From positions 1,426,001 to 1,490,000 of the forward strand of contig NZ_JUGU01000001.1 of NCBI RefSeq assembly GCF_000799465.1: 64,000 bases of DNA, given 5' to 3'. The position numbers were made by a program, and so were the translations under genes. Below the pieces are notes generated by a model, which worked only from the letters and a program-made list of their open reading frames with translations, was not told the origin of the DNA and did no database searches. Positions 1 to 64,000 of the stretch are shown piece by piece (positions within the stretch are counted from its first letter, which is position 1; the number at the start of each line of letters is the position of its first letter). Source of the DNA: Psychroserpens sp. Hel_I_66 (lineage in GTDB: Bacteria > Bacteroidota > Bacteroidia > Flavobacteriales > Flavobacteriaceae).

Positions 1-325
1 AACTATCTAAGTTGTGCTTTAGAAGTTCTTCTTTTGAGGCTCCAATTAGTTTCATCAGTTCCATGTTGGCATTCATCTCAGTTTTATTTCCTATTGTGAA
101 TTCCTCTAAAGTCCTTTTATTTTGCGTAAAGTCGATATGAAGTTTTGCAATTACGTCTTTTTCTAAGTTGATGTTGATTCTATTTTCATTCCAATTATTA
201 ATCTGTAACGCAATGAGAATCCCAATAACAACTAGAACAATTTCGCCAATGGCGTATTTAAAGTATTTGCCTGTTTTGTTTTCACTCATAAGATTGTAGC
301 GTATTTTACGGAAGAATTTTATCAT
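1..325 (-). CDS. DUF6090 family membrane protein, C-terminus beyond window edge
   Basis: Only the first 108 codons are inside the window; the frame is open to base 1. It starts with MIKFFRKIR at 325 and carries the family core GEIVLVVIGILIALQIN around residues 29-45, a single hydrophobic anchor followed by NNWNENR and a polar helical region. This N-terminal module is that of DUF6090, a Bacteroidota-restricted family of unknown function. It is the last member of a minus-strand array of related genes, 22 bases after the stop of the previous copy. The predicted topology is a short cytoplasmic N-tail, one membrane span and a soluble C-terminal part. The family assignment is secure; the function is unknown. 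Confidence 0.85.
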   Translation of the reverse strand, partial: MIKFFRKIRYNLMSENKTGKYFKYAIGEIVLVVIGILIALQINNWNENRININLEKDVIAKLHIDFTQNKRTLEEFTIGNKTEMNANMELMKLIGASKEELLKHNLDS

Positions 326-347
326 AGGTAAGCGGTTTGTGCTTTAG

Positions 348-1106
348 TTATTTTGTTTTATAGTCTTCAATTGCTTTTATGATTTCATCGCCTTTTTCAG
401 TGAGATCATTGTAATGTTTACTCGCAGTTTGAGTTACAAATTCATACCGAAACAAAATATATAATAGTTCATCATTCTCCATAATTTTAAGAAAATCAAA
501 ATCTGGATTATTATAATCTGTTGTAGTTTTAAATCTGTTTTTGCGAAATGTTTTCCAAACAGTTCTAAAGTATCCATTTCCAGCAGTTATCATTTCCATA
601 TTTTCAATCGCAGCATTTTCTTTTATTTCAAATGCGTTTAGAGTGTTGTTAATCTGTATATATGATTTGATAAGGTCTCTAATGGTTTCCATCTGTTCAA
701 GTTCATATGCAGAGGATGATACAACCTTATCAATTCCGTTTCTATTGATTTTAAAATTTCTTTCAGATAGAACAGGGAAGAGTAAAGCAATAAAGTTATT
801 TTCGTTAACCTGGATTTGATTTTCATAGTTATCAATCAATAACCCAGCTCCTTCTGATATTTCTATCCTTCTTTCAATAAGATTTGATAGCTGAAGTTTA
901 TTACTTTCCAAATCCTCAATTAAGTTTTGAAAATTACTTACCATCTTGTTTTGAGCTTGATGCTTCTCGTTCCAATTGTTTATTTGAAGTGCAATCAATA
1001 TTCCGATAACAACAAGAACTATCTCACCAAAGGCATATTTGAAATAGCGTTCTGTTTGATTATTCATTATTAGTGACTGTCTTATATGTCTGAAAAACTT
1101 TATCAT
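348..1106 (-). CDS. DUF6090 family membrane protein (array copy)
   Basis: A 252-residue protein with the shared N-terminal module (MIKFFRHIR, then GEIVLVVIGILIALQIN at about residues 29-45, NNWNEK) and a polar, helix-rich C-terminal 200 residues that does not resemble the same part of its neighbours. Its ATG overlaps the stop of the preceding array gene by 4 bases (ATGA), so the two are probably translationally coupled. One membrane anchor is visible and no signal peptidase site is obvious. The function is unknown. The family call rests on the anchor motif only. Confidence 0.88.
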   Translation of the reverse strand: MIKFFRHIRQSLIMNNQTERYFKYAFGEIVLVVIGILIALQINNWNEKHQAQNKMVSNFQNLIEDLESNKLQLSNLIERRIEISEGAGLLIDNYENQIQVNENNFIALLFPVLSERNFKINRNGIDKVVSSSAYELEQMETIRDLIKSYIQINNTLNAFEIKENAAIENMEMITAGNGYFRTVWKTFRKNRFKTTTDYNNPDFDFLKIMENDELLYILFRYEFVTQTASKHYNDLTEKGDEIIKAIEDYKTK

Positions 1107-1867
1107 AGTTTTATTTCTGATTCAAGACCAACTAAAATGAGTTCTATGTGCTCTTTTATTCCGCCAAAAACTCTTGGTCCATTGGCTGCTTTAATTGTTA
1201 GATAGTAATCTAAAAGGTTATTTTCAAATTCAATCAAACTAAAGATTTGCCTATTGTTAATTGAATCGGAAATTGAATTATGTTCAAATTCACGACCTCT
1301 ACCCATCAACAACTTTCGGATACTTCCATTCTTGTTTAATTGATTTTTTAGTTTACTCTTTAAAGTATTAATAGCATTTCGCATTAATTTTAAAAAATCC
1401 AATTTGCTTTCAAATGAAGCAATACGTTGTCTTAGTTTTTTATTTTTAATTACATTAAGATTCCCTGAACTTATAATATCCGTTGATACTCCTTTTGAGG
1501 GTTGAAAGGTTGCGTCGCCAGAAAAAACTGAATACAATATATCTGATATAGCTTTATCACTTATTGTGTCCAGTACATTAGTATCAAATAAAGTCAGCAT
1601 ATCCTCTACTGCATTTACTCGTTCCTTATTTGCTTGAAGACTAATATTTATTTTTTCTAGGTTAGTTTCATATTCAGTTTGTAACGACAATAAATACGCT
1701 TGTTCTATTTTTGTTTCCTGTCTACTATTATTGAAATTATTAATCTGTAACGCAATTAAAATTCCGATAACTACGAGTACAATTTCTCCGATAGCGTATT
1801 TTAAATACTTTCCAGTTTTTCCTTCTGAAAGTAAGTTTTGTCTAATTTTTCGAAAGAATTTTATCAT
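1103..1867 (-). CDS. DUF6090 family membrane protein (array copy)
   Basis: A 254-residue array member with MIKFFRKIR, a lysine/tyrosine-rich stretch (GKYLKYAI) and the membrane anchor GEIVLVVIGILIALQIN, followed by NNFNNSR. The C-terminal part is charged, with a likely coiled region after residue 60. It shares a 20-base identical stretch over the anchor with the leftmost copy (1737..1756 versus 195..214), which would allow recombination between copies. It is followed by the next copy with a 4-base overlap. The function is unknown. Confidence 0.88.
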   Translation of the reverse strand: MIKFFRKIRQNLLSEGKTGKYLKYAIGEIVLVVIGILIALQINNFNNSRQETKIEQAYLLSLQTEYETNLEKINISLQANKERVNAVEDMLTLFDTNVLDTISDKAISDILYSVFSGDATFQPSKGVSTDIISSGNLNVIKNKKLRQRIASFESKLDFLKLMRNAINTLKSKLKNQLNKNGSIRKLLMGRGREFEHNSISDSINNRQIFSLIEFENNLLDYYLTIKAANGPRVFGGIKEHIELILVGLESEIKL

Positions 1868-1920
1868 TGGTTAATTGCTGGTTATAATGAAGTAGAAACA
1901 TTGTTGTGCTTTCGTTATTT

Positions 1921-2646
1921 CTAGTTCTCCTTTAATTGCTGATCAATCTTTATTATTATGTTTTTTGCGTTTTCTCTAAAATTTCTCAATTCTTGTGCAT
2001 AAACATCAAAAATCACATAGTATAATGCTATCTCGTTTTTTGCAATGGTATTATTAGAAATGTAATCTATTATGCCTTCAGTTTCCTTGTGCAGTAAGAA
2101 AGAAGAAAACCAATCATGTTTTTTTAGATTTTTATTAATATCTACATTTTCACGGAATAACTCATCGATTGCAACATCTATTTCTACAAGATGTTGATTG
2201 TAGAACAAGTTGATTTCTGAAGCTAGGTTTTGTTTCGTGTTTGCAATAAGATTAGATTGATTTTTCAGCAATTCAAAACCACGCTGATTAATGGAAAAAT
2301 CTTTAAATCCATCTATTACAGATAAATATTGTGGATTTTTTAACCAATCTTCTTTTGTAAGGTTAGTGTTTAAAACGGTTTCAAATGAGGGCTTTCTCAC
2401 CTCATCATGATATTTTAAAATTAGATTAATTTCTGAAATATCATTAATCAGATCTTCCTTTACAATAACATAAATTGAATTGGTGGTTTCTTTTTGCTTT
2501 CGGATTTCATTCCAATTGTTAATAGAGAGCGCAATTAAAATCCCAATAACAACGAGGATGATTTCGCCAATGGCGTATTTTAGATACTTGGATGTTTTGC
2601 CTGTTTCCAAGAGGTTGTATCTAATTTTTCTAAAGAATTTAATCAT
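1921..2646 (-). CDS. DUF6090 family membrane protein (array copy)
   Basis: A 241-residue array member. The N-terminal 50 residues match the other copies (MIKFFRKIRYNLL, anchor GEIILVVIGILIALSIN, NNWNEIR). The remainder is acidic and helical, with no recognised catalytic motif. It lies 64 bases after the upstream copy and 53 bases before the next one. The shared anchor with a differing C-terminus fits a membrane-tethered series with separate partners, but that is inference. The function is unknown. Confidence 0.88.
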   Translation of the reverse strand: MIKFFRKIRYNLLETGKTSKYLKYAIGEIILVVIGILIALSINNWNEIRKQKETTNSIYVIVKEDLINDISEINLILKYHDEVRKPSFETVLNTNLTKEDWLKNPQYLSVIDGFKDFSINQRGFELLKNQSNLIANTKQNLASEINLFYNQHLVEIDVAIDELFRENVDINKNLKKHDWFSSFLLHKETEGIIDYISNNTIAKNEIALYYVIFDVYAQELRNFRENAKNIIIKIDQQLKEN

Positions 2647-2710
2647 TGGTTAGCGTATGGTTATAATAAAATGCAACAGTCTAAATTTTAGCTAATTGTA
2701 TTTTGGTCAT

Positions 2711-3418
2711 CTAATTATCATTTTTTAATTCAGCAAAAATGGTCTTTAGTTTGTTTAAGGATTCAATGGACCTCTCATAGGCCTCTTTATTTAGATTTAA
2801 AGATGTTCTTCGTGCTATAATATAATTCTGAAAATGGATTTCTTTTGCATAACTTTTTGAGGTTAACTGCATCTCAAAAAAGCTCACATTTCTAATTAAA
2901 AAATTCTCATAATAATCTAGGAATCCGGCAAAATCTAAATCTTCAACGACTTTTATATCATTAAATGTTTCGTAAGGTTCAGAAATAGCGTTACGCAAGT
3001 TTAAATCATCAAACAATTTTAGGTCACCAGAGAATTTCAAATTCTCATAGATTACCGTTGTTGGGTTTAAGCCATTAGTACGCAATATTATTTCTGATTT
3101 TTCTGCTATTTTTGGGTTATCGTAATCTTTGGTATATAATATGTTACCTAAAGTATCAATTTCTTTAAGCATTTTAATTGTAAAATCATTAAGTTCATTT
3201 AATCGTATTATATTACGGTTTGCTTCATCTTCTAACTGAATTATATATTGATTACGTAATTTTAGATTATTTCTATCTTTTACATTTTCGTTAATTGCTA
3301 AAGCAATAAGAATACCTATTATAACCAGCACTATTTCTCCGATGGCATAAAGTAAATATTTGCTGAATTTACTTTCAGCAACTAACCGTTGACGTATATG
3401 TCTAAAAAATTTAATCAT
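2711..3418 (-). CDS. DUF6090 family membrane protein (array copy, most diverged)
   Basis: A 235-residue protein with MIKFFRHIR and the anchor GEIVLVIIGILIALAIN. The usual NNWNE after the anchor is replaced by ENVKDR, making it the most diverged full-length copy. The C-terminal region is polar with several short helical blocks. It follows the small gene at 3457..3792 by 38 bases and is probably in the same transcript. The family call is firm; the function is unknown. Confidence 0.86.
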   Translation of the reverse strand: MIKFFRHIRQRLVAESKFSKYLLYAIGEIVLVIIGILIALAINENVKDRNNLKLRNQYIIQLEDEANRNIIRLNELNDFTIKMLKEIDTLGNILYTKDYDNPKIAEKSEIILRTNGLNPTTVIYENLKFSGDLKLFDDLNLRNAISEPYETFNDIKVVEDLDFAGFLDYYENFLIRNVSFFEMQLTSKSYAKEIHFQNYIIARRTSLNLNKEAYERSIESLNKLKTIFAELKNDN

Positions 3419-3456
3419 ATTTATTTCCCGAGAAAGCGGTAAGCTTATTTGGTTTT

Positions 3457-3792
3457 TTAGTAAAGAATATTATCCAAGGTTCTATCTAGACGTTCTTCCA
3501 TCATACTAAAACTACAATCCGAAAAGAAAATTTTGTACATTTCTCTTCTAAAAGATGCGAGTTCCATCTGACTGTAATTATGGTTATCAATAACCTTTTC
3601 AATTTTATCTAACCGCTCTTTTTCAGAATGATTATGGAATTTTTTATGCATTTTTAGAAAGATTTTATTGGATGTTTTTTTTTGGATCATTTCCAATTCT
3701 TCTTCTGTTTCTTTTTTATCTGCATTGGCACAGAGTAGCATGATGTAAATTTGTAATTCTGATTTGCTCCAGTTTGGTTTTTTGGTTTTCAT
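3457..3792 (-). CDS. Small soluble protein, possibly TerB-like
   Basis: A 111-residue soluble, strongly charged protein with no membrane segment. Predicted helices carry an early LLCANADKKETEEE block and later MELASFRREMYKIFFSD. The acidic block after an alanine-rich first helix, near positions 22-32, is reminiscent of the metal-binding loop of TerB-like proteins, but the match is weak. It starts inside the stop codon of the upstream mini-gene (4-base ATGA overlap) and precedes the first full DUF6090 copy by 38 bases, so it is probably cotranscribed with the array. The function is unknown. Confidence 0.55.
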   Translation of the reverse strand: MKTKKPNWSKSELQIYIMLLCANADKKETEEELEMIQKKTSNKIFLKMHKKFHNHSEKERLDKIEKVIDNHNYSQMELASFRREMYKIFFSDCSFSMMEERLDRTLDNILY

Positions 3793-3977
3793 GATTTAAT
3801 TGGTTTTTGTTTTAAACTACTAATTTGAAAAGCGTTGAGACTACTAATAACCATAGGGATAACTTTGCCATTAACATAGATAAGATATTTCGAGAATTTG
3901 TCTCCTGCTTTCGCAGAAGCTTCGGAAAACTGGGTGGAGAGTAGTCGTTCCCTAAAACGACGAAATAATGTAATCAT
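3789..3977 (-). CDS. Degenerate DUF6090 mini-copy (anchor only)
   Basis: A 62-residue product that looks like a decayed DUF6090 N-terminus. MITLFRRFRERLL replaces MIKFFRKIRQNLL, a 10-residue insertion follows (QFSEASAKAG), and then FSKYLIYVNGKVIPMVISSL lines up with FSKYLLYAIGEIVLVIIGIL of the copy at 2711..3418. The anchor has lost hydrophobicity (lysine and proline within it) and the C-terminal domain is missing. It is the first frame of the minus-strand array and is coupled to the next gene by ATGA. It may be a remnant kept as a leader ORF, or simply a pseudogene. Confidence 0.5.
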   Translation of the reverse strand: MITLFRRFRERLLSTQFSEASAKAGDKFSKYLIYVNGKVIPMVISSLNAFQISSLKQKPIKS

Positions 3978-4090
3978 TTACTTTGGTTAGAAAGTAAATT
4001 AGGTTAATGGTGTAGTTGAGGTTGATTAACTAATTAACTATTTGTCTTTAAAGATATTAAATTGTTACACAGCAAACTATTTAAACATAA

Positions 4091-4119
4091 AAAAAGCGAA
4101 CTTAGTAAGTTCGCTTTTT
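4091..4119. terminator. Perfect A/T-flanked hairpin
   Basis: AAAAAGCGAACTTA is followed almost directly by its reverse complement, giving a stem of up to 14 pairs flanked by A-runs and T-runs on either side. It could terminate transcription in either direction. It lies between the start of the DUF6090 array and the broken gene at 4230..4657, whose own terminator is at 4187..4225, so it is probably a second stop or an upstream boundary. Confidence 0.6.
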
Positions 4120-4186
4120 AAAAATTAAATATCCCATCCTGAAATAAGTTGACATAAAATCGACTTATTATCAAAACCACAGAAAG

Positions 4187-4225
4187 AAAAAAAAAAAAAA
4201 AAAACGAACACAATGTGTTCGTTTT
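4187..4225 (-). terminator. Intrinsic terminator with 18-base T tract
   Basis: AAAACGAACAC (4201-4211) and GTGTTCGTTTT (4215-4225) form an 11-bp stem with a 3-base loop. On the minus strand the stem is followed by a T tract that is 18 bases long (A run at 4187-4204 on the plus strand). It sits just after the stop at 4230 of the broken gene and is a textbook factor-independent terminator for it. Confidence 0.85.
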
Positions 4226-4229
4226 ATAG

Positions 4230-4657
4230 TTAAAATTCTTCTTCAAAGTTTTCATCAAATTTAAATGAATTCATTAGCAACCCATTTTCATTTTTGTAGT
4301 AAATGAAAATAAATCGTAACGCAATTACTTTATATCTTACAAAGTAAACATCTTTATATGCAACATCTCCAAGCTTGAGATGTTTGACTTTAGTAATCCC
4401 TATAGATTTACCAAACCTAGACTCCATTATGTTTAATCATTTTAAAGTCTTTTCTTTAATTAAATCTAATTCTGTCTCTGCTAGAGGCCAATAATCCTTC
4501 ATTTCATCAAATGCTTCGGAAGGCTCATTCTCTCCAAATAACTTAGTCATTCTTTCAGAAAAACTTTCTGAATCCTCTCGGTTTCAAAATATTTATTCTG
4601 TCCATATCCACTGAAACTGAATAATAGAAAAAGCACAAAAATTACTTTTATATTCAT
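4230..4657 (-). pseudogene. Broken secreted/periplasmic protein gene (frameshift plus stop)
   Basis: Three pieces of one gene can be read in order. From 4657 a signal peptide (MNIKVIFVLFLLF, then SGYGQ) leads into NKYFETE and runs out of frame. After a one-base shift near 4590 the frame continues through SFSERMTKLFGENE, AFDEMKDYWPLAETE and LDLIKEKTLK to a TGA. The same frame then reads on without interruption through MESRFGKSIG to EEEF and TAA at 4230. A terminator follows immediately, so the gene once ended here. The last 65 residues could still be made from the internal ATG at 4427. I do not recognise the family; the product would have been a small exported protein of about 140 residues. 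Confidence 0.75.
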
Positions 4658-4666
4658 AGTGCTTAT

Positions 4667-6067
4667 TTAAATATGTAAAGGTCTATCCTCAGTCGCAGCC
4701 AAGGCTGCTTCTTTCATGGCTTCTGCATACGTTGGATGAGCATGTGACATGCGAGAGATATCCTCTGCAGATGCTCTGTACTCCATAGCAACGACAGCTT
4801 CAGCAATTAAATCGGCACAACGTGCGCCAATCATATGTATTCCTAAAACTTCGTCTGTTTTTTTATCGGCTAAGATTTTTACAAATCCATCCAAATCTCC
4901 TCCTGCTCTGGCTCTTCCCAATGCTCTAAACGGAAATTGTCCAGCTTTGTACTCTACTCCATCTGCTTTTAACTCTTCTTCTGTTTTGCCTACTGCAGCA
5001 ACTTCTGGCCAAGTGTAAACCACTCCCGGAATTAAGTTATAATCGATATGAGGTTTCTGTCCTGCTAACGTTTCAGCAACAAAAACACCTTCTTCTTCAG
5101 CCTTATGTGCTAACATCGCACCTTTTACAACATCACCAATGGCGTAAATATTCTTAACTGCGGTCTGTAAATGCTCGTTGACTTCAATTTGTCCGCGATC
5201 TGTTAGTTTCACACCAGCAGCCTCTGCATTTAATCCATCAGTATATGGTTTTCTTCCTACGGAAACCAAGCAATAATCGCCTTTAAACTCTACGATCTCA
5301 CCTTTTTTATTTTCAGCCTTAACAATAACCTCATCACCGTTACGCTCAACAGATTGCACTTTGTGAGACATGTTCATATTGAATTTAGCCTTTTTAAATA
5401 CTTTGTTCAGTTCTTTAGATAACGCAGCATCCATAGTTGGTAAGATTCTATCCATGAATTCAATAACGGTTACCTCTGCACCTAAACGTCTGTAAACCTG
5501 ACCAAGTTCTAAACCAATAACGCCTCCTCCAATCACGATCATGTGCTTAGGGATTTCTTTGAGTTTTAATGCTTCCGTAGACGTAATAATTCGTTCTTTA
5601 TCCAACGTGATAAATGGTAAGTTTGCAGGTTTTGACCCTGTAGCTATGATAATATGTTTAGCTTCGATGTCTTGAGCATCTTTTCCTTCAATTTTAATAT
5701 GGTTTGCATCTATAAAGCTCCCCAGACCTTCAAACACATCAATATTGTTTTTCTTCATTAAAAAATCAATTCCACCAGTAGTTTGATCAACAACCGCTTG
5801 CTTGCGACCAATCATTTTCTCTAGATTGACTTTGATATCACCAGGGATCTCAATCCCATGTTCTTCAAAATGATTTGTTGCCTCCTCGTAATGATGGGAT
5901 GATGCTAATAGGGCTTTACTTGGGATACAGCCTACGTTTAAACACGTTCCGCCAAGTGTAGAATATTTTTCAATAATTGCTGTTTTCATGCCCAATTGTG
6001 CACATCTAATTGCTGCTACATATCCACCAGGTCCAGAACCTATTATTGCTACATCGTATGATTTCAT
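4667..6067 (-). CDS. lpdA: Dihydrolipoyl dehydrogenase (E3)
   Basis: A 466-residue FAD-dependent disulfide oxidoreductase that reoxidises the dihydrolipoyl groups of 2-oxoacid dehydrogenase complexes and the glycine cleavage system, reducing NAD+. The FAD motif GSGPGG is at residues 10-15. The redox pair is C42 and C47 in GGTCLNVGCIP, and the NAD motif is GGGVIGLELG at about 177-186. The C-terminal dimer-interface catalytic motif HAHPTYAEAM is near residue 443. The length is full for the family. It stands alone, without E1/E2 genes nearby, which fits a shared E3. A promoter with both boxes lies upstream at 6112..6139. Confidence 0.96.
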   Translation of the reverse strand: MKSYDVAIIGSGPGGYVAAIRCAQLGMKTAIIEKYSTLGGTCLNVGCIPSKALLASSHHYEEATNHFEEHGIEIPGDIKVNLEKMIGRKQAVVDQTTGGIDFLMKKNNIDVFEGLGSFIDANHIKIEGKDAQDIEAKHIIIATGSKPANLPFITLDKERIITSTEALKLKEIPKHMIVIGGGVIGLELGQVYRRLGAEVTVIEFMDRILPTMDAALSKELNKVFKKAKFNMNMSHKVQSVERNGDEVIVKAENKKGEIVEFKGDYCLVSVGRKPYTDGLNAEAAGVKLTDRGQIEVNEHLQTAVKNIYAIGDVVKGAMLAHKAEEEGVFVAETLAGQKPHIDYNLIPGVVYTWPEVAAVGKTEEELKADGVEYKAGQFPFRALGRARAGGDLDGFVKILADKKTDEVLGIHMIGARCADLIAEAVVAMEYRASAEDISRMSHAHPTYAEAMKEAALAATEDRPLHI

Positions 6068-6111
6068 AAAGAATTTTTTATCGTTTTGGTTTTCAGTTTA
6101 AAAATCGAATA

Positions 6112-6139
6112 CAAAAGTACGAATTTAGATTTACCCAAA
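6112..6139 (-). promoter_or_regulatory. Bacteroidota-type promoter for lpdA
   Basis: Read on the minus strand: TTTG (6139-6136), 16 bases, then TACTTTTG (6119-6112), matching the Bacteroidota -33 TTTG and -7 TAnnTTTG boxes. The start site would be near 6105, giving a leader of about 40 bases before the ATG at 6067. Confidence 0.6.
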
Positions 6140-6156
6140 ATGAGTGGAAGCCATCA

Positions 6157-6164
6157 TAATTTTG
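6157..6164 (+). promoter_or_regulatory. -7 box for the dodecin gene
   Basis: TAATTTTG fits TAnnTTTG and lies 32 bases before the dodecin ATG at 6197. No convincing -33 TTTG is seen. It is back to back with the lpdA promoter. Confidence 0.45.
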
Positions 6165-6196
6165 TATCTTAATGCTGAACATTAAATTATAATATC

Positions 6197-6409
6197 ATGA
6201 GTAATCACACGTATAAGAAAATTGAAATTGTGGGTTCTTCGGAAACCTCTAGCGATAATGCTGTTGAAAATGCATTGGCAAAGGCTGCTAAATCTGTTAA
6301 AAACATGAGATGGTTTGAAATCGTAGAATCTAGAGGTCTTATTGGCGATAACGGAAAAGTCTCATACTGGCAAGTGACCGTAAAAATAGGATTTACAATG
6401 GAAGACTAA
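6197..6409 (+). CDS. Dodecin family flavin-binding protein
   Basis: A 70-residue protein of dodecin length. Dodecins form dodecameric shells that store FMN/riboflavin in the cytoplasm. The beta-alpha-beta-beta pattern is visible: YKKIEIVGSS (strand), a helix rich in Ala/Lys (SDNAVENALAKAAKSVKN), MRWFEIVESRG with the tryptophan expected to stack on the flavin ring, and YWQVTVKIGFT as the last strand. It is monocistronic, with its own -7 box and a hairpin after the stop. Acquisition by transfer is not suggested; such genes are common in this group. Confidence 0.9.
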   Translation: MSNHTYKKIEIVGSSETSSDNAVENALAKAAKSVKNMRWFEIVESRGLIGDNGKVSYWQVTVKIGFTMED

Positions 6410-6421
6410 AACGGATTAAAA

Positions 6422-6465
6422 AATTATTCCTGTCTTTATAAATAAATATATGGACAGGAATAATT
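6422..6465. terminator. Convergent hairpin between dodecin and S41 peptidase genes
   Basis: AATTATTCCTGTC (6422-6434) pairs perfectly with GACAGGAATAATT (6453-6465) around an 18-base loop. The two flanking genes converge here, so it can serve both strands, although the T tracts are short. Confidence 0.55.
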
Positions 6466-6486
6466 AATTTCTTTAAAACTTAAAAT

Positions 6487-8106
6487 TTACTTTTTAGATT
6501 CAATATCTTTCAAAACCCATTCTAATTCTGGGTCAACATTATTGAGTCGATCTTGATATGTTGGTATGATTTCAACATCTGGTTTTACACCATAACCATC
6601 TACATCTGTTTTATATTTAGAATCTATATGAGCCAATCCTATTCTGGCTCTCACCTTAGTATTGGGTAATTCGTAAATTTTAAATAGTCCAGCTACGGTA
6701 CCATTATATGCGCCTCCAGTTTCTTCGCCAACAAAAGTAGCACGCTCAGTTCCTTTTAACTGGGTTGATAATACTGATGATGCTGAAAAAGAGTTTCCAT
6801 TTATTAAAACATAAATCTTTCCTTTAAAATTTAGCGGTTTAGGCTCCTTTGGCTTTGCAGATTTAAACTTGCGATACAACTGACCATCTTTTTTGCTTAC
6901 AGCAAGAATATCTGCAGTAGCCAGACCAGGTGACAATATGCCTACAAAAACCTTAAACAAAATAGAATTGGAGTTGCTCATCATACTCTTCAATATTGGA
7001 AACCTGCTATTTATTTCACTTTTATTGAGAAAGGTGTAGTTTTCATCTGTGAGATAGGAATAGAAATAATCGATTTCGTTTAAGCGACCTCCAAAATTAT
7101 TTCTTAAATCTATTATTAACACTTCGGTATTTAATGAGTCCAAGGTTTTAAATGTATCATCATAGAATCCTTCATACTTTCCATTTTGGAATCCTTTTAT
7201 TTTAATTAGTGCGATAGTACTATCCTTACCAACAAAGTTTAAGTTTCTAGTATAATTTTTAACCTCTGGCATATGTGGTGTTGGTACAAAACCATATTTA
7301 CTGTTGTATTCTCTCAAAGCTTTTCTTTTTAATTTGGCTGCTTTTCGCTCAGCTTTTGTGAGCTTTGGCTTTGTTTCGTTGACAAGTTTTATAGAATCCA
7401 GTTTTATGGAATCTCTTTTAATTTCAAGACTATCTCGTAAAGGTCTTCTTTTGTACATTTTAACAGATGTAGAATCCGCATTTTTTAATGTGAATGAAAT
7501 ACTATCTAAAGTCCCTTTATCACTCGCATAATAATTCAAAAAACGATTGCCAACAACACGATCATGAAAAGTGGTATTATAACCGTCTGAGGCGATTAAA
7601 CGCTTATACTTCGCAATTAAATCTTGAGAGCTTTCGTTTTCAATTTTTAAAATTTCAGCATTAATCAAAACCGAATCTTTACCTACAGCATCAGCAATAA
7701 ACAGTTTATCGTCCAAATACTCGAACTCTAGATAATTAATGTCATAACGTGTTTTTAACCTTTCTTTACGTTCTGTTTTTGATAATTTTACACTAGGTGG
7801 AGAAATCGACATATGACCTTGACCAACAAATTTTGTGACTGTTGCCAATTGCTTATAAAACGTACGACTATCCATTGGCTCGGTCATAGCTTTTTTTAAA
7901 CTATCAAACTTAAAATCCAAAACTTCTTTAGTCGTATACTGATATAATCTAGGATGATGACGTTGCAACTGCTTGTAGAGCTTATCAATATCATTATGCA
8001 GATCCTCAACAGGATGTAATTTTGTAATTTCCGAATTATGTTTCTCTACACTGGCACAAGAAGCCATTACTAAAATAACACTAAAAGCTAAAATTATTTT
8101 TTTCAT
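6487..8106 (-). CDS. S41 family peptidase lipoprotein
   Basis: A 539-residue protein with a lipoprotein signal (MKKIILAFSVILVMASC, Cys 17). The C-terminal half is a tail-specific (C-terminal processing) protease domain: VLIIDLRNNFGG, then GKIYVLINGNSFSASS near residues 430-444 holding the expected catalytic serine, then FVGEETGGAYNG and a final GYGVKPDVEI. A Lys-rich linker (KAERKAAKLKRKALRE) lies in the middle, and no clear PDZ domain is seen. It probably sits at the outer or inner membrane and cleaves exported proteins. Assignment to S41 is secure, the substrate unknown. Confidence 0.88.
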   Translation of the reverse strand: MKKIILAFSVILVMASCASVEKHNSEITKLHPVEDLHNDIDKLYKQLQRHHPRLYQYTTKEVLDFKFDSLKKAMTEPMDSRTFYKQLATVTKFVGQGHMSISPPSVKLSKTERKERLKTRYDINYLEFEYLDDKLFIADAVGKDSVLINAEILKIENESSQDLIAKYKRLIASDGYNTTFHDRVVGNRFLNYYASDKGTLDSISFTLKNADSTSVKMYKRRPLRDSLEIKRDSIKLDSIKLVNETKPKLTKAERKAAKLKRKALREYNSKYGFVPTPHMPEVKNYTRNLNFVGKDSTIALIKIKGFQNGKYEGFYDDTFKTLDSLNTEVLIIDLRNNFGGRLNEIDYFYSYLTDENYTFLNKSEINSRFPILKSMMSNSNSILFKVFVGILSPGLATADILAVSKKDGQLYRKFKSAKPKEPKPLNFKGKIYVLINGNSFSASSVLSTQLKGTERATFVGEETGGAYNGTVAGLFKIYELPNTKVRARIGLAHIDSKYKTDVDGYGVKPDVEIIPTYQDRLNNVDPELEWVLKDIESKK

Positions 8107-8195
8107 CTAATCATAAATTTAATTAAGGGTCCTTACCCTACAGACGCAAATAAACATAAAATGGTTGCCTCAACAATTTTTTCTTCGGAAAATTT

Positions 8196-8822
8196 CTACG
8201 ACGGAAAACCGAGCATGCTGCCCATTCCAACGGTAAATAACCAACAACCATAAATGGCGTGCTCTATGGTTACCAATAGTGTTGATTTTGTCCTTTTATA
8301 TGTGATTGCAAAAAGTATTCCTCCAATAAAAGTAAGGAACATGACGAGCACATTTCCGAAGAATAAATGCGCCAAAGAAAAAAGTGTAGCATTTAAAACA
8401 ATAAAAAGCGTATCATTTTTAAATAACGATTGATAACGTTGGAAAAAGAACGTTCTATAAATCAATTCTTGAGGATATACCGAAAAAACGCTGTAAACAA
8501 AAAGAATAAACAACCATAATAATGGTTTGTTCAACACAACGACATAAAGATTTGGCTTATCCAGAAACCACATGTAGAGCGTTGTAACTATTGCAATACC
8601 TATTAACTGGACGAATGTGTACTTAAAAAACATGCTCCAATTAAGATGTGGCGCAATTTTAAATTTGTTTTTTTCGACCCGCAACAACACGAACAAAACA
8701 TACATAAAACCAAAGATCCCGATACCCATTTTTATCGCTAAGGGATATGTTATGGAGAAACTTAACGGAACTAAAATAAAAATTATAAAAAACTCTGTGA
8801 GCTTGTAAACGTTTGATTGCAT
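8196..8822 (-). CDS. CPBP-type intramembrane protease homologue
   Basis: A 208-residue protein that is almost all membrane spans (about six). Motif 1 reads PQELIYRTFF where the classical CPBP motif has two consecutive glutamates; only the second is kept. Motif 2 is FSLAHLFFGN and motif 3 is TIEHAIYG, supplying the expected histidines. The family includes Rce1-like prenyl-protein proteases and bacteriocin-immunity proteins; the role here is unknown. It is followed by the Lrp gene in head-to-tail order on the same strand, 21 bases away, so the two may share a transcript from the Lrp promoter. Confidence 0.8.
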   Translation of the reverse strand: MQSNVYKLTEFFIIFILVPLSFSITYPLAIKMGIGIFGFMYVLFVLLRVEKNKFKIAPHLNWSMFFKYTFVQLIGIAIVTTLYMWFLDKPNLYVVVLNKPLLWLFILFVYSVFSVYPQELIYRTFFFQRYQSLFKNDTLFIVLNATLFSLAHLFFGNVLVMFLTFIGGILFAITYKRTKSTLLVTIEHAIYGCWLFTVGMGSMLGFPS

Positions 8823-8843
8823 GCTTAAAGATAACCATTAAAA

Positions 8844-9305
8844 TTACACACTAATTGCAGTTGTATGTTTTACTTCGCTTATCATAAATGCGCTGTGTGT
8901 ACTCCCTATATGACTTATTGTGGTTAATTTTTTAACCATAAATTCACGAAACTCATCCATATCTGCAACAATGACCTTGAGCAAATAATCATAATCACCA
9001 CTTATATGGTAGCATTCAAGAACCTCATCTAACTTTTTCACCTCTTTTTCAAACTGAACAACATAATCCTGAGTATGCTGCAATAATTTAATACTACAAA
9101 ACGTAACGAAAGATCTATCAACTTCCTTTTTATTGACCAATGCGACATATCCCGAAATCACTTGAGCACGCTCCAGTTTTTTTATACGTTCATAAACCGC
9201 AGTTACAGATAAGTTTAATTTACCCGAAAGCTCTTTATTGGTCTGTTTGCTATCATCTTGAATAAGTTTAAGTAATTTTTTATCAATAGCATCTAATTGA
9301 ATCAT
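8844..9305 (-). CDS. Lrp/AsnC family transcriptional regulator
   Basis: A 153-residue protein with the standard two-part layout. The N-terminal winged helix-turn-helix (LDAIDKKLLKLIQDDSKQ, then LSGKLNLSVTAVYERIKKLE) occupies residues 4-50. It is followed by a C-terminal RAM-type ligand-binding domain (VLECYHISGDYDYLLKVIVAD near 95-115). These regulators sense amino acids. The gene is divergent from a Cys/Met-metabolism PLP enzyme with 170 bases between them, so it very likely controls that gene and itself. Confidence 0.93.
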   Translation of the reverse strand: MIQLDAIDKKLLKLIQDDSKQTNKELSGKLNLSVTAVYERIKKLERAQVISGYVALVNKKEVDRSFVTFCSIKLLQHTQDYVVQFEKEVKKLDEVLECYHISGDYDYLLKVIVADMDEFREFMVKKLTTISHIGSTHSAFMISEVKHTTAISV

Positions 9306-9475
9306 AAATTTGAAATTTTTTCAGTTTGATATTTACTAATAGGGTTTGCAAAACAAAAATAACTAAATAATCACATTATTATAGTTTTATATTCTAATTA
9401 TTCTAATATACATTGATATTTTATCTAATTATCATCATATTTGATATGAATTTTAATTTAATAAAAATTATAAAA
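9306..9475. promoter_or_regulatory. Divergent control region of Lrp and PLP enzyme genes
   Basis: A very AT-rich 170-base gap. On the plus strand, CATATTTG at 9436-9443 is one base off the -7 consensus and would start a leader of about 25 bases. On the minus strand, TATTTTTG (plus-strand CAAAAATA near 9355) fits the box for the Lrp gene. Repeated short TAATTATTCTAAT-like blocks could be Lrp operators, but I cannot define the site. Confidence 0.4.
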
Positions 9476-10696
9476 ATGGCATTTAAACCAGCAAATAACA
9501 TACAGGATTTACAATACTTTGGAGAGTTTGGAGGCGTTAATCCTTCAATCTCAGATTCGTCAACCTATACCTTTATTTCAGCAAAAACAATGTTTGATAC
9601 GTTTGAGGGAAATGCAGATGGTTGTTATTTATATTCTCGTCACTCCTCACCTTCCAACTTATATTTAGGCGAAGCACTTGCTGCCATGGAAGGGACCGAA
9701 ACTGCAAACGTATCTGCTTCTGGCATGGGAGCTATTACACCTGTTTTAATGCAACTTTGTGGAGCTGGTGATCATATCGTTTCCAGTAGAACAATTTATG
9801 GAGGTACGTATGCTTTCTTAAAAAACTTTACACCTCGATTTAATATTGAAACCTCTTTTGTAGATATAACAAAATTAGATATCGTTGAGGCTGCCATTAC
9901 TAAAAACACGAAGGTTTTATATTGTGAGTCGGTGAGCAATCCACTTTTGGAGGTTGCAGATATTAAAGGCCTTGCTGAGATTGCAAAACGTCACAACTTA
10001 AAGTTAGTGGTAGATAATACCTTTTCCCCATTATCAATCTCTCCTGCAAAATTAGGTGCAGATATAGTGATCCATAGTTTAACAAAATTCATAAATGGCT
10101 CAAGTGATACGGTTGGTGGTGTTGTTTGTGGCACTCAAGAATTTATCAATGATTTGAGAAATGTAAACGATGGAGCTTCTATGCTTTTAGGTTCTACGAT
10201 GGACAGTTTACGATCTGCTTCCGTATTAAAGAACTTGAGAACATTGCACATTAGAATGCAACAACACAGTTTAAATGGCGCATATTTAGCTCAAAAGTTT
10301 GAGCAGGCGGGATTAAAAACCGTTTATCCAGGATTACCATCACATCCATCACATGAGTTGTTCAAATCTATGATGAATGAAAAATACGGATTTGGAGGTA
10401 TGCTCACCATAGACGTTGGTAGCCTCGACAAAGCAAACGAACTCATGGAACTTATGCAAGAGAAAAACCTAGGCTACTTGGCAGTAAGTTTAGGATTTTA
10501 TAAAACCTTATTCTCTGCTCCTGGAAGTTCTACGTCTTCGGAAATTCCTGAAGATGAGCAAAAGGCAATGGGCTTAAGTGATGGGCTAATTCGTTTTTCT
10601 ATTGGACTGGATGCAGATATTGAACGTACTTTTGAAATGATGCGTGCATGTATGGAAGAACTAGAAATTTTAAAAGCTGAGGATGTTTTAGCATAA
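9476..10696 (+). CDS. Cys/Met-metabolism PLP enzyme (cystathionine gamma-synthase / methionine gamma-lyase type)
   Basis: A 406-residue trans-sulfuration family enzyme, started at ATG 9476 (MAFKPANN) because the 21 upstream codons are hydrophobic AT-rich leader unlike the family. Marks are SASGMGAI, the substrate/PLP tyrosine region SSRTIYGGTYAF, VVDNTFSPL and the PLP lysine in IHSLTKFINGSSD. A cysteine typical of Pseudomonas methionine gamma-lyase just after LYG is glycine here (YGGTYAF), so lyase versus synthase cannot be settled. It is divergent from an Lrp/AsnC gene, suggesting amino-acid control, and has a terminator right after the stop. Confidence 0.85.
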   Translation: MAFKPANNIQDLQYFGEFGGVNPSISDSSTYTFISAKTMFDTFEGNADGCYLYSRHSSPSNLYLGEALAAMEGTETANVSASGMGAITPVLMQLCGAGDHIVSSRTIYGGTYAFLKNFTPRFNIETSFVDITKLDIVEAAITKNTKVLYCESVSNPLLEVADIKGLAEIAKRHNLKLVVDNTFSPLSISPAKLGADIVIHSLTKFINGSSDTVGGVVCGTQEFINDLRNVNDGASMLLGSTMDSLRSASVLKNLRTLHIRMQQHSLNGAYLAQKFEQAGLKTVYPGLPSHPSHELFKSMMNEKYGFGGMLTIDVGSLDKANELMELMQEKNLGYLAVSLGFYKTLFSAPGSSTSSEIPEDEQKAMGLSDGLIRFSIGLDADIERTFEMMRACMEELEILKAEDVLA

Positions 10697-10709
10697 ACAC
10701 AAAAAACAT

Positions 10710-10740
10710 AAAGCCTTTCAGATAATTCTGGAAGGCTTTT
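10710..10740. terminator. Bidirectional terminator
   Basis: AAAGCCTTTCAG (10710-10721) pairs with CTGGAAGGCTTT (10728-10739) with one G-U pair and a 6-base loop, followed by a T run. It separates the plus-strand PLP enzyme gene from the convergent minus-strand gene, whose stop codon it touches. Confidence 0.75.
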
Positions 10741-11761
10741 ATTTTCCTTTAATTCGCTCCCAAATGACATTCAAAGTAAATTCAAGATCGTCTATTTCTG
10801 GAGCAAACGGTTTCATATTTAAGCGATCTTCAGTTTTGTACAATTTTAGATTAAAAACAGGCTTGTAACCTTCTCTGGTTTCAACCAATGGGTAACGTAA
10901 ATCCTTGTAATCATACGCGTTATCATTTAATTGCTCCACATTATAATAACCGTCACTAAACCAAGCTAAAGATTTTAAATCTGCATAACCGTCTTCTTTT
11001 AAATCTCTTTTCTTCGGAAATGTCATCCACTCAGAAAATCTATCCGTTGTATCAAACAATGAGTAATACGCTACTTCGTAAGTGCTATCGGTTTCTGCAA
11101 TTCCGTACCAAAGAATATTATTAAAAATAGAAGGTTGAGCGCTAAACCTTTGATAAACGATTCCTTTTTCAGCTAAAGAATTTTGAAACACACTATCTAT
11201 GTAGAGCTTATTAAAAATGGTAAAAATCATATATACTGAACTTACTCCTACGCCAATCTTGATCCAAAACCTACGTTTATGATGCTCTCTACTATAGAAC
11301 ATCAAAACAATCATACTTAACAAAAAAGGTACAGTATACAGAGGATCTACAACAGCAATATTATTAAATGCAACGCGATAATTTGAAAAAGGAGCAAATA
11401 ATTGTGTGCCATATGGCGTAAAACAGTCTAAAATAGGATGCGTAAATAATGACCAGAAAAATAACAGAATCCAATCTTTTTTTGTGGTTGTGCCTAAACG
11501 ATTTCCGTTATTATACAATTTGTATACAAGCCATCCCAATAAAAATCCAGCCAAAATGGAAAATAAAATAGAGTGCATAAAGCCTCTGTGAAATAGCATA
11601 ATATCAATTTCGTTTGAATAGAATAACCTTCCGAAGAACACATCCAAATCGGGAATCGTCCCTCCAATGGCTCCAAAAAATAAAGCCTTATTCCCTATTT
11701 TACGACCCAAAACAGCTTCTCCACAAGCAGCACCTAAAACAATTTGAGTTAATGAATCCAT
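10739..11761 (-). CDS. Membrane-bound metal-dependent hydrolase (DUF457/YdjM family)
   Basis: A 340-residue protein. The start MDSLTQIVLGAACGEAVLG and IPDLDVFFGRL, FHRGFMHSILF and HPILDCFTPYGTQLF give the Asp/His set conserved in the YdjM (LexA-regulated membrane hydrolase) family. Four or five membrane helices lie between residues 60 and 200. A soluble C-terminal part of about 140 residues follows. Members are predicted inner-membrane metal-dependent hydrolases of unknown substrate. It is transcribed alone, convergent with the PLP enzyme gene and divergent from nhaC. Confidence 0.85.
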   Translation of the reverse strand: MDSLTQIVLGAACGEAVLGRKIGNKALFFGAIGGTIPDLDVFFGRLFYSNEIDIMLFHRGFMHSILFSILAGFLLGWLVYKLYNNGNRLGTTTKKDWILLFFWSLFTHPILDCFTPYGTQLFAPFSNYRVAFNNIAVVDPLYTVPFLLSMIVLMFYSREHHKRRFWIKIGVGVSSVYMIFTIFNKLYIDSVFQNSLAEKGIVYQRFSAQPSIFNNILWYGIAETDSTYEVAYYSLFDTTDRFSEWMTFPKKRDLKEDGYADLKSLAWFSDGYYNVEQLNDNAYDYKDLRYPLVETREGYKPVFNLKLYKTEDRLNMKPFAPEIDDLEFTLNVIWERIKGK

Positions 11762-11862
11762 TTATTTTTTTAGAATTGAAATGTAAATGTACGCAACTAT
11801 TATGATTTGCAGAATAGACAACATTATTGTAACATTACAAGTGAAAACCGACACAAAAACAG

Positions 11863-13530
11863 ATGAGCGACGACAAAAATATTTCAGAAATTGAAGCTAA
11901 AAATGAAAATGTTATTGAAAATAAGGAACTTAATTTCTTTGAAGCACTAATTCCTGTTGTGATATTAATGGGCATGCTAGCCTACAATATCTTTTTTGTT
12001 GAAGACCAAGAATGGTTTGGAGGATATACAAATCAAATTATTTTATTACTTGGAGGCGCTGTTGCTGCTGTGGTTGGCTTTTTTAATAAAGTCTCAATAT
12101 CGATTATGCTAAAAGAGGTTTGGGAAAACCTAAAAAGCGTTTTCGTACCAATTATGATTTTGTTTTTGGTTGGTGCACTTGCTGGCACTTGGTTGATTAG
12201 CGGTGTGATACCTGCAATGGTCTATTATGGATTAAAAGTATTGAGTCCTGAGATTTTTCTGCCAGCTTCTGTGATCATTGCTGCTGTTATTTCTATTGCA
12301 ACGGGAAGCTCATGGACTACCTCTGCAACTGTTGGTATTGCGTTGGTTGGCATTGGCACAGCTCTGGGTATTAACCCAGGTATGATTGCTGGTGCTGTAA
12401 TTTCGGGAGCTTATTTTGGTGATAAAATGTCACCTCTAAGTGATACCACAAACTTGGCGCCTGCAATGGCTGGAACCGATTTGTTTACGCACATTAAATA
12501 TATGGCATTGACGACTGTGCCTACGATAGTAATTACTTTGATTATCTTCGGAATAATTAGTGCTTCAATCGATACTTCTGGAAATGCAGATATTTCTCAA
12601 ATTCTTGAAACCATAGATGCTACATTTCATATTACACCTTGGTTGTTTTTAGTTCCTATCGCTGTAGTTGCCTTAATTTTGATGAAAACAAAACCACTTA
12701 TTGCGTTGGGCACAGGTGTTATTTTAGCTATTGTTTTCGCGCTTGTTTTTCAGCCAGATGTTATAGAAAATGTAACGGGATCTAAATCTAAAACTATTGT
12801 AAACTCAGTTTTTACAGATACTAATATTCCTATTGATGATTCCGCATATATAGCAAAACTCAATGACCAAGATATTGAGGCTATCAACAACAATGAAAAT
12901 TTAGAAGCACTTTTAAGTGATGGTGGTATTGAGAAAAACTTCTCCCAAACAGAATTGGAACAAGTTTTTGAAGATGCTAATTATGATCAAAGCACATTAG
13001 CTTTAAAAACCGATAGCTTGAGCAGATTATTAACTATTGATAAACTTAAACAGCTTTTTGGTGCTGGTGGAATGGAAGGAATGCTCTGGACCATTTACCT
13101 CATAATTTGCGCCATGGTTTTTGGAGGTATTATGGATGGTATTGGCGCCTTATCTAGAATAACAAAAGCACTACTTACCGTGGCAACATCTGTATTTGGT
13201 TTATTTGCAAGTACAGTAGCAAGTTGTTTGGGATTAAACATTATTGCATCAGACCAGTACCTGGCTTTGGTAATCCCGGGAAAAATGTTCAAACAAGCTT
13301 ATCACGATAGAGGGCTTGCGCCAGAAAACTTATCTAGAACTCTTGAGGATTCTGGTACAGTAACCTCTGTTTTAATCCCTTGGAACACCTGTGGCGCTTA
13401 TCAATCTGGTGTTTTAGGTGTGGGTGTGGGTGAGTATTTCATGTACGCTATATTTAATTGGTTAAGTCCTTTTACAACTTTAATCTTCGCAGCATTTTCT
13501 ATAAAGATTAGGCAACTCAAGAATAAATGA
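11863..13530 (+). CDS. nhaC: Na+/H+ antiporter, NhaC family
   Basis: A 555-residue polytopic membrane protein exchanging Na+ for H+ at the inner membrane. NhaC-type marks are visible: IATGSSWTTSATVGIALVGI, GAVISGAYFGDKMSPLSDTT and the late LEDSGTVTSVLIPWNTCGAY. The N-terminal 25 residues are acidic and cytoplasmic. A polar stretch of about 100 residues (roughly 300-395, rich in Asn, Asp and Glu) interrupts the membrane part, longer than the loop in many relatives. It is monogenic, with a weak hairpin downstream. Confidence 0.9.
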   Translation: MSDDKNISEIEAKNENVIENKELNFFEALIPVVILMGMLAYNIFFVEDQEWFGGYTNQIILLLGGAVAAVVGFFNKVSISIMLKEVWENLKSVFVPIMILFLVGALAGTWLISGVIPAMVYYGLKVLSPEIFLPASVIIAAVISIATGSSWTTSATVGIALVGIGTALGINPGMIAGAVISGAYFGDKMSPLSDTTNLAPAMAGTDLFTHIKYMALTTVPTIVITLIIFGIISASIDTSGNADISQILETIDATFHITPWLFLVPIAVVALILMKTKPLIALGTGVILAIVFALVFQPDVIENVTGSKSKTIVNSVFTDTNIPIDDSAYIAKLNDQDIEAINNNENLEALLSDGGIEKNFSQTELEQVFEDANYDQSTLALKTDSLSRLLTIDKLKQLFGAGGMEGMLWTIYLIICAMVFGGIMDGIGALSRITKALLTVATSVFGLFASTVASCLGLNIIASDQYLALVIPGKMFKQAYHDRGLAPENLSRTLEDSGTVTSVLIPWNTCGAYQSGVLGVGVGEYFMYAIFNWLSPFTTLIFAAFSIKIRQLKNK

Positions 13531-13577
13531 AATTGATTTTTCATTAAAAAGTAGTTGTATTTATTCAGTTGATAATT

Positions 13578-13619
13578 TACACATCCTTTCTTTATCAAAT
13601 CAGCACAAAATGATGTGTA
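13578..13619 (+). terminator. Possible terminator after nhaC
   Basis: TACACATC (13578-13585) pairs with GATGTGTA (13612-13619) across a 26-base loop, then a short T run. It is the only hairpin in the 208-base gap before the peroxiredoxin gene. Confidence 0.35.
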
Positions 13620-13698
13620 TTTTTGAAGCCATATTTTCATACTATAATTTTATAGTTTCTTATAATCAAATTCTATTTCATTAAGCTATTGCATGCTT

Positions 13699-13706
13699 TA
13701 ATTTTG
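13699..13706 (+). promoter_or_regulatory. -7 box for the peroxiredoxin operon
   Basis: TAATTTTG matches TAnnTTTG 33 bases before the peroxiredoxin ATG. A TTG lies upstream but too close to be the -33 box, so only the -7 element is supported. Confidence 0.45.
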
Positions 13707-13738
13707 TTCTAAATAATAACTTTAATTAAAACATAAAT

Positions 13739-14383
13739 ATGGCTTTAGTAGGAAGACAATTTCCAAATTTAAATGTAAACGCTATGAACGAAATGGGTGA
13801 TACTTTCAAACTCAACGTTCTTGAAGAAGCAAAAAACAACAATAAAAAAGTAGTGCTATTTTGGTACCCAAAAGATTTTACTTTTGTATGCCCAACGGAA
13901 TTACACGCATTTCAAGCTGCACAAGCAGAATTTGAAAAAAGAAATACCATTGTAATTGGTGCATCTTGTGATACTGCAGAGGTTCACTTTGCGTGGTTAA
14001 GCACAGCAAAAGATAATGGTGGAATTGAAGGTGTAACTTATCCTTTATTAGCAGATTCAAACAGAAACCTTGCCTCTGCATTAGGTATTTTAGATACAAC
14101 AGATGTTGAATACAACGACGAAACAGGATTATACACTGTTGAAGGTGACAATGTAACATACAGAGCAACATACATCATTGACGAAGAAGGAACGATCCAA
14201 CATGAGAGCGTAAACAATATGCCTTTAGGTAGAAATGTAAATGAATATTTGAGAATCATTGACGCCTTAACCCACGTCCAGGAAAAAGGAGAAGTTTGTC
14301 CTGCAAACTGGGAAGAAGGAAAAGACGCAATGCAAGCAAACGCAAAAGGCACTGCTGAATATTTAAAAGCGCACTTGAACTAA
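13739..14383 (+). CDS. 2-Cys peroxiredoxin (AhpC/TSA family)
   Basis: A 214-residue cytoplasmic peroxidase reducing H2O2, alkyl hydroperoxides and probably peroxynitrite. The peroxidatic cysteine is C51 in FTFVCPTE and the resolving cysteine is C187 in GEVCPANW; the C-terminal arm after it is intact. An additional C77 lies in GASCDTAE. A thioredoxin and a small partner gene follow on the same strand, which would supply the reductant. This is the first gene of the oxidative-defence block at 13.7-17.9 kb. Confidence 0.95.
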   Translation: MALVGRQFPNLNVNAMNEMGDTFKLNVLEEAKNNNKKVVLFWYPKDFTFVCPTELHAFQAAQAEFEKRNTIVIGASCDTAEVHFAWLSTAKDNGGIEGVTYPLLADSNRNLASALGILDTTDVEYNDETGLYTVEGDNVTYRATYIIDEEGTIQHESVNNMPLGRNVNEYLRIIDALTHVQEKGEVCPANWEEGKDAMQANAKGTAEYLKAHLN

Positions 14384-14398
14384 AAATCACCAAAACAA

Positions 14399-14447
14399 AA
14401 TCCCAAATTCCAAAATGTAATTATTTTTTACTTCGGAATTTGGGATT
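14399..14447 (+). terminator. Long hairpin between peroxiredoxin and thioredoxin genes
   Basis: AATCCCAAATTCC (14399-14411) pairs perfectly with GGAATTTGGGATT (14435-14447) around a 23-base loop. The downstream T run is weak, so it is more likely a partial terminator or mRNA processing/stability element that sets unequal levels of the two products. The right arm contains a copy of the CTTCGGAA octamer. Confidence 0.5.
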
Positions 14448-14459
14448 CAAAATTTTATT

Positions 14460-14774
14460 ATGATAAAAGAATTAGAACAAGATAACTTAGCTGAAATAGT
14501 ATCGCAAAATGACACCGTAATTGTACAGTATTCTGCCACTTGGTGTGGAAACTGCAGAATCATGAAACCAAAGTTTAAAAAGTTATCTTCGGAAAATGAG
14601 AACATCACCTTTATTATGGCTGATGCCGAGAAATTTCCGGAATCAAGAAAACTAGCTACAGTTGATAATCTACCAACTTTCGCAACATTTCAAAAAGGAG
14701 CTTTCATAAACCAAACGCAAACGAACAAGTTTGACGTATTAAAAGATTTAGTAAATGAAGTTACCAGTAATTAA
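14460..14774 (+). CDS. Thioredoxin family protein
   Basis: A 104-residue single-domain thioredoxin with active site WCGNC (C29, C32) instead of the usual WCGPC, followed by RIMKPKFKKL; the cis-proline is in DNLPTFATF. It has no signal peptide, so it is cytoplasmic. It lies directly after a 2-Cys peroxiredoxin and overlaps the next gene by 20 bases, which suggests it is the dedicated reductant of that peroxiredoxin. The G-N pair between the cysteines should alter redox potential relative to thioredoxin 1. Confidence 0.9.
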   Translation: MIKELEQDNLAEIVSQNDTVIVQYSATWCGNCRIMKPKFKKLSSENENITFIMADAEKFPESRKLATVDNLPTFATFQKGAFINQTQTNKFDVLKDLVNEVTSN

Positions 14775-15012
14775 GCATCTATCTCAATTTATTGAAGATA
14801 ACGACGAGGACTTTATTGTCGAAACAATAGAGACTTTAGAAAACCTTACAGAAGTTTCTTCTTTAAAAGATGAAGAATTGGATGTTATTGGAGAACTGAT
14901 TTCAAATATGTATGGTGCTCTTGAAGTTCAAAAAATGATTAAATCTGGAACACCTAAAAAGGAAGCATTAAATGCTTTTATGAAACGTGTGATGGGTTCA
15001 ATAGATAATTAG
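14755..15012 (+). CDS. Small conserved protein of the peroxiredoxin-thioredoxin operon (DUF6952-like)
   Basis: An 85-residue acidic protein (MKLPVIKHL, FIVETIETLENL, ELISNMYGALEVQKMI, MKRVMGSID), predicted all-helical and soluble. Its start lies inside the last codons of the thioredoxin gene (20-base overlap), implying coupled translation. From memory, small proteins of this kind follow thioredoxin and AhpC genes in many Flavobacteriia and are listed as DUF6952; the name is tentative. Its function is unknown, but the position points to peroxide defence. Confidence 0.75.
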   Translation: MKLPVIKHLSQFIEDNDEDFIVETIETLENLTEVSSLKDEELDVIGELISNMYGALEVQKMIKSGTPKKEALNAFMKRVMGSIDN

Positions 15013-15035
15013 ATCTCTTAGATTTTTTAGATTTA

Positions 15036-15076
15036 AAAAATACGGTTATTTTCCTTGTGGGAGTAACCGTATTTTT
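15036..15076. terminator. Terminator of the peroxiredoxin operon
   Basis: AAAAATACGGTTA (15036-15048) pairs with TAACCGTATTTTT (15064-15076), a 13-bp stem ending in T5. It is symmetrical, so it can also stop the convergent ankyrin gene. Confidence 0.75.
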
Positions 15077-15097
15077 GTGTTCTATCTTTAGCTCAGT

Positions 15098-15568
15098 CTA
15101 TTGTAAAAGCGCTACAAGATCTTGATAGCCTTTTTCCGAAGCATAATTAATTGCTTTTCTACCTTCTTTATCCTGTATTGTTTTATCTGCTTTGTGATCT
15201 AGTAACAGCGCTACTGTATTTTGCTGGTTATATGTGGTTGCAAAAATCAATGGTGTGGTGCCCAAATTGTTTTGTGCGTTGATATTTGCACCCTTCTCAA
15301 TCAATAATTTTGCTAATTTTTCATTTCCTTTAAAGCTCACTCCTATTAATGCTGTATTTCCCGTATGGTCTTTTGCATCAATGTCCGCATTATGTTCTAT
15401 TAAGATTTTGGTTGCTACCTCATTGTCAAAATAAGTAGCAAATATTAAAGGTGTAAACCCTCTGGAATCTCTAACATTCGCTAAATCAGGTTGTTCTTTT
15501 AGAAGCGACTTGAGTTGCTCGTTATCCTTGATTCTTATAGCTTCAAAAAGGAGTTCAATGTTTTTCAT
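15098..15568 (-). CDS. Ankyrin-repeat protein, probable KatG partner
   Basis: A 156-residue protein built of four to five ankyrin repeats. Repeated blocks of the type GFTPLIFATYFDNE, GNTALIGVSFKGNEKLAKLL, GTTPLIFATTYNQQNTVALLL and GRKAINYASEKGYQDLVALL each span about 33 residues. There is no signal peptide. It lies 72 bases after katG on the same strand. In several proteobacteria an ankyrin protein (AnkB) is encoded with a catalase and is needed for full activity, so a catalase-supporting role is a reasonable inference here. Confidence 0.88.
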   Translation of the reverse strand: MKNIELLFEAIRIKDNEQLKSLLKEQPDLANVRDSRGFTPLIFATYFDNEVATKILIEHNADIDAKDHTGNTALIGVSFKGNEKLAKLLIEKGANINAQNNLGTTPLIFATTYNQQNTVALLLDHKADKTIQDKEGRKAINYASEKGYQDLVALLQ

Positions 15569-15640
15569 AAGATTTTATATTAAACTAAAAAAGGAATGAG
15601 CACCAAAACCCACTCCTCTTTTAAAATTGATAACTGCGTT

Positions 15641-17869
15641 TTATTTTAGATCAAAACGATCTAAATGCATTACTTTGCTCCATGCTTTCACGAAATCTTT
15701 TACAAATTTTTGCTCTCCGTCGTCTGCTCCGTAAACTTCTGCAATAGCTCTTAATTCTGTATTAGAACCAAAGATTAAATCTGCACGAGTTCCTGTAAAC
15801 TTAACCTCTCCTGTTTTACGGTCACGTCCTTCAAAAAAACGATCATCTTCTGAAGTTGCACTCCATGTATATGTAAAATCTAGAATATTCACGAAAAAAT
15901 CATTGGTTAAGTGACCAACACGATCTGTAAAAACACCGTGGTTTGAGCCATCATAATTTGCTCCAATAACCCTTAAACCTCCTACTAAGGCAGTCATTTC
16001 TGGTGAAGAAAGAGTCATTAAATTAGCTCTGTCTATCATTAAATCTTCCGCAGCTACGTTTAAATCTTTTCTTATATAGTTTCTAAAACCGTCTGCCAAT
16101 GGCTCTAAATATCCAAACGACTCCAAGTCTGTTTGTTCTTGTGACGCGTCACCTCTTCCGCAGGAAAAAGGAATAGTTACGCTGTGACCAGCATTACTTG
16201 CAGCTTCCTCAACACCTGCATTACCTCCAATTACAATCAAGTCTGCAATGGATACTGTACCACTGTAATCGTTTTGGATAGCTTCATATACAGAAATTAC
16301 TTTTTGTAACTCACTCGGGTTATTGACTTCCCAATGTCTCTGAGGCTTTAAGCGTAAACGTCCTCCGTTTGCACCACCACGCTTATCTGAATCTCTATAA
16401 GTTGAAGCAGAAGCCCAAGCGGTAGTTACCATTTGAGAAATAGTTAACTCTGATGCTAAAATCATTTTCTTTAAGTTAGAAACATCATTTTCGCTTAATT
16501 TATAGTTTACCTTCGGAATTGGATCTTGCCATAATAATTCTTCCTTCGGAACTTCAGGTCCCAAATAGCGATCTATCGGTCCCATATCACGATGTGTTAG
16601 CTTATACCAAGCTCTGGCGAAAGCGTCTTCTAATGCTTTGTGATCTTTATGGAAACGTTTAGAAATTTCCAAATATGTTGGATCCATTTTTAGTGCCATA
16701 TCTGCTGTAGACATCATTAATGCCTGTTTTCCATTAGCATCTCCTGCCTTTGGTGCCATTCTTGCATTTGATGCTGCTGTTGGTGTCCATTGATGAGCTC
16801 CAGCAGGACTTTTTGTGAGTTCCCAATCGTAATTTAAGAGTACATCAAAATATTCATCATCCCAGCGTGTAGGGTTTGGTGTCCATGGACCTTCTAAACC
16901 ACTAGTAATTGCATCATCCAGAACTCCAGATTTAAAACTATTTTTCCAACCTGTACTCATTTCTTCGATAGATGCTCCATGAGGCTCGAAACCTACATGA
17001 TCATCTGGGTTTGCTGCACCATGCGTTTTTCCGAAGGTATGACCACCTGCAATAAGTGCAACGGTTTCTTCATCATTCATAGCCATACGACCAAATGTAA
17101 TCTTAATATCATGCGCAGATTTTAATGGATCTGGATCTCCATTTGGTCCTTCAGGATTCACATAGATTAATCCCATATGAGCAGCTCCTAAATGTCCTTC
17201 TAAATCACCATCACTTGTATCATAACGCTCATCATTATCTAACCAACCTGTTTCACTTCCCCAATAAATATCTTGTTCTGGTTCGTAAATATCTTCTCGT
17301 CCTCCTGCAAAACCAAATGTTTTAAATCCCATAGACTCCAATGCACAATTTCCTGCAAGAACCATTAAATCTGCCCAAGACAAATTTTTACCATATTTCT
17401 TTTTCACAGGCCATAATAATAGCCTTGCTTTATCTAAATTTCCATTGTCTGGCCAACTATTTAAAGGCGCAAAACGCTGTGTACCAGAACTTGCCCCTCC
17501 TCTACCATCACCAACTCGATACGTACCTGCACTGTGCCAAGCCATTCTAATCATAAATGGACCATAATGACCATAATCTGCAGGCCACCAGTCTTGAGAA
17601 TCTGTCATTAGATCAATAACGTCTTGTTTTAACTCTGCATAATTGATACTGTTGAAAGCTTCTGCATAATTAAAATCCTCATCCATAGGATTAGATGGTG
17701 TCCCATTTTGGCGTAGGATATTTAATTTTAACTCGTTTGGCCACCAGTCTCGGTTTTTAGTTCCATTTCCAGCGGTTCTTTTTTGTGTACCGCTTAAGAA
17801 AGGACATTGCCCAGCATCTGACTCATTGATATCCCAAACGTTTGAGTTTGAATTTCCGTTATTTTTCAT
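15641..17869 (-). CDS. katG: Catalase-peroxidase
   Basis: A 742-residue bifunctional haem enzyme removing H2O2. The distal triad is R108, W111 and H112 in IRMAWHSAG. The Tyr and Met partners of the Met-Tyr-Trp cross-link are seen in [11 protein letters not shown] and TFGRMAMND, and the proximal haem histidine in [14 protein letters not shown]. The C-terminal non-haem domain is complete. No signal peptide is present. An ankyrin gene follows. Upstream is a 440-base gap with a hairpin and a possible small transcript (17870..18309) that may regulate it. Confidence 0.97.
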
Positions 17870-18036
17870 ATTATAATAAGATTTTGTTTAAATAATTATC
17901 AATTCTTTAAAGTTAAAAAATTTACAACTGAAATTACAATAGAAATAGATTATAATATTTTATATAATGATTGACAAAACTTATATTGAGTAGTGGATGA
18001 ATGCTTAGCGGAAAAATCAAAGCTCAATAAAACTGA

Positions 18037-18068
18037 AAAAGTCATATCCTAAAAAGGATATGACTTTT
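18037..18068 (-). terminator. Perfect 14-bp hairpin in the katG upstream gap
   Basis: AAAAGTCATATCCT (18037-18050), loop AAAA, AGGATATGACTTTT (18055-18068). On the minus strand it is followed by T5. No annotated gene ends here, so it would terminate an unannotated short transcript or act as an attenuator in the katG leader. Confidence 0.6.
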
Positions 18069-18233
18069 AACAACCTAACTAAATCAATCAAAAAATTACC
18101 TGTGTAGATAACATTTAATTTGTTTAACAAAAATAACACATAGTTAAACAAAATAAAAATTATTAAAGAAATTTTAACTATTGAGAGTTTATCAAGATTG
18201 CTGAAAACGAAATTATTAAGATTATAAATAAAT

Positions 18234-18263
18234 AAACCTGCCAATGAAATTGACAGGTTTTTT
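18234..18263. terminator. Terminator of the fasciclin gene
   Basis: AAACCTGCCAAT (18234-18245) and ATTGACAGGTTT (18249-18260) pair with one mismatch around a 3-base loop, with T6 on the plus strand and an AT-rich tail on the minus strand. It lies 47 bases past the stop of the minus-strand fasciclin gene. Confidence 0.6.
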
Positions 18264-18309
18264 AAGTTTCAAATAATAAAATTATCTTATTATCTAATAT
18301 AATACATTA

Positions 18310-18981
18310 TTAAGATTTTGGTAAAACCACTGCATCTACAACATGTATAACTCCGTTAGATTGATTTACATCTGCTATTGTTACTTGTGAAGAATTACCG
18401 TTTTCATCAGAAATATAAATCTTACCGTCCTTTTCCCATGCGATTAATGTACCACCAGATACAGTTGTAAGTTTTGCTTTACCATCATTCTTTTTGATAA
18501 GCATTGCTAAGTCCTTAGCACTTACTTTACCTGATACCACGTGATACGTTAAAACGTTCTTCAATTGATCTTTGTTTTCTTCCATTAAGAGCGTTCTAAC
18601 AGTACCTTTAGGTAATGCTTCAAAAGCTTCATTAGTTGGAGCAAATACCGTGAATGGTCCTTCGCTAGACAACGTTTCTACTAATCCTGCTGCTTTAACT
18701 GCTGCTACCAAAGTAGTATGATCTTTAGAATTTACAGCATTTTCTATAATATTACGAGTTGGAAACATTTTTGCATCGCCTACTATAACGTAATCTCCAC
18801 TTGGCTTCATTGTGTTATCTACTTTCATGGACATCTTTTCTTTTTTGTCCATTTTTTTAGCCATTTCCTTTTTCTCTTTTTTAGTTTTAGTTTCTTGTGC
18901 CATTGCATTTTGACCTGCAATCATAAAACCTGCTACTAAAGCAATACTCAATAATTTTGATAATCTGTTTGATGTTTTCAT
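18310..18981 (-). CDS. Secreted fasciclin-domain protein
   Basis: A 223-residue protein with a signal peptide (hydrophobic ALVAGFMIAGQNAMA, cleavage near AMAQE). A Lys/Met-rich linker at 30-60 (KKEKKEMAKKMDKKEK) is followed by one fasciclin (FAS1) domain. Its conserved boxes are GPFTVFAPTNEAFEALP and LTYHVV near the H2 region, and the domain ends with GVIHVVDAVVLP. FAS1 proteins mediate adhesion or envelope stability. The lysine-rich linker is unusual and might bind acidic polysaccharide or nucleic acid. It is monogenic, divergent from a DUF2007 gene. Confidence 0.92.
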   Translation of the reverse strand: MKTSNRLSKLLSIALVAGFMIAGQNAMAQETKTKKEKKEMAKKMDKKEKMSMKVDNTMKPSGDYVIVGDAKMFPTRNIIENAVNSKDHTTLVAAVKAAGLVETLSSEGPFTVFAPTNEAFEALPKGTVRTLLMEENKDQLKNVLTYHVVSGKVSAKDLAMLIKKNDGKAKLTTVSGGTLIAWEKDGKIYISDENGNSSQVTIADVNQSNGVIHVVDAVVLPKS

Positions 18982-19259
18982 GTTCTTTTATTTAAGTGTA
19001 TAATTAATTGTTGTTATGCTTTAGATACGCTGTTTAGAGTTATATGGTTTTTTAAGATGACCCGTTTAACAGACAATTAACTCAACATTAAGATTAAGGC
19101 TTGTTTATAGTAAAAAAACAAATAGATCGTTTACAGTATTTAAATCAACACTAATGTAGCCTAATTCATTAGTAAATTTTATACTGAAAAATATGAAACA
19201 TTTATTGTAACTTATAAATTGAATTAACAACCTATACTTAATTACTAAATAAAAGAATT

Positions 19260-19496
19260 ATGTCAGATACTTCATATACAAAGATTTTTTCAGGAAGTTT
19301 TATAATTGTGCAATTGGCAATGGATCGCTTAAACAGCGCTGGAATTAATGCCATTATAAAAGATGAGTCTGAATCTGGAAGACTTGCAGGTTTTGGTGCT
19401 TCGATACAAGGCTATCAAGAGCTTTATGTAAGCAATGATGAACTTGAGGAAGCACAAAAAGTTATCTCCAGTGTTAAAGAGGAGCTTGAATCTTAA
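19260..19496 (+). CDS. DUF2007 domain protein
   Basis: A 78-residue single-domain protein with an alpha-beta layout: YTKIFSGSFIIVQLAMDRL, AGINAIIKDES, then YQELYVSNDELEEAQKVI. The pattern of a first strand, a helix that spans the ligand or protein to be sensed, and a second strand ending in a helix is that of DUF2007, a putative signal-transducing family with no settled biochemical role. It is monogenic, with a 278-base AT-rich upstream gap shared with the fasciclin gene. No membrane part. Confidence 0.8.
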   Translation: MSDTSYTKIFSGSFIIVQLAMDRLNSAGINAIIKDESESGRLAGFGASIQGYQELYVSNDELEEAQKVISSVKEELES

Positions 19497-19533
19497 GTTT
19501 TAAAATTTCCGAAGAGAAAAAAATTGATAAAAT

Positions 19534-21159
19534 CTAGGCTGTGACTGCATACATTTTGTCTCTCATCTCTTTAATCTTTTTATCACTCATGTATTCATCA
19601 AAAGTCATGTAACGATCAATAACTCCGCCCGGAGTTAATTCTATAACTCTATTTGCAACGGTTTGTGCAAACTCGTGATCATGGGTCGTGAATAAAACGG
19701 TGCCTTTAAAGTTTTTAAGTGAGTTGTTAAATGCTGTAATACTTTCTAGATCTAAATGGTTTGTTGGTTCGTCCAGCATTAAAACGTTTGCTCTTACCAT
19801 CATCATGCGACTTAGCATGCAACGTACTTTTTCTCCTCCGGAAAGTACATTGGAGGTTTTTAAAGCTTCCTCTCCACTAAAGATCATTTTGCCCAAAAAG
19901 CCACGAATGTAAACTTCTTCGCGCTCTTCCTCTGTAGTTGCCCATTGGCGCAACCAATCTACAAGTGTTAAGTTATTATCAAAATATTCGCTATTGTCTA
20001 AAGGTAAATAGGATTGTGTTGTTGTCACTCCCCAAGAATACTTACCAGAGTCTGCTTTTTCTTTTCCGTTTATAATTTGGTAAAATGCAGTCGTTGCTCG
20101 AGAGTCTTTAGAGAACATGACTACTTTTTCCCCTTTGTTAAGGTTGATATCTATATTACTGAACAAAACATCTCCTTCTAAGGAAGCAGATAACCCTTCT
20201 ATATTCAATATTTGATCACCAGCTTCGCGCTCACGCTCGAAAATAATTGCTGGATAGCGACGACTTGAGCGTCTAATATCTGCAATATTTAATTTTTCAA
20301 TCATTTTCTTTCTACTTGTAGCTTGTTTTGATTTTGCAACGTTAGCAGAAAAACGACGAATAAACTCTTCTAGTTCTTTTTTCTTTTCTTCAGCTTTTTT
20401 GTTTTGCTGGGCATGCTGTCTTGCTGCCAATTGTGATGATTCGTACCAAAAAGTATAGTTACCAGAGAAGTGATTGATCTTACCAAAGTCAATATCTGAT
20501 ATATGTGTACAAACTGAATCTAAAAAGTGCCTATCGTGAGATACTACGATTACACAGTTATCATAATTTGCCAAAAAGTTTTCTAACCAGGAGATGGTTT
20601 CATAATCAAGATCATTTGTTGGCTCATCCATTATCAATAAATCTGGATTACCAAATAAAGCCTGAGCCAAAAGGACTCTTACCTTTTGTTTACCGTCCAG
20701 ATCTTTCATTAACGTATAATGGTACTCTTCTTTGATGCCCAAATTTGAGAGCATTGCAGCAGCATCACTATCTGCATTCCAACCGTTCATTTCTTCAAAC
20801 TGCACTTGAAGTTCTCCAATTTTCTCTGCATTCTCATCACTATAATCTGCGTAGAGTGCATCAATTTCGGTCTTTAACTTAAATAAAGGTTTATTACCCA
20901 TTATGATGGTTTCCAAAACAGTGTGCTCATCATAAAGGTTGTGATTTTGTTCTAAAACAGACATTCGCTTTCCTGTCTCAAGATGTACATGTCCAGATGT
21001 TGGATCTTGCTTTCCTGCGATAATCTTTAAAAAGGTAGATTTGCCTGCTCCATTTGCTCCAATTATCCCGTAGCAATTCCCGTTATTGAACGTTGTGTTT
21101 ACTTCGTCAAAAAGAACTCTTTTTCCAAATTGTACCGAAAGATTTGATACTGTTAACAT
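19534..21159 (-). CDS. ABC-F family ATPase, YbiT type
   Basis: A 541-residue protein with two nucleotide-binding domains and no membrane part, acting on ribosomes as other ABC-F proteins do. NBD1 has Walker A GANGAGKST and Walker B LLIMDEPTNDLD, but its signature is DLDGKQKVRVLLAQAL in place of LSGG; Escherichia coli YbiT has the same non-canonical first signature. The linker is charged (AEEKKKELEEFIRRFSANVAKSKQATS). NBD2 has LSGGEKVRCMLSRM and MLDEPTNHLD, and its Walker A is altered (MFSKDSRATTAF instead of GxxGxGKS). Candidate -7 box at 21236..21243. Confidence 0.93.
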   Translation of the reverse strand: MLTVSNLSVQFGKRVLFDEVNTTFNNGNCYGIIGANGAGKSTFLKIIAGKQDPTSGHVHLETGKRMSVLEQNHNLYDEHTVLETIIMGNKPLFKLKTEIDALYADYSDENAEKIGELQVQFEEMNGWNADSDAAAMLSNLGIKEEYHYTLMKDLDGKQKVRVLLAQALFGNPDLLIMDEPTNDLDYETISWLENFLANYDNCVIVVSHDRHFLDSVCTHISDIDFGKINHFSGNYTFWYESSQLAARQHAQQNKKAEEKKKELEEFIRRFSANVAKSKQATSRKKMIEKLNIADIRRSSRRYPAIIFEREREAGDQILNIEGLSASLEGDVLFSNIDINLNKGEKVVMFSKDSRATTAFYQIINGKEKADSGKYSWGVTTTQSYLPLDNSEYFDNNLTLVDWLRQWATTEEEREEVYIRGFLGKMIFSGEEALKTSNVLSGGEKVRCMLSRMMMVRANVLMLDEPTNHLDLESITAFNNSLKNFKGTVLFTTHDHEFAQTVANRVIELTPGGVIDRYMTFDEYMSDKKIKEMRDKMYAVTA

Positions 21160-21235
21160 ACTGTTTTTATTTAAGTTACAAGTTTTTGAGTTTTAGTATT
21201 TCCGAAGAAAATATAATGCTCAAAGTTTCAGGTTG

Positions 21236-21243
21236 CAAAAGTA
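21236..21243 (-). promoter_or_regulatory. -7 box for the ABC-F gene
   Basis: On the minus strand TACTTTTG fits TAnnTTTG, 77 bases before the ATG at 21159. No -33 box is apparent. Confidence 0.35.
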
Positions 21244-21404
21244 GAGAATTCTAACGATTGTATGAAAATAAATAGGGTAATTTTTTAATGTGCATTATGG
21301 TCGTAGTGTTAGTAAAATCAATATTTAACAACGTATTAACAAGACTTACAACACGCAACCTTTATTTTTGTTACAATTAAAATGTCCTACGACTCTAACA
21401 ATCT

Positions 21405-22823
21405 ATGAAACTACTTATAGTTAGCATATTATCAAGTTTTCTTTTTATTGGGTGCGACACTAATTCTGAAGTTAGTGATGTAGCCTATTTTGGTGGTGAA
21501 ATCATCAACCCCAACAATAATTATGTGACACTCTTTAGTAATGAGAAAGATCGTGACACTATAATGCTTGATGCCAACAATAGATTTATTCATAAAATAG
21601 AGAATCTTAAGGCTGGGCTTTATTCCTTTACACATGGAGGTGAATTTCAAACGCTTTTAATTGAGCCAAAAGATAGTATTATGTTGAGGCTCAATACCAA
21701 TGATTTTGATGAATCCTTGGTTTATACTGGTGACGGATCAAAGAAAAATAATTATCTCATTAAAGCCTTTTTAAATAATGAAATTGAGAACAAAAAATTC
21801 AATAAACTTCAACATTTAGAGCCAGAGGAATTTGAAAAACACATTCGTACGGTCCAACAACAGAGACAAGAAAATCTAGAGCGCTTTATTGAAACCCAGC
21901 AAACCTCAAGCCTATTTAAAAAAATTGCTGAGGCTGGGATAGATTATAGCTACTATACCATTAAGGAAAAATATCCTTTTGGTTACTTCGGAAATAATAA
22001 ACTCATACATTTTAAGGATTTACCGGAAGATTTCTATGATTACAGAGAAGAGGTTGATTTTAACGACATTGAGTTAAGTCGTGTGTATTCCTATAATAAA
22101 TTTATGGATTGGTATTTTCATAATACTGCTTTAAATACTTATTATCGTGACGGGAACCATCACAAATTTAACAGACAAGCCCTAGATTACAACCTTGAAA
22201 AACTAAGGTTAATTGATAGTGTTATCGAAAATGAAGTTATCAAGAACTATGTGCTTAAGCACGCTACCCGTGTTTTTGTATATAACAGTTCTAATCAAGC
22301 ACAGTCTAAAAGTATGTTAGATTCCTTTATGGAAAAAAGCACAGACGATGATGATAAGGATTATATTGACAATTTAGTGAATTCTACCACAAGCTTATAT
22401 CCAGGCAACAAACTTCCTAACATAGAGATTGTAAATTTTAACAATGAAGTTTTAAATCTTCATGAGGTTATCAATGCTCCAACCGTTATTTACTGTTGGT
22501 CCTCAAATTTCAAATATAGCTATCGTAACAATCACTTTATGATGAAAAGTCTAAAATCGAGATATCCTGACATGAACTTTATTGCCATAAATATAAATGA
22601 CATGGATACACGCTCTTGGAAACAGACTTTAAGTTTACTAAAGTATCCTACAGAGAACGAGTACATGTTTAAAAACCCAAATGAGGCCATTAAAAAATTC
22701 GCTATAGCTTATGCTCAAAAAGTGCTCATTGTAGATGAAAATGGTATAATCATAGAACCAAATACCGATTTGTTTAGTACAGAGATTGATACTATTATAG
22801 AGCATACATTAGTATCAAAATAA
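21405..22823 (+). CDS. Thioredoxin-fold lipoprotein lacking the CxxC motif
   Basis: A 472-residue lipoprotein (MKLLIVSILSSFLFIGC, Cys 17). The first 130 residues form a beta-rich domain like those preceding TlpA/ResA-type domains in Bacteroidota. A long helical middle follows. Residues about 330-470 resemble the thioredoxin fold of TlpA (GNKLPNIEIVNFNNEVLNL, then TVIYCWSSNFKYSYR, FIAININDM and KVLIVDENGIII). At the active site there is only one cysteine (CWSS), so disulfide exchange is unlikely. It probably has a structural or binding role in the envelope. Monogenic with a strong terminator. Confidence 0.78.
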   Translation: MKLLIVSILSSFLFIGCDTNSEVSDVAYFGGEIINPNNNYVTLFSNEKDRDTIMLDANNRFIHKIENLKAGLYSFTHGGEFQTLLIEPKDSIMLRLNTNDFDESLVYTGDGSKKNNYLIKAFLNNEIENKKFNKLQHLEPEEFEKHIRTVQQQRQENLERFIETQQTSSLFKKIAEAGIDYSYYTIKEKYPFGYFGNNKLIHFKDLPEDFYDYREEVDFNDIELSRVYSYNKFMDWYFHNTALNTYYRDGNHHKFNRQALDYNLEKLRLIDSVIENEVIKNYVLKHATRVFVYNSSNQAQSKSMLDSFMEKSTDDDDKDYIDNLVNSTTSLYPGNKLPNIEIVNFNNEVLNLHEVINAPTVIYCWSSNFKYSYRNNHFMMKSLKSRYPDMNFIAININDMDTRSWKQTLSLLKYPTENEYMFKNPNEAIKKFAIAYAQKVLIVDENGIIIEPNTDLFSTEIDTIIEHTLVSK

Positions 22824-22832
22824 GCTAAAAAC

Positions 22833-22869
22833 AAAAAACTCTTGAATTGCTACTCAAGAGTTTTTTTTT
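22833..22869 (+). terminator. Strong intrinsic terminator
   Basis: AAAAAACTCTTGA (22833-22845) pairs with TCAAGAGTTTTTT (22854-22866), an 8-base loop, then T9 in total. It follows the thioredoxin-fold lipoprotein gene and lies tail-to-tail with the transaldolase gene. Confidence 0.85.
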
Positions 22870-22890
22870 ATGTCTATTTTGAAACCTTAT

Positions 22891-23544
22891 TTAATTTCCT
22901 TTCTTATAATCTGCTAGAAATTTTTCGAGTCCAATGTCAGTCAAAGGGTGTTTTAACAAACCAGTGATAGAGCTTAATGGCCCAGTCATCACATCTGCTC
23001 CAAGTTTTGCACAATCAATAACATGCATAGTATGACGTACAGATGCTGCTAAAATTTGAGTTTCGAAACCGTAGTTATCGTAAATCATTCTAATTTCTGC
23101 AATTAAATTTAAACCATCTGTAGAAATATCATCCAAACGACCAATAAAAGGAGATACGTAAGTTGCTCCTGCCTTTGCAGCAAGTAATGCCTGACCTGGC
23201 GAGAACACCAAGGTCACATTTGTTTTAATCCCTTTGTCGCTAAAGTATTTACAAGCTTTTATACCATCTTTAATCATTGGGAGCTTTACAACAATTTGAT
23301 TATGCAAGTCTGCTAGCGCCTCACCTTCTCTCACCATCCCTTCGTAATCTGTAGCAATCACTTCCGCAGAAACGTCGCCTTCAACAATATTACAAATGTT
23401 CACGTAATGTTTCATAATATTATCGTGACCGGTAATACCCTCTTTAGCCATTAATGATGGGTTTGTTGTCACACCATCTAAAATACCAAGATCTTGAGCT
23501 TCTTTAATTTGGTCAAGATTAGCTGTATCAATAAAAAATTTCAT
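22891..23544 (-). CDS. fsa: Transaldolase / fructose-6-phosphate aldolase family (MipB/TalC)
   Basis: A 217-residue small transaldolase moving dihydroxyacetone units between sugar phosphates in the non-oxidative pentose phosphate pathway. The family start [30 protein letters not shown], the Schiff-base lysine in [27 protein letters not shown] and [10 protein letters not shown] are intact. The length is that of the short TalC/MipB subfamily rather than the 320-residue classical transaldolase. Whether it acts as a transaldolase or an F6P aldolase cannot be told from sequence by eye. Monogenic. Confidence 0.92.
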
Positions 23545-23706
23545 AGAAAATTTGTTTTTATTCTCTTTTTATTAGTGAAAGTACTTTCAGAAAAAAGAAA
23601 ACGTATAGTTGATTTATATTTTACAATTACGAATTTACAATTTTCAAACACGATTAGAACAACATGTTATTAAATGATATTAACACCTAAAAATCTTAGG
23701 CGGTTT

Positions 23707-24510
23707 TTAAAGCTTATAGTGATTTAAAAGCATTTTCTCATAAACATTATCTGGTAATACTCTTTTTAAAATGATAGAGAATTTTTGCATAAACGCACCC
23801 ACTTTATAATGTATTTTAGGATTTGGAGTATTTATAATGTTAAAAATCTCTTTCGCTACCATTTGAGGGTCTCCACCACTATCTACGTCTTCATCAATTG
23901 CTTTTAAAACTTGACCATACTTCTTTTCATAAGGAGAACCTTTTGTTACAGGAGCATGATAACGACCAGCAGCAATGTTGGTTGCAAAATCACCTGGAGC
24001 AACATTAGTCATGTGAATATTAAAATCCTTTATTTCCATTCTAAAAGCTTCAGTAATCAACTCCAATGCACCTTTACTCGCACTGTAAATACCGCGATAT
24101 GGCAATCCCATATATCCAGCAATAGAAGTTATATTTATGATTAGACCAGAGTTTTGTTTACGCATTTGAGGCAATACTGCCTTGATGACATTGATTGGCC
24201 CAAAGAGATTCGTTTCAAAATTCCGTTTGATTTCATCATTAGGGATTTCTTCAATAGGTCCCGTAATTCCTGCGCCAGCATTATTGATGACAATGTCAAT
24301 ACTACCAGCTTCAGTTGCGACGGTCTCGATAGCTTTTTCTACGGAAAGCACATCTGCCACATCCAATGCCACCAGTTGTATTTTAGAATCTGGATACCGT
24401 TCAGGTGACCTGCTTGTGCCATAAACCGTAAATCCTTTTTGAGATAAAAACTCTCCAATAGATTTTCCAATTCCCGAAGATCCTCCTGTAATTAAAACAA
24501 CTTTAGACAT
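23707..24510 (-). CDS. Short-chain dehydrogenase/reductase (SDR)
   Basis: A 267-residue classical SDR using NAD(P)H. The nucleotide motif TGGSSGIGKSIG is near residues 8-19. NNAGAG and the catalytic YSASK (IYSASKGALEL) are present with the upstream serine in NITSIAGYMG. The arginine after TSR suggests NADP preference, but weakly. The substrate is unknown. It is transcribed alone, towards the transaldolase gene and away from the SRP RNA gene, with a 162-base gap on its 3' side. Confidence 0.9.
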   Translation of the reverse strand: MSKVVLITGGSSGIGKSIGEFLSQKGFTVYGTSRSPERYPDSKIQLVALDVADVLSVEKAIETVATEAGSIDIVINNAGAGITGPIEEIPNDEIKRNFETNLFGPINVIKAVLPQMRKQNSGLIINITSIAGYMGLPYRGIYSASKGALELITEAFRMEIKDFNIHMTNVAPGDFATNIAAGRYHAPVTKGSPYEKKYGQVLKAIDEDVDSGGDPQMVAKEIFNIINTPNPKIHYKVGAFMQKFSIILKRVLPDNVYEKMLLNHYKL

Positions 24511-24692
24511 TTAAAATGGTTTTTTTAGCGATTTGCTATTAGCATTTTGAGATTCTAACTCACGTAAAATTACTAATGAATTTTACAAGTTTGGTTAAAA
24601 TCAAAAAAGATTTGCTAGTTCTATCTAACAAATCTCTCTTTTTTATCGTTATCAGTCTCATAAAAAAGACGTCAAAATGTTTCATCAAAAAA

Positions 24693-24787
24693 GGCAAGCT
24701 ACCTACATCACACCGCTACGACCGCGTACCTTTGCTTCGTTCCCGACCTGGAGGATTAAGCAGGAGCTGGTTGTGTAGGACTTGCCG
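24693..24787 (-). ncRNA. ffs: Signal recognition particle RNA (4.5S-type)
   Basis: On the minus strand the transcript begins GGCAAGTCCTAC and ends GTAGGTAGCTTGCC, so the 5' and 3' ends pair. The centre contains the SRP domain IV signature, CCAGGTCGGGAACGAAGCA: a GGAA tetraloop closed by G-C inside the conserved internal loop (AGGTC on one side, GAAGCA on the other) that binds Ffh. Six T residues (24692-24687) follow as a terminator tail. The length, about 95 bases, fits the short bacterial SRP RNA. It directs Ffh to signal-bearing ribosomes. Confidence 0.93.
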
Positions 24788-24873
24788 ATGCAAAGATACA
24801 ATCTTTTAATTCTTTTGCAACCATTTTTTAAACTGAATTTTATTAAATAACTTGCACTAAAATCTCAACAAAA

Positions 24874-25905
24874 ATGCAATCAATTAAAGTTTTCATAATC
24901 ACTATTTTAAGTACAATTATTATTTCCTGCGGAAATTCTAATACTCAAAAATCCAATCTTTCCATTACCACAAATGCTAAAAACAACGTGGTATCGCTTG
25001 GAGAAACCGTAAAGCTTTCTATCAAAAACCCAAATGGAGTAGAAATCTCATCAGTAGATTATAAATTAAATGGAGAGCCAGTTGATGCTTCCTTTATGTT
25101 AGATGACCAACTTTTGGGTACGCAAACTGTAAATGCGACGGTTAAGGTTGGCGATTCTTCCGAAGAAATCTCAACTACACTCACCATCTTAAACAATCAA
25201 TCACCTAAAGTGTTTGGTTATAAAATTATAAACGAGTACCCTCATGATATCACTTCTTACACTCAAGGATTGGAATTTCATAACGGAGAATTGTACGAAA
25301 GTACGGGTCAATACGGTGAGTCTAAGTTGAGAAAAGTAGATTATAAAACGGGTGAGGTACTAAAAAATACCGATTTACCAGACCAATATTTTGGAGAGGG
25401 ATTAACAATTTTAGATAATAAGATCTACCAATTAACATGGCAAGAAAATATTGGCTTTGTGTATGATGTGGAAACTTTTGAAAAGAAAAGCAGTTTTACC
25501 TACGGAAAAAGTAAAGAAGGTTGGGGCATTTGCAATGACGGAGAACATATCTACAAATCTGATGGTACAGAACAAATCTGGCTTCTTGATCCCGAAACGT
25601 TGACCGAAGACTCAAAAATTCAAGTTTATACCAACAAAGGAAAAATTGTTGGAATTAATGAATTGGAATACGTTAACGGAAAGATTTACGCCAATCGCTA
25701 TCAAAAAAACGGTGTGGCGATCATCAATCCCGAAAACGGTGCTATAGAAGGTGTGATCGATTTTTCACCTTTGCACAAATTAGTAACGCAACATGCTGGA
25801 TTGGACGTTTTAAACGGTATCGCTTACAACCCTCAATCAAAAACGCTTTTCATCACTGGCAAACGTTGGGACAAATTATTTGAGGTTGAAGTTTTTGAGA
25901 AGTAA
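24874..25905 (+). CDS. Glutaminyl-peptide cyclotransferase lipoprotein (plant-type)
   Basis: A 343-residue lipoprotein (lipobox IIISC, Cys 19). Residues 30-110 form an Ig-like beta domain. Residues 115-343 form the five-bladed propeller of plant-type glutaminyl cyclases, with HDITSYTQGLEFHNGELYESTGQYGES, IYQLTWQENIGFVYD, GWGICNDGEHIYKSDGT, NELEYVNGKIYANRYQ and HAGLDVLNGIAYNP. The enzyme converts N-terminal glutamine of exported proteins to pyroglutamate. In this phylum such cyclases commonly act on proteins whose signal peptide leaves Gln at +1, and several such proteins occur in this window. Confidence 0.92.
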   Translation: MQSIKVFIITILSTIIISCGNSNTQKSNLSITTNAKNNVVSLGETVKLSIKNPNGVEISSVDYKLNGEPVDASFMLDDQLLGTQTVNATVKVGDSSEEISTTLTILNNQSPKVFGYKIINEYPHDITSYTQGLEFHNGELYESTGQYGESKLRKVDYKTGEVLKNTDLPDQYFGEGLTILDNKIYQLTWQENIGFVYDVETFEKKSSFTYGKSKEGWGICNDGEHIYKSDGTEQIWLLDPETLTEDSKIQVYTNKGKIVGINELEYVNGKIYANRYQKNGVAIINPENGAIEGVIDFSPLHKLVTQHAGLDVLNGIAYNPQSKTLFITGKRWDKLFEVEVFEK

Positions 25906-25988
25906 CATAAAAATCACTTCACTCACTCAAAAGTAGTGTTCGCTCATTCCTGCTTTTAAATTCGTTGTTTCTTTTGGTTCTTTGAGTT

Positions 25989-27110
25989 ATGAGAACAGCA
26001 CTAAACATCAACATCCCAGAGCCTTGCCACGAAGATTGGCAAAAAATGACACCTCAAGATCAAGGTCGCCATTGTTCATCTTGCGAAAAAACGGTATTCG
26101 ACTTTACGACCAAAACCGACGAGCAAATTGTAAAAACCTTTTTAAATGAAGGGAAAGTTTGTGGGCGATTTAAATCTACACAACTCAACAGAGAATTAGT
26201 TTTAAACCGAAAAGAGAAAAACAATTATCTATCGTACGTTGCCTCCACCCTTTTTGCCTTTTTAAGTTTTGGTACGCAGGATGTCGAAGCACAAGGAGAG
26301 CCCAAAATTATCCAAAGAGATACACTACAAAAGCAAACTATAAATGGTAAATCGGCAATATCGATCTTAAATAAAAAGATCCTTCACGGTACCATTTTTA
26401 ATTCGCAAAAATCAACTATTCAAAATTCTAGAATTACAATTAAAGAAACTGGATTTACTACACTCTCCTATAATGACGGAAAATTCACGATCAAGGCAGA
26501 ATTGGGTAATACTATAATTATTGAAAACGAAGATTACGAAACTTTAGAAGTTGTAATAGATAATTTCAGCAAAAAGAATATTTATTTAAAAATAAAAGCT
26601 TTAAAAAATCCTCTTTTAACTGGCATAACATCACCGACCGAAATTGGTAAAATAAAGATCATCTCAAATCCAGAAAAAATTAGCGATATTCCTTTTAATG
26701 AAAAACAAATTGAAGGAACTATTATTTCAAAAACAGACGGTTTACCTCTACCAGGAGTATCGGTTGTAAATCTTCGCACTCAAGCAGCAACGCAAACAGA
26801 TTTTGATGGTAATTTTACAATTAATGCTGTAAATGGAGATGAATTGATATTTGGCTTTTTGGGTATGAAAAATTTTAGAAAAACTTTAGATGAGAATATA
26901 TATTATAAATTGGAAATGAATGAAGATCCTGGTGATTGCGGTGAAAATTTAATATATGCTGGCTATCCAGATTATACTAAAATGAATAAATGTTTAAGAC
27001 AAAAAGCCAGAAAAGAAAAACGCAAAAAAATCAAAAATGGAGAACTTGAACGCTTCACAACAGGTAAACTATTATATAACATCTCTAATATTTTCAGAAG
27101 AAAGGATTAA
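25989..27110 (+). CDS. Carboxypeptidase-regulatory-like domain protein with N-terminal Cys/His motif
   Basis: A 373-residue protein without a signal peptide at the start. The first 60 residues carry PEPCHEDWQKM, GRHCSSCEKTVFDFT and VCGRF: a Cys/His-rich module that may bind a metal. A hydrophobic segment (YVASTLFAFLSFGTQDVEAQ) at about 78-97 would be a membrane anchor. Two beta-sandwich carboxypeptidase-regulatory-like domains follow (residues about 130-210 and 240-320, the second with GTIISKTDGLPLPGVSVV). The C-terminus is very basic. This domain set is seen in flavobacterial anchored proteins; the function is unknown. Confidence 0.75.
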   Translation: MRTALNINIPEPCHEDWQKMTPQDQGRHCSSCEKTVFDFTTKTDEQIVKTFLNEGKVCGRFKSTQLNRELVLNRKEKNNYLSYVASTLFAFLSFGTQDVEAQGEPKIIQRDTLQKQTINGKSAISILNKKILHGTIFNSQKSTIQNSRITIKETGFTTLSYNDGKFTIKAELGNTIIIENEDYETLEVVIDNFSKKNIYLKIKALKNPLLTGITSPTEIGKIKIISNPEKISDIPFNEKQIEGTIISKTDGLPLPGVSVVNLRTQAATQTDFDGNFTINAVNGDELIFGFLGMKNFRKTLDENIYYKLEMNEDPGDCGENLIYAGYPDYTKMNKCLRQKARKEKRKKIKNGELERFTTGKLLYNISNIFRRKD

Positions 27111-27147
27111 TCTGTAATTTTATATTTCAGAAGAAAAAAATCTAAAA

Positions 27148-27537
27148 ATGCAAACCCACGAAAATTTTATTGTAGTTGCTCAAGATGTTATTGATGAGCG
27201 AGGTCACGTCAACAATGTTCGCTATGTGGAGTGGGTTCAAGATATTGCCCAATCACACTGGGAAATGAAAACCAATCCAAAAACCAGGGATGAGTTTTAT
27301 TGGATTTTGGTAAGCCACCACATCCAATACAAAGCAGAGGCACTTTTAGGCGACGTGCTGCGATTGAAAACCTACGTAAAAAAATCTGAAGGTGTGCGCT
27401 CAACACGAATCGTAGAAGTTTATAATAAAAACACCGATAAGTTGTTAACTACCTCAGAAACGATTTGGTGTTTTATGTCTCACGAGAACAACAAACCTGC
27501 GAGAATTCCAGAAGATATTATACAACTTTTTAGTTAA
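27148..27537 (+). CDS. Acyl-CoA thioesterase, hotdog fold (4HBT)
   Basis: A 129-residue YbgC/FadM-type thioesterase. The active-site loop reads VIDERGHVNNVRYVEWVQD with the usual aspartate and the GHVNN turn, followed by the long central helix, then HHIQYKAEALLGD and ETIWCFMSH. It hydrolyses acyl-CoA thioesters in the cytoplasm; chain-length specificity cannot be told. It lies 37 bases after an envelope protein gene, possibly in one transcript with it. Confidence 0.88.
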   Translation: MQTHENFIVVAQDVIDERGHVNNVRYVEWVQDIAQSHWEMKTNPKTRDEFYWILVSHHIQYKAEALLGDVLRLKTYVKKSEGVRSTRIVEVYNKNTDKLLTTSETIWCFMSHENNKPARIPEDIIQLFS

Positions 27538-27630
27538 AACAAGATTGTCATCCTGTTAAACTCTCTTAATTTATAGTTTCTTTCTTCGGAAATTTCTTTT
27601 ATTTGAGAGAACAATCAACAATCTCAACTA

Positions 27631-28368
27631 TTGAAAATTTTTAAATTTCTCGTTTTTCTATTAATTCCTATTATAAGTCAAGCGCAAATCATTAAAGGCA
27701 TAATTTACGATGATGAGGCTACGGTTAAAGGTGTGAAAATCATTAATAGAACCCAAAATATCTTAACCTATTCTGACGATCAAGGCGCATTTCAAATTGA
27801 AGCGCAATTAAGTGATGTACTAGTGATCAACTCCTATTTTCACGAACAACAATTCATAACACTTACCCAACCTTATTTTGAAAATGATGTGGTGATTGAA
27901 CTTAAAAAAATCACCAACGAACTGGACGAAGTAGAAGTCACCAAAGTACAGGAAAAAATGTTCGATTCTCTGGGATTGCAAAATACAACTGCCAAGCAAG
28001 GACAAATTGCTTACAAGAAAAGAACTTTTGGTAGTGGTGATAATCTCCAGCCAACTTTAGATTTAATTGCGGTTGCCAAATTAATTGGAAGCCTATTTAA
28101 GAACAAAAACAAAAAACCAGATGTGGTCTATGTCACTCCAGAAGATTTAGTCACACTTTTTGAGACCAACACCTACTTTAACCAAAAATTTTTATCGTCA
28201 CAATTGGATATTCCAAAACCCTATCAGCAATTATTTTTCGATTATTTTTCTGCACAACAACTCGAAGTTTCAATACTCAAAAAAGAAAACGAGTTTAAAT
28301 TAGTAGATGCACTTTTAATACATAGTACAGCATTTAAAAACATACTTAAAGAGCATACCAAAGAATAG
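27631..28368 (+). CDS. Carboxypeptidase-regulatory-like domain exported protein (TTG start)
   Basis: A 245-residue exported protein. The start is TTG at 27631: no ATG or GTG lies between the upstream stop and the signal peptide KIFKFLVFLLIPIISQAQ, which would be cleaved before Gln. Residues 20-95 form a carboxypeptidase-regulatory-like beta domain (IIKGIIYDDEATVKGVKIIN). The rest is helical, with KLIGSLFKNKNKKPDVVYVTPEDL. Similar small periplasmic proteins are widespread in Flavobacteriia with no known role. A CTTCGGAA octamer sits just upstream. Confidence 0.78.
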   Translation: MKIFKFLVFLLIPIISQAQIIKGIIYDDEATVKGVKIINRTQNILTYSDDQGAFQIEAQLSDVLVINSYFHEQQFITLTQPYFENDVVIELKKITNELDEVEVTKVQEKMFDSLGLQNTTAKQGQIAYKKRTFGSGDNLQPTLDLIAVAKLIGSLFKNKNKKPDVVYVTPEDLVTLFETNTYFNQKFLSSQLDIPKPYQQLFFDYFSAQQLEVSILKKENEFKLVDALLIHSTAFKNILKEHTKE

Positions 28369-28416
28369 ATTTTAAACATTTTACAGTCTTCAATAATAAA
28401 AGTAAACTCCAAAAGT

Positions 28417-28424
28417 TATATTTG
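28417..28424 (+). promoter_or_regulatory. -7 box, exact TATATTTG
   Basis: An exact match to the strongest form of the Bacteroidota -7 box, 55 bases before the ATG at 28479. No clear -33 TTTG at the right distance. Confidence 0.5.
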
Positions 28425-28478
28425 TATTGCCAAAGGCACATTTGGTATTTTACTCATTCGTGAAAGACGTTATAAAAT

Positions 28479-30044
28479 ATGATAAAAAAGATTATATACT
28501 TTCTACTAACACTTGGCATATTGATCTCTTGGAGCTCTTGTAGAAAAGATTTCGATTTTGCGCCAAGCACTGGAGGACTTGAGTTTTCTAAAGACACTAT
28601 TTATTTGGATACCATTTTTTCAAATATTGGATCAAGCACTTATAACTTAAAAGTGTATAATCGTAGTGATAATGATATTTCAATCCCAACCGTAAGATTA
28701 GGACAAGGAGAAGCCTCTAATTATCGGTTAAACGTAGATGGTCTCGCAGGAAAAGAATTTAATAATGTAGAGCTTTTAGCAAATGACAGCCTGTTTATTT
28801 TTGTAGAGACAACCGCAGATATCGAGTCGCTTGCCCTAAACAGTTTAGAGTTTTTATATACAGATGCCATTGAGTTTGATAGTGGCAGCAACCAGCAAAA
28901 AGTGGAGTTGGTAACGTTAATTAAAGACGCAGTTTTTATCTATCCAGATCGAGATAATACCACGGGAGTCATAGAAACCCTAACTTTTGATGTTGATGGA
29001 GATGGAACGCCAGATGAAACTACATTACAAGGTCGTTTTCTAGAAAATGACGAGCTTACGTTCACAAACGAGAAACCTTACGTGATTTACGGTTATGCAG
29101 CTGTAGACGATGGTGATGTGCTCACGGTAGAAGCTGGAGCACGTGTGCATTTTCACGCAAATTCTGGATTATTGGTTACAAATAACGCCTCTCTAAAAAT
29201 CAATGGTGATTTAAGCGCAGATCAAGACGCTTTAGAAAACGAAGTGATTTTTCAAGGTGACCGTTTAGAACCTTTGTATGAAGATATTCCAGGACAATGG
29301 GGAACTATTTGGCTCTACAACGGTAGTGTAGATAACGATATCAATTATGCGACTATAAAAAATGGCACTGTTGGTATATTGTGCGAGGGCAATCAAAATG
29401 AAATAGACAACAAGTTAACAATTACAAACTCACAGATTTATAATTTTAGTAACTTCGGAATATTAGCACGAGCAACTTCTATTTCTGCGGAAAATGTAGT
29501 GCTCAACAATTGCGGACAATCCTCTTTTGCAGGAACTTTTGGCGGAAGATATAATTTCACACATTGCACCATAGCGAATTACTGGAATACTGGCGGAAGA
29601 CAATTTCCTTCCCTATTACTCAATAATTATATCACAGATCAAGATAATATTGACCAAGGCAATAATTTAACCGAAGCTAATTTTAACAACTGTATTATCT
29701 ACGGAAATGACAATCCTGAACTCATTTTGGACGAAATCTCAAGTACTAGCGGTTTTGATTTTAATTTCAAGTTCACTAATTGTCTTATTCGCTTTCAAGA
29801 CAATAGCAACAATTTTGCGGGTGAAAATTACAACCTAAGCGACGGTGAGCTTTACGAGAACTGTATTTTCAATAGCGATCCAGATTTTGAATTACCTTTT
29901 GAAAATATGTTGATGATTGGCGAAAATTCTGCAGCAAATAATGCTGGAAGTCCTGCTTTTATTATTGCTAATGATATTTTAGGAATGCCAAGACAATCAC
30001 CTCCAGATTTGGGTGCTTATAAGAGTGTTATTTTTGAGGATTAA
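28479..30044 (+). CDS. Lipoprotein with predicted right-handed beta-helix
   Basis: A 521-residue lipoprotein (lipobox WSSC, Cys 21). Residues 30-165 look like a beta-sandwich with choice-of-anchor character (YLDTIFSNIGSSTYNLKVYN). A DVDGDGTPDE calcium-binding-like loop is at about 168-178. From about 205 on, short repeated strands (LTVEAGARVHFHANSG, LKINGDLSAD, NNCGQSSFAGTFGG, FNNCIIYGND, FTNCLIRFQD) form a parallel beta-helix as in pectate-lyase-like proteins, ending MPRQSPPDLGAYK. It is probably at the cell surface. No polysaccharide-lyase catalytic residues can be assigned. Confidence 0.8.
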   Translation: MIKKIIYFLLTLGILISWSSCRKDFDFAPSTGGLEFSKDTIYLDTIFSNIGSSTYNLKVYNRSDNDISIPTVRLGQGEASNYRLNVDGLAGKEFNNVELLANDSLFIFVETTADIESLALNSLEFLYTDAIEFDSGSNQQKVELVTLIKDAVFIYPDRDNTTGVIETLTFDVDGDGTPDETTLQGRFLENDELTFTNEKPYVIYGYAAVDDGDVLTVEAGARVHFHANSGLLVTNNASLKINGDLSADQDALENEVIFQGDRLEPLYEDIPGQWGTIWLYNGSVDNDINYATIKNGTVGILCEGNQNEIDNKLTITNSQIYNFSNFGILARATSISAENVVLNNCGQSSFAGTFGGRYNFTHCTIANYWNTGGRQFPSLLLNNYITDQDNIDQGNNLTEANFNNCIIYGNDNPELILDEISSTSGFDFNFKFTNCLIRFQDNSNNFAGENYNLSDGELYENCIFNSDPDFELPFENMLMIGENSAANNAGSPAFIIANDILGMPRQSPPDLGAYKSVIFED

Positions 30045-30061
30045 TAGTTCCGAAGAAAATA

Positions 30062-30098
30062 AAAAAAGCCTGCTCTAAAATTTAGAGCAGGCTTTTTT
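30062..30098. terminator. Strong convergent terminator
   Basis: An 18-base arm (AAAAAAGCCTGCTCTAAA, 30062-30079) pairs with TTTAGAGCAGGCTTTTTT (30081-30098). It is symmetrical, A-run to T-run, between the beta-helix gene (plus) and glyA (minus), and serves both. Confidence 0.88.
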
Positions 30099-30154
30099 AT
30101 TATTTATGTATTTATGTGATACTGAAACAAGTTCAGCATGACATCTATTTTGAA

Positions 30155-31426
30155 TTACGCAAACAAAGGTTTACCACTCATCATCACATTTACTTTCTCT
30201 GAAATGTCTTCTAGTTTAGAGTCATTTTGATAATTCATTATTGCTTCATCGATATGGCCAACTATGGTTTCCATATCACTTTCTTTCAATCCTCTGGTTG
30301 TTACTGCAGCAGTACCTACTCTAATGCCAGACGTCACAAACGGACTTTTATCATCAAACGGTACCATGTTTTTATTAACCGTAATATCGGCTTTCCCTAA
30401 AGCTTCTTCTGCTTCTTTTCCAGTAATATCCTTATTTCTAAGATCTATAAGCATCATATGGTTGTCTGTTCCGCCAGAAATAATGTCGTAACCTTTACCT
30501 ACAAATGCTTTTGCCATTGCAGCAGCATTACTTTTAACTTGTAGCATATAATGCATAAATTCTTCGGAAAGCGCCTCACCAAAAGCAATCGCCTTTGCTG
30601 CAATAATATGCTCTAAAGGCCCACCTTGATTTCCAGGAAAGACAGCAGAATCCAATAAAGAGGACATTTTTTTGAGGTTTCCGTTTTTCAGTTTTAAACC
30701 AAAAGGATTATCAAAATCTTGTCCCATTAATATCAATCCGCCTCTTGGACCTCTCAACGTTTTATGTGTTGTTGTCGTTACAATATGGCAATGTGGTAAT
30801 GGGTCATTCAAAATACCTTTTGCAATTAAACCAGATGGATGCGAAATATCTGCCAATAAAAGTGCACCTACACTATCTGCAACTTCTCTAAATTTTTTAA
30901 AATCTATATCTCTTGAATAAGCCGATGCACCTGCAATAATTAATTTTGGTTTTTCTTTTTGCGCAACATCTGCAAGCATGTCATAATCAATAAGACCTGT
31001 TTCTTTTTTTACACCGTAAAAGGTTGGATTGTATAATTTACCAGAGAAATTCACAGGAGATCCGTGTGTTAAATGACCACCATGTGATAGATCAAAACCT
31101 AAAATTGTATCTCCAGCATTTAAGCAAGCTGCAAAAACAGCAGTATTTGCTTGGCTGCCAGAATGTGGTTGCACGTTTGCATACACAGCACCAAATAATG
31201 TTTTTGCTCTGTCGATAGCGATCTGTTCCACCTCATCAACAATTTCACAACCTCCATAATAACGTTTTCCAGGGTAACCTTCGGCATATTTATTTGTCAA
31301 TACAGATCCTGCAGCTTCCATGACTTGTTTGCTAACAAAATTTTCTGAAGCGATAAGCTCCAAACCATTGATTTGTCTTTCTTTTTCTGCGTCTATAAGT
31401 TCAAAAATTTGTGAATCGCGTTGCAT
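30155..31426 (-). CDS. glyA: Serine hydroxymethyltransferase
   Basis: A 423-residue cytoplasmic PLP enzyme interconverting serine plus tetrahydrofolate with glycine plus 5,10-methylene-tetrahydrofolate. Marks include [43 protein letters not shown], the PLP lysine in [15 protein letters not shown] and [16 protein letters not shown]. The length is full. It is transcribed divergently from fumarylacetoacetase, with a 241-base control gap between them. Confidence 0.97.
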
Positions 31427-31492
31427 ATGTTATGAGTTTTAAAGTTTCCGAAGTAAAAAAACTACGGAAATTACAATTGTGTTAAACTTTAG

Positions 31493-31500
31493 CAAAAATA
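31493..31500 (-). promoter_or_regulatory. -7 box candidate for glyA
   Basis: TATTTTTG on the minus strand, 67 bases before the glyA ATG. A second copy of the same box lies further upstream at 31525-31532, so the choice between them is open. Confidence 0.4.
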
Positions 31501-31624
31501 AGAAATACATTAGTGAAATCATTTCAAAAATATATATTTACAATAGCATTTATAAGCATGTTATCAACATCAAATTAAGGCTTACATTTTACTGATTTTA
31601 TTCTTTTAGAATTAAAATTTTATG

Positions 31625-31632
31625 TACGTTTG
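31625..31632 (+). promoter_or_regulatory. -7 box for fumarylacetoacetase
   Basis: TACGTTTG fits TAnnTTTG and lies 36 bases before the ATG at 31668. No -33 TTTG at normal spacing. Confidence 0.45.
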
Positions 31633-31667
31633 AATAGATTAATAGAACCAACAAAAAAACTTTAGCT

Positions 31668-32960
31668 ATGCCATTATCAGCAAATAATCCAGATAGAACC
31701 TCATGGTTACATGTAGGTAAAAATTCAGATTTTCCCATTCAAAATATTCCTTTTGGAGTGTTTTTAACTCGGGACGACATCATCACAATTGGCACTAGAA
31801 TTGGTGATACTGCCATAGACCTTGGCGCGTTGCATCAATTAGGATATTTTGAAGGCATCCCTTTGACCGACGATATTTTTCTGCAAGACACCTTAAATGA
31901 TTTTATTGCAGATGGTCGTAAAACTTGGCGTTTGGTACGTAATCGTATCGCCCAGATTTTTGATGCTGAAAACGATAAACTCAAAAACAATACAAAACAT
32001 AAAGAGACCATTTTATTTCGTTTAGATGAAATTGAAATGCAACTGCCAATACAAGTTGGTGATTATACAGATTTTTACGCAAGTAAAGAGCACGCAACCA
32101 ATGTGGGCACAATGTTTAGAGATCCAGAAAATGCGCTAATGCCAAATTGGGTTCACATGCCTGTGGGTTACCATGGTCGTAGCTCATCTATTATTCCTTC
32201 AGGAATACCGGTTCATCGTCCGCAAGGTCAGACCATGCCAGAAGGTGCTAAATCACCAGTATTTGGTCCTTCAAAATTATTGGATTTTGAATTGGAAATG
32301 GCATTTATTACAACAGATGCCAATGATTTGGGAGAACCGATTCCAATTGAAGAAGCTGAAGAATATATCTTTGGTTTGGTATTATTTAACGATTGGTCTG
32401 CTCGCGATATTCAAAAATGGGAATATGTACCACTAGGACCTTTCTTAGGAAAAAGTTTTGCATCGTCCATGTCACCTTGGATTGTGACTTTAGATGCTTT
32501 GGAACCCTTTAGAGTTGCCAGTCCAAAACAAGACCCAAAACCTTTAGATTATCTTCAAACGAAAGGCAACAAGAGTTTTGACATTAATTTGGAGGCAGCA
32601 ATACAACCAAAGGGTGCTAAAGAAACCATTGTTTGTAAATCTAATTTTAAATACATGTACTGGAACATGTCCCAGCAATTGGCACACCACACTGTAAATG
32701 GTTGCCCAGTAAATTCTGGAGATATGATGGGTAGCGGAACCATTTCTGGACCTACCGAAGATTCTTATGGATCAATGTTAGAACTATCATGGAAAGGCAC
32801 AAAACCATTAAAAATGAAAGATGGCACAGAGCGTAAGTTTATAAACGATTACGATACCGTGATTATGAGAGGACATTGTGAAAAAGATGGCACACGCATA
32901 GGTTTTGGTCAGGTAAAAACACAATTGTTACCGGTTTTTAATCCAAAGAAGAAAAAGTAA
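31668..32960 (+). CDS. fahA: Fumarylacetoacetase
   Basis: A 430-residue enzyme for the last step of tyrosine breakdown, splitting fumarylacetoacetate into fumarate and acetoacetate. The N-terminal SH3-like domain (FPIQNIPFGVF) is followed by the catalytic domain. The latter shows DFYASKEHATNVGTMFR, the catalytic histidine in PVGYHGRSSSI, LDFELEMAFI and FNDWSARDIQKWEYVPLGPFLGKSF as metal-binding and mobile segments. No other tyrosine-catabolism genes are in the window. A hairpin terminator follows. Confidence 0.96.
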   Translation: MPLSANNPDRTSWLHVGKNSDFPIQNIPFGVFLTRDDIITIGTRIGDTAIDLGALHQLGYFEGIPLTDDIFLQDTLNDFIADGRKTWRLVRNRIAQIFDAENDKLKNNTKHKETILFRLDEIEMQLPIQVGDYTDFYASKEHATNVGTMFRDPENALMPNWVHMPVGYHGRSSSIIPSGIPVHRPQGQTMPEGAKSPVFGPSKLLDFELEMAFITTDANDLGEPIPIEEAEEYIFGLVLFNDWSARDIQKWEYVPLGPFLGKSFASSMSPWIVTLDALEPFRVASPKQDPKPLDYLQTKGNKSFDINLEAAIQPKGAKETIVCKSNFKYMYWNMSQQLAHHTVNGCPVNSGDMMGSGTISGPTEDSYGSMLELSWKGTKPLKMKDGTERKFINDYDTVIMRGHCEKDGTRIGFGQVKTQLLPVFNPKKKK

Positions 32961-32982
32961 AAAAATACGAACTAGAATATTG

Positions 32983-33027
32983 AAGCTTGATTTTAGGAGG
33001 ATTTCCCTTCTAATTTCAAGCTTTTTT
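32983..33027 (+). terminator. Terminator after fumarylacetoacetase gene
   Basis: AAGCTTGA (32983-32990) pairs with TCAAGCTT (33016-33023). Inside it, TAGGAGG pairs with CCCTTCTA allowing one G-U. A T run follows. Confidence 0.7.
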
Positions 33028-33129
33028 CATTTTACATCTTCGGAAAATTTTAGAGAACAAACCGCTTTTTCAAGTCTGGCACGTAATTTGGATTCCTAGT
33101 ATTATAGAAATCAATTAAAATCCAGAATT

Positions 33130-34314
33130 ATGAAGCAATTACTACTCACAACAGTACTTCTTCTGGTACTAACATCATGTAGCGGAAGAAAACAAATTGA
33201 AAAAGCAATCAGTCATGGTAACTATGACCAAGCTATCAATGACGCGTTACAAAAACTCGAAAACAACAAAGACAAAAAGCGCAAGCAAGATTACATCGTC
33301 ATGCTTGAAGAGGCCTACTATAAAGTTTTAGAGGAAGATCTACAAGATGTTGCACATTTAAAAAAAGATGGAAACCCTGAGCAATACAAAACAATTTACG
33401 AGATCTATTTAGATTTAGACGCAAGACAAAATGCTATAAAACGTGTGATGCCATTGCAGATCAATGGAAAAAACCTCAACTTAAAATTTAATAATTATTC
33501 TTCGGAAATCGTTGATTATAGATACAAAACGTCCGATTATTTAATCGATCAAGGTATCGCTCTTTTAGATTCCGAAGATAAATATAACGCAAGACAAGCT
33601 TATGATATCTTTAGTTATATAGAACGTATCAATCCTAATTTTGAGGAAACGAGAAGCCTTATGACCGAAGCTCATGCAAAAGGAACAGATTATGTGATGG
33701 TGTCCATTGAAAACCAAACCAGACAAATCATTCCGCAGCAATTAGAAGTAGACTTGTTGAACTTTGACACCTATGGATTAAATCAATTTTGGACGGTTTA
33801 TCATGCAAATCCAGTTCAAGAATTAGACTATGATTACGCGATGCAATTGCAGTTAAAGCAAATTAATATTTCGCCAGAGCAAGTCAACTCTCGACAAGAG
33901 CTAAAGCAAAAAAATATTGTTGACGGTTGGGAATACCAAACCGATGCCAATGGAACTCTAATGGTAGACAGTTTAGGCAATAAAATAAAGATTGATAAAA
34001 TTGTCAATGTGAAAGCGCGTTACTTTATCACAAATCAGTTTAAATCTACACAAGTCATTGCAGATGTGGTTTACACAGATTTGAGAACAAATCAAACTTT
34101 AGATGCATTCCCAATTGATAGTGAATTTGTATTTGAGCACTGGTATGCAAGTATTAGAGGAGATCAACGTGCTCTTGACAGACAAGAATATGAGTTGACA
34201 AGAAATAGAAGACTCCACTTCCCTACAGATGCCCAAATGGTATTTGACACAGGAGAAGATTTAAAACTGAAATTAAAAAACATAATTAACTCTTATAAAA
34301 TGAGAAGAAGTTAA
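33130..34314 (+). CDS. Lipoprotein with TPR-like helices, unknown function
   Basis: A 394-residue lipoprotein (lipobox LTSC, Cys 17). Residues 20-185 are helical repeats with the pattern GNYDQAINDALQKLE and DKYNARQAYDIFSYIERINP, like tetratricopeptide units. The second half is beta-rich (VKARYFITNQFKSTQVIADVVYTD, FEHWYASIRGDQRALDR). It carries no catalytic motif. I do not recognise a named family. It has its own terminator and is probably in the periplasm attached to a membrane. Two copies of the TTCCGAAG octamer lie within it. Confidence 0.8.
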   Translation: MKQLLLTTVLLLVLTSCSGRKQIEKAISHGNYDQAINDALQKLENNKDKKRKQDYIVMLEEAYYKVLEEDLQDVAHLKKDGNPEQYKTIYEIYLDLDARQNAIKRVMPLQINGKNLNLKFNNYSSEIVDYRYKTSDYLIDQGIALLDSEDKYNARQAYDIFSYIERINPNFEETRSLMTEAHAKGTDYVMVSIENQTRQIIPQQLEVDLLNFDTYGLNQFWTVYHANPVQELDYDYAMQLQLKQINISPEQVNSRQELKQKNIVDGWEYQTDANGTLMVDSLGNKIKIDKIVNVKARYFITNQFKSTQVIADVVYTDLRTNQTLDAFPIDSEFVFEHWYASIRGDQRALDRQEYELTRNRRLHFPTDAQMVFDTGEDLKLKLKNIINSYKMRRS

Positions 34315-34334
34315 TTGATTTGTCTCTAAATTGA

Positions 34335-34372
34335 AAACTCCCACATCCATAAAGGTGTGGGAGTTTATTTTT
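34335..34372 (+). terminator. Intrinsic terminator
   Basis: AAACTCCCACATCC (34335-34348) pairs with GGTGTGGGAGTTT (34354-34366), one A-C/G-U irregularity, then a T-rich tail. It ends the lipoprotein transcript. Confidence 0.8.
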
Positions 34373-34417
34373 AATAAGAGCTAAAATATATTGAAAAGCT
34401 AAATCTTAAAATTGTTT

Positions 34418-34591
34418 TTATTGAGAGCTTGGAAATCTATCAACAAATTTATCTATAAGTCTGCTTATTAATCCACCTACCTTATGACCGCTTTTATAAA
34501 CAGGCAATTTACCAAGTGTGTGATCAAACGTGCCAATAGAATCGCTCACTACATTTAATGTATTATCTACAATATCGTTATCTTCCTCCAT
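34418..34591 (-). CDS. Small 57-residue protein (second of an overlapping pair)
   Basis: Begins MEEDNDIVDNTLNVV and ends DKFVDRFPSSQ, acidic at the start, with GKLPVYKSGHKVGGL in the middle and an amphipathic last helix. Its ATG lies inside the last codons of the upstream small gene (14-base overlap), which suggests coupled translation. No other support for function. The overlap and absence of stops in both frames favour real genes, but they are short enough that this is not certain. Confidence 0.5.
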   Translation of the reverse strand: MEEDNDIVDNTLNVVSDSIGTFDHTLGKLPVYKSGHKVGGLISRLIDKFVDRFPSSQ

Positions 34592-34724
34592 CTTTTGAAA
34601 TTTTTCGTGCGTCTTGTATATCTTTTAAATTCTCGATGGCATCCTTTCCTATTTTGGTGCCAACACCAAGAACAAAAAGTGCTACCGCTGCTTTTAAACT
34701 AAATTTGATTATATCTTTTTTCAT
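34578..34724 (-). CDS. Small 48-residue membrane protein (first of an overlapping pair)
   Basis: MKKDIIKFSLKAAVALFVLG followed by VGTKIGKDAIENLKDIQDAR and a basic tail ending GGR. One hydrophobic segment at about residues 8-22 makes it a candidate single-pass small membrane protein or an uncleaved signal-anchor. It is overlapped by 14 bases by the next small gene. Upstream (34725-34882) is AT-rich with nothing else visible. The function is unknown. Confidence 0.5.
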   Translation of the reverse strand: MKKDIIKFSLKAAVALFVLGVGTKIGKDAIENLKDIQDARKISKDGGR

Positions 34725-34882
34725 TTTTTTATTAACTAAATAAATAATGTAACTAAGATAAAAAATTATTGATAATTTAGTTGATAAGAATTTATATGAG
34801 CGACAAAAAAATGTAAATGGGGCAAAAATAAATTGAACAAGGCTTCAAATATATTTTTCTTATTTCAACTAGAAATAAAAAA

Positions 34883-35269
34883 TTACTCATACTTACCTAA
34901 ATCGACCTCAGCAATCTCACCATGACTTGCATGAGCAACTGCTGTACCGTTTTTAATAACCAAAAGTTGTGGTGATTGATGTATCACTTGAAATTTATAC
35001 CCAGTCTCATTAGAAACATTTCTATAGCTTAGTAAATCCAAATAGTATAAATCAATATTTGAATCCAAATCATAAGCGCTTACAAACTGTTTCATTGCCA
35101 TTCTACTGATTCCACAGGTGGTGGAATGTTTAAATATGACTTGCGTTTTAGTTTGTGATCGGTTTTCAATGTCACTCAGTTGTGATACTTCTGTTAGTGG
35201 TTGCCAAGGCAATACTTTTTCTTCTTTAGGCTCTGAAGAACCGAACATATTTTTGAATATTCCCATCAA
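34883..35269 (-). CDS. ytxJ: Bacillithiol-system redox protein YtxJ
   Basis: A 128-residue thioredoxin-fold protein with a single active-site cysteine, C52 in HSTTCGISRMA, the monothiol motif of YtxJ-type bacilliredoxins. The cis-proline is in HQSPQLLVI. It is thought to reduce mixed disulfides between proteins and bacillithiol in the cytoplasm. This implies the organism uses bacillithiol, in line with other Bacteroidota, although no bsh genes are in the window. It is divergent from clpB with a 284-base gap. Confidence 0.88.
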   Translation of the reverse strand: MMGIFKNMFGSSEPKEEKVLPWQPLTEVSQLSDIENRSQTKTQVIFKHSTTCGISRMAMKQFVSAYDLDSNIDLYYLDLLSYRNVSNETGYKFQVIHQSPQLLVIKNGTAVAHASHGEIAEVDLGKYE

Positions 35270-35410
35270 GATTTAATTTTTGATTCCCATCAACACGGAA
35301 ATCCTGTTAATTATATAAGCTATAAGTCGTATCTTCGATTACATCTTAAAAACTGACGAAAAGTCACGCTATAAAAGACAAAAACGGTCATTTTGTCGTT
35401 TAGATTAAAC

Positions 35411-35487
35411 GTTTTCCAATTGGTAAGGTTATTGACTTATTGTTTATGTAAAAATAAACAAACCGTCCAATTGATTGCGTGGAAAAC
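35411..35487. repeat. Nested inverted repeats upstream of clpB
   Basis: Outer arms GTTTTCCAATTGG (35411-35423) and CCAATTG...GGAAAAC (35467-35487, interrupted by seven bases) enclose a perfect inner hairpin TTGTTTAT/ATAAACAA (35440-35447 and 35454-35461). It lies 67 bases before the clpB ATG in the ytxJ-clpB divergent gap, and it may be an operator or an RNA structure controlling clpB. Confidence 0.6.
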
Positions 35488-35553
35488 TTAAAAGTTTAAA
35501 CTAAAAAAACCTTTAGACTACGCTCAAAGTGACAACTTAAAATATAAAATATA

Positions 35554-38163
35554 ATGAATTTTAATAATTATACCATAAAATCCCAAGAGGCAATCCAGCA
35601 AGCGCAACAACTTGCTCAGAGCTTGGGACATCAACAAATAGAAAATGAGCATATCATAAAAGCTATTTTTGAGGTTGATGAAAATGTATTGCCATTTATT
35701 TTGAAAAAACTTAATGTCAATATTGACGTTTTAAAATTGGCTTTGGATAAGCAATTGGAAAATTTCCCAAAAGTTTCGGGAGGAGAATTGCAAATTTCAA
35801 GAGAAGCCAGCAAATCACTTAACGAAGCGTCTATTGTTGCTAAGAAAATGAATGACGATTACGTTTCCGTAGAACATTTAATATTAGCGATTTTTAAGTC
35901 CAATAGTAAAATTGCCCAAATGCTAAAAGATCAAGGCGTAACCGAAAAAGGTTTGAATGCTGCGATTGAAGAGTTGAGAAAAGGTGATCGCGTGACATCC
36001 CAAAGCCAAGAGGAAACTTACAATTCACTCAATAAATACGCTAAAAACTTAAACCAGTTAGCTAAAGACGGTAAGCTGGATCCTGTTATTGGTCGTGATG
36101 AAGAAATAAGAAGAATACTTCAAATCTTATCCAGACGAACAAAAAATAACCCAATTTTAGTTGGTGAGCCAGGAACCGGTAAAACTGCGATTGCTGAAGG
36201 TTTAGCACATAGAATCGTAGATGGCGATATTCCAGAAAACTTAGTGGATAAGCAAATCTATGCGCTCGATATGGGAGCATTGATTGCAGGTGCTAAGTTT
36301 AAAGGAGAATTTGAAGAACGACTCAAAGCGGTCATCAAAGAAGTAACCACAAGTGATGGAGATATCGTATTATTTATTGACGAGATTCACACACTTGTTG
36401 GTGCAGGTGGCGGACAAGGAGCCATGGATGCAGCAAACATTCTAAAACCAGCATTGGCTCGTGGAGAACTGCGTGCCATTGGTGCAACAACACTTGATGA
36501 GTATCAAAAATACTTTGAAAAAGACAAAGCTTTAGAGCGTCGTTTCCAAAAAGTAATGGTCAATGAGCCAGATACCGAAAGTGCTATTTCGATACTTCGT
36601 GGTATTAAGGAAAAATATGAAACGCACCATAAAGTTCGTATTAAAGATGAAGCAATTATTGGTGCTGTGGAACTTTCAGAACGTTATATCACCAACCGTT
36701 TTCTGCCAGATAAAGCTATTGATTTAATGGATGCGGCTGCGTCTAAGTTGCGTATGGAAATCAACTCAAAACCAGAAGAACTCGACGTTTTGGATAGAAA
36801 GATCATGCAACTCGAAATTGAGATTGAGGCCATCAAACGTGAAAAGGACGAAGTAAAATTAAAATCTTTACGTTCGGATCTGGCAAATTTAAAAGAAGAA
36901 CGAAATGAGATCAATGCCAAATGGAAAAGCGAGAAAGAGGTCGTTGACAACATTCAAACCATAAAGTCCAAAATTGAAGAGTACAAACTGGAAGCCGAAC
37001 GTGCTGAGCGCGATGGTGACTACGGAAAAGTGGCTGAAATTCGCTACGGAAAGATAAAAGAAGCTCAGGAATCACTGGAAAAATTTCAGAATGAGCTTAA
37101 AGAAAATCAAAACAAAAGTTCTCTCATAAAAGAAGAAGTGACTTACGAAGATATTGCGGAAGTTGTGGCAAAATGGACAGGCATTCCTGTTACCAAAATG
37201 CTACAAAGTGATCGTGAGAAACTTTTAAAACTAGAAGATCAATTACATAAACGTGTGGTTGGGCAGGAAGAAGCTATTGTTGCTGTTAGTGATGCTGTGA
37301 GACGATCTCGAGCAGGTTTACAGAATCCTCAAAAACCAGTTGGAACATTCTTATTTTTAGGAACCACAGGTGTTGGTAAAACGGAATTAGCCAAAGCACT
37401 AGCAGAATATCTTTTTGATGATGAAAATGCCATGACGAGAATAGATATGAGCGAATACCAAGAACGCCACAGTGTGAGCAGATTAGTTGGTGCACCTCCA
37501 GGATATGTTGGTTATGACGAAGGTGGACAATTAACTGAAGCGGTTAGAAGAAAGCCATACTCGGTCGTATTATTGGATGAGATTGAAAAAGCACATCCAG
37601 ATACCTTTAATATTTTATTGCAGGTATTGGATGAAGGTCGATTGACCGACAACAAAGGTCGTGTTGCAGATTTCAAGAATACGATAATAATTATGACCTC
37701 AAATATGGGAAGCCAGATCATACAAGAGCGTTTTGAAGCAACCAAAGATGTTGATTCTGCAATCGAGGCAGCAAAAGTGGAAGTTCTCGGGTTATTGAAA
37801 CAAACCGTACGACCAGAGTTTTTAAATAGAATTGATGACACCATTATGTTTACTCCGTTAAACCAGGAAAACATTAAAGAAATTGTTGGTTTACAATTAA
37901 AGGGAGTGCAAAAAATGATTGCAAAACAAGGTATAACATTTGATGCAACACCAGAGGCGATTTCGTATTTAGCGGTTAAAGGCTACAATCCAGAATATGG
38001 TGCAAGACCCGTAAAACGTGTCATCCAAAAAGAAGTTTTAAATGAGCTTAGTAAAGAAATCCTATCTGGAAAAGTCACTACAGATAGTATTATTCTCTTA
38101 GATTCATTCGATGACAAATTAGTCTTTAGAAATGAAGCTAGTATGGTTTCCGAAGAAATCTAA
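35554..38163 (+). CDS. clpB: ATP-dependent disaggregase ClpB
   Basis: An 869-residue Hsp100 that, with DnaK, extracts proteins from aggregates. The order is complete: N-domain (residues 1-145), AAA-1 with Walker A GEPGTGKT and Walker B VLFIDEIH, the long coiled-coil middle domain (about 400-530) that marks ClpB against ClpA/C, then AAA-2 with [14 protein letters not shown] and [12 protein letters not shown], and the C-terminal domain. A heat-shock promoter was not recognised, but nested inverted repeats lie upstream. Three hairpins follow the stop. Confidence 0.97.
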
Positions 38164-38179
38164 AAAATATGAAGATTTG

Positions 38180-38210
38180 CTGTAACATTTTCAAGGTGTT
38201 ACAGTCTTTT
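38180..38210 (+). terminator. First terminator after clpB
   Basis: CTGTAACA (38180-38187) pairs with TGTTACAG (38197-38204), then TCTTTT. Confidence 0.65.
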
Positions 38211-38229
38211 AAGTGGTTGGTTAGTAAAG

Positions 38230-38267
38230 AACAGCGCAATACTTTTTAAGTTGAGCGCTGTTTTTTT
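38230..38267 (+). terminator. Second, strong terminator after clpB
   Basis: AACAGCGC (38230-38237) pairs with GCGCTGTT (38255-38262), GC-rich and followed by T7. A third small hairpin (AGCTAAA/TTTAGCT) lies directly after it. The series blocks read-through into the next gene. Confidence 0.8.
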
Positions 38268-38331
38268 ATTGGATTGAGCTAAAAAGTTCTTTAGCTTTTC
38301 ACTATTTTTAATAGCAACTAAAAACATAGTT

Positions 38332-38727
38332 ATGGGTATTATTAAATACATTGAAAGAGAGGATGCTGAAATTTTTATTTTCGATAATTTTATCATCAAT
38401 CAAGTTAAAGAGGGTGTTGTTGTAGAGCCAGAGCACAATGATCTCCTTAACAAGATCGTCCAAAAACACTTTAGTGGCAAAGACATGGTTTATATTTCAA
38501 ATCGAGTAAAATCCTATTCCGTCAATCCGCTTATCTATCCTAAAACAGAGGCAATCCCTAATTTAGTTGCCATTGCAATGATTCCTAAAACAGCTACAAT
38601 GCGTAAAAACGCAGAATATGAGCGTCAATTTTATGACAAGCCTTATGAGATTTTTGATAGCTTGACAGACGCTATAAGTTGGGTGCAAAGCCATTTGGGC
38701 AAAAGAGAAACATCTGAGGTCAAATAA
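38332..38727 (+). CDS. Hypothetical protein, perhaps STAS/SpoIIAA-like
   Basis: A 131-residue soluble alpha/beta protein: MGIIKYIEREDAEIFIFDNFIINQ, FSGKDMVYISNRVKSYSVNP, then LVAIAMIPKTATMRKNAEYERQFYDKPYEIFDSLTDAISW. The alternation of strands and helices, and the last helix after a FDSL turn, resemble SpoIIAA-like (DUF3478) proteins, but I cannot confirm this by eye. It stands alone between clpB and mqo. Same size and form are common in Flavobacteriia with no assigned role. Confidence 0.6.
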   Translation: MGIIKYIEREDAEIFIFDNFIINQVKEGVVVEPEHNDLLNKIVQKHFSGKDMVYISNRVKSYSVNPLIYPKTEAIPNLVAIAMIPKTATMRKNAEYERQFYDKPYEIFDSLTDAISWVQSHLGKRETSEVK

Positions 38728-38772
38728 TTAAAATAAGATTTATATTCCTTAAACCTAATACCGTTTTAAAAT

Positions 38773-40260
38773 TTAAAGCTTTAATTTTTCTTCGGAAATT
38801 TTTAATTGCTCCCTAAACAATTCTTCGGTAACCTCAACATTCCAAGTGGGAACAATTTCTTTTCGTAATTGTTTTCCTTTTTCAGAATTTAAAATTTCTG
38901 GAAATGCTTTATCCAAGACATTGAGCATCACATGCGTAGCAGTAGACGCTCCAGGCGAGGCGCCAAGCAGGCACGTAATGCTACCATCTTTACTGCTTAC
39001 GACCTCTGTCCCAAATTGTAGTTCTCCACTTTCAAATTCGTTCTTTTTAATAATTTGAACGCGCTGTCCAGCCACCTTAATTTCCCAATCCTCACTTTTG
39101 GCGTCCTTATAGAATTTCCGAAGGTCATCCATACGATCCTCGTGAGACATTGCCAATTGCTCAATAAGATATTTTGTAAGCGGAAGGTTGTGCCAAAACG
39201 CACCCAGCATAGGAGAAATGTTATCTAATTTAATTGATTTGAACAAATCAAACATAGATCCTTCTTTCAAAAATTTTGGACTAAAACCAGCAAATGGCCC
39301 AAAAAGTAATTCCCGTTTCCCGTTTATAAAACGGGTATCCAAATGAGGCGTTGACATTGGTGGATCATCTGGTCCTGCTTTGCTATACACCTTGGCATAA
39401 TGTTGATTTATAACCTCTTCATTATTACAAACCAGCCATTCTCCACTTACAGGAAAGCCACCATAACCTTCTTTTTCATCAATCTCAACTTTTTGTAAAA
39501 GCAATAAACTGCCTCCTCCTGCTCCAATAAAAACATGCTGTGCATCATAGTATTTTTTTTGGTTGGTTTCTAGGTCCTTGGCAATCACAGACCATTCCAC
39601 GCCATCATCGGGATCAATGTCCAACACCTCATGATGGGTCTGTACTTTAGTGTTAAATTCAGTTTCGAGGATGCTAAAGAGTTGTCTTGTTAAATTTCCG
39701 TAGTTAACCTCTGTGCCCCTTTCAATGCGACTTGCTGCTATTTTTTCTTCGGAAGAGCGACCGTTAGCAATTAAAGGGAACCATTCTTTCATTTTTTCTA
39801 AACGATCTGTATACTCAATGGTATCAAACATGAAATGCGTTTTCATGGCTTCATATCGTTGTTTAAGATAGTCAACGTTGTCCTCACCGTAAACCCAACT
39901 GTGGTGAGGGACATTTTGTATAAAATCTTCTGGTTTTTCTATTAAACCTTGCGACACTAAATAAGACCAAAACTGTTTGGAAACCTCAAATTGGTTGCAT
40001 ATGTCCTTTGCTTTTTCAATGGAGACTTTTCCGTTTTCTTGCGGACAATAATTCAACTCACAGAGTGCAGAGTGACCGGTTCCTGCGTTATTCCACGCAG
40101 CAGAACTCTCTAGAGCCACATCATCTAATCTTTCCAAAATAAGGATCTTCATATTAGGATCAAACAATTTTGCCATAACCGCAAGAGTTGCGCTCATGAT
40201 TCCTGCTCCAACACAAATTAAATCGTAATCTTTAGCTATTGTTATAGATGAATCTGCCAT
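38773..40260 (-). CDS. mqo: Malate:quinone oxidoreductase
   Basis: A 495-residue FAD-dependent membrane-associated enzyme oxidising malate to oxaloacetate and passing electrons to the quinone pool. The FAD motif GAGIMSATLA is near residues 18-27. SSAAWNNAGTGHSALCELNY, GAGGGSLLLLQK and GFPVSGEWLVC are family hallmarks. The last residues 430-450 read SKDGSITCLLGASPGAST. The length is normal. It replaces or complements NAD-malate dehydrogenase in the TCA cycle. Its -7 box is at 40336..40343. Confidence 0.96.
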   Translation of the reverse strand: MADSSITIAKDYDLICVGAGIMSATLAVMAKLFDPNMKILILERLDDVALESSAAWNNAGTGHSALCELNYCPQENGKVSIEKAKDICNQFEVSKQFWSYLVSQGLIEKPEDFIQNVPHHSWVYGEDNVDYLKQRYEAMKTHFMFDTIEYTDRLEKMKEWFPLIANGRSSEEKIAASRIERGTEVNYGNLTRQLFSILETEFNTKVQTHHEVLDIDPDDGVEWSVIAKDLETNQKKYYDAQHVFIGAGGGSLLLLQKVEIDEKEGYGGFPVSGEWLVCNNEEVINQHYAKVYSKAGPDDPPMSTPHLDTRFINGKRELLFGPFAGFSPKFLKEGSMFDLFKSIKLDNISPMLGAFWHNLPLTKYLIEQLAMSHEDRMDDLRKFYKDAKSEDWEIKVAGQRVQIIKKNEFESGELQFGTEVVSSKDGSITCLLGASPGASTATHVMLNVLDKAFPEILNSEKGKQLRKEIVPTWNVEVTEELFREQLKISEEKLKL

Positions 40261-40335
40261 ATCAATTTTTTATAAAGGTAAAAAAGTCTATTGAGAATTT
40301 GAGTCTATAACATCCGTGAATACTAACTATTTTGG

Positions 40336-40343
40336 CAAAATTA
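40336..40343 (-). promoter_or_regulatory. -7 box for mqo
   Basis: TAATTTTG on the minus strand, about 75 bases before the mqo start, within the 210-base gap shared with the divergent TraB/GumN gene. Confidence 0.4.
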
Positions 40344-40470
40344 TTAGCTTAAAATGTTATTGAATTTTATAATGCCTTGGTACTTACAAATCATAATATC
40401 AAAAACAATTGGTTATTGGTTTGTAACATTTCCGAAGAAAATAGTACCAATACAGAAACATCTATTTATT

Positions 40471-41331
40471 ATGAAAAAAATAATACCATCACTTCTATTG
40501 TCTATTCTTGGGTTATTTACAGTACAAGGTCAAGAACTTAAAAATTCTTTACTCTGGGAAATATCTGGTAATGGATTAACCCAATCTTCATATTTATATG
40601 GGACTATTCATATGACCTGTGACGCTACCTTAAGCGAGAAAGTTAAACAGGCATTGGATGACACAACACTTCTCGTTTTAGAACTGGATATGGACGATCC
40701 ATCTATGCAAATGGGCATGATGAAAGGTTTATACATGAAAGATGGTAAAACTATCAATGATCTTGTTAGTGAAGAAGACTATAAAATTCTTGAAAAATTT
40801 ACTCTAGAGAACATTGGCATGCCTCTTAAAATGATGAAAACATTCAAGCCCTTTTTTATTACCGCTATGTTGTATCCAAAACTTTTGGGTTGTCCCGTAC
40901 AATCATATGAAGCGGAATTAATGAAGGTTGCACACGAACAAGAAGAAGAGGTTTTAGGCTTAGAAACTATAGAAGAACAAATGAGTGTTTTTGATGACAT
41001 CCCTTATGAAGATCAAGCTATTGATTTGTTGAGATCTGCTAAAGATTCTCTAGAATATGACAAAGCCACATTTGAAAAAATGTTAACCCTGTATGAGAAT
41101 CAAGATATTGAAGGCATGGGAAAAATGATGGAAGAGGATAAAAATTTATCTACAACAAAGCACAAAGATAAAATGCTGGATAATAGAAACATAAATTGGA
41201 TCTCTAAGATTGAAGCTTTCTCAAAATCACAACCTACTTTTTTTGGGGTTGGTGCTGGACATCTATCTGGAGAAAATGGTGTTATAAATTTATTGAGAAA
41301 AGCAGGTTATTCAATAAAACCTGTAAAATAA
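40471..41331 (+). CDS. TraB/GumN family protein
   Basis: A 286-residue exported protein started at ATG 40471, where a clean signal peptide begins (MKKIIPSLLLSILGLFTVQG, cleaved near GQE); a longer in-frame extension from 40354 has no signal-like or conserved content. TraB/GumN (PF01963) marks are SYLYGTIHMTCDA near the N-terminus, LVLELDMDD and, at the end, SQPTFFGVGAGHLSGENGVI. Relatives may be metal-dependent proteases (Tiki-like); the paired GTIH and GAGH motifs supply the expected histidines. It is monogenic and ends in a terminator. Confidence 0.9.
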   Translation: MKKIIPSLLLSILGLFTVQGQELKNSLLWEISGNGLTQSSYLYGTIHMTCDATLSEKVKQALDDTTLLVLELDMDDPSMQMGMMKGLYMKDGKTINDLVSEEDYKILEKFTLENIGMPLKMMKTFKPFFITAMLYPKLLGCPVQSYEAELMKVAHEQEEEVLGLETIEEQMSVFDDIPYEDQAIDLLRSAKDSLEYDKATFEKMLTLYENQDIEGMGKMMEEDKNLSTTKHKDKMLDNRNINWISKIEAFSKSQPTFFGVGAGHLSGENGVINLLRKAGYSIKPVK

Positions 41332-41350
41332 ATCGTATTAAAATTCTCTC

Positions 41351-41377
41351 AAGCCTTTTTTAAAGGCTTTCTTTTTG
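41351..41377 (+). terminator. Terminator after TraB/GumN gene
   Basis: AAGCCTTT (41351-41358) pairs with AAAGGCTT (41362-41369), 3-base loop, followed by TCTTTTTG. Confidence 0.75.
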
Positions 41378-41560
41378 TTTAAAACTTGTTAAAAAGTCAT
41401 TATTTTGGAAATAAATCTTTAGATATTTTTTTAGGCATTTTGGAATAAATTATTAACTTTGGCGCAGCTATTAATTCCCGAATTTACATAAATCCCAAAA
41501 CGGTTGGTTCTTATCATTTTTTAAGACCCGATAATAATTCATCATTCAATCTACTTAAAT

Positions 41561-42223
41561 ATGAATATCAACTCATATATAGATCATACTCTGTTAAGCT
41601 CAACTGCAACTGAGAGCGATATTATTAAGCATTGCAATCAAGCAAAAAAACATAAATTTTATTCAGTGTGCATTAACAGTTGTTATGTGCCATTAGCCAA
41701 TCAATTATTAAAAGACACTGATGTTAAAATTTGTGCTGTAGTAGGTTTTCCTTTTGGGGCTAATTCTACCAGAGCAAAAGTTTTTGAGTCCAAACAAGCT
41801 ATAGACGATGGTGCCCACGAAATTGACATGGTCATCAACCTTGGTTTTTTTAAAAGCAAGAATTACGTAGAAGTTTTTAAAGACATTAAAGATGTCAAGA
41901 GCGCTATTGGCAAAATACCTTTAAAGGTTATTTTAGAAATTAGCGAGTTATCTAAAAACGGTATTGTAAAAGCTTCTGAAATTTGTACAGACGCCAATGT
42001 AGACTTCATTAAAACATCCACTGGTTTTACTAAAAGCGGAGCCACACTTACAGCGGTAAAAATTATAAAAAAGACCGTAAAAAATAAGTGCAAAATAAAA
42101 GCCTCTGGTGGTATTAGCGATTACGAAACTGCAAAAAAATATATAGAGGTTGGCGCAGATCGTATTGGGACTTCAAAAGGAGTAGTCATATCCGAAAATG
42201 AATATTCAAATATGGAACATTAA
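41561..42223 (+). CDS. deoC: Deoxyribose-phosphate aldolase
   Basis: A 220-residue class I aldolase splitting 2-deoxyribose-5-phosphate into glyceraldehyde-3-phosphate and acetaldehyde in deoxynucleoside salvage. The Schiff-base lysine is K151 in VDFIKTSTGF; the second lysine is K180 in KIKASGGIS; AHEIDMVINLG carries the acidic residue. The length is that of the short bacterial form. No other deoxynucleoside genes lie nearby. A 229-base gap precedes it with no clear promoter of the -33/-7 type. Confidence 0.96.
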   Translation: MNINSYIDHTLLSSTATESDIIKHCNQAKKHKFYSVCINSCYVPLANQLLKDTDVKICAVVGFPFGANSTRAKVFESKQAIDDGAHEIDMVINLGFFKSKNYVEVFKDIKDVKSAIGKIPLKVILEISELSKNGIVKASEICTDANVDFIKTSTGFTKSGATLTAVKIIKKTVKNKCKIKASGGISDYETAKKYIEVGADRIGTSKGVVISENEYSNMEH

Positions 42224-42235
42224 CTTTAACCTTCC

Positions 42236-42291
42236 TTTGACAATTTTATAGATAAGAGTGGTTATATTTGAAAATCAACAAATTTTCAAAT
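42236..42291 (+). promoter_or_regulatory. Promoter with dyad for the histidine phosphatase gene
   Basis: TTTG (42236-42239), 23 bases, then an exact TATATTTG (42263-42270). From the last bases of the -7 box an inverted repeat ATTTGAAAA (42266-42274) / TTTTCAAAT (42283-42291) extends to just before the ATG at 42293, which could be an operator or a translation-blocking hairpin. Confidence 0.6.
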
Positions 42292-42292
42292 T

Positions 42293-42823
42293 ATGAAATC
42301 CGTTCTCTCCCTCGCAATAGTTATAATTCTTTCATTTCAATCTTGTGCTCAAGATGTCAAATCCAATAATGACGTTAAGCCCAGCAATGAAAAGACTACT
42401 TATTACTTCATTAGACATGCTGAAAAGGATAGAAGAAATGATTCCAATAGAAATCCAGATTTAAATAAACTAGGCCAAAAAAGAGCTAAGAAATGGGCTA
42501 AATACTTCAAAAAAATCAACCTCGATGCTGTTTATGCTACCAACTATAACCGTACACAACAAACCGCACAGCCCACTGCCGAACAAAAAAATCTAGATGT
42601 TTTAGATTACGACGCAAGCACTTTATATTCCGAAGAATTTAAAAACGCAACCAAAGGCAAAACAGTGCTAATTGTTGGTCACAGCAATACGACTCCAGCA
42701 TTTGTAAACATGATTTTGGGAGATAAAAAGTACGAGGATATTGATGATAATGATAATAGCCAATTGTTTATTGTAACAATTTCCGAAGATAAGATTACAG
42801 ATGAACTAAAAACGGTTAAATAG
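42293..42823 (+). CDS. Histidine phosphatase (SixA/phosphoglycerate mutase-like) lipoprotein
   Basis: A 176-residue protein with a lipobox (SFQSC, Cys 17). The catalytic motif is RHAEK (the RHG box variant, nucleophilic histidine at about 43), then YATNYNRTQQTAQP and the second histidine in IVGHSNTTPAFV. The small size matches SixA-type phosphatases. Being a lipoprotein it acts outside the cytoplasm, so the substrate is not a phosphorelay protein inside the cell. It overlaps the convergent next gene by 8 bases. Confidence 0.85.
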   Translation: MKSVLSLAIVIILSFQSCAQDVKSNNDVKPSNEKTTYYFIRHAEKDRRNDSNRNPDLNKLGQKRAKKWAKYFKKINLDAVYATNYNRTQQTAQPTAEQKNLDVLDYDASTLYSEEFKNATKGKTVLIVGHSNTTPAFVNMILGDKKYEDIDDNDNSQLFIVTISEDKITDELKTVK

Positions 42824-43577
42824 GCGTTACACTTATATTTTTCAACTCTATTTTAGATAACAATTCTAACTTATCATCATTAAAATACTCTGGTAGATCT
42901 GTGAGCTTTATTGACTTATCCATTGGTTTGTAATTATTATAATCCACAAACCGAACTCCGTTGACAAACCGTTCATTAAAAGCTTCTCTAAAACGCAATC
43001 CCATCCCATCTTCTTCTGCAAAAGAATAAGCCAGATAAGCTAATTTATTCGTCTTCTTATCAATCCAGTAAAAAAATACATCCTCAAAATCCTCTCCACC
43101 TCCATCTTCTTTAAAAGTAACTTTAATCGTTTGGTAGTCTTTATCATTTATAGTAACAGGTGGTAATAGTTCTTTTTGAACCGCTTCATCATTTAATCCA
43201 AAGGGCAACATCGAAAAATAGTGGACAGAATTAACCGATGCTGAATACTTTAAAGCCATAGAATCGGGTATTTCAATGATCTCATCGTTTACCTTACGAT
43301 CAAAACCATCATTTGACAATGAGTCTACAATACGGGTATTACCATCAACAGTAATTCTCGTTAGAGAAAATGTCCCATCGTTTCTTATGGCTTTATAATT
43401 TACATCCCTAAAATCAAATTCAATTTTAGAATTATATATAACCTCTCCTCCAGAAACCTCAATCGACTTATCAATAATATGTTGTGCGGTCTCATTTTCT
43501 TCGGAAACATCTTGTTTTACATCGTTTTTGCAATTCAGCAAGAAAAAGGACAGAGCAATAAAGAATAGGTATCTCAT
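42816..43577 (-). CDS. Outer-membrane lipoprotein, DUF6503-like
   Basis: A 253-residue lipoprotein (lipobox LLNC, Cys 16). The mature part starts with AQHIIDKSIEVSGGEVIYNSKIEFDFRD, which resembles LolA/LolB-like half-barrels. Later stretches such as VKVTF-like TIKVTFKEDGGGEDFEDVFFYWIDKKTNKLAYLAYSF read as successive beta strands. I believe it belongs to DUF6503, whose members are sometimes misnamed deoxyribose-phosphate aldolase; the name is from memory. It ends inside the histidine phosphatase gene (8 bases, convergent). The function is unknown; lipid or lipoprotein binding is a guess from the fold. Confidence 0.65.
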   Translation of the reverse strand: MRYLFFIALSFFLLNCKNDVKQDVSEENETAQHIIDKSIEVSGGEVIYNSKIEFDFRDVNYKAIRNDGTFSLTRITVDGNTRIVDSLSNDGFDRKVNDEIIEIPDSMALKYSASVNSVHYFSMLPFGLNDEAVQKELLPPVTINDKDYQTIKVTFKEDGGGEDFEDVFFYWIDKKTNKLAYLAYSFAEEDGMGLRFREAFNERFVNGVRFVDYNNYKPMDKSIKLTDLPEYFNDDKLELLSKIELKNISVTPI

Positions 43578-43645
43578 AATTTGAATATTAAAATAATATG
43601 TCGAGAAACAAGGTAATTAATAACATCTACAATATTTAATTTTTT

Positions 43646-43653
43646 TACCTTTG
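43646..43653 (+). promoter_or_regulatory. -7 box abutting the smpB start
   Basis: TACCTTTG matches TAnnTTTG and ends 6 bases before the ATG at 43660. If it is the promoter, transcription begins at or next to the start codon (leaderless mRNA). Confidence 0.45.
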
Positions 43654-43659
43654 TTTTCT

Positions 43660-44118
43660 ATGCAAAAACCAGTAAACATAAAGAATAAGAAAGCTAAGTT
43701 TGAGTACGAAATTCTCGATACTTATACAGCTGGCATTGTGCTTACAGGAACAGAAATCAAGTCTATTAGAGACAGTAAAGCCTCAATTGCTGAAGGTTTT
43801 TGCGAGTTTAATGATCGTGGAGAACTGTTTGTCATTAATATGACCATTCAAGAATATGTCTTTGGCAATTACTACAACCATAAACCAAAAGCAGAACGTA
43901 AACTTCTACTCAACAGAAGAGAACTTAAAAAACTTGAAAAGGAAGTCAATATTAAAGGTAATGCGATTGTACCATTGCGATTGTTTATCAACGACAGAGG
44001 TTTAGCCAAATTAGAGATCGCATTAGGAAAAGGTAAAAAATTATACGATAAACGGGACTCTATTAAAGACCGTGACAATAAGCGTAACCTGGATCGAATC
44101 AAAAAAATCTACAAATAA
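43660..44118 (+). CDS. smpB: SsrA-binding protein SmpB
   Basis: A 152-residue RNA-binding protein that brings tmRNA to stalled ribosomes. Marks: [16 protein letters not shown] [53 protein letters not shown], and the basic C-terminal tail ([15 protein letters not shown] and then KKIYK). The start is ATG 43660 (MQKPVNIKN); the TTG three codons upstream lies within a promoter-like TACCTTTG. The tmRNA gene is not in this window. Confidence 0.94.
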
Positions 44119-44212
44119 TTCTTCTTTCCTGTCAGACTTTTTTTAGTGAACATTTAACATAACTATTCGTTTTAATTATGATTGTTTAACAAAACGCATT
44201 TAATAAAATGTC

Positions 44213-44220
44213 TATGTTTG
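44213..44220 (+). promoter_or_regulatory. -7 box for the DUF5686 gene
   Basis: TATGTTTG fits TAnnTTTG, 116 bases before the ATG at 44337, predicting a long leader. A TTG about 30 bases upstream might be the -33 box. Confidence 0.4.
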
Positions 44221-44336
44221 GCATCGTTAGGCAACCTTTACCCCTAAAAGTGCGTCTATGTAAATATAACCATCAATCAACTTTAATTATAAGAATAAAC
44301 ATAACCGTGAATGTCTTATAAAAAAAACTCTATTTT

Positions 44337-46802
44337 ATGAAAACCAAACTACTCGCTACACTAACTCTTTTATGCACTTTTTTATCCTTTTCCCAAATTA
44401 AAGGGACTGTTACAGATGATAAAAATGAACCTTTACCATTCGTAAACATCTACATAGAAAACACCTATACTGGCACGACCAGTAACGAAGATGGAAATTA
44501 CGAACTAAACATTTCAGAAACAAAGGACTATACAGTGGTTTTTCAGTTTTTAGGATACAAAACGGTAAAGAAAAGGGTTGAAATCTCATCATTTCCGTAC
44601 ATTTTAGATGCGACATTGGTTGAAGAAGAAGTATCTCTAAATGAGGTTGTTATTAATTCCGAAGAAAATCCAGCCAACAAAATAATTAGAGCAGCAATTG
44701 CCAAGCGTCAGGAAAATCTGGAAAAAATAAATAGCTATAAAGCAGATTTCTATTCTCGTGGATTGATTCGTATCAAAGACGCTCCAGAAAAAATTCTAGG
44801 TACCGAAATTGGCGATCTTGGTGGTGGTTTAGATTCTACTCGAAGTGGAGTGATCTACCTCTCTGAAACCGTCTCTAAACTCGAGTTCTTAAGACCTAAC
44901 AAATTAAAGGAAAAGATCATAGCATCAAAAGTTAGTGGTGATGATAATGGTTTCAGTTTTAATAATGCCATTGATGTTGAGTTTGATTTGTACGAAAACA
45001 CTATAGAACTTGGTAACCAAATAATTTCTCCTATAGCCAACAACGCTTTTGGCTATTATCGTTACAAACTGGAAGGTGTTTTTTATGACGACAGAGGTAA
45101 CCTCATCAATAAGATTAAAGCCACTCCAAAACGAGAAAACGATCCTGTTTTTGATGGGTTTATTTATATTGTTGAAGACCAATGGACTATTTATGCTGCG
45201 GAATTAGACATCACGGGAACGCAGGCCAGAATACCAGCGGTAGATAAAATAACGATTACGCAAAATTATTCATATTCTGAAACTGATAAAATCTGGGCAA
45301 AAATCTCTCAAAATATCGATTTTAAATATGGTCTCTTCGGAATAAAGGGCGATGGTCGTTTTACCGCAGTGTACAGTAATTACGAATTCAATCCAGGTCT
45401 CACCCGAAAGGATTTTACAAGGGAAATTGTATCCTTTGCAGATGAAGCAAATAAGAAAGATTCCATTTTTTGGAAAGCAACAAGACCTGTTCCTCTTACT
45501 TCCGAAGAAATTACAGATTATATCAAAAAGGACAGTATTCAAATCGTGAAGGATTCTAAGGTTTATAAAGATTCTGTAGATACGGTCAAAAACAAATTTA
45601 AATTTGGTGATATTATTGGAGGTTATACGTATAGAAACACTTACGAAAATTGGAGTACCGGTTTCACCTCTCCCATTCAAGCCATAAGTTTTAATACCGT
45701 TCAAGGCTGGAATGCAAATGTTGGCGTGTTTTACAGAAAAAACTATGATGATTTTGAGCGTTTTTTAACCATTGGCGGAAATTTAAATTATGGATTTAGT
45801 GATGACCGTTTGAGAGGAACAGCCTACGCAACCTATAAATTCAATAATAAAAGCAGGCCTTATTTAACCGTTTCTGGTGGTGTAACGACACAACAATTTA
45901 ATTCTAGCGAGCCTATCTCAAAACTTTTAAATACTGCCTTTTCAATGTTTTCTGAACAAAACTTCATGAAAATTTACGAAAACAGTTACGCACAAGCCTC
46001 GTACTCTAATGAGTTATTTAATGGGTTTAGAATTAATACAAGCTTAGGCTATCAAAGACGACAAGCATTATTCAACACGACAGATCAATCGTGGTATCCA
46101 CAAGAAAATCGAGAATATACAAGCAATAATCCGTTAGATGAAACCGCTTATGGTATTGCGCCTTTTGACACTCACAACATCATGAAATTCTCGATAGATG
46201 CACGTATTAATTTTGCACAGAACTATTTAAGCTATCCTGATGGGAAGTTCAATCTTCCAAACAGTAAATACCCAACATTAAACATTGGTTACGAAAAAGG
46301 ATTTGCATCATCTGTTGACGATTATAATTTTGACCAAGTTAAAATTCGTGTGTCGCAAGGTTTCAATATTGCAGATAAAGGGAGTTTTGATTACAACATA
46401 AAAGCGGGCAAATTCTTTAATGCAGAGGATATTGCGTTTGTAGATTACCAACATTTTAATGGCAATCAAACTCAAATTGGCTCTGGCTCTTACCTAAATG
46501 TATTCAATAATTTACCGTATTACGCAGCAAGTACGAATGACTCTTACTTAGAAATGCATGCAGAACATGATTTTAATGGTTTTCTCCTCGGAAAAGTGCC
46601 TTTATTAAAAAAGCTCAACTTTAATTTGGTAGTTGGGGCCCATGCATTGGCAACTCCAGACAACAAACCTTACCAAGAATATACGGTTGGTTTAGATAAT
46701 ATTGGTTGGGGGAAATTTAGATTTTTAAGATTGGATTATGTGCGCTCTTACCAAAGCGGATTTCAAAGTGATGCGATTTTGTTTGGATTGAAGTTTTTTT
46801 AA
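44337..46802 (+). CDS. Outer-membrane DUF5686 / carboxypeptidase-regulatory-like protein
   Basis: An 821-residue outer-membrane protein. The signal peptide (LLATLTLLCTFLSFSQ) leads to a carboxypeptidase-regulatory-like domain (IKGTVTDDKNEPLPFVNIYI, residues 20-100). From about 120 the DUF5686 region follows (NSYKADFYSRGLIRIKDAPEK, YRYKLEGVFYDD), and from about 450 a long series of aromatic-rich amphipathic strands makes a beta-barrel to the C-terminal aromatic FF. It is similar to TonB-like barrels but has no plug or TonB box. Monogenic; the role may be uptake or envelope maintenance. Confidence 0.88.
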   Translation: MKTKLLATLTLLCTFLSFSQIKGTVTDDKNEPLPFVNIYIENTYTGTTSNEDGNYELNISETKDYTVVFQFLGYKTVKKRVEISSFPYILDATLVEEEVSLNEVVINSEENPANKIIRAAIAKRQENLEKINSYKADFYSRGLIRIKDAPEKILGTEIGDLGGGLDSTRSGVIYLSETVSKLEFLRPNKLKEKIIASKVSGDDNGFSFNNAIDVEFDLYENTIELGNQIISPIANNAFGYYRYKLEGVFYDDRGNLINKIKATPKRENDPVFDGFIYIVEDQWTIYAAELDITGTQARIPAVDKITITQNYSYSETDKIWAKISQNIDFKYGLFGIKGDGRFTAVYSNYEFNPGLTRKDFTREIVSFADEANKKDSIFWKATRPVPLTSEEITDYIKKDSIQIVKDSKVYKDSVDTVKNKFKFGDIIGGYTYRNTYENWSTGFTSPIQAISFNTVQGWNANVGVFYRKNYDDFERFLTIGGNLNYGFSDDRLRGTAYATYKFNNKSRPYLTVSGGVTTQQFNSSEPISKLLNTAFSMFSEQNFMKIYENSYAQASYSNELFNGFRINTSLGYQRRQALFNTTDQSWYPQENREYTSNNPLDETAYGIAPFDTHNIMKFSIDARINFAQNYLSYPDGKFNLPNSKYPTLNIGYEKGFASSVDDYNFDQVKIRVSQGFNIADKGSFDYNIKAGKFFNAEDIAFVDYQHFNGNQTQIGSGSYLNVFNNLPYYAASTNDSYLEMHAEHDFNGFLLGKVPLLKKLNFNLVVGAHALATPDNKPYQEYTVGLDNIGWGKFRFLRLDYVRSYQSGFQSDAILFGLKFF

Positions 46803-46818
46803 TTTGAAATGAATTTTA

Positions 46819-48099
46819 TCAATCTTTAATCATTTTGAAAGTCTGTTGTAAACCTTCCGAAGAAATTTGTAAAAAATACAATCCGGTCGCTAAGTTTGTG
46901 GTTTCTATGTGAGACTGGTCGTTATATTGGGCGATCTGCTTTCCGAAGATATCGTAGAGTTTAACGTCAAATTTATTTAGCTGAGATGTTATGGTAATCA
47001 CATCACTAAACGGATTTGGACCTACAGAAATCTCTAAAGTTTCATTTTCAGTAACACTCAACGCACTGCAAAAAGGATTCGAAGACGGACTTGTAGAAAA
47101 TGATCCATTTGTTACAAACCAATTTTCCCAATTACCTCCAGAACCGTTGGTATAATCTGTAAGGTTAAAATAATTTTCTCCTGTTTGCGTACCTGGAATT
47201 TTGTAAACTTTTACCGCCTCTCCTTCTCTATCCCATGTTAAAGGCTGTCCGTCAACACAGGTCTCTGGCCAATACGTGTTATTGTTACAATTTGCGAAAA
47301 TAAAATAGGCAAACTCATCATAGTTTGGGTAATCACCATACACGTGAGCTTCTCCAAATTGATCTATGCAAACAGATGTGTATTCATTGCAAGCAATCCC
47401 AGAAGATGAAAATGGGTTATCGGTTGCGTAACGCGCTAAAAATGTAAAATGCCTCGCTCTTCTATCTGGATCATCGTAGTGTGTATCTGTAATTACGTTT
47501 CCTAAAAATGGTATATCTAAAAAATCATTATATCCCAAAGTCATACGGTTATCATACGGATTTGATAGCGCCTGAGCGTTTGTGACTGTACCATTTTCCG
47601 CAGAAAAGTAAGCACTTCCTAAAATTGCCATTCCAGCACTCGTCCCACCAATAACGCCTTGTTTTGTATTGATAAATGTATTGAGCGCATCTTCCATTGC
47701 ATTGTCTTTAAAGAAACTTACATAATCGTATTGATCACCTCCAGCGAACCAAATCGCTTCAGCATTTTCCACTTTTTGAAGCACGTAAGGATCTATGGCT
47801 CCTGCTTCGTTATTAAATACAAAAGTCGTTACCGAGTTGATACTTACTCCCAATTGGGAATACATATAATTATTATAGCCATCACTTCCAGATGCCCTTA
47901 AAACCACAACATCTCCTCCATTTGCTTTTTCTAAAAACCATATCATGGCATTGTCGTTTTCACTTGCTCCACCCATCATACAGATTCCAAATTCATGGTT
48001 AGTATCGATATCTGTGGTGTTACCTGTTGCGTATTCGGTGTAGTTTTGAGCAACTATTAATTGAGTAATAATTGTAAATAGGAGAGTGATTTTTTTCAT
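46819..48099 (-). CDS. Cyanophycinase-like S51 peptidase with type IX secretion tail
   Basis: A 426-residue secreted protein started at the ATG 48099 so that a signal peptide is first (MKKITLLFTIITQLIVAQ); 21 extra upstream codons are not signal-like. The core is S51-type: FGICMMGGASENDNAM, IWFAGGDQYDY, the nucleophile region VIGGTSAGMAILG, and ITDTHYDDPDRRARH. The last 75 residues (VGPNPFSDVITI, VKLYDIFGKQIAQY, ATGLYFLQI, TFKMIK) are a type A sorting domain for the type IX secretion system. It should be an extracellular cyanophycin-like or isoaspartyl peptidase; specificity is inferred. Confidence 0.86.
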   Translation of the reverse strand: MKKITLLFTIITQLIVAQNYTEYATGNTTDIDTNHEFGICMMGGASENDNAMIWFLEKANGGDVVVLRASGSDGYNNYMYSQLGVSINSVTTFVFNNEAGAIDPYVLQKVENAEAIWFAGGDQYDYVSFFKDNAMEDALNTFINTKQGVIGGTSAGMAILGSAYFSAENGTVTNAQALSNPYDNRMTLGYNDFLDIPFLGNVITDTHYDDPDRRARHFTFLARYATDNPFSSSGIACNEYTSVCIDQFGEAHVYGDYPNYDEFAYFIFANCNNNTYWPETCVDGQPLTWDREGEAVKVYKIPGTQTGENYFNLTDYTNGSGGNWENWFVTNGSFSTSPSSNPFCSALSVTENETLEISVGPNPFSDVITITSQLNKFDVKLYDIFGKQIAQYNDQSHIETTNLATGLYFLQISSEGLQQTFKMIKD

Positions 48100-48183
48100 A
48101 CTATATTTTTTTATCGTAAAAGATTGAATGTGTTTTTTTAAAAGATGAATACATTCTAACAATTTTGTGCTTTTACAAGAACA

Positions 48184-48825
48184 TTAATTTTTATCCTCCA
48201 ATAAAGGTACAAATCTGAACTCTCCAAACTCATGCTGTTCAAAATCTTTTGTACCTTTTCTAATAAATAAGGTCATAATCTGCACATCATCTCCCACGGG
48301 AATGACCAAACGACCTCCAATTTTTAACTGACTTAGTAATGGCTTTGGCACGAAAGGCGCTCCAGCGGTGACTATAATACTATCAAAAGGCGCTTCGTTC
48401 TCTAAACCAATATAACCATCTCCAAAAATGAGCTTTTTGGCGCGATAGCCTAATTTTGGCAAAAACTTACTCGTCTTTTTATAGAGCTCGTTTTGACGTT
48501 CAATACTAAACACTTTGGCGCCAAGCAAACATAAAACAGCAGTTTGATAACCACTGCCTGTACCAATTTCTAAAACGGTGTCTCCTTTTTTTACTTGCAT
48601 TAACTCCGTTTGAAACGCAACTGTATAAGGTTGTGATATGGTTTGATCTGCTGCGATCGGGAATGCTTTATCTTGGTAGGCGTGGTCTAAAAAACCGGAA
48701 TCCATAAAAAGATGCCTCGGTATTTTACCAATAGCATCCAACACGTTTTCGTCGGAAATTCCTTTCTTAATTAACGTTTTTACGAGTTGTTGTCTTAAGC
48801 CTTGATGTTTGGTTGTATCTTTCAA
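48184..48825 (-). CDS. pcm: Protein-L-isoaspartate O-methyltransferase
   Basis: A 213-residue SAM-dependent repair enzyme that methylates isoaspartate. SAM motif I VLEIGTGSGYQTAVL lies near residues 80-94, ISQPYTVAFQTEL before it is the substrate loop, and DSIIVTAGAPFVP and GRLVIPVG follow. The length is normal. It is transcribed from the same strand as the cyanophycinase-like gene, 84 bases upstream of it; both concern isoaspartyl or related linkages, which is a suggestive but unproven link. Divergent from the Gfo/Idh/MocA gene. Confidence 0.95.
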   Translation of the reverse strand: MKDTTKHQGLRQQLVKTLIKKGISDENVLDAIGKIPRHLFMDSGFLDHAYQDKAFPIAADQTISQPYTVAFQTELMQVKKGDTVLEIGTGSGYQTAVLCLLGAKVFSIERQNELYKKTSKFLPKLGYRAKKLIFGDGYIGLENEAPFDSIIVTAGAPFVPKPLLSQLKIGGRLVIPVGDDVQIMTLFIRKGTKDFEQHEFGEFRFVPLLEDKN

Positions 48826-48956
48826 AGTAGTTAGGTTTGCTAGGTAAAAATAACTGAAACATTTTTATACTGAAAGTTAAAATGAAACGAATTATCAACG
48901 ACATAAAATCACGTATTATTTATTAAAGATTTCACATAAAAAACTTTGAAAAATCT

Positions 48957-48964
48957 TATTTTTG
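48957..48964 (+). promoter_or_regulatory. -7 box for the Gfo/Idh/MocA gene
   Basis: TATTTTTG fits TAnnTTTG and ends 17 bases before the ATG at 48982. Confidence 0.45.
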
Positions 48965-48981
48965 ATAAAAATCGAAAAACA

Positions 48982-49941
48982 ATGCTAAAAGCTGGTGTAC
49001 TTGGTGCTGGTCACTTAGGAAAAATTCATTTAAGACTTCTTAATCAATCTCAAAAATATGAACTCGTTGGGTTTCATGATGCAGATGAGGAAAACGCTAA
49101 AAAAGTTGTAGAAGAGTTTGGTTATAAATACTTTAAATCTATTGATGAGCTTATCAAAGCTGTTGATATGGTTGATATTGTAACCCCTACTTTATCACAT
49201 TACGATTGTGCAAAAAAAGCTATTTCATATGGAAAACATATTTTTATTGAAAAGCCAATTACCAATACAGTTGAAGAAGCAGAACATATTAGAGTCTTAC
49301 TGGCTGAGCACGATATTAGAGGACAAGTAGGCCATGTAGAGCGCTTTAATCCTGCTTTTATTGCTGTAAAGGATCAAATTAAAAACCCGATGTTTATTGA
49401 AACTCATCGTCTGGCAGAATTTAATCCGCGAGGTACAGACGTACCTGTAGTTCTAGATTTAATGATTCACGATATTGATATTATTTTGAGCGTCGTAGAT
49501 TCTAAAGTTAAAAATGTTTCGGCAAGCGGTGTTTCTGTAATTAGTGACACTCCAGATATCGCTAATGCTAGAATAGAGTTTAAAAACGGGTGTGTCGCAA
49601 ATCTTACTGCGAGTCGTATTTCACTTAAAAACATGAGAAAGACACGTTTTTTTCAAAAGGATGCCTATATCTCTGTCGATTTTCTGGAGAAAAAGTGTGA
49701 AGTTGTAAAAATGAAGGATGCTCCAAAATCCCCTGGAGATTTTGATATGATCCTGCAAAATGCAGAAGGCATCAAAAAACAAATATATTTTGACAATCCA
49801 GAAGTTCCCAACAACAATGCTATTTTAGATGAACTTGAAACTTTTGCAGATGCCATAAATAATAACACAACACCAATCGTAACTTTGCACGATGGCACAG
49901 AGGCATTGCGTGTTGCCACAATGATTATTGATCAGTTTTAG
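48982..49941 (+). CDS. Gfo/Idh/MocA family oxidoreductase
   Basis: A 319-residue NAD(P)-dependent oxidoreductase. It is started at ATG 48982 (MLKAGVLGAGHLGKIH) where the Rossmann strand begins; the TTG 12 codons upstream overlaps a promoter box. The dinucleotide motif is GAGHLGKIHLRLL, the catalytic-loop motif is EKPITNTVEEA, and DLMIHDIDIILSVV precedes the C-terminal sheet. Sugar or amino-sugar substrates are typical of the family; none can be chosen. The gene is followed by a tiny membrane gene and a 3-hydroxybutyryl-CoA dehydrogenase. Confidence 0.88.
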   Translation: MLKAGVLGAGHLGKIHLRLLNQSQKYELVGFHDADEENAKKVVEEFGYKYFKSIDELIKAVDMVDIVTPTLSHYDCAKKAISYGKHIFIEKPITNTVEEAEHIRVLLAEHDIRGQVGHVERFNPAFIAVKDQIKNPMFIETHRLAEFNPRGTDVPVVLDLMIHDIDIILSVVDSKVKNVSASGVSVISDTPDIANARIEFKNGCVANLTASRISLKNMRKTRFFQKDAYISVDFLEKKCEVVKMKDAPKSPGDFDMILQNAEGIKKQIYFDNPEVPNNNAILDELETFADAINNNTTPIVTLHDGTEALRVATMIIDQF

Positions 49942-49991
49942 GGTACTATTTCAATATATCATAGTACATCCAAATTAAAGCATAATGGATC

Positions 49992-50162
49992 ATGAAAAAG
50001 AAATTACCTATTATATTAATTGTTGTAAGCATAATATTAATTGTCCTTAATATTATAACTAACGATAGTTTTGATAACGGATTCTGGATGCAAACACTAG
50101 CTAGTGTTTTATTGATCTTTTCAATGGTGGGTACCATATATAACAATAATAAAAAGAAATAA
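49992..50162 (+). CDS. Small membrane protein (56 residues)
   Basis: MKKKLPIILIVVSIILIVLN, a short polar turn (ITNDSFDNGFW), then a second hydrophobic segment (MQTLASVLLIFSMVG) and a lysine tail NNNKKK. Two membrane helices with positive ends are a realistic small inner-membrane protein. It lies 50 bases after the Gfo/Idh/MocA stop and 76 bases before the next gene, in an otherwise empty gap. The function is unknown. An ATG 7 bases earlier is in another frame that stops soon. Confidence 0.6.
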   Translation: MKKKLPIILIVVSIILIVLNIITNDSFDNGFWMQTLASVLLIFSMVGTIYNNNKKK

Positions 50163-50238
50163 CATATTCTTTTCTTCGGAAAAGATAAAACTCAAACAAA
50201 TTGATTCCCATAGTCTTGGGAACGAAAATAAAATTAAA

Positions 50239-51129
50239 ATGAAAAATATAGCAGTTATAGGAGCAGGAACAATGGGAAACGGAATTGCCCACACCTTTGC
50301 TCAATCTGGATTTAAAGTACAATTAATAGACATTAGTGAAGACTCATTAAAAAGAGGAATGGATACGATTGCCAAAAATTTGGACAGAATGGTATCTAAA
50401 GAGAAAATTTCCGAAGAAGACAAGCAGTCCACACTTAATAACATTACAACATTTACAAATATTGCTTCTGGTGTTGAACATGCAAGTCTTGTTGTTGAAG
50501 CTGCAACCGAAAATATAGATTTAAAACTGAAGATTTTTAAACAATTAGATGAAGCTTGTGGAGACGAAACCATTTTAGCATCCAATACATCATCAATTTC
50601 TATCACCCAAATTGCTGCTGTGACATCACGTCCAGAACAGGTTATTGGAATGCATTTTATGAATCCTGTTCCAATTATGAAATTGGTAGAGATCATTCGT
50701 GGATACAATACAAGTGACGAAGTCACCAATACCATCATGGAATTATCCAAGACGCTGGGCAAAGTACCAACAGAGGTTAATGATTATCCTGGTTTTGTTG
50801 CCAACCGTATTTTAATGCCAATGCTAAACGAATCTATAGAAACGTTGTACAATGGCGTTGCAGGTGTTGAAGAAATTGATACGGTGATGAAATTAGGGAT
50901 GGCTCACCCTATGGGACCGTTGCAATTGGCAGATTTTATTGGTCTTGATATCTGTCTATCGATTTTGAATGTGATGTACGACGGATTCAAAAATCCAAAA
51001 TACGCACCTTGTCCATTATTAATCAATATGGTACAAGCAGGAAAACTGGGGGTAAAATCTGGCGAAGGTTTTTATGATTATTCTGAAAGCAGAAAAGCTG
51101 AAGTTGTTTCAAAACAGTTTATAAAGTAA
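50239..51129 (+). CDS. 3-hydroxybutyryl-CoA dehydrogenase
   Basis: A 296-residue NAD(H)-dependent dehydrogenase of butyrate/fatty-acid metabolism. The nucleotide motif GAGTMGNGIAHTFA is at residues 7-20. LVVEAATEN, SNTSSISIT and the catalytic histidine in IGMHFMNPVPIMKLVE follow. The C-terminal domain has GFVANRILMPMLNE and AHPMGPLQLADFIGLD. It is the short single-function form (Hbd/PaaH-like) and not the fused FadB type. Cytoplasmic. The precise acyl length is not deducible. Confidence 0.94.
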   Translation: MKNIAVIGAGTMGNGIAHTFAQSGFKVQLIDISEDSLKRGMDTIAKNLDRMVSKEKISEEDKQSTLNNITTFTNIASGVEHASLVVEAATENIDLKLKIFKQLDEACGDETILASNTSSISITQIAAVTSRPEQVIGMHFMNPVPIMKLVEIIRGYNTSDEVTNTIMELSKTLGKVPTEVNDYPGFVANRILMPMLNESIETLYNGVAGVEEIDTVMKLGMAHPMGPLQLADFIGLDICLSILNVMYDGFKNPKYAPCPLLINMVQAGKLGVKSGEGFYDYSESRKAEVVSKQFIK

Positions 51130-51185
51130 TTACATTCTCATATTCAAAGGTTTGTTTAATTACCAATTCGAAAAACTCAATTGTC

Positions 51186-51827
51186 ATGAAATTCTTCTTT
51201 ATTTATAATTTTCTTTTAATTGCGCTCTTTAGCTGCAAACAAAAAGGGAAAGTTGTAAATGAAGATTCTAATTTATACGAAGAAAAAAGAGAATTGGTTG
51301 AAGCAGTTAAGATTTCCGAAGAAAAAACAGATTACATCAAACTTTTTAATGACCATCCAGGATTTGTATCTAACGGATTTGACTTTCCTGTTGGTAAACC
51401 TAATGCTCGTGGTTATTACAACGCACAAAAATTTAAGGAAAATAACCATCTTGGAGACGACTGGAATGGAGTTGGTGGTGGAAACAGTGATTTAGGCGAC
51501 CCTATTTATGCACCAGCAAATGGTTATATTAGTGAAGTAAAAGATTATGGTGGTGGCTGGGGAAATGTGATTAAAATTGTGCATTTGCATGACGATAAAT
51601 TATATGAATCATTATACGCGCATTGCGATACCACTCTTGTAACTCAAAATAAGTTTATAAAAGAAGGTGAGCAAATTGCAACAATTGGTAATTGTAACGG
51701 TTTATATTTTGCACACCTTCATATAGAAATTAGAGATACTGTGGGTTTAGGTATTGGTCCAGGTTATTCAAGAGATACTACTGGATATTTGAATCCTACA
51801 GATTTTATTAATAAAAACAGAAACTAA
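51186..51827 (+). CDS. M23 family metallopeptidase lipoprotein
   Basis: A 213-residue lipoprotein (lipobox LFSC, Cys 17). The LytM/M23 zinc site is visible: NNHLGDDWNGV (His and Asp ligands), YESLYAHCD and FAHLHIEIRD (second histidine pair). It would hydrolyse peptidoglycan cross-bridges or act as a non-hydrolytic regulator, but the ligands look complete. Its stop codon abuts the TTG start of the following DUF1015 gene, so the two are coupled. Confidence 0.88.
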   Translation: MKFFFIYNFLLIALFSCKQKGKVVNEDSNLYEEKRELVEAVKISEEKTDYIKLFNDHPGFVSNGFDFPVGKPNARGYYNAQKFKENNHLGDDWNGVGGGNSDLGDPIYAPANGYISEVKDYGGGWGNVIKIVHLHDDKLYESLYAHCDTTLVTQNKFIKEGEQIATIGNCNGLYFAHLHIEIRDTVGLGIGPGYSRDTTGYLNPTDFINKNRN

Positions 51828-53066
51828 TTGGCAAAAATTCTTCCATTTAAAGCAGTGAGACCAACGAGAGATAAAGTGAGTTTGGTGGCCTCAAGATCGT
51901 ATCAAACCTATACGCAGGCAGAGCGTGAGGCTCGGTTGGATTATAATCCGTTTTCATTTTTACACATCGTAAATCCTGGCTATAAATATGATCGTGAAAT
52001 TGCAGGTACAGACCGCTATCAATTGGTTAGAAACAGATATTTAGAATTTAAAGAAGACGAGATTTTTGTTCATGATGAAAAACCAAGCTATTACATCTAC
52101 AAAATCGTAGACCGTGACAAACAAGTTTTTAATGGAGTTATCGCAGCTGCCAGTGCAGAGGATTATGAGAACGACATCATCAAAAAACATGAAAACACTA
52201 TTGAATATCGCGAACGTATTTTTAAGGATTATTTAAAAACCGTTGGCTTCAATGCAGAGCCTGTGCTACTCACCTATCCTGATAATACAGTGATTTCAGG
52301 CATCATCAATGACATCCAAAAAGAGCGTGCAGAATTTGAATTCACTACCACTTTTAGAGATACACATTACCTTTGGAAATTGGAAGACTCCAACTTAATT
52401 GCTGTCATTCAAAAAGAATTTGAAGAGATGCCAACCATCTATATTGCAGATGGTCACCACAGATCTGCGTCATCATATTTACTATACAAAGACGAAAAAT
52501 CACAAAATCCAAATCATACCGGAAAAGAATCTTATAATCAATTTATGACATTTTTAATTCCAGAGTCTGAATTGCGAATTCATGAATTCAATCGATTGGT
52601 CAAGGATTTAAACGGATTGACTAAAGAAGAATTCTTGATACAGTTAGACACCATTTTCCGAATAGAAAACAGAGGCATTATGCCCTATAAACCTACAAAA
52701 AAGCACCATTTTAGCATGTATTTAGATGGTGAGTTTTATTCTTTATATCTTCGGAAGACCCTCTATAACTTCAAATCCTCGCTGGATGCATTAGATGCCC
52801 AGATTTTATACAAAACCATTTTACAGCCTATTCTGGGAATTGAGGATTTGCGCAATGATGTTCGCATGGGCTACATCAACGGAAAGAAAGATGTCATCAA
52901 TGTGAAAAGCGCTATCGATTCTGCTGATTATGCGGTTGGGTTTGGTATGGTTCCTGTAGACATTGAAGAAATTAAACAAATTGCCAACGAAGGTCTCAAA
53001 ATGCCTCCAAAAAGCACCTTTATTGAACCAAAACTGAGAAGTGGTGTTACTATATATGAATTTTAA
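51828..53066 (+). CDS. DUF1015 family protein (TTG start)
   Basis: A 412-residue protein whose N-terminus MAKILPFKAVRPTRDKV is the family start, encoded by TTG at 51828 right after the TAA of the M23 gene; no ATG is available before the conserved region. DUF1015 marks: LDYNPFSFLHIVNPG, YIADGHHRSASSYLLYKDE, NSIDALD-like SSLDALDAQILYKTIL and GMVPVDIEEIKQIANEG. The HHR motif suggests an enzymatic or nucleotide-related site, and the family is often next to serine biosynthesis genes, but its biochemistry is not settled. Soluble. Confidence 0.85.
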   Translation: MAKILPFKAVRPTRDKVSLVASRSYQTYTQAEREARLDYNPFSFLHIVNPGYKYDREIAGTDRYQLVRNRYLEFKEDEIFVHDEKPSYYIYKIVDRDKQVFNGVIAAASAEDYENDIIKKHENTIEYRERIFKDYLKTVGFNAEPVLLTYPDNTVISGIINDIQKERAEFEFTTTFRDTHYLWKLEDSNLIAVIQKEFEEMPTIYIADGHHRSASSYLLYKDEKSQNPNHTGKESYNQFMTFLIPESELRIHEFNRLVKDLNGLTKEEFLIQLDTIFRIENRGIMPYKPTKKHHFSMYLDGEFYSLYLRKTLYNFKSSLDALDAQILYKTILQPILGIEDLRNDVRMGYINGKKDVINVKSAIDSADYAVGFGMVPVDIEEIKQIANEGLKMPPKSTFIEPKLRSGVTIYEF

Positions 53067-53134
53067 AAAAAGTAAAGTTTTTTATTTTAAGTAGTTGAAT
53101 CAAACTATTGCACCAAAACATAACAAAACATTTT

Positions 53135-53806
53135 ATGGACATAAAACAAAATCTTAACAGCATAAAAGCCCAACTAGCAGAAGACGTCACGCTTGTTGCT
53201 GTTTCCAAGACAAAACCTGTTTCTGATTTAATGGAAGCTTATAATGCTGGTCAGCGCATTTTTGGTGAAAATAAAATCCAGGAAATGGCAGATAAGTATG
53301 AGGAGATGCCAAAAGATATTGAATGGCACATGATTGGTCACGTGCAGCGAAACAAGGTCAAATATATGGCTGAGTTTGTTGCATTAATTCATGGAGTGGA
53401 TAGTTTTAAATTATTAAAGGAAATCAATAAACAAGCAGCCAAATATGATAGAACTATCAATTGTTTGATTCAAATAAAAATTGCTGAAGAAGACAGCAAA
53501 TTTGGGATGTCTGCCCAAGATGCTAAAAAATTATTGGTTTCCGAAGAATTTAAAAAACTAAATAACGTTAGCATTACTGGACTTATGGGAATGGCAACGT
53601 TTACAGATGACACCAATCAAATTCAACAAGAATTCAAGAAGCTAAAAACGACGTTCGAGGACTTAAAACCATTAGAAACAGCCAACTGCGATTTACAAAT
53701 TATTTCTATGGGAATGAGTGGTGATTATAAAATAGCTATTGACTGTGGAAGTAACATGATTCGTGTTGGAAGTAGTATATTTGGAGCCAGGGATTATGAT
53801 AATTAA
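53135..53806 (+). CDS. PLP homeostasis protein (YggS/PLPBP family)
   Basis: A 223-residue single-domain protein started at ATG 53135 (MDIKQNLNS). PLP-binding lysine in TLVAVSKTKPVSDLM, FGENKIQEM, EWHMIGHVQRNKV, GMATFTDD, MGMSGDYKIAIDCGSNMIRVGSSIFG are the YggS hallmarks. These proteins buffer pyridoxal phosphate and affect amino-acid and vitamin B6 levels; no catalytic activity is known. It follows the DUF1015 gene with a 68-base gap. Confidence 0.95.
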   Translation: MDIKQNLNSIKAQLAEDVTLVAVSKTKPVSDLMEAYNAGQRIFGENKIQEMADKYEEMPKDIEWHMIGHVQRNKVKYMAEFVALIHGVDSFKLLKEINKQAAKYDRTINCLIQIKIAEEDSKFGMSAQDAKKLLVSEEFKKLNNVSITGLMGMATFTDDTNQIQQEFKKLKTTFEDLKPLETANCDLQIISMGMSGDYKIAIDCGSNMIRVGSSIFGARDYDN

Positions 53807-53903
53807 AGATTGTTTTTAATTTAAGAATTTCTGAAGAAAACATTTAATTAATTACATTTCGCTATCTACTTTTAAGTTTTGGCGAAAAGAAAAATAAGAA
53901 AAA

Positions 53904-55265
53904 ATTTACGCAATACTAGACATAGAAACCACTGGTGGCAAGTACAATGAAGAGGGCATTACAGAAATTGCCATCTATAAGTTTGACGGTCATAAAGTGG
54001 TTGACAAATTCATAAGCCTTATTAACCCTGAGCGCGAAATCCAACCGTTTGTGGTGAATCTTACAGGTATTAATAGCAATATGCTCAAAACAGCTCCTAA
54101 ATTTTATGAGGTTGCAAAGCGTATCGTAGAAATAACTGAAGATTGTATTATTGTTGCCCATAATGCACAATTTGACTATCGTATTTTAAGAACGGAGTTT
54201 AAAAGACTTGGTTTTGGATTTAAAAGAAAAACCCTTTGTACGGTTGAGCTCTCAAAACAGCTTATTCCCGATCAGCCATCCTACAGTCTTGGTAAATTAA
54301 CACGCTCACTCGGTATTCCTGTTAGTGATAGGCATCGTGCCAATGGTGATGCTATGGCCACTGTAAAATTATTTAAAATGATCTTGTCTAAAGATTTAGA
54401 CAAACACATCATTAAGGATAATGTCAAAATAGACATCCCTAATCGCTTAAATGACACGCACAGAACGATTATTGATGCTTTACCCTCTGTTACAGGAGTA
54501 TATTACATACATGATGAAAATGGAGAGATTATTTATATTGGAAAAAGCAAGAATATAAAGCACCGAATCAATCAACATTTCACAAACAGGAGTGGTAAAT
54601 CAAAAAAACTTCAACTTTTAGCCAGATCTGTAACCTACGAAAAAACAGGTAATGAATTGATTGCGCTATTAAAAGAAAATGAAGAAATAAAACGCAATAA
54701 GCCCATTTTTAATAGAGCTTTGAAACAAACAGTCTTTACTCATGCCTTATATACTTTTTTTGATCGTAATGGTTATCTTAATTTAAAGGTTTCCAAAGTG
54801 AATGATCAAGAATCGTTTATAACCACTTTTAGTAACCTGCAAAGTGGTAAAAGTTTTATAAATAAAATTACTGAAGAATATAAGCTATGCCAAACCATGA
54901 CTGGCGTTAGCAATTCAAAAAGCAACTGCTTTAATTATACCATAAAAAAATGTAATGGCGCTTGTATTTTAGAAGAGTCTAAAGAAATATACAATGCTCG
55001 CGTTGAGCAACTTATTTCCAAAAACAGTTATGCAAATCAAAACATGGCCATCGTAGACCAAGGTCGTGATATTGATGAAAAAAGCGTTATTTATATTGAA
55101 AACGGTACATTTAAAGGCTTAGGTTTTTATGACCTCAACCATCAAATTAATAACGTGAAGGTTCTCAAATCTATTATTACGCCAATGGAAAACAATAGGG
55201 ACACACAACATATTATTCAAAGTTATTTGAGAAAAAATAAACGTATTAAAACAATACTTATCTAA
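53904..55265 (+). CDS. Exonuclease (DEDDh) fused to GIY-YIG nuclease, apparent ATT start
   Basis: A 453-residue fusion. The N-terminal DnaQ-type exonuclease has motif I YAILDIETTGG at residues 2-12, motif II VAHNAQFDYR and motif III SDRHRANGDA with the His-Asp pair. A UvrC/Cho-type GIY-YIG domain follows at about 190-280 (TGVYYIHD, IIYIGKSKNIKHRINQHF). The C-terminal part has a Cys-containing NCFNYTIKKCNGAC region. The conserved start lies upstream of the first GTG (53997). The only near-start codon between the in-frame TAA at 53895 and motif I is ATT at 53904. A one-base frameshift from a TTG at 53879 is the alternative. It is related to the nucleases acting in repair. Confidence 0.85.
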   Translation: MYAILDIETTGGKYNEEGITEIAIYKFDGHKVVDKFISLINPEREIQPFVVNLTGINSNMLKTAPKFYEVAKRIVEITEDCIIVAHNAQFDYRILRTEFKRLGFGFKRKTLCTVELSKQLIPDQPSYSLGKLTRSLGIPVSDRHRANGDAMATVKLFKMILSKDLDKHIIKDNVKIDIPNRLNDTHRTIIDALPSVTGVYYIHDENGEIIYIGKSKNIKHRINQHFTNRSGKSKKLQLLARSVTYEKTGNELIALLKENEEIKRNKPIFNRALKQTVFTHALYTFFDRNGYLNLKVSKVNDQESFITTFSNLQSGKSFINKITEEYKLCQTMTGVSNSKSNCFNYTIKKCNGACILEESKEIYNARVEQLISKNSYANQNMAIVDQGRDIDEKSVIYIENGTFKGLGFYDLNHQINNVKVLKSIITPMENNRDTQHIIQSYLRKNKRIKTILI

Positions 55266-55278
55266 ACTTAATATATTA

Positions 55279-57240
55279 ATGACCTCAATTTTACGAATTG
55301 CAATACTCCTACTTACTACAACAAATATTCAAGCACAAACAGGTTTTAACGCTAATGGCTTTGAAGTGACAAAACAAGATATTGAATTAAATGTCTACGC
55401 AAAAGACTCCACAGCAAATGCTTTAATTATCCGCGAAACTGGTAAAAGCTTTGTAGATAGGGAAACCTTTTTATTAAATTCTGAAATAAAGAAAAAACTC
55501 AAAATTTTAAACAGAAGTGGTTTTGATAACGCTACTGAGACGATTTATCTTTATGGAAACGGAATTAAAAAAGAAACCGTAGATGATATTAAAGCTACGG
55601 TTTATAACATAGAAAACGGACAAGTCACACAAACAAAGCTAGACAAGTCATCTATTTTTGAAGAAAAATACAACGAAGATTACACCATAGTAAAATTTAC
55701 CTTTCCAAATATTAAAGAAGGCTCTGTAATTGTGTACAGCTACACATTAGAATCTCCTTTTATGTTTAAATATAAAAGCTGGTATTTTCAGGAGGATATT
55801 CCCAAATTGTACAGCGAATATAGACCTAGTATTCCTGGTAATTGGGAATACAATATAAAATTGGTTGGTGGTAAAAAACTACATACTAACACGTCGTCAC
55901 TTAGACAAAATTGTCTGCAAGTTTTAGGAGCAGGTGCTTCAGATTGTGGAGATTACATTTATGTGATGAAGGATATTCCTGCTTTTATTCCTGAAAAATT
56001 TATGACAACAAAGGAAAACTATCTCGCAAGGATAGAATATGAACTCAAAGTCTTTAGAGGTTTTGATGGACGTGTTGATAACATTACCAAAACGTGGGAA
56101 ACAGTTGATAACGAACTAAAAAGCGATAAAGATATTGGCAGACAGCTCAAAAAAAGTAGTGTAACAAAAGATTTATTAAGCGATACTATTGTTAATGAAA
56201 ACGATAAATTGAAGAAAGCTCAGGCTATCTATAATTATATGTTAGACAATTATACTTGGGACAAACAGTACAATATTTTCAAAGATGTATCTGTTAAAGA
56301 TTTAATCGAAAACAAATCTGGAAACGTTTCAGAAATCAATATTTTATTGCATAATTTAATGGATGCTAACGATATTGATGTTAAACCTATATTATTGTCC
56401 ACAAGAAGCAATGGGTTTGCGACTAGGATTTTTCCAGTATTATCAGATTTTAACTATCTTATAGTTCAAGTTACCATCGATGATCAAACCTATATGCTAG
56501 ATGCTACAGATAAATACTTATCATTTGGCCAATTGCCTTTTAGGTGTCTAAATCAATATGGTAGATTATTAGATTTAAAAAATGGTGGTACTTGGATTGA
56601 AATTAATGCCAATGACCCAAGTTACAAGAAACTAAGAGTAAGTCTTAAAATTGATGAAACTGAAAACATTACAGGTGAAATAAAAAACAACACGAGTGGA
56701 TATCACGCATTGCGTGTAAAAGAAAGTTATTTTGACAATCCAGAGAGTCACCTTAATACCTATGTTAACTCGTATCCATCATTAGAATTTTTGAATTATA
56801 AAGCTGAAAACCCTCAAAAAAAGGAACAGGATTTTACAGAAAAATTTGAGATAACACAATTTCCAGAGCGTATTGGAGATAATATTTATGTAAATCCCTT
56901 TGTATTTTCATCGTACACTGAAAACCCTTTAAAGCTTCAAGAGCGTAATTACCCGATAGATTTTGGTTATAAAGATGCCTATTTATACTCCGTAGAACTA
57001 AAAACTGAAAATTATGAGGTTGTTAGCATTCCAGAATCTATAAGTTTAAGTCTGCCAAATAACACAGGAACTTTGGTGTATAGTGTAAATAGCAATGAAG
57101 ACTCCGTTACTATATTCTTTAAATATTACTTTAAAGAACCCATATATGACTCAGCATATTATGATGCATTAAAACAATATTTTGCGACTATAGTAGATAT
57201 TCAAAAAAACTCTTTAGTTGTATTGAAAAAGAAACAATAA
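55279..57240 (+). CDS. DUF3857/transglutaminase-like exported protein, catalytic residues lost
   Basis: A 653-residue protein with a signal peptide (ILRIAILLLTTTNIQAQ). DUF3857 covers about 40-280 (FNANGFEVTKQDIEL, KILNRSGFDN, GSVIVYSYTLESPF). A transglutaminase-like domain follows at 290-420. Where active relatives have a G-x-C motif and a histidine, this protein reads KSGNVSEINILLHNL and NYLIVQVTID; only the last aspartate region (YMLDATDKY) is kept. It is therefore probably a binding or scaffolding protein. A beta-rich C-terminal domain completes it. It lies 13 bases after the exonuclease gene, likely cotranscribed. Confidence 0.85.
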   Translation: MTSILRIAILLLTTTNIQAQTGFNANGFEVTKQDIELNVYAKDSTANALIIRETGKSFVDRETFLLNSEIKKKLKILNRSGFDNATETIYLYGNGIKKETVDDIKATVYNIENGQVTQTKLDKSSIFEEKYNEDYTIVKFTFPNIKEGSVIVYSYTLESPFMFKYKSWYFQEDIPKLYSEYRPSIPGNWEYNIKLVGGKKLHTNTSSLRQNCLQVLGAGASDCGDYIYVMKDIPAFIPEKFMTTKENYLARIEYELKVFRGFDGRVDNITKTWETVDNELKSDKDIGRQLKKSSVTKDLLSDTIVNENDKLKKAQAIYNYMLDNYTWDKQYNIFKDVSVKDLIENKSGNVSEINILLHNLMDANDIDVKPILLSTRSNGFATRIFPVLSDFNYLIVQVTIDDQTYMLDATDKYLSFGQLPFRCLNQYGRLLDLKNGGTWIEINANDPSYKKLRVSLKIDETENITGEIKNNTSGYHALRVKESYFDNPESHLNTYVNSYPSLEFLNYKAENPQKKEQDFTEKFEITQFPERIGDNIYVNPFVFSSYTENPLKLQERNYPIDFGYKDAYLYSVELKTENYEVVSIPESISLSLPNNTGTLVYSVNSNEDSVTIFFKYYFKEPIYDSAYYDALKQYFATIVDIQKNSLVVLKKKQ

Positions 57241-57249
57241 ACTTTTTAG

Positions 57250-57257
57250 TACATTTG
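57250..57257 (+). promoter_or_regulatory. -7 box abutting the K+ channel start
   Basis: TACATTTG fits TAnnTTTG and ends 5 bases before the ATG at 57263, so a transcript from it would be leaderless. The gene could alternatively be read from the upstream gene's transcript. Confidence 0.45.
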
Positions 57258-57262
57258 ATCTA

Positions 57263-58129
57263 ATGGCCACTAAGAATTCTCATCCCCAATGGAAAGATAA
57301 ACTTCATGAAATAATTTATGAGGCAGATACTCCTGCTGGAAAATTATTTGATATAGTACTTCTTATTTTTATTCTCGCCAGTATTGCACTTGTGATGCTT
57401 GAAAGTGTAAACCACATAGACAAAAGATTCCATAACATTCTGTATTATGGAGAATGGCTCGTCACTATTTTATTTACCTTAGAATATATAGCAAGAGTAA
57501 TCACAGTTAGGAAACCTTGGAAATATATATTTAGTTTTTACGGTATTATTGACTTTCTCTCAACAGTACCAATGTATTTATCGTTTTTATTTGTCGGTTC
57601 GCATGCACTTGTCACTTTGAGAGCGCTTCGTTTATTGAGAGTTTTTAGAATTTTAAAACTGGCAAGATACCTAGGGGCTTCAAATCAATTAAAAGATTCC
57701 ATAATTGCGAGTCGTGTAAAAATTCTCGTATTTTTATTCGCAGTAGTCATATCATCAGTAATATTTGGTACGATTATGTATTTGGTAGAAGGTGAAGAAA
57801 ATGGATTCACCAACATCCCTAAAAGTGTCTATTGGTGTATTGTAACACTAACCACGGTTGGTTTTGGTGATATTGCACCTCAAACTGCATTAGGGCAATT
57901 TATCACTTCAATTATCATGATTTTGGGTTATGGTATCATTGCAGTACCAACTGGTATTGTTTCTGCGGAATACGCACGAAGCGCAAACAAAAAAGACAAA
58001 GAAATTGAAGACGGTAAATTACCAGAAGAATTAGAACTCAACACCCAAATCTGCAGTAATTGCCATAAGCAAAATCATAAAGACAAGGCAGAATATTGCT
58101 ATGGTTGCGGTCATAATTTACATATATAA
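57263..58129 (+). CDS. Voltage-gated K+ channel with C-terminal zinc ribbon
   Basis: A 288-residue six-helix channel. S1-S3 span about 27-105. S4 (119-135, LRALRLLRVFRILKLAR) has arginines at every third position as a voltage sensor. The pore carries the filter TTVGFGD at 197-203, and S6 follows (IIMILGYGIIAVPTG). The cytoplasmic tail ends in C264-x2-C267-x11-C279-x2-C282, a zinc-ribbon tail. It should conduct K+ across the inner membrane. The zinc ribbon might couple gating to redox state or metal, but this is a guess. Gap to the preceding gene is 22 bases. Confidence 0.9.
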   Translation: MATKNSHPQWKDKLHEIIYEADTPAGKLFDIVLLIFILASIALVMLESVNHIDKRFHNILYYGEWLVTILFTLEYIARVITVRKPWKYIFSFYGIIDFLSTVPMYLSFLFVGSHALVTLRALRLLRVFRILKLARYLGASNQLKDSIIASRVKILVFLFAVVISSVIFGTIMYLVEGEENGFTNIPKSVYWCIVTLTTVGFGDIAPQTALGQFITSIIMILGYGIIAVPTGIVSAEYARSANKKDKEIEDGKLPEELELNTQICSNCHKQNHKDKAEYCYGCGHNLHI

Positions 58130-58145
58130 CCCATTCTAAATTTAT

Positions 58146-59072
58146 ATTACCATCAATTCAAATCAACCAATTTTAATATCAATCGTTGGTCCAACAGCAA
58201 TTGGTAAGACTGCTTTAAGTATTAAATTAGCCAATTTTTTTAATACTGAAATTATCTCTGCCGACTCCAGACAGTTTTACAAAGAAATGCAAATAGGTAC
58301 CGCTGCACCAACAAACGAAGAGTTAAAAGCTGCACCACATCATTTCATAAAACATATTTCAATTGATGACTATTACAATGTTGGCAACTTCGAAAATGAC
58401 GCTATCTCAAAAATAGAACAATTGCATGAATCACATAAGGTTGTCATTATGGTTGGTGGTTCGGGACTTTATGTTGATGCGGTTACTAAGGGTCTTGATG
58501 AATTGCCAAAAGTCGATATGGAGATTAGAAATAAACTCAATACAAAACTTAAAACCGACGGACTTGAAGCATTACAATTTCAGCTTAAGAAATTGGATGA
58601 GAAAACCTACAACAAAATTGCACTTGATAATCCGCAACGGGTCATAAGAGCCCTAGAGGTTTGTTTGTCTAGCGGAAAGCCTTATTCTTCTTTTTTAACT
58701 TCGGAAAGCAAAAAAAGGGAATTTAAAACTATAACAGTTGGTCTCACTGCAGATCGGGAAATTATCTATGACCGTATCAACAAACGTGTTGATCTTATGG
58801 TGCAGGATGGATTATTGACAGAAGTTGAGGCACTTTTTCCGAAGAAAGATTTAAATGCATTAAATACTGTTGGTTATAAGGAATTATTTAAATATCTCGA
58901 GGGAGAATGGGACTTGGAATTTGCAGTTTCGGAGATAAAAAAGAACTCAAGACGCTTTGCCAAACGCCAATTAACTTGGTTTAAGAGAAATGGTGAAACG
59001 CTCTGGTTTGACTTTAAAACCGATGTTTTAGATATTGTAGAAGCTATTAACAAAGCGATATTAAAAGCATAA
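58146..59072 (+). CDS. miaA: tRNA dimethylallyltransferase, apparent ATT start
   Basis: A 308-residue enzyme adding a dimethylallyl group to A37 of tRNAs that read codons starting with U. The P-loop is VGPTAIGKT (58188-58211), followed by IISADSRQFYKEMQIGTAAP and RVIRALEV; the C-terminal KRQLTWFKRN is present. The first ATG (58287) lies after the P-loop and would give a dead protein. Between the in-frame TAA at 58137 and the P-loop there is no ATG, GTG or TTG, and ATT at 58146 gives the family-like start TINSNQPILISIVGPT. The upstream K+ channel stops 16 bases before. Confidence 0.88.
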   Translation: MTINSNQPILISIVGPTAIGKTALSIKLANFFNTEIISADSRQFYKEMQIGTAAPTNEELKAAPHHFIKHISIDDYYNVGNFENDAISKIEQLHESHKVVIMVGGSGLYVDAVTKGLDELPKVDMEIRNKLNTKLKTDGLEALQFQLKKLDEKTYNKIALDNPQRVIRALEVCLSSGKPYSSFLTSESKKREFKTITVGLTADREIIYDRINKRVDLMVQDGLLTEVEALFPKKDLNALNTVGYKELFKYLEGEWDLEFAVSEIKKNSRRFAKRQLTWFKRNGETLWFDFKTDVLDIVEAINKAILKA

Positions 59073-59120
59073 AGCCAACCATTTTTGATTGACTTTAGCT
59101 CTTATGTAATATTAAAAAGT

Positions 59121-59831
59121 TTATGCGTCCTGGTTAACGACTAGTCTAAATCCTTCTCCATGAATATTGAGAATCTCAACATTTGGATCTAATTTTAAAT
59201 ACTTTCTAAGTTTAGCGATATATACGTCCATACTTCTAGATGTGAAGTAATTATCGTCTCTCCAAATTTTTGTTAAGGCTAACTCACGAGGCATTAAATC
59301 GTTTTCATGTAGCGCCAACATACGCAATAACTCGTTTTCTTTTGGTGATAATTTGATTGGATCTTTGCCATCAAATTTCAAGAATCTTAATTTTGAATTT
59401 AAATCAAAACGACCGATTTTGAATTCAAATTGTTTGCTATCTGCAATGGTATCTGTCGCTTTTCGCTGTATGATTGCTTTAATTTTCATTAACAGCACCT
59501 CACTATCAAAAGGCTTATTCAAATAATCATCTGCCCCTACTTTATATCCTTTAAGAACATCTTCTTTCATAGCTTTCGCTGTCAAGAAAATAATTGGCAC
59601 GTCTGTATTTTTTTCTCTGATTTCTTTAGCTAGAGTAAATCCATCTTTATAAGGCATCATGACATCTAATATGCACAGGTCATAATCGTCTTTTTTGAAT
59701 TTTTCGAAACCTTCCATACCGTTTTTAGCATGAACAACGTCGTAATCATTCATATTTAAATAGTCTTTTAGTACGGTTCCAAAATTTGGATCGTCTTCAA
59801 CTAAGAGTATTTTTTTATTTTGCTCTTCCAT
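59121..59831 (-). CDS. OmpR-family response regulator
   Basis: A 236-residue regulator. The receiver domain has the acidic pair at residues 13-14 (VEDDPNFG), the phospho-acceptor D56 in LCILDVMMP, and the switch residues and lysine in PIIFLTAKA and LNKPF. The DNA-binding winged helix (residues 140-232) has LSPKENELLRML and RSMDVYIAKLRKYL. It starts 3 bases after the stop of the histidine kinase gene, so the pair is coexpressed. Similar to the flavobacterial RprXY type; target genes unknown. Confidence 0.94.
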   Translation of the reverse strand: MEEQNKKILLVEDDPNFGTVLKDYLNMNDYDVVHAKNGMEGFEKFKKDDYDLCILDVMMPYKDGFTLAKEIREKNTDVPIIFLTAKAMKEDVLKGYKVGADDYLNKPFDSEVLLMKIKAIIQRKATDTIADSKQFEFKIGRFDLNSKLRFLKFDGKDPIKLSPKENELLRMLALHENDLMPRELALTKIWRDDNYFTSRSMDVYIAKLRKYLKLDPNVEILNIHGEGFRLVVNQDA

Positions 59832-59834
59832 AAT

Positions 59835-61412
59835 TTATGATATTAATGGCAACCTTATTATAAATGTGCTGCCTTTTCCCTTTTCACTTTCTACTGATAT
59901 ATGACCTTGGTGGTCATCAACTATTCTTTTTACATAAGCCAAGCCTAAACCATGACCTTTTACATTGTGTACATTTCCTGTGTGTTCTCTATAAAATTTC
60001 TCAAACACTTTCTTTTGAACCTGCTTTGACATCCCATTTCCTTTATCTGAAATTTTAATCAAAACGTTATTCCCAACATTTTCAGTATAAACATCAATTT
60101 TTGGTTCATCATCGCTATATTTTATAGCATTATCCAAAATATTGACAATAACATTTGTAAAATGAGTTTCATTAGCCAATACCGTTGGGTCATCTGCATC
60201 GAGATGTGTTTTTACATAACCTCTTCTATCTTCTACTATAAGCTCGACGTGCGTTATCGCATCTTCTATTAAGTCGTGAAGCTCTACCCTTTCCTTACTT
60301 ATATTAAGCTCGTTTTTTTCCAGTTTAGATATTCGTAATACATTTTCAACTTGTGCGTGCATACGTTTATTTTCATCTTTTATCATTTGTAGGTAACGCA
60401 TCACTTTTTCTTGATCACCAATGATCTTAGGATTTTTTATTGAATCTAATGCCAAATTTATTGTAGCAATAGGTGTCTTAAACTCATGGGTCATGTTGTT
60501 AATAAAATCGGTCTTGATTTGTGAAATTTGACGTTGCTTTATTAATTGATAAATGGCGCTAGAATATGCCAGTATAATGATTGATGTAAACAAAACCGAT
60601 AATAAAATCATTCCCAAAATAGAAGATAATAAATACTTTTTACGATCTGGAAAATCTACATATAATGAAAAGTCACTTCTATTTTCATTATCTAAAAAAA
60701 CAGGGATACCTATTGTTGTTTCTGGACTAAGATCAAAATTATCTGATCTTATTTTAGTTGATAAATCTTTATCGTATATGGCATATTCAAATTCGGTTTT
60801 TATACCGTTTACCATAAACTGAGAAGTCAATAACTCTGAAACTTCTTCATTAGAAATACGTTTGTATACTGGGTAATTTTTATATACCGCTCTATAATTC
60901 TTTTTATAGAAACTACGCCCAAGCTCATCCATGGTACTGTAATCCCTGAATGTTTGAATTGGATCTATATTAATTTGACCATCAATGGGACTTCGTTCGA
61001 ACACGTTGGTCTCACTAAAACTTGTAAATCTTTTTATATCTATACTATCTGTACCAATGTCAAAGAACAGTGATGGAACTTTAAAGCTTTCTTCAGAAAT
61101 GATATTTTTAAAACGTGTTGCTTGATTTGTCTCTTCACTAAACGAGTCAAAAATCAAAAGTTGTTTTATTTCACTTGTATCTGGCGTTCTACCATTTTTA
61201 ATAACCTCTTTGTATAATCTATCATAGCTCAATAATTCTTTATCTTCAATTGCTTTAGAGACTAAACTTAAAGAGCGAATAACGTCTGAGGTAAATTGCT
61301 TTTCCTCATTTTTTAACGTGTTGTTAATAAAATATGCTTGAACGAATATAATCCCAATGAGAGATAGACTCATCAAGACCACCAATAGAATGAATAGCTT
61401 TTTACCCATCAT
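59835..61412 (-). CDS. Sensor histidine kinase
   Basis: A 525-residue membrane kinase. The first membrane helix is at about 7-29 and the second at about 262-285, with a periplasmic sensor domain of about 230 residues between them. The cytoplasmic part has the HisKA phospho-histidine H309 in NNMTHEFKTPIATI and an HATPase_c with NILDNAIKYS, ISDKGNGM and GHGLGLAYVKRI. No HAMP or PAS motif is obvious. It is cotranscribed with the response regulator (3-base gap) and lies after coaE in the same direction (60-base gap). Confidence 0.93.
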   Translation of the reverse strand: MMGKKLFILLVVLMSLSLIGIIFVQAYFINNTLKNEEKQFTSDVIRSLSLVSKAIEDKELLSYDRLYKEVIKNGRTPDTSEIKQLLIFDSFSEETNQATRFKNIISEESFKVPSLFFDIGTDSIDIKRFTSFSETNVFERSPIDGQINIDPIQTFRDYSTMDELGRSFYKKNYRAVYKNYPVYKRISNEEVSELLTSQFMVNGIKTEFEYAIYDKDLSTKIRSDNFDLSPETTIGIPVFLDNENRSDFSLYVDFPDRKKYLLSSILGMILLSVLFTSIIILAYSSAIYQLIKQRQISQIKTDFINNMTHEFKTPIATINLALDSIKNPKIIGDQEKVMRYLQMIKDENKRMHAQVENVLRISKLEKNELNISKERVELHDLIEDAITHVELIVEDRRGYVKTHLDADDPTVLANETHFTNVIVNILDNAIKYSDDEPKIDVYTENVGNNVLIKISDKGNGMSKQVQKKVFEKFYREHTGNVHNVKGHGLGLAYVKRIVDDHQGHISVESEKGKGSTFIIRLPLIS

Positions 61413-61472
61413 CCAAATTTAATAGTTTAACATTTAGTATGATTGCTGTTTAACCTTACATTAACAAATATG

Positions 61473-62072
61473 TTAAATTTTTGTTTTTGCAATTAATTTC
61501 AGTAGAGATTTATGTGTATTTATGACTTGATCTTGTGTGCTTTCAATATCATTATTTATGATAACAAAATGTGATTTTTTTATTTTTTCCTCGTCACTAA
61601 CTTGATTATTTATTATAGCCTCAATTTTTGATTTAGAAGAATTATCCCTTTTGATAACTCGGTTTATGCGCTCTTGCTTGTCTGCAGTAACCGTTATGAT
61701 ATAATCATATTTAGATTCTTGTTTGTGTTCAAAAATTATTGCTGCTTCTTTAATGACATAGGGTGAATTTTGTTTCTTACACCAACGCTTAAAATGAGAA
61801 GCAACTTTTGGGTGAACAATGGCATTTATCTTATTTAAAAAAGATGAGTCATTAAAGATTTTTTCAGAAATTAAGGATTTATTAAGCTTATTGTTTTCAT
61901 AAACATTATCTCCAAACAATTCAATTAATCTTCTCTTAATAATTTTAGAAGTAACCATTAAATTCTTAGCTTCAACGTCTGCTATATAAATAGGAATATC
62001 TAATTGTTTAAAAAAATTAGCTACGGTTGTTTTACCACTTCCTATTCCGCCTGTAAGACCAACTATAATCAT
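61473..62072 (-). CDS. coaE: Dephospho-CoA kinase
   Basis: A 199-residue kinase of the last step of coenzyme A synthesis. P-loop GLTGGIGSGKTTVAN near residues 5-19, IYIADVEAKNLM and the lid region RINRVIKRDNSS are intact. It overlaps the upstream YbbR-like gene by 4 bases (ATGA), so translation is coupled. In Flavobacteriia coaE commonly sits in this location after the YbbR gene; I rely on memory for that. Confidence 0.95.
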   Translation of the reverse strand: MIIVGLTGGIGSGKTTVANFFKQLDIPIYIADVEAKNLMVTSKIIKRRLIELFGDNVYENNKLNKSLISEKIFNDSSFLNKINAIVHPKVASHFKRWCKKQNSPYVIKEAAIIFEHKQESKYDYIITVTADKQERINRVIKRDNSSKSKIEAIINNQVSDEEKIKKSHFVIINNDIESTQDQVINTHKSLLKLIAKTKI

Positions 62073-63037
62073 TTTACTATAATGTATTCAATTTTATTTT
62101 GTTTCATATTGGCAGATTTCACTTTATCACTATTTACAATAAGCTTTGGTTTGAAAAAAGTTTTTTCAGTATTTATAACATCATTGTAATCACATTCAAT
62201 CTTAAAATCTGATGCTTTTACGTCCTTATAATCCTCTAAACTCAAGTAGTATGAAACTTTTATTTGCTTCGGAAAGTAATTAATAACAACGTCATTAGGC
62301 AAATTCAACAAAGTGACAGGTATATCAACTGTACCCTCAGTGAATTTTTCCACTTTTGCTTTGATTTTTATATTGTCTTGTGATAGTTTTAAATTTTCCG
62401 AAGTTTTTGAAAAATCCAATGCCAAACTAGAGTTTACACTTGTTTTTAAGTCCTCAAGATTCAATGTCTCGGTTTCTACAAATTCTATAGTATTGACTTC
62501 AGCTAAAGGACCAATAACCTTGACAGAATCTGGTATAATTTCAATCCCTTTTAGAGAATCATAACCAGAAGCAAAATTAATACTGGAATTTAATACCACA
62601 GGTACTTTTTTAACACTTAATGTTCCAAAAGGTAAAATTAAAGAATCTGGCTTTATAGAAATGACATCTACCGATTTTCCTAACTTTTGCCTAAAATCGT
62701 AGATCCCATTATTAGCTAACCAAACATAATTGTTGTCATTGTCCTTGGCAATTTTTTTAAAATCCAGCTCATAATCCTGATTATAGAAATAATAAGAGAG
62801 CAGCTTAAAACCATAAGTAGAAACAGTGACATCTACACTTGGCAATGTGTCTAGGTTAATTATATTTTTTTCTGGAAGGTTTTTATAGGTAACAGTAAAT
62901 GGTATGGTCTCAACATAAGTCTCAGACAATTTTGTCATCAATAAAATAAATAAAGACAATAAAAAGAATATCCCAAAAACGTTTAGTTTTTTGTTTTTTA
63001 ACGATTGTAGAAATTTTTTATATAAACTATTTAACAT
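62069..63037 (-). CDS. YbbR-like domain protein
   Basis: A 322-residue protein anchored by one N-terminal helix (LNVFGIFFLLSLFILLM at about 19-35). The rest is periplasmic with two or three YbbR-type beta domains (VETIPFTVTYKNLPEK, DVTVSTYGFKLLSYYF, VKKVPVVLNSSI, TVDIPVTLLNLP). YbbR proteins in other bacteria are linked to c-di-AMP cyclase control, but here it lies between a glycosyltransferase and coaE. It overlaps the glycosyltransferase gene by 11 bases and coaE by 4. Confidence 0.88.
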   Translation of the reverse strand: MLNSLYKKFLQSLKNKKLNVFGIFFLLSLFILLMTKLSETYVETIPFTVTYKNLPEKNIINLDTLPSVDVTVSTYGFKLLSYYFYNQDYELDFKKIAKDNDNNYVWLANNGIYDFRQKLGKSVDVISIKPDSLILPFGTLSVKKVPVVLNSSINFASGYDSLKGIEIIPDSVKVIGPLAEVNTIEFVETETLNLEDLKTSVNSSLALDFSKTSENLKLSQDNIKIKAKVEKFTEGTVDIPVTLLNLPNDVVINYFPKQIKVSYYLSLEDYKDVKASDFKIECDYNDVINTEKTFFKPKLIVNSDKVKSANMKQNKIEYIIVK

Positions 63038-64000
63038 TTTTAAAGAATAATTTTGGAAACACCTCTTCTGGTTTTTGTTTTAATAATCTTATTGCAATTG
63101 TAGATTTTATAAAACCATATCCATAGCCAAAAAACTGAATAAGAATAGCAAAAATAGATTGAGCTGCAATCCATACATTTTTTGTTGATGTCAAAGCCAT
63201 TATAAAAGCTAGAGTAAAGTAAAAAGCGTAGGCAAATAAAGGTAGTTTAATGCCTAAAAAAAACATAATAAAAGATACTAATAAACCCATAATAAACAAG
63301 GTTGGAAACCAATAAGTTAATTTATTTGTATTTGGGTGCCATTGATTTAAAATAGGTCGAACCATTCCAAATTTATTAACTTGTTCATAGAATTTTTTCC
63401 AAGAAATTCTTCTCTTATGATATACAAGTGCATCTTTTATTAATACCGTTTTATAGCCTAAATCATTTAATCTTATCGATAAATCTGGATCTTCTCCTGG
63501 ATGTATTGATCCAAATCCACCAGAGTCAATAAAAGCTTTTTTGGATAAACCCATATTAAAACTTCTTGGCTGAAAATTCTCATTTACTTGCTTTCCTCCT
63601 CTTATTCCACCTGTTGTTAAAAACGAGGTCATCGCAAAATTTATTGCTTTTTGAAGGTTGTTAAAAGAACTGTGAGCAGCATCTGGACCACCGTAGCAAT
63701 CCACAAAATTATATGATAAAAATGAATGAACTATTGTTAGATAATTTGGTGGCAACAAGCAATCGGAATCTAAAATTATGTAATAATTGCCATTCGCTTT
63801 GGTCATTCCAAAATTTCTGGAATCTCCCGGACCTGAATTTTTTTTATAGTAATACGAAATATTGAGATCATTTGTAAATTGATCAATTATAGATTTACAA
63901 TCATTAGTTGACCCATCTTCAATAATTACAATTTCAAAAGGAATATTACTGCATAATGCATTAAAACTAAGGAGTAGTTCTTCAATCTCATCTGGTCTAT
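63027..64000 (-). CDS. GT2 family glycosyltransferase, N-terminus beyond window edge
   Basis: The frame is open to base 64000, so the first residues lie outside. The visible protein has about 324 residues. GT2 signatures seen in order: EIVIIEDGSTN and GPGDSRNFGMTKANG (donor-binding), then LDSDCLLPPNY (DxD metal site), SRGFNMGLSKKAFIDSGGF-like NMGLSKKAFIDSGGF, PGEDPDLSIRL (catalytic ED), ending with three membrane helices (TLFIMGLLVSFIMFFLGI and following). It is an inner-membrane transferase, probably for a surface polysaccharide or lipid-linked sugar. It opens the run to YbbR, CoaE and the two-component genes. Confidence 0.85.
   Translation of the reverse strand, partial: RPDEIEELLLSFNALCSNIPFEIVIIEDGSTNDCKSIIDQFTNDLNISYYYKKNSGPGDSRNFGMTKANGNYYIILDSDCLLPPNYLTIVHSFLSYNFVDCYGGPDAAHSSFNNLQKAINFAMTSFLTTGGIRGGKQVNENFQPRSFNMGLSKKAFIDSGGFGSIHPGEDPDLSIRLNDLGYKTVLIKDALVYHKRRISWKKFYEQVNKFGMVRPILNQWHPNTNKLTYWFPTLFIMGLLVSFIMFFLGIKLPLFAYAFYFTLAFIMALTSTKNVWIAAQSIFAILIQFFGYGYGFIKSTIAIRLLKQKPEEVFPKLFFKNVK

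Follow-up and report, generated by a model that had tools for sequence, protein, structure and literature searches.

A putative uptake sequence enriched in genomes of Flavobacteriaceae

The octamer TTCCGAAG is a putative uptake sequence serving natural transformation in Flavobacteriaceae, and we assign to this reading a probability of about three in four. Uptake was named first among the roles listed in the original prediction. It is favoured by the density of the word, its presence on both strands and in coding as well as non-coding DNA, its random spacing, the variants tolerated at one position, the one-sided A-rich flank and the patchy occurrence over the family, and also by maintenance in motif-rich lineages only, the transformation genes of the genome and absence from a defence island, a stretch that was picked post hoc.

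Results

In the window, i.e. the whole 64-kb stretch of DNA analysed, TTCCGAAG was registered in 49 exact copies, 24 on the plus and 25 on the minus strand, close to the approximately 48 copies in near-equal orientation (25/23) that had been predicted. One hundred dinucleotide-preserving shuffles gave a mean of 1.52 and a maximum of 5 copies, in agreement with the expected one or two, and in a second-order Markov model the word had the top score among all octamers of the window. The excess held in a 464-kb sample, where TTCCGAAG again ranked first among octamers by score (294 copies vs 12.7 expected from a third-order Markov model). In the entire 3.84 Mb of this Psychroserpens-like genome there are 2,174 copies (1,089 and 1,085 by strand), i.e. 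566/Mb of an 8-mer, and 118 copies (62 and 56) of the reversed-word control. The over-representation is confirmed and is larger than can be seen from the window alone; strong genome-wide excess of one short word is characteristic of uptake sequences.

The consensus is T-TTCCG(A>C,T)AG, followed on this side only by about nine A-rich positions. Many copies had been thought to be embedded in the longer context TTTCTTCGGAAA; 11 of the 49 window copies do carry it exactly, but the 12-mer is not supported as the motif unit, the real context being an A-rich tract on the 3′ side of the core together with a T at −1 (464-kb sample). Degeneracy is concentrated at position 6 (TTCCGCAG, 89 vs 6.0; TTCCGTAG, 72 vs 6.6 in 464 kb), and both variants retain the A-rich flank. 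The core with a similar flank recurs in a pool of seven genomes from six other genera.

Within the window (55 ORFs kept out of 62), 37 of the 49 copies fall inside ORFs and 12 outside, and all reading frames are occupied, just as had been noticed earlier. Ten particular copies had been placed in intergenic gaps, which is correct for nine of them, while the one at 40430 lies inside an ORF (Table 1). In a 704-kb sample the density was 0.60/kb in coding and 0.80/kb in non-coding DNA, and the 382 coding copies, vs 17.8 left after synonymous-codon shuffling, are not explained by codon pairs. Presence in both kinds of DNA beyond the effect of codon usage is another feature of uptake sequences. Spacing in the same sample is random, with exponential gaps and a CV of 0.95. 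Two regions had been described as free of the word, and exact copies are indeed absent from the DUF6090 genes of the window and from 53,547-58,698, where the one-letter variant TTCCGCAG is found at 57963. Since spacing is random, and the longest gap in the sample reaches 7.4 kb, neither region needs an explanation and the significance given to them is not retained. No copies are present in a 20-kb stretch that harbours a type I R-M defence island (P 4e-6 for that stretch), and two are present in a second island-like stretch. This would agree with a scarcity of uptake sequences in newly acquired DNA, but these are 2 of 32 stretches, picked post hoc for their coldness, with acquisition judged from gene content.

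Table 1. Positions of the core octamer and of two variants in the window
Feature	Position	Strand	Remark
TTCCGAAG core	3920..3927	-	exact match
TTCCGAAG core	4514..4521	-	exact match
TTCCGAAG core	6237..6244	-	exact match
TTCCGAAG core, outside ORFs	8183..8190	-	exact match
TTCCGAAG core	8354..8361	+	exact match
TTCCGAAG core	10536..10543	-	exact match
TTCCGAAG core	11012..11019	-	exact match
TTCCGAAG core	11629..11636	+	exact match
TTCCGAAG core	12546..12553	-	exact match
TTCCGAAG core, outside ORFs	14431..14438	-	exact match
TTCCGAAG core	14587..14594	-	exact match
TTCCGAAG core	15134..15141	+	exact match
TTCCGAAG core	16511..16518	-	exact match
TTCCGAAG core	16544..16551	-	exact match
TTCCGAAG core	17029..17036	+	exact match
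TTCCGAAG core, outside ORFs	19507..19514	+	exact match
TTCCGAAG core, outside ORFs	21200..21207	+	exact match
TTCCGAAG core	21986..21993	-	exact match
TTCCGAAG core	25158..25165	+	exact match
TTCCGAAG core, outside ORFs	27584..27591	-	exact match
TTCCGAAG core	29453..29460	-	exact match
TTCCGAAG core, outside ORFs	30048..30055	+	exact match
TTCCGAAG core	30562..30569	-	exact match
TTCCGAAG core, outside ORFs	31446..31453	+	exact match
TTCCGAAG core, outside ORFs	33038..33045	-	exact match
TTCCGAAG core	33500..33507	-	exact match
TTCCGAAG core	33570..33577	+	exact match
TTCCGAAG core	38148..38155	+	exact match
TTCCGAAG core	38790..38797	-	exact match
TTCCGAAG core	39116..39123	+	exact match
TTCCGAAG core	39747..39754	-	exact match; identical in 3/3 aligning motif-rich relatives
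TTCCGAAG core, inside ORF 40354-41331	40430..40437	+	exact match
TTCCGAAG core	42628..42635	+	exact match
TTCCGAAG core	42781..42788	+	exact match
TTCCGAAG core	43499..43506	-	exact match; identical in 3/3 aligning motif-rich relatives
TTCCGAAG core	44657..44664	+	exact match
TTCCGAAG core	45335..45342	-	exact match
TTCCGAAG core	45500..45507	+	exact match
TTCCGAAG core	46855..46862	+	exact match
TTCCGAAG core	46941..46948	+	exact match
TTCCGAAG core, outside ORFs	50174..50181	-	exact match; identical in 3/3 aligning motif-rich relatives
TTCCGAAG core	50409..50416	+	exact match
TTCCGAAG core	51314..51321	+	exact match; identical in 4/4 aligning motif-rich relatives
TTCCGAAG core	52749..52756	-	exact match
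TTCCGAAG core	53539..53546	+	exact match
TTCCGAAG core	58699..58706	-	exact match
TTCCGAAG core	58837..58844	+	exact match
TTCCGAAG core	62267..62274	-	exact match
TTCCGAAG core	62396..62403	+	exact match
Variant TTCCGCAG	16046..16053	+	
Variant TTCCGCAG	16156..16163	+	
Variant TTCCGCAG	23362..23369	+	
Variant TTCCGCAG	24927..24934	-	
Variant TTCCGCAG	29485..29492	-	
Variant TTCCGCAG	33731..33738	+	
Variant TTCCGCAG	45196..45203	-	
Variant TTCCGCAG	47596..47603	+	
Variant TTCCGCAG	57963..57970	-	
Variant TTCCGTAG	5257..5264	-	
Variant TTCCGTAG	5573..5580	+	
Variant TTCCGTAG	24339..24346	-	
Variant TTCCGTAG	25500..25507	-	
Variant TTCCGTAG	29699..29706	-	
Variant TTCCGTAG	31462..31469	-	
Variant TTCCGTAG	35865..35872	+	
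Variant TTCCGTAG	37020..37027	-	
Variant TTCCGTAG	37044..37051	-	
Variant TTCCGTAG	39696..39703	+	

Strong enrichment, defined as at least 150/Mb together with at least a threefold excess over the reversed-word control, was found in 30 of 397 Flavobacteriaceae genomes, which belong to 19 genera and are scattered patchily over the family; outside it none of 334 genomes reached 150/Mb. Comparison of the window with related genomes, one of the checks proposed at the outset, revealed identical sites in 33 of 68 comparisons with five motif-rich relatives (CpG-matched background 10.5%) and in 9 of 98 comparisons with ten motif-poor ones (background 6.7%). Maintenance of the word is lineage-specific and confined to motif-rich lineages. 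Among the relatives compared, P. algicola nests among motif-poor lineages.

The genome encodes ComEC, DprA, a 291-aa HHH protein (ComEA-like) and an outer-membrane pair, in which a 950-aa CarboxypepD_reg protein is followed by a lipoprotein with DUF5689 and choice-of-anchor J domains. Judged by domains, as orthology was throughout, this set resembles the transformation system of Riemerella, for which the available text of PMC8459023 lists an outer-membrane protein, a DUF5689/choice-of-anchor J protein, an HHH protein, ComEC, DprA and ComF. A search of the genome for a PilB-type ATPase (PF00437, T2SSE) gave nothing above the cut-off, the sole weak match being in the ClpB gene, and by this measure type IV pilus uptake machinery was not found. 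Since PilB is absent, a pilin receptor would not be expected. Many genomes with ComEC and an HHH protein show no enrichment of TTCCGAAG, so that the motif cannot be predicted from the genes tested. Among the 30 genomes strongly enriched in the motif, two lacked a ComEC match, both of them incomplete (68% and 79%). A second DUF5689 protein, considered as a receptor candidate, failed in the family-wide test.

Discussion

A short, non-palindromic and very frequent word found in genes may bring to mind a Chi-like hot spot or a KOPS-like replication-polar site, by which TTCCGAAG would steer RecBCD/AddAB or FtsK. Known sites of both kinds show a leading-strand skew. Such a bias was sought in 704 kb and not found (218 copies leading vs 217 lagging), which argues against both roles and makes them very improbable; the early objection to an FtsK-orienting site, based on equal orientation, thereby holds relative to replication too. 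Of the 54 rows tabulated, 32 genomes have a ratio of at least 3, and in these the strand difference does not exceed 1.4 standard deviations (whole-genome forward/reverse only). Almost negligible is the probability of an RNA-level element, i.e. a C(UUCG)G tetraloop hairpin, terminator or processing site. The complement of TTCCGAAG reads CTTCGG, which is the UUCG tetraloop motif, and two complementary flanking bases per side accompany 47% of copies. However, in 435 of 585 cases the two bases after CTTCGG are AA, the remaining 150 have complementary flanks in 7%, and copies, mostly inside genes, are sense and antisense to them about equally (175/206).

An abundant DNA-binding protein (a nucleoid protein, an SMC loader or a mismatch-repair landmark) might use TTCCGAAG as a chromosome-organising or repair mark, with selection keeping thousands of sites. 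Genome-wide, strand-neutral occurrence and maintenance in some lineages agree with this, and absence from a recent island would fit too, but random spacing with no regional bias beyond the two cold stretches does not, and a structural role should be conserved, whereas the word is patchy among close relatives and its conservation in motif-poor ones is down at background. We regard such a mark as unlikely. A good deal less probable again is a modification or defence mark, a methyltransferase target (type I/IIG/III, BREX-like) whose excess would protect self DNA. The word is asymmetric and of suitable length, and the genome has a type I R-M locus; this locus, however, sits in the TTCCGAAG-free island while 19 genera have the word, and genomes typically avoid restriction targets instead of amplifying them.

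Uptake remains the preferred reading. Uptake signal sequences (USS) occur on both strands, in genes and in intergenic DNA, and TTCCGAAG is likewise found in both orientations without replication polarity. The available part of PMC12616744 reports about 500–800/Mb of the 9-mer in Hin-USS genomes, and 1,471 USS copies are given for H. influenzae in that of PMC1939737. With Hin-USS and Apl-USS of Pasteurellaceae, as the former source presents them, TTCCGAAG shares a short non-palindromic core, hundreds of copies per Mb, a one-sided AT-rich flank and family-wide occurrence of varying strength. It differs in phylum and in core (AAGTGCGGT in USS), in an A-rich tract that adjoins the core directly instead of two discontinuous downstream AT-rich regions, in the lack of a type IV pilus ATPase match in this genome and in its uptake role being putative. 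Very high copy number, tolerated positions and lineage-linked presence are common to TTCCGAAG and the DUS of Neisseriaceae (receptor ComP), for which the accessible text of PMC3630211 names biased transformation as the most plausible cause; DUS, in contrast, is a continuous 10–12-mer with eight dialects, and TTCCGAAG is one core common to 19 genera. It corresponds to neither the USS cores nor the DUS inner core given in the available part of PMC12616744. The literature cited here describes uptake-sequence systems in Neisseriaceae and Pasteurellaceae, which in both cases take up DNA by means of pili. In the available part of PMC7965970, the k-mer tables of R. anatipestifer, R. columbina and F. 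johnsoniae contain A-rich words only and no uptake word is identified in Riemerella, even though a preference for self DNA is reported for R. columbina.

Apparently TTCCGAAG works like USS and DUS, with a machine independent of pili. A surface receptor would bind the word in free DNA, and DNA of the same lineage would be imported preferentially and then recombined into the chromosome. Incoming fragments with TTCCGAAG would displace alleles without it, and because of this the word would build up wherever it is tolerated, on both strands, in and between genes; in a lineage that lost the preference, copies would decay at a neutral rate. We infer a role of TTCCGAAG in uptake, its accumulation by molecular drive and import by a pilus-independent machine of the Riemerella type. 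A bolder version, which we hold only tentatively and with the odds somewhat against it, makes this the first uptake sequence of Bacteroidota and the first with an importer other than the type IV pilus, namely a SusCD-like channel in the outer membrane whose DNA-binding DUF5689 lipoprotein reads TTCCGAAG. The system would be ancestral in Flavobacteriaceae, repeatedly lost, weakened or shifted to CCGAA-centred dialects, and would sexually isolate close species.

Nowhere do bacteria mark their own DNA for sex more clearly than through uptake sequences. If the uptake reading is true, this mark was invented independently, as a word spread across marine Flavobacteriaceae and present in a genome without pilus motor. 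It would point to transforming species in a large environmental group and, by its addition to donor DNA, give a handle on species that are hard to engineer. Drive and selection could be compared as causes of its spread in many pairs of close relatives of which one has the motif and the other lacks it. Counting TTCCGAAG is a one-line test for any genome.

One motif-poor genome may have a second dialect, [A/T]GCCGAAA, with CCGAA in common at an equal offset.

Abundance and structure of the word

The octamer TTCCGAAG, proposed as a DNA uptake sequence and called the core below, has 49 copies in the window, 24 of them on the plus and 25 on the minus strand, while 100 dinucleotide-preserving shuffles of the window gave 1.5 copies on average and 5 at most. 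The whole genome, a single contig of 3,842,990 bases in which the window takes up 1,426,001-1,490,000, carries 1,089 and 1,085 copies on its two strands against 62 and 56 copies of the reversed, uncomplemented word taken as a control. The overrepresentation noticed in the original prediction is thus borne out and extends genome-wide. It also withstood a third-order Markov model, by which the core was the top-scoring octamer in 464 kb (the window and 20 spread stretches of the same genome), with 294 copies registered and 12.7 expected. Other leading octamers in this sample were mostly shifted or one-letter forms of the core.

The base located 5' of the core was T in 64% and G in just 2% of copies in the same 464 kb, and positions +8 to +13 were occupied by A in 54-71%. 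Two single-letter changes of the core stand out there, both at position 6: TTCCGCAG (89 copies vs 6.0 expected) and TTCCGTAG (72 vs 6.6). Since the A-rich flank is retained by both, they look like tolerated forms rather than chance. A third apparent variant, TTCGGAAG, was rejected, since as the complement of CTTCCGAA it mostly counts the core over again. A sample of 704 kb, composed of the window and 32 stretches of the same genome, contained 435 exact cores, 120 copies of TTCCGCAG, 100 of TTCCGTAG and 20 of TTCCGGAG.

Placement along the genome

As expected from the original prediction, the core is found both in genes and in intergenic gaps: of the copies in 704 kb, 381 are contained in ORFs, 53 are intergenic and 1 overlaps an ORF boundary, with densities of 0.60 and 0.80 per kb within and between ORFs, i.e. 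with a slight intergenic excess (P 0.048). Reading frames are mixed, and so is the orientation relative to genes (175 sense and 206 antisense). Codon usage does not explain these copies, as synonymous-codon shuffling of the coding DNA in this sample left 17.8 of the 382 observed. Gaps between neighboring cores are exponential (CV 0.95), and in respect to replication direction, where GC skew served to distinguish the two arms, 218 copies of the 704-kb sample face one way and 217 the other. The equality of orientations noted in the original prediction holds at the level of the window, of the whole genome and of replication, and for this lack of polarity Chi-like and KOPS-like roles are considered very unlikely. 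An RNA hairpin with a UUCG loop was considered as another explanation and is rejected: AA follows CTTCGG 435 times in 704 kb, no other pair does so more than 31 times, and of the copies without AA just 7% have complementary flanks.

Distribution and maintenance among relatives

Judged by one window protein, the nearest named relatives are Arcticiflavibacter luteus, Psychroserpens damuponensis and isolate 3-2166-J. Genomes with at least 150 cores per Mb and at least a threefold excess over the reversed control, termed motif-rich, make up 11 of 23 in the genus sample and 30 of 397 in the family, identified as Flavobacteriaceae through these relatives, where they represent 19 of 237 genera (54 rows of this tally were tabulated and the remainder checked by eye). 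The density of 150 per Mb alone is passed by 35 of the 397, with a family maximum of 705 per Mb in genome G322. Outside the family none of 334 genomes inspected by eye, from 345 drawn from the class, reached 150 per Mb, the highest value being 142 per Mb (G673). When sequence from seven motif-rich genomes belonging to six further genera was combined, G was depleted directly 5' of the core (5%), and A occupied positions +9 and +10 in about 60% of cases; by score the core ranked first among octamers in five of these genomes and first or second in the remaining two. The reversed control GAAGCCTT has just 5 copies in G415 and none in G446, perhaps due to restriction avoidance, and the core/control ratios of these two genomes are therefore inflated.

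Alignment of the window with 15 relatives, five motif-rich and ten motif-poor, revealed 33 of 68 aligned sites identical in the motif-rich genomes, where octamers of equal G+C were identical in 11-17%, and 9 of 98 in the motif-poor ones, where such octamers gave 9-11%. CpG-matched background identity was 10.5% and 6.7%, respectively. The Fisher value for this difference, 1e-8, is just a guide, since the comparisons share sites and ancestry. Overall identity was similar in the two groups (76-80% and 74-77%). P. algicola retained 7 of 12 window sites, though by one-protein placement it is nested among motif-poor lineages. The simplest reading is that the motif is ancestral, maintained in some lineages and decaying in others.

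A search for other words in six motif-poor genomes (G059, G070, G103, G112, G165 and G069, 60 kb each) found none as abundant as the core, which reaches 20-48 copies in motif-rich genomes where the full 60 kb was sampled. Some words scored equally against expectation, for instance CTCAAGAA in G112 (12 one-kb bins vs 1.4 expected), which faded to 27 vs 6.0 in a deeper sample of 260 kb. In these 260 kb TGCCGAAA (28 vs 3.4) and AGCCGAAA (24 vs 3.3) compose [A/T]GCCGAAA, with 52 copies (24 and 28 by strand, about 7 expected) found in all 13 stretches (L278-L280, L290-L299). Since it shares CCGAA with TTCCGAAG at the same offset, a second uptake dialect in G112 is possible. Counting against it are the unrelated word CGCCACCA, equally overrepresented there (31 bins vs 4.5), no A-rich tract found 3' of [A/T]GCCGAAA in the 260 kb, and nothing resembling this word in the second deep sample, G165. 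The dialect is thus a lead and not a finding.

Stretches poor in the core

Two of 32 sampled 20-kb stretches were far under the mean of 12.4 cores: L180 with no copies (P 4e-6) and L107 with two (P 4e-4). Both look acquired, and the scarcity of the core fits recent acquisition; this evidence remains suggestive, since the test was not planned in advance and the stretches were chosen for being cold.

Location of the features discussed in this genome
Feature	Location	Strand	Content
L180, defence island	genome 1,805,001-1,825,000		hsdR, hsdS, hsdM (type I restriction-modification), SIR2 protein, AbiEi homologue
L107			ParB and DUF932 proteins, efflux and sulfur-transport genes
ComEC	genome 3,708,133
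DprA	genome 3,032,747
HHH protein	genome 232,427		291 aa
Putative DNA-import pair	genome about 2,728,489-2,732,831		950-aa CarboxypepD_reg protein, then DUF5689 and choice-of-anchor J lipoprotein
Exo_endo_phos_3 nuclease-family gene	L164:5279-6349	-	diverges from the putative import pair
Surface protein, T9SS-sorted	L163:9036-10697; genome ~3,321,039-3,322,697	-	adjoins LuxE-like gene
DUF6090 genes	window 348-2646		three adjoining genes with DUF6090 matches, low-GC stretch
ORF next after DUF6090 genes	window 2711-3418		no Pfam match
Bacteroidales small SRP RNA gene	window 24688-24794	-	no other Rfam hit in the window reaches gathering threshold

Putative transformation machinery and proposed mechanism

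In a transposon screen of Riemerella anatipestifer eight genes are listed as essential for transformation, coding for ComEC, DprA, ComF, RecA, an outer-membrane protein, and DUF5689/choice-of-anchor J, HHH and DUF1343 proteins, with no pilus gene in this list; the outer-membrane protein has a carboxypeptidase-like domain and its gene adjoins that of the DUF5689/choice-of-anchor J protein (PMC8459023). Of this set, ComEC, DprA, an HHH protein and the pair of outer-membrane and DUF5689/choice-of-anchor J proteins are recognized by their domains in the window's genome. The Exo_endo_phos_3 gene is possibly a DNA-processing partner of the putative import pair. No PilB-type ATPase was found in this genome, where the one weak match to its family PF00437 lies in the ClpB gene. 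PF00437 exceeded the cut-off in 13 of 57 genomes. Within the genus it was present in 4 of the 11 motif-rich genomes and in 7 of the 12 motif-poor ones, so that a type IV pilus shows no association with the motif.

ComEC was matched in 354 of 397 family genomes, including 316 of 330 high-quality ones and 28 of 30 strongly motif-rich ones; the two others, G246 and G429, are 68% and 79% complete, and for G429 the lack was read from its absence in the match list. Because just 14 of the 330 lack ComEC, its link with the motif cannot be significant. A suggestive pair is given by the motif-poor G075, without ComEC and the 290-aa HHH protein (91 cores vs 209 control), and its congener G300 with ComEC present (516 vs 219). 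Riemerella-type import genes are widespread whether or not a genome is motif-rich, and may therefore explain competence, not the word.

Most likely, a receptor on the Riemerella-type importer would bind the core, biased uptake and recombination would then spread it, and with the bias lost the word would decay. For DUS of Neisseriaceae the hypothesis judged most plausible in PMC3630211 is biased transformation with recombination. By analogy, the core would work like DUS and USS of Pasteurellaceae, yet stands outside both families, from which it is set apart by its sequence, belonging to neither, and by the lack of a PilB-type ATPase match above cut-off in this genome. In the wider group a preference for self-DNA is known and a word is not, since Riemerella columbina is described as preferring its own DNA and the k-mer tables given for it hold A-rich words alone (PMC7965970). 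The literature searched, i.e. titles and abstract openings, with few subscription journals, yielded no paper recognized as describing an uptake word in Flavobacteriaceae or Bacteroidota.

Candidate receptor

Eight of 23 genus genomes, all of them motif-rich, encode a second DUF5689 surface protein, which carries a T9SS tail. Compared over 30 family genomes with core/control ratios of at least 3 and 30 with ratios of about 2 or less, strong matches (E below 1e-60) were registered in 11 and 4, respectively; without the window's genus the numbers are 4 of 22 and 4 of 27. As a general receptor this protein consequently fails family-wide, and its within-genus link to the motif probably reflects descent.

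Other genomes of the genus encode proteins that share the linker and sorting tail of the L163 surface protein and differ from it in the middle domain, which suggests domain swapping at one locus; the LuxE-like neighbor also occurs in at least three genus-mates (stretches L201, L208 and L209).
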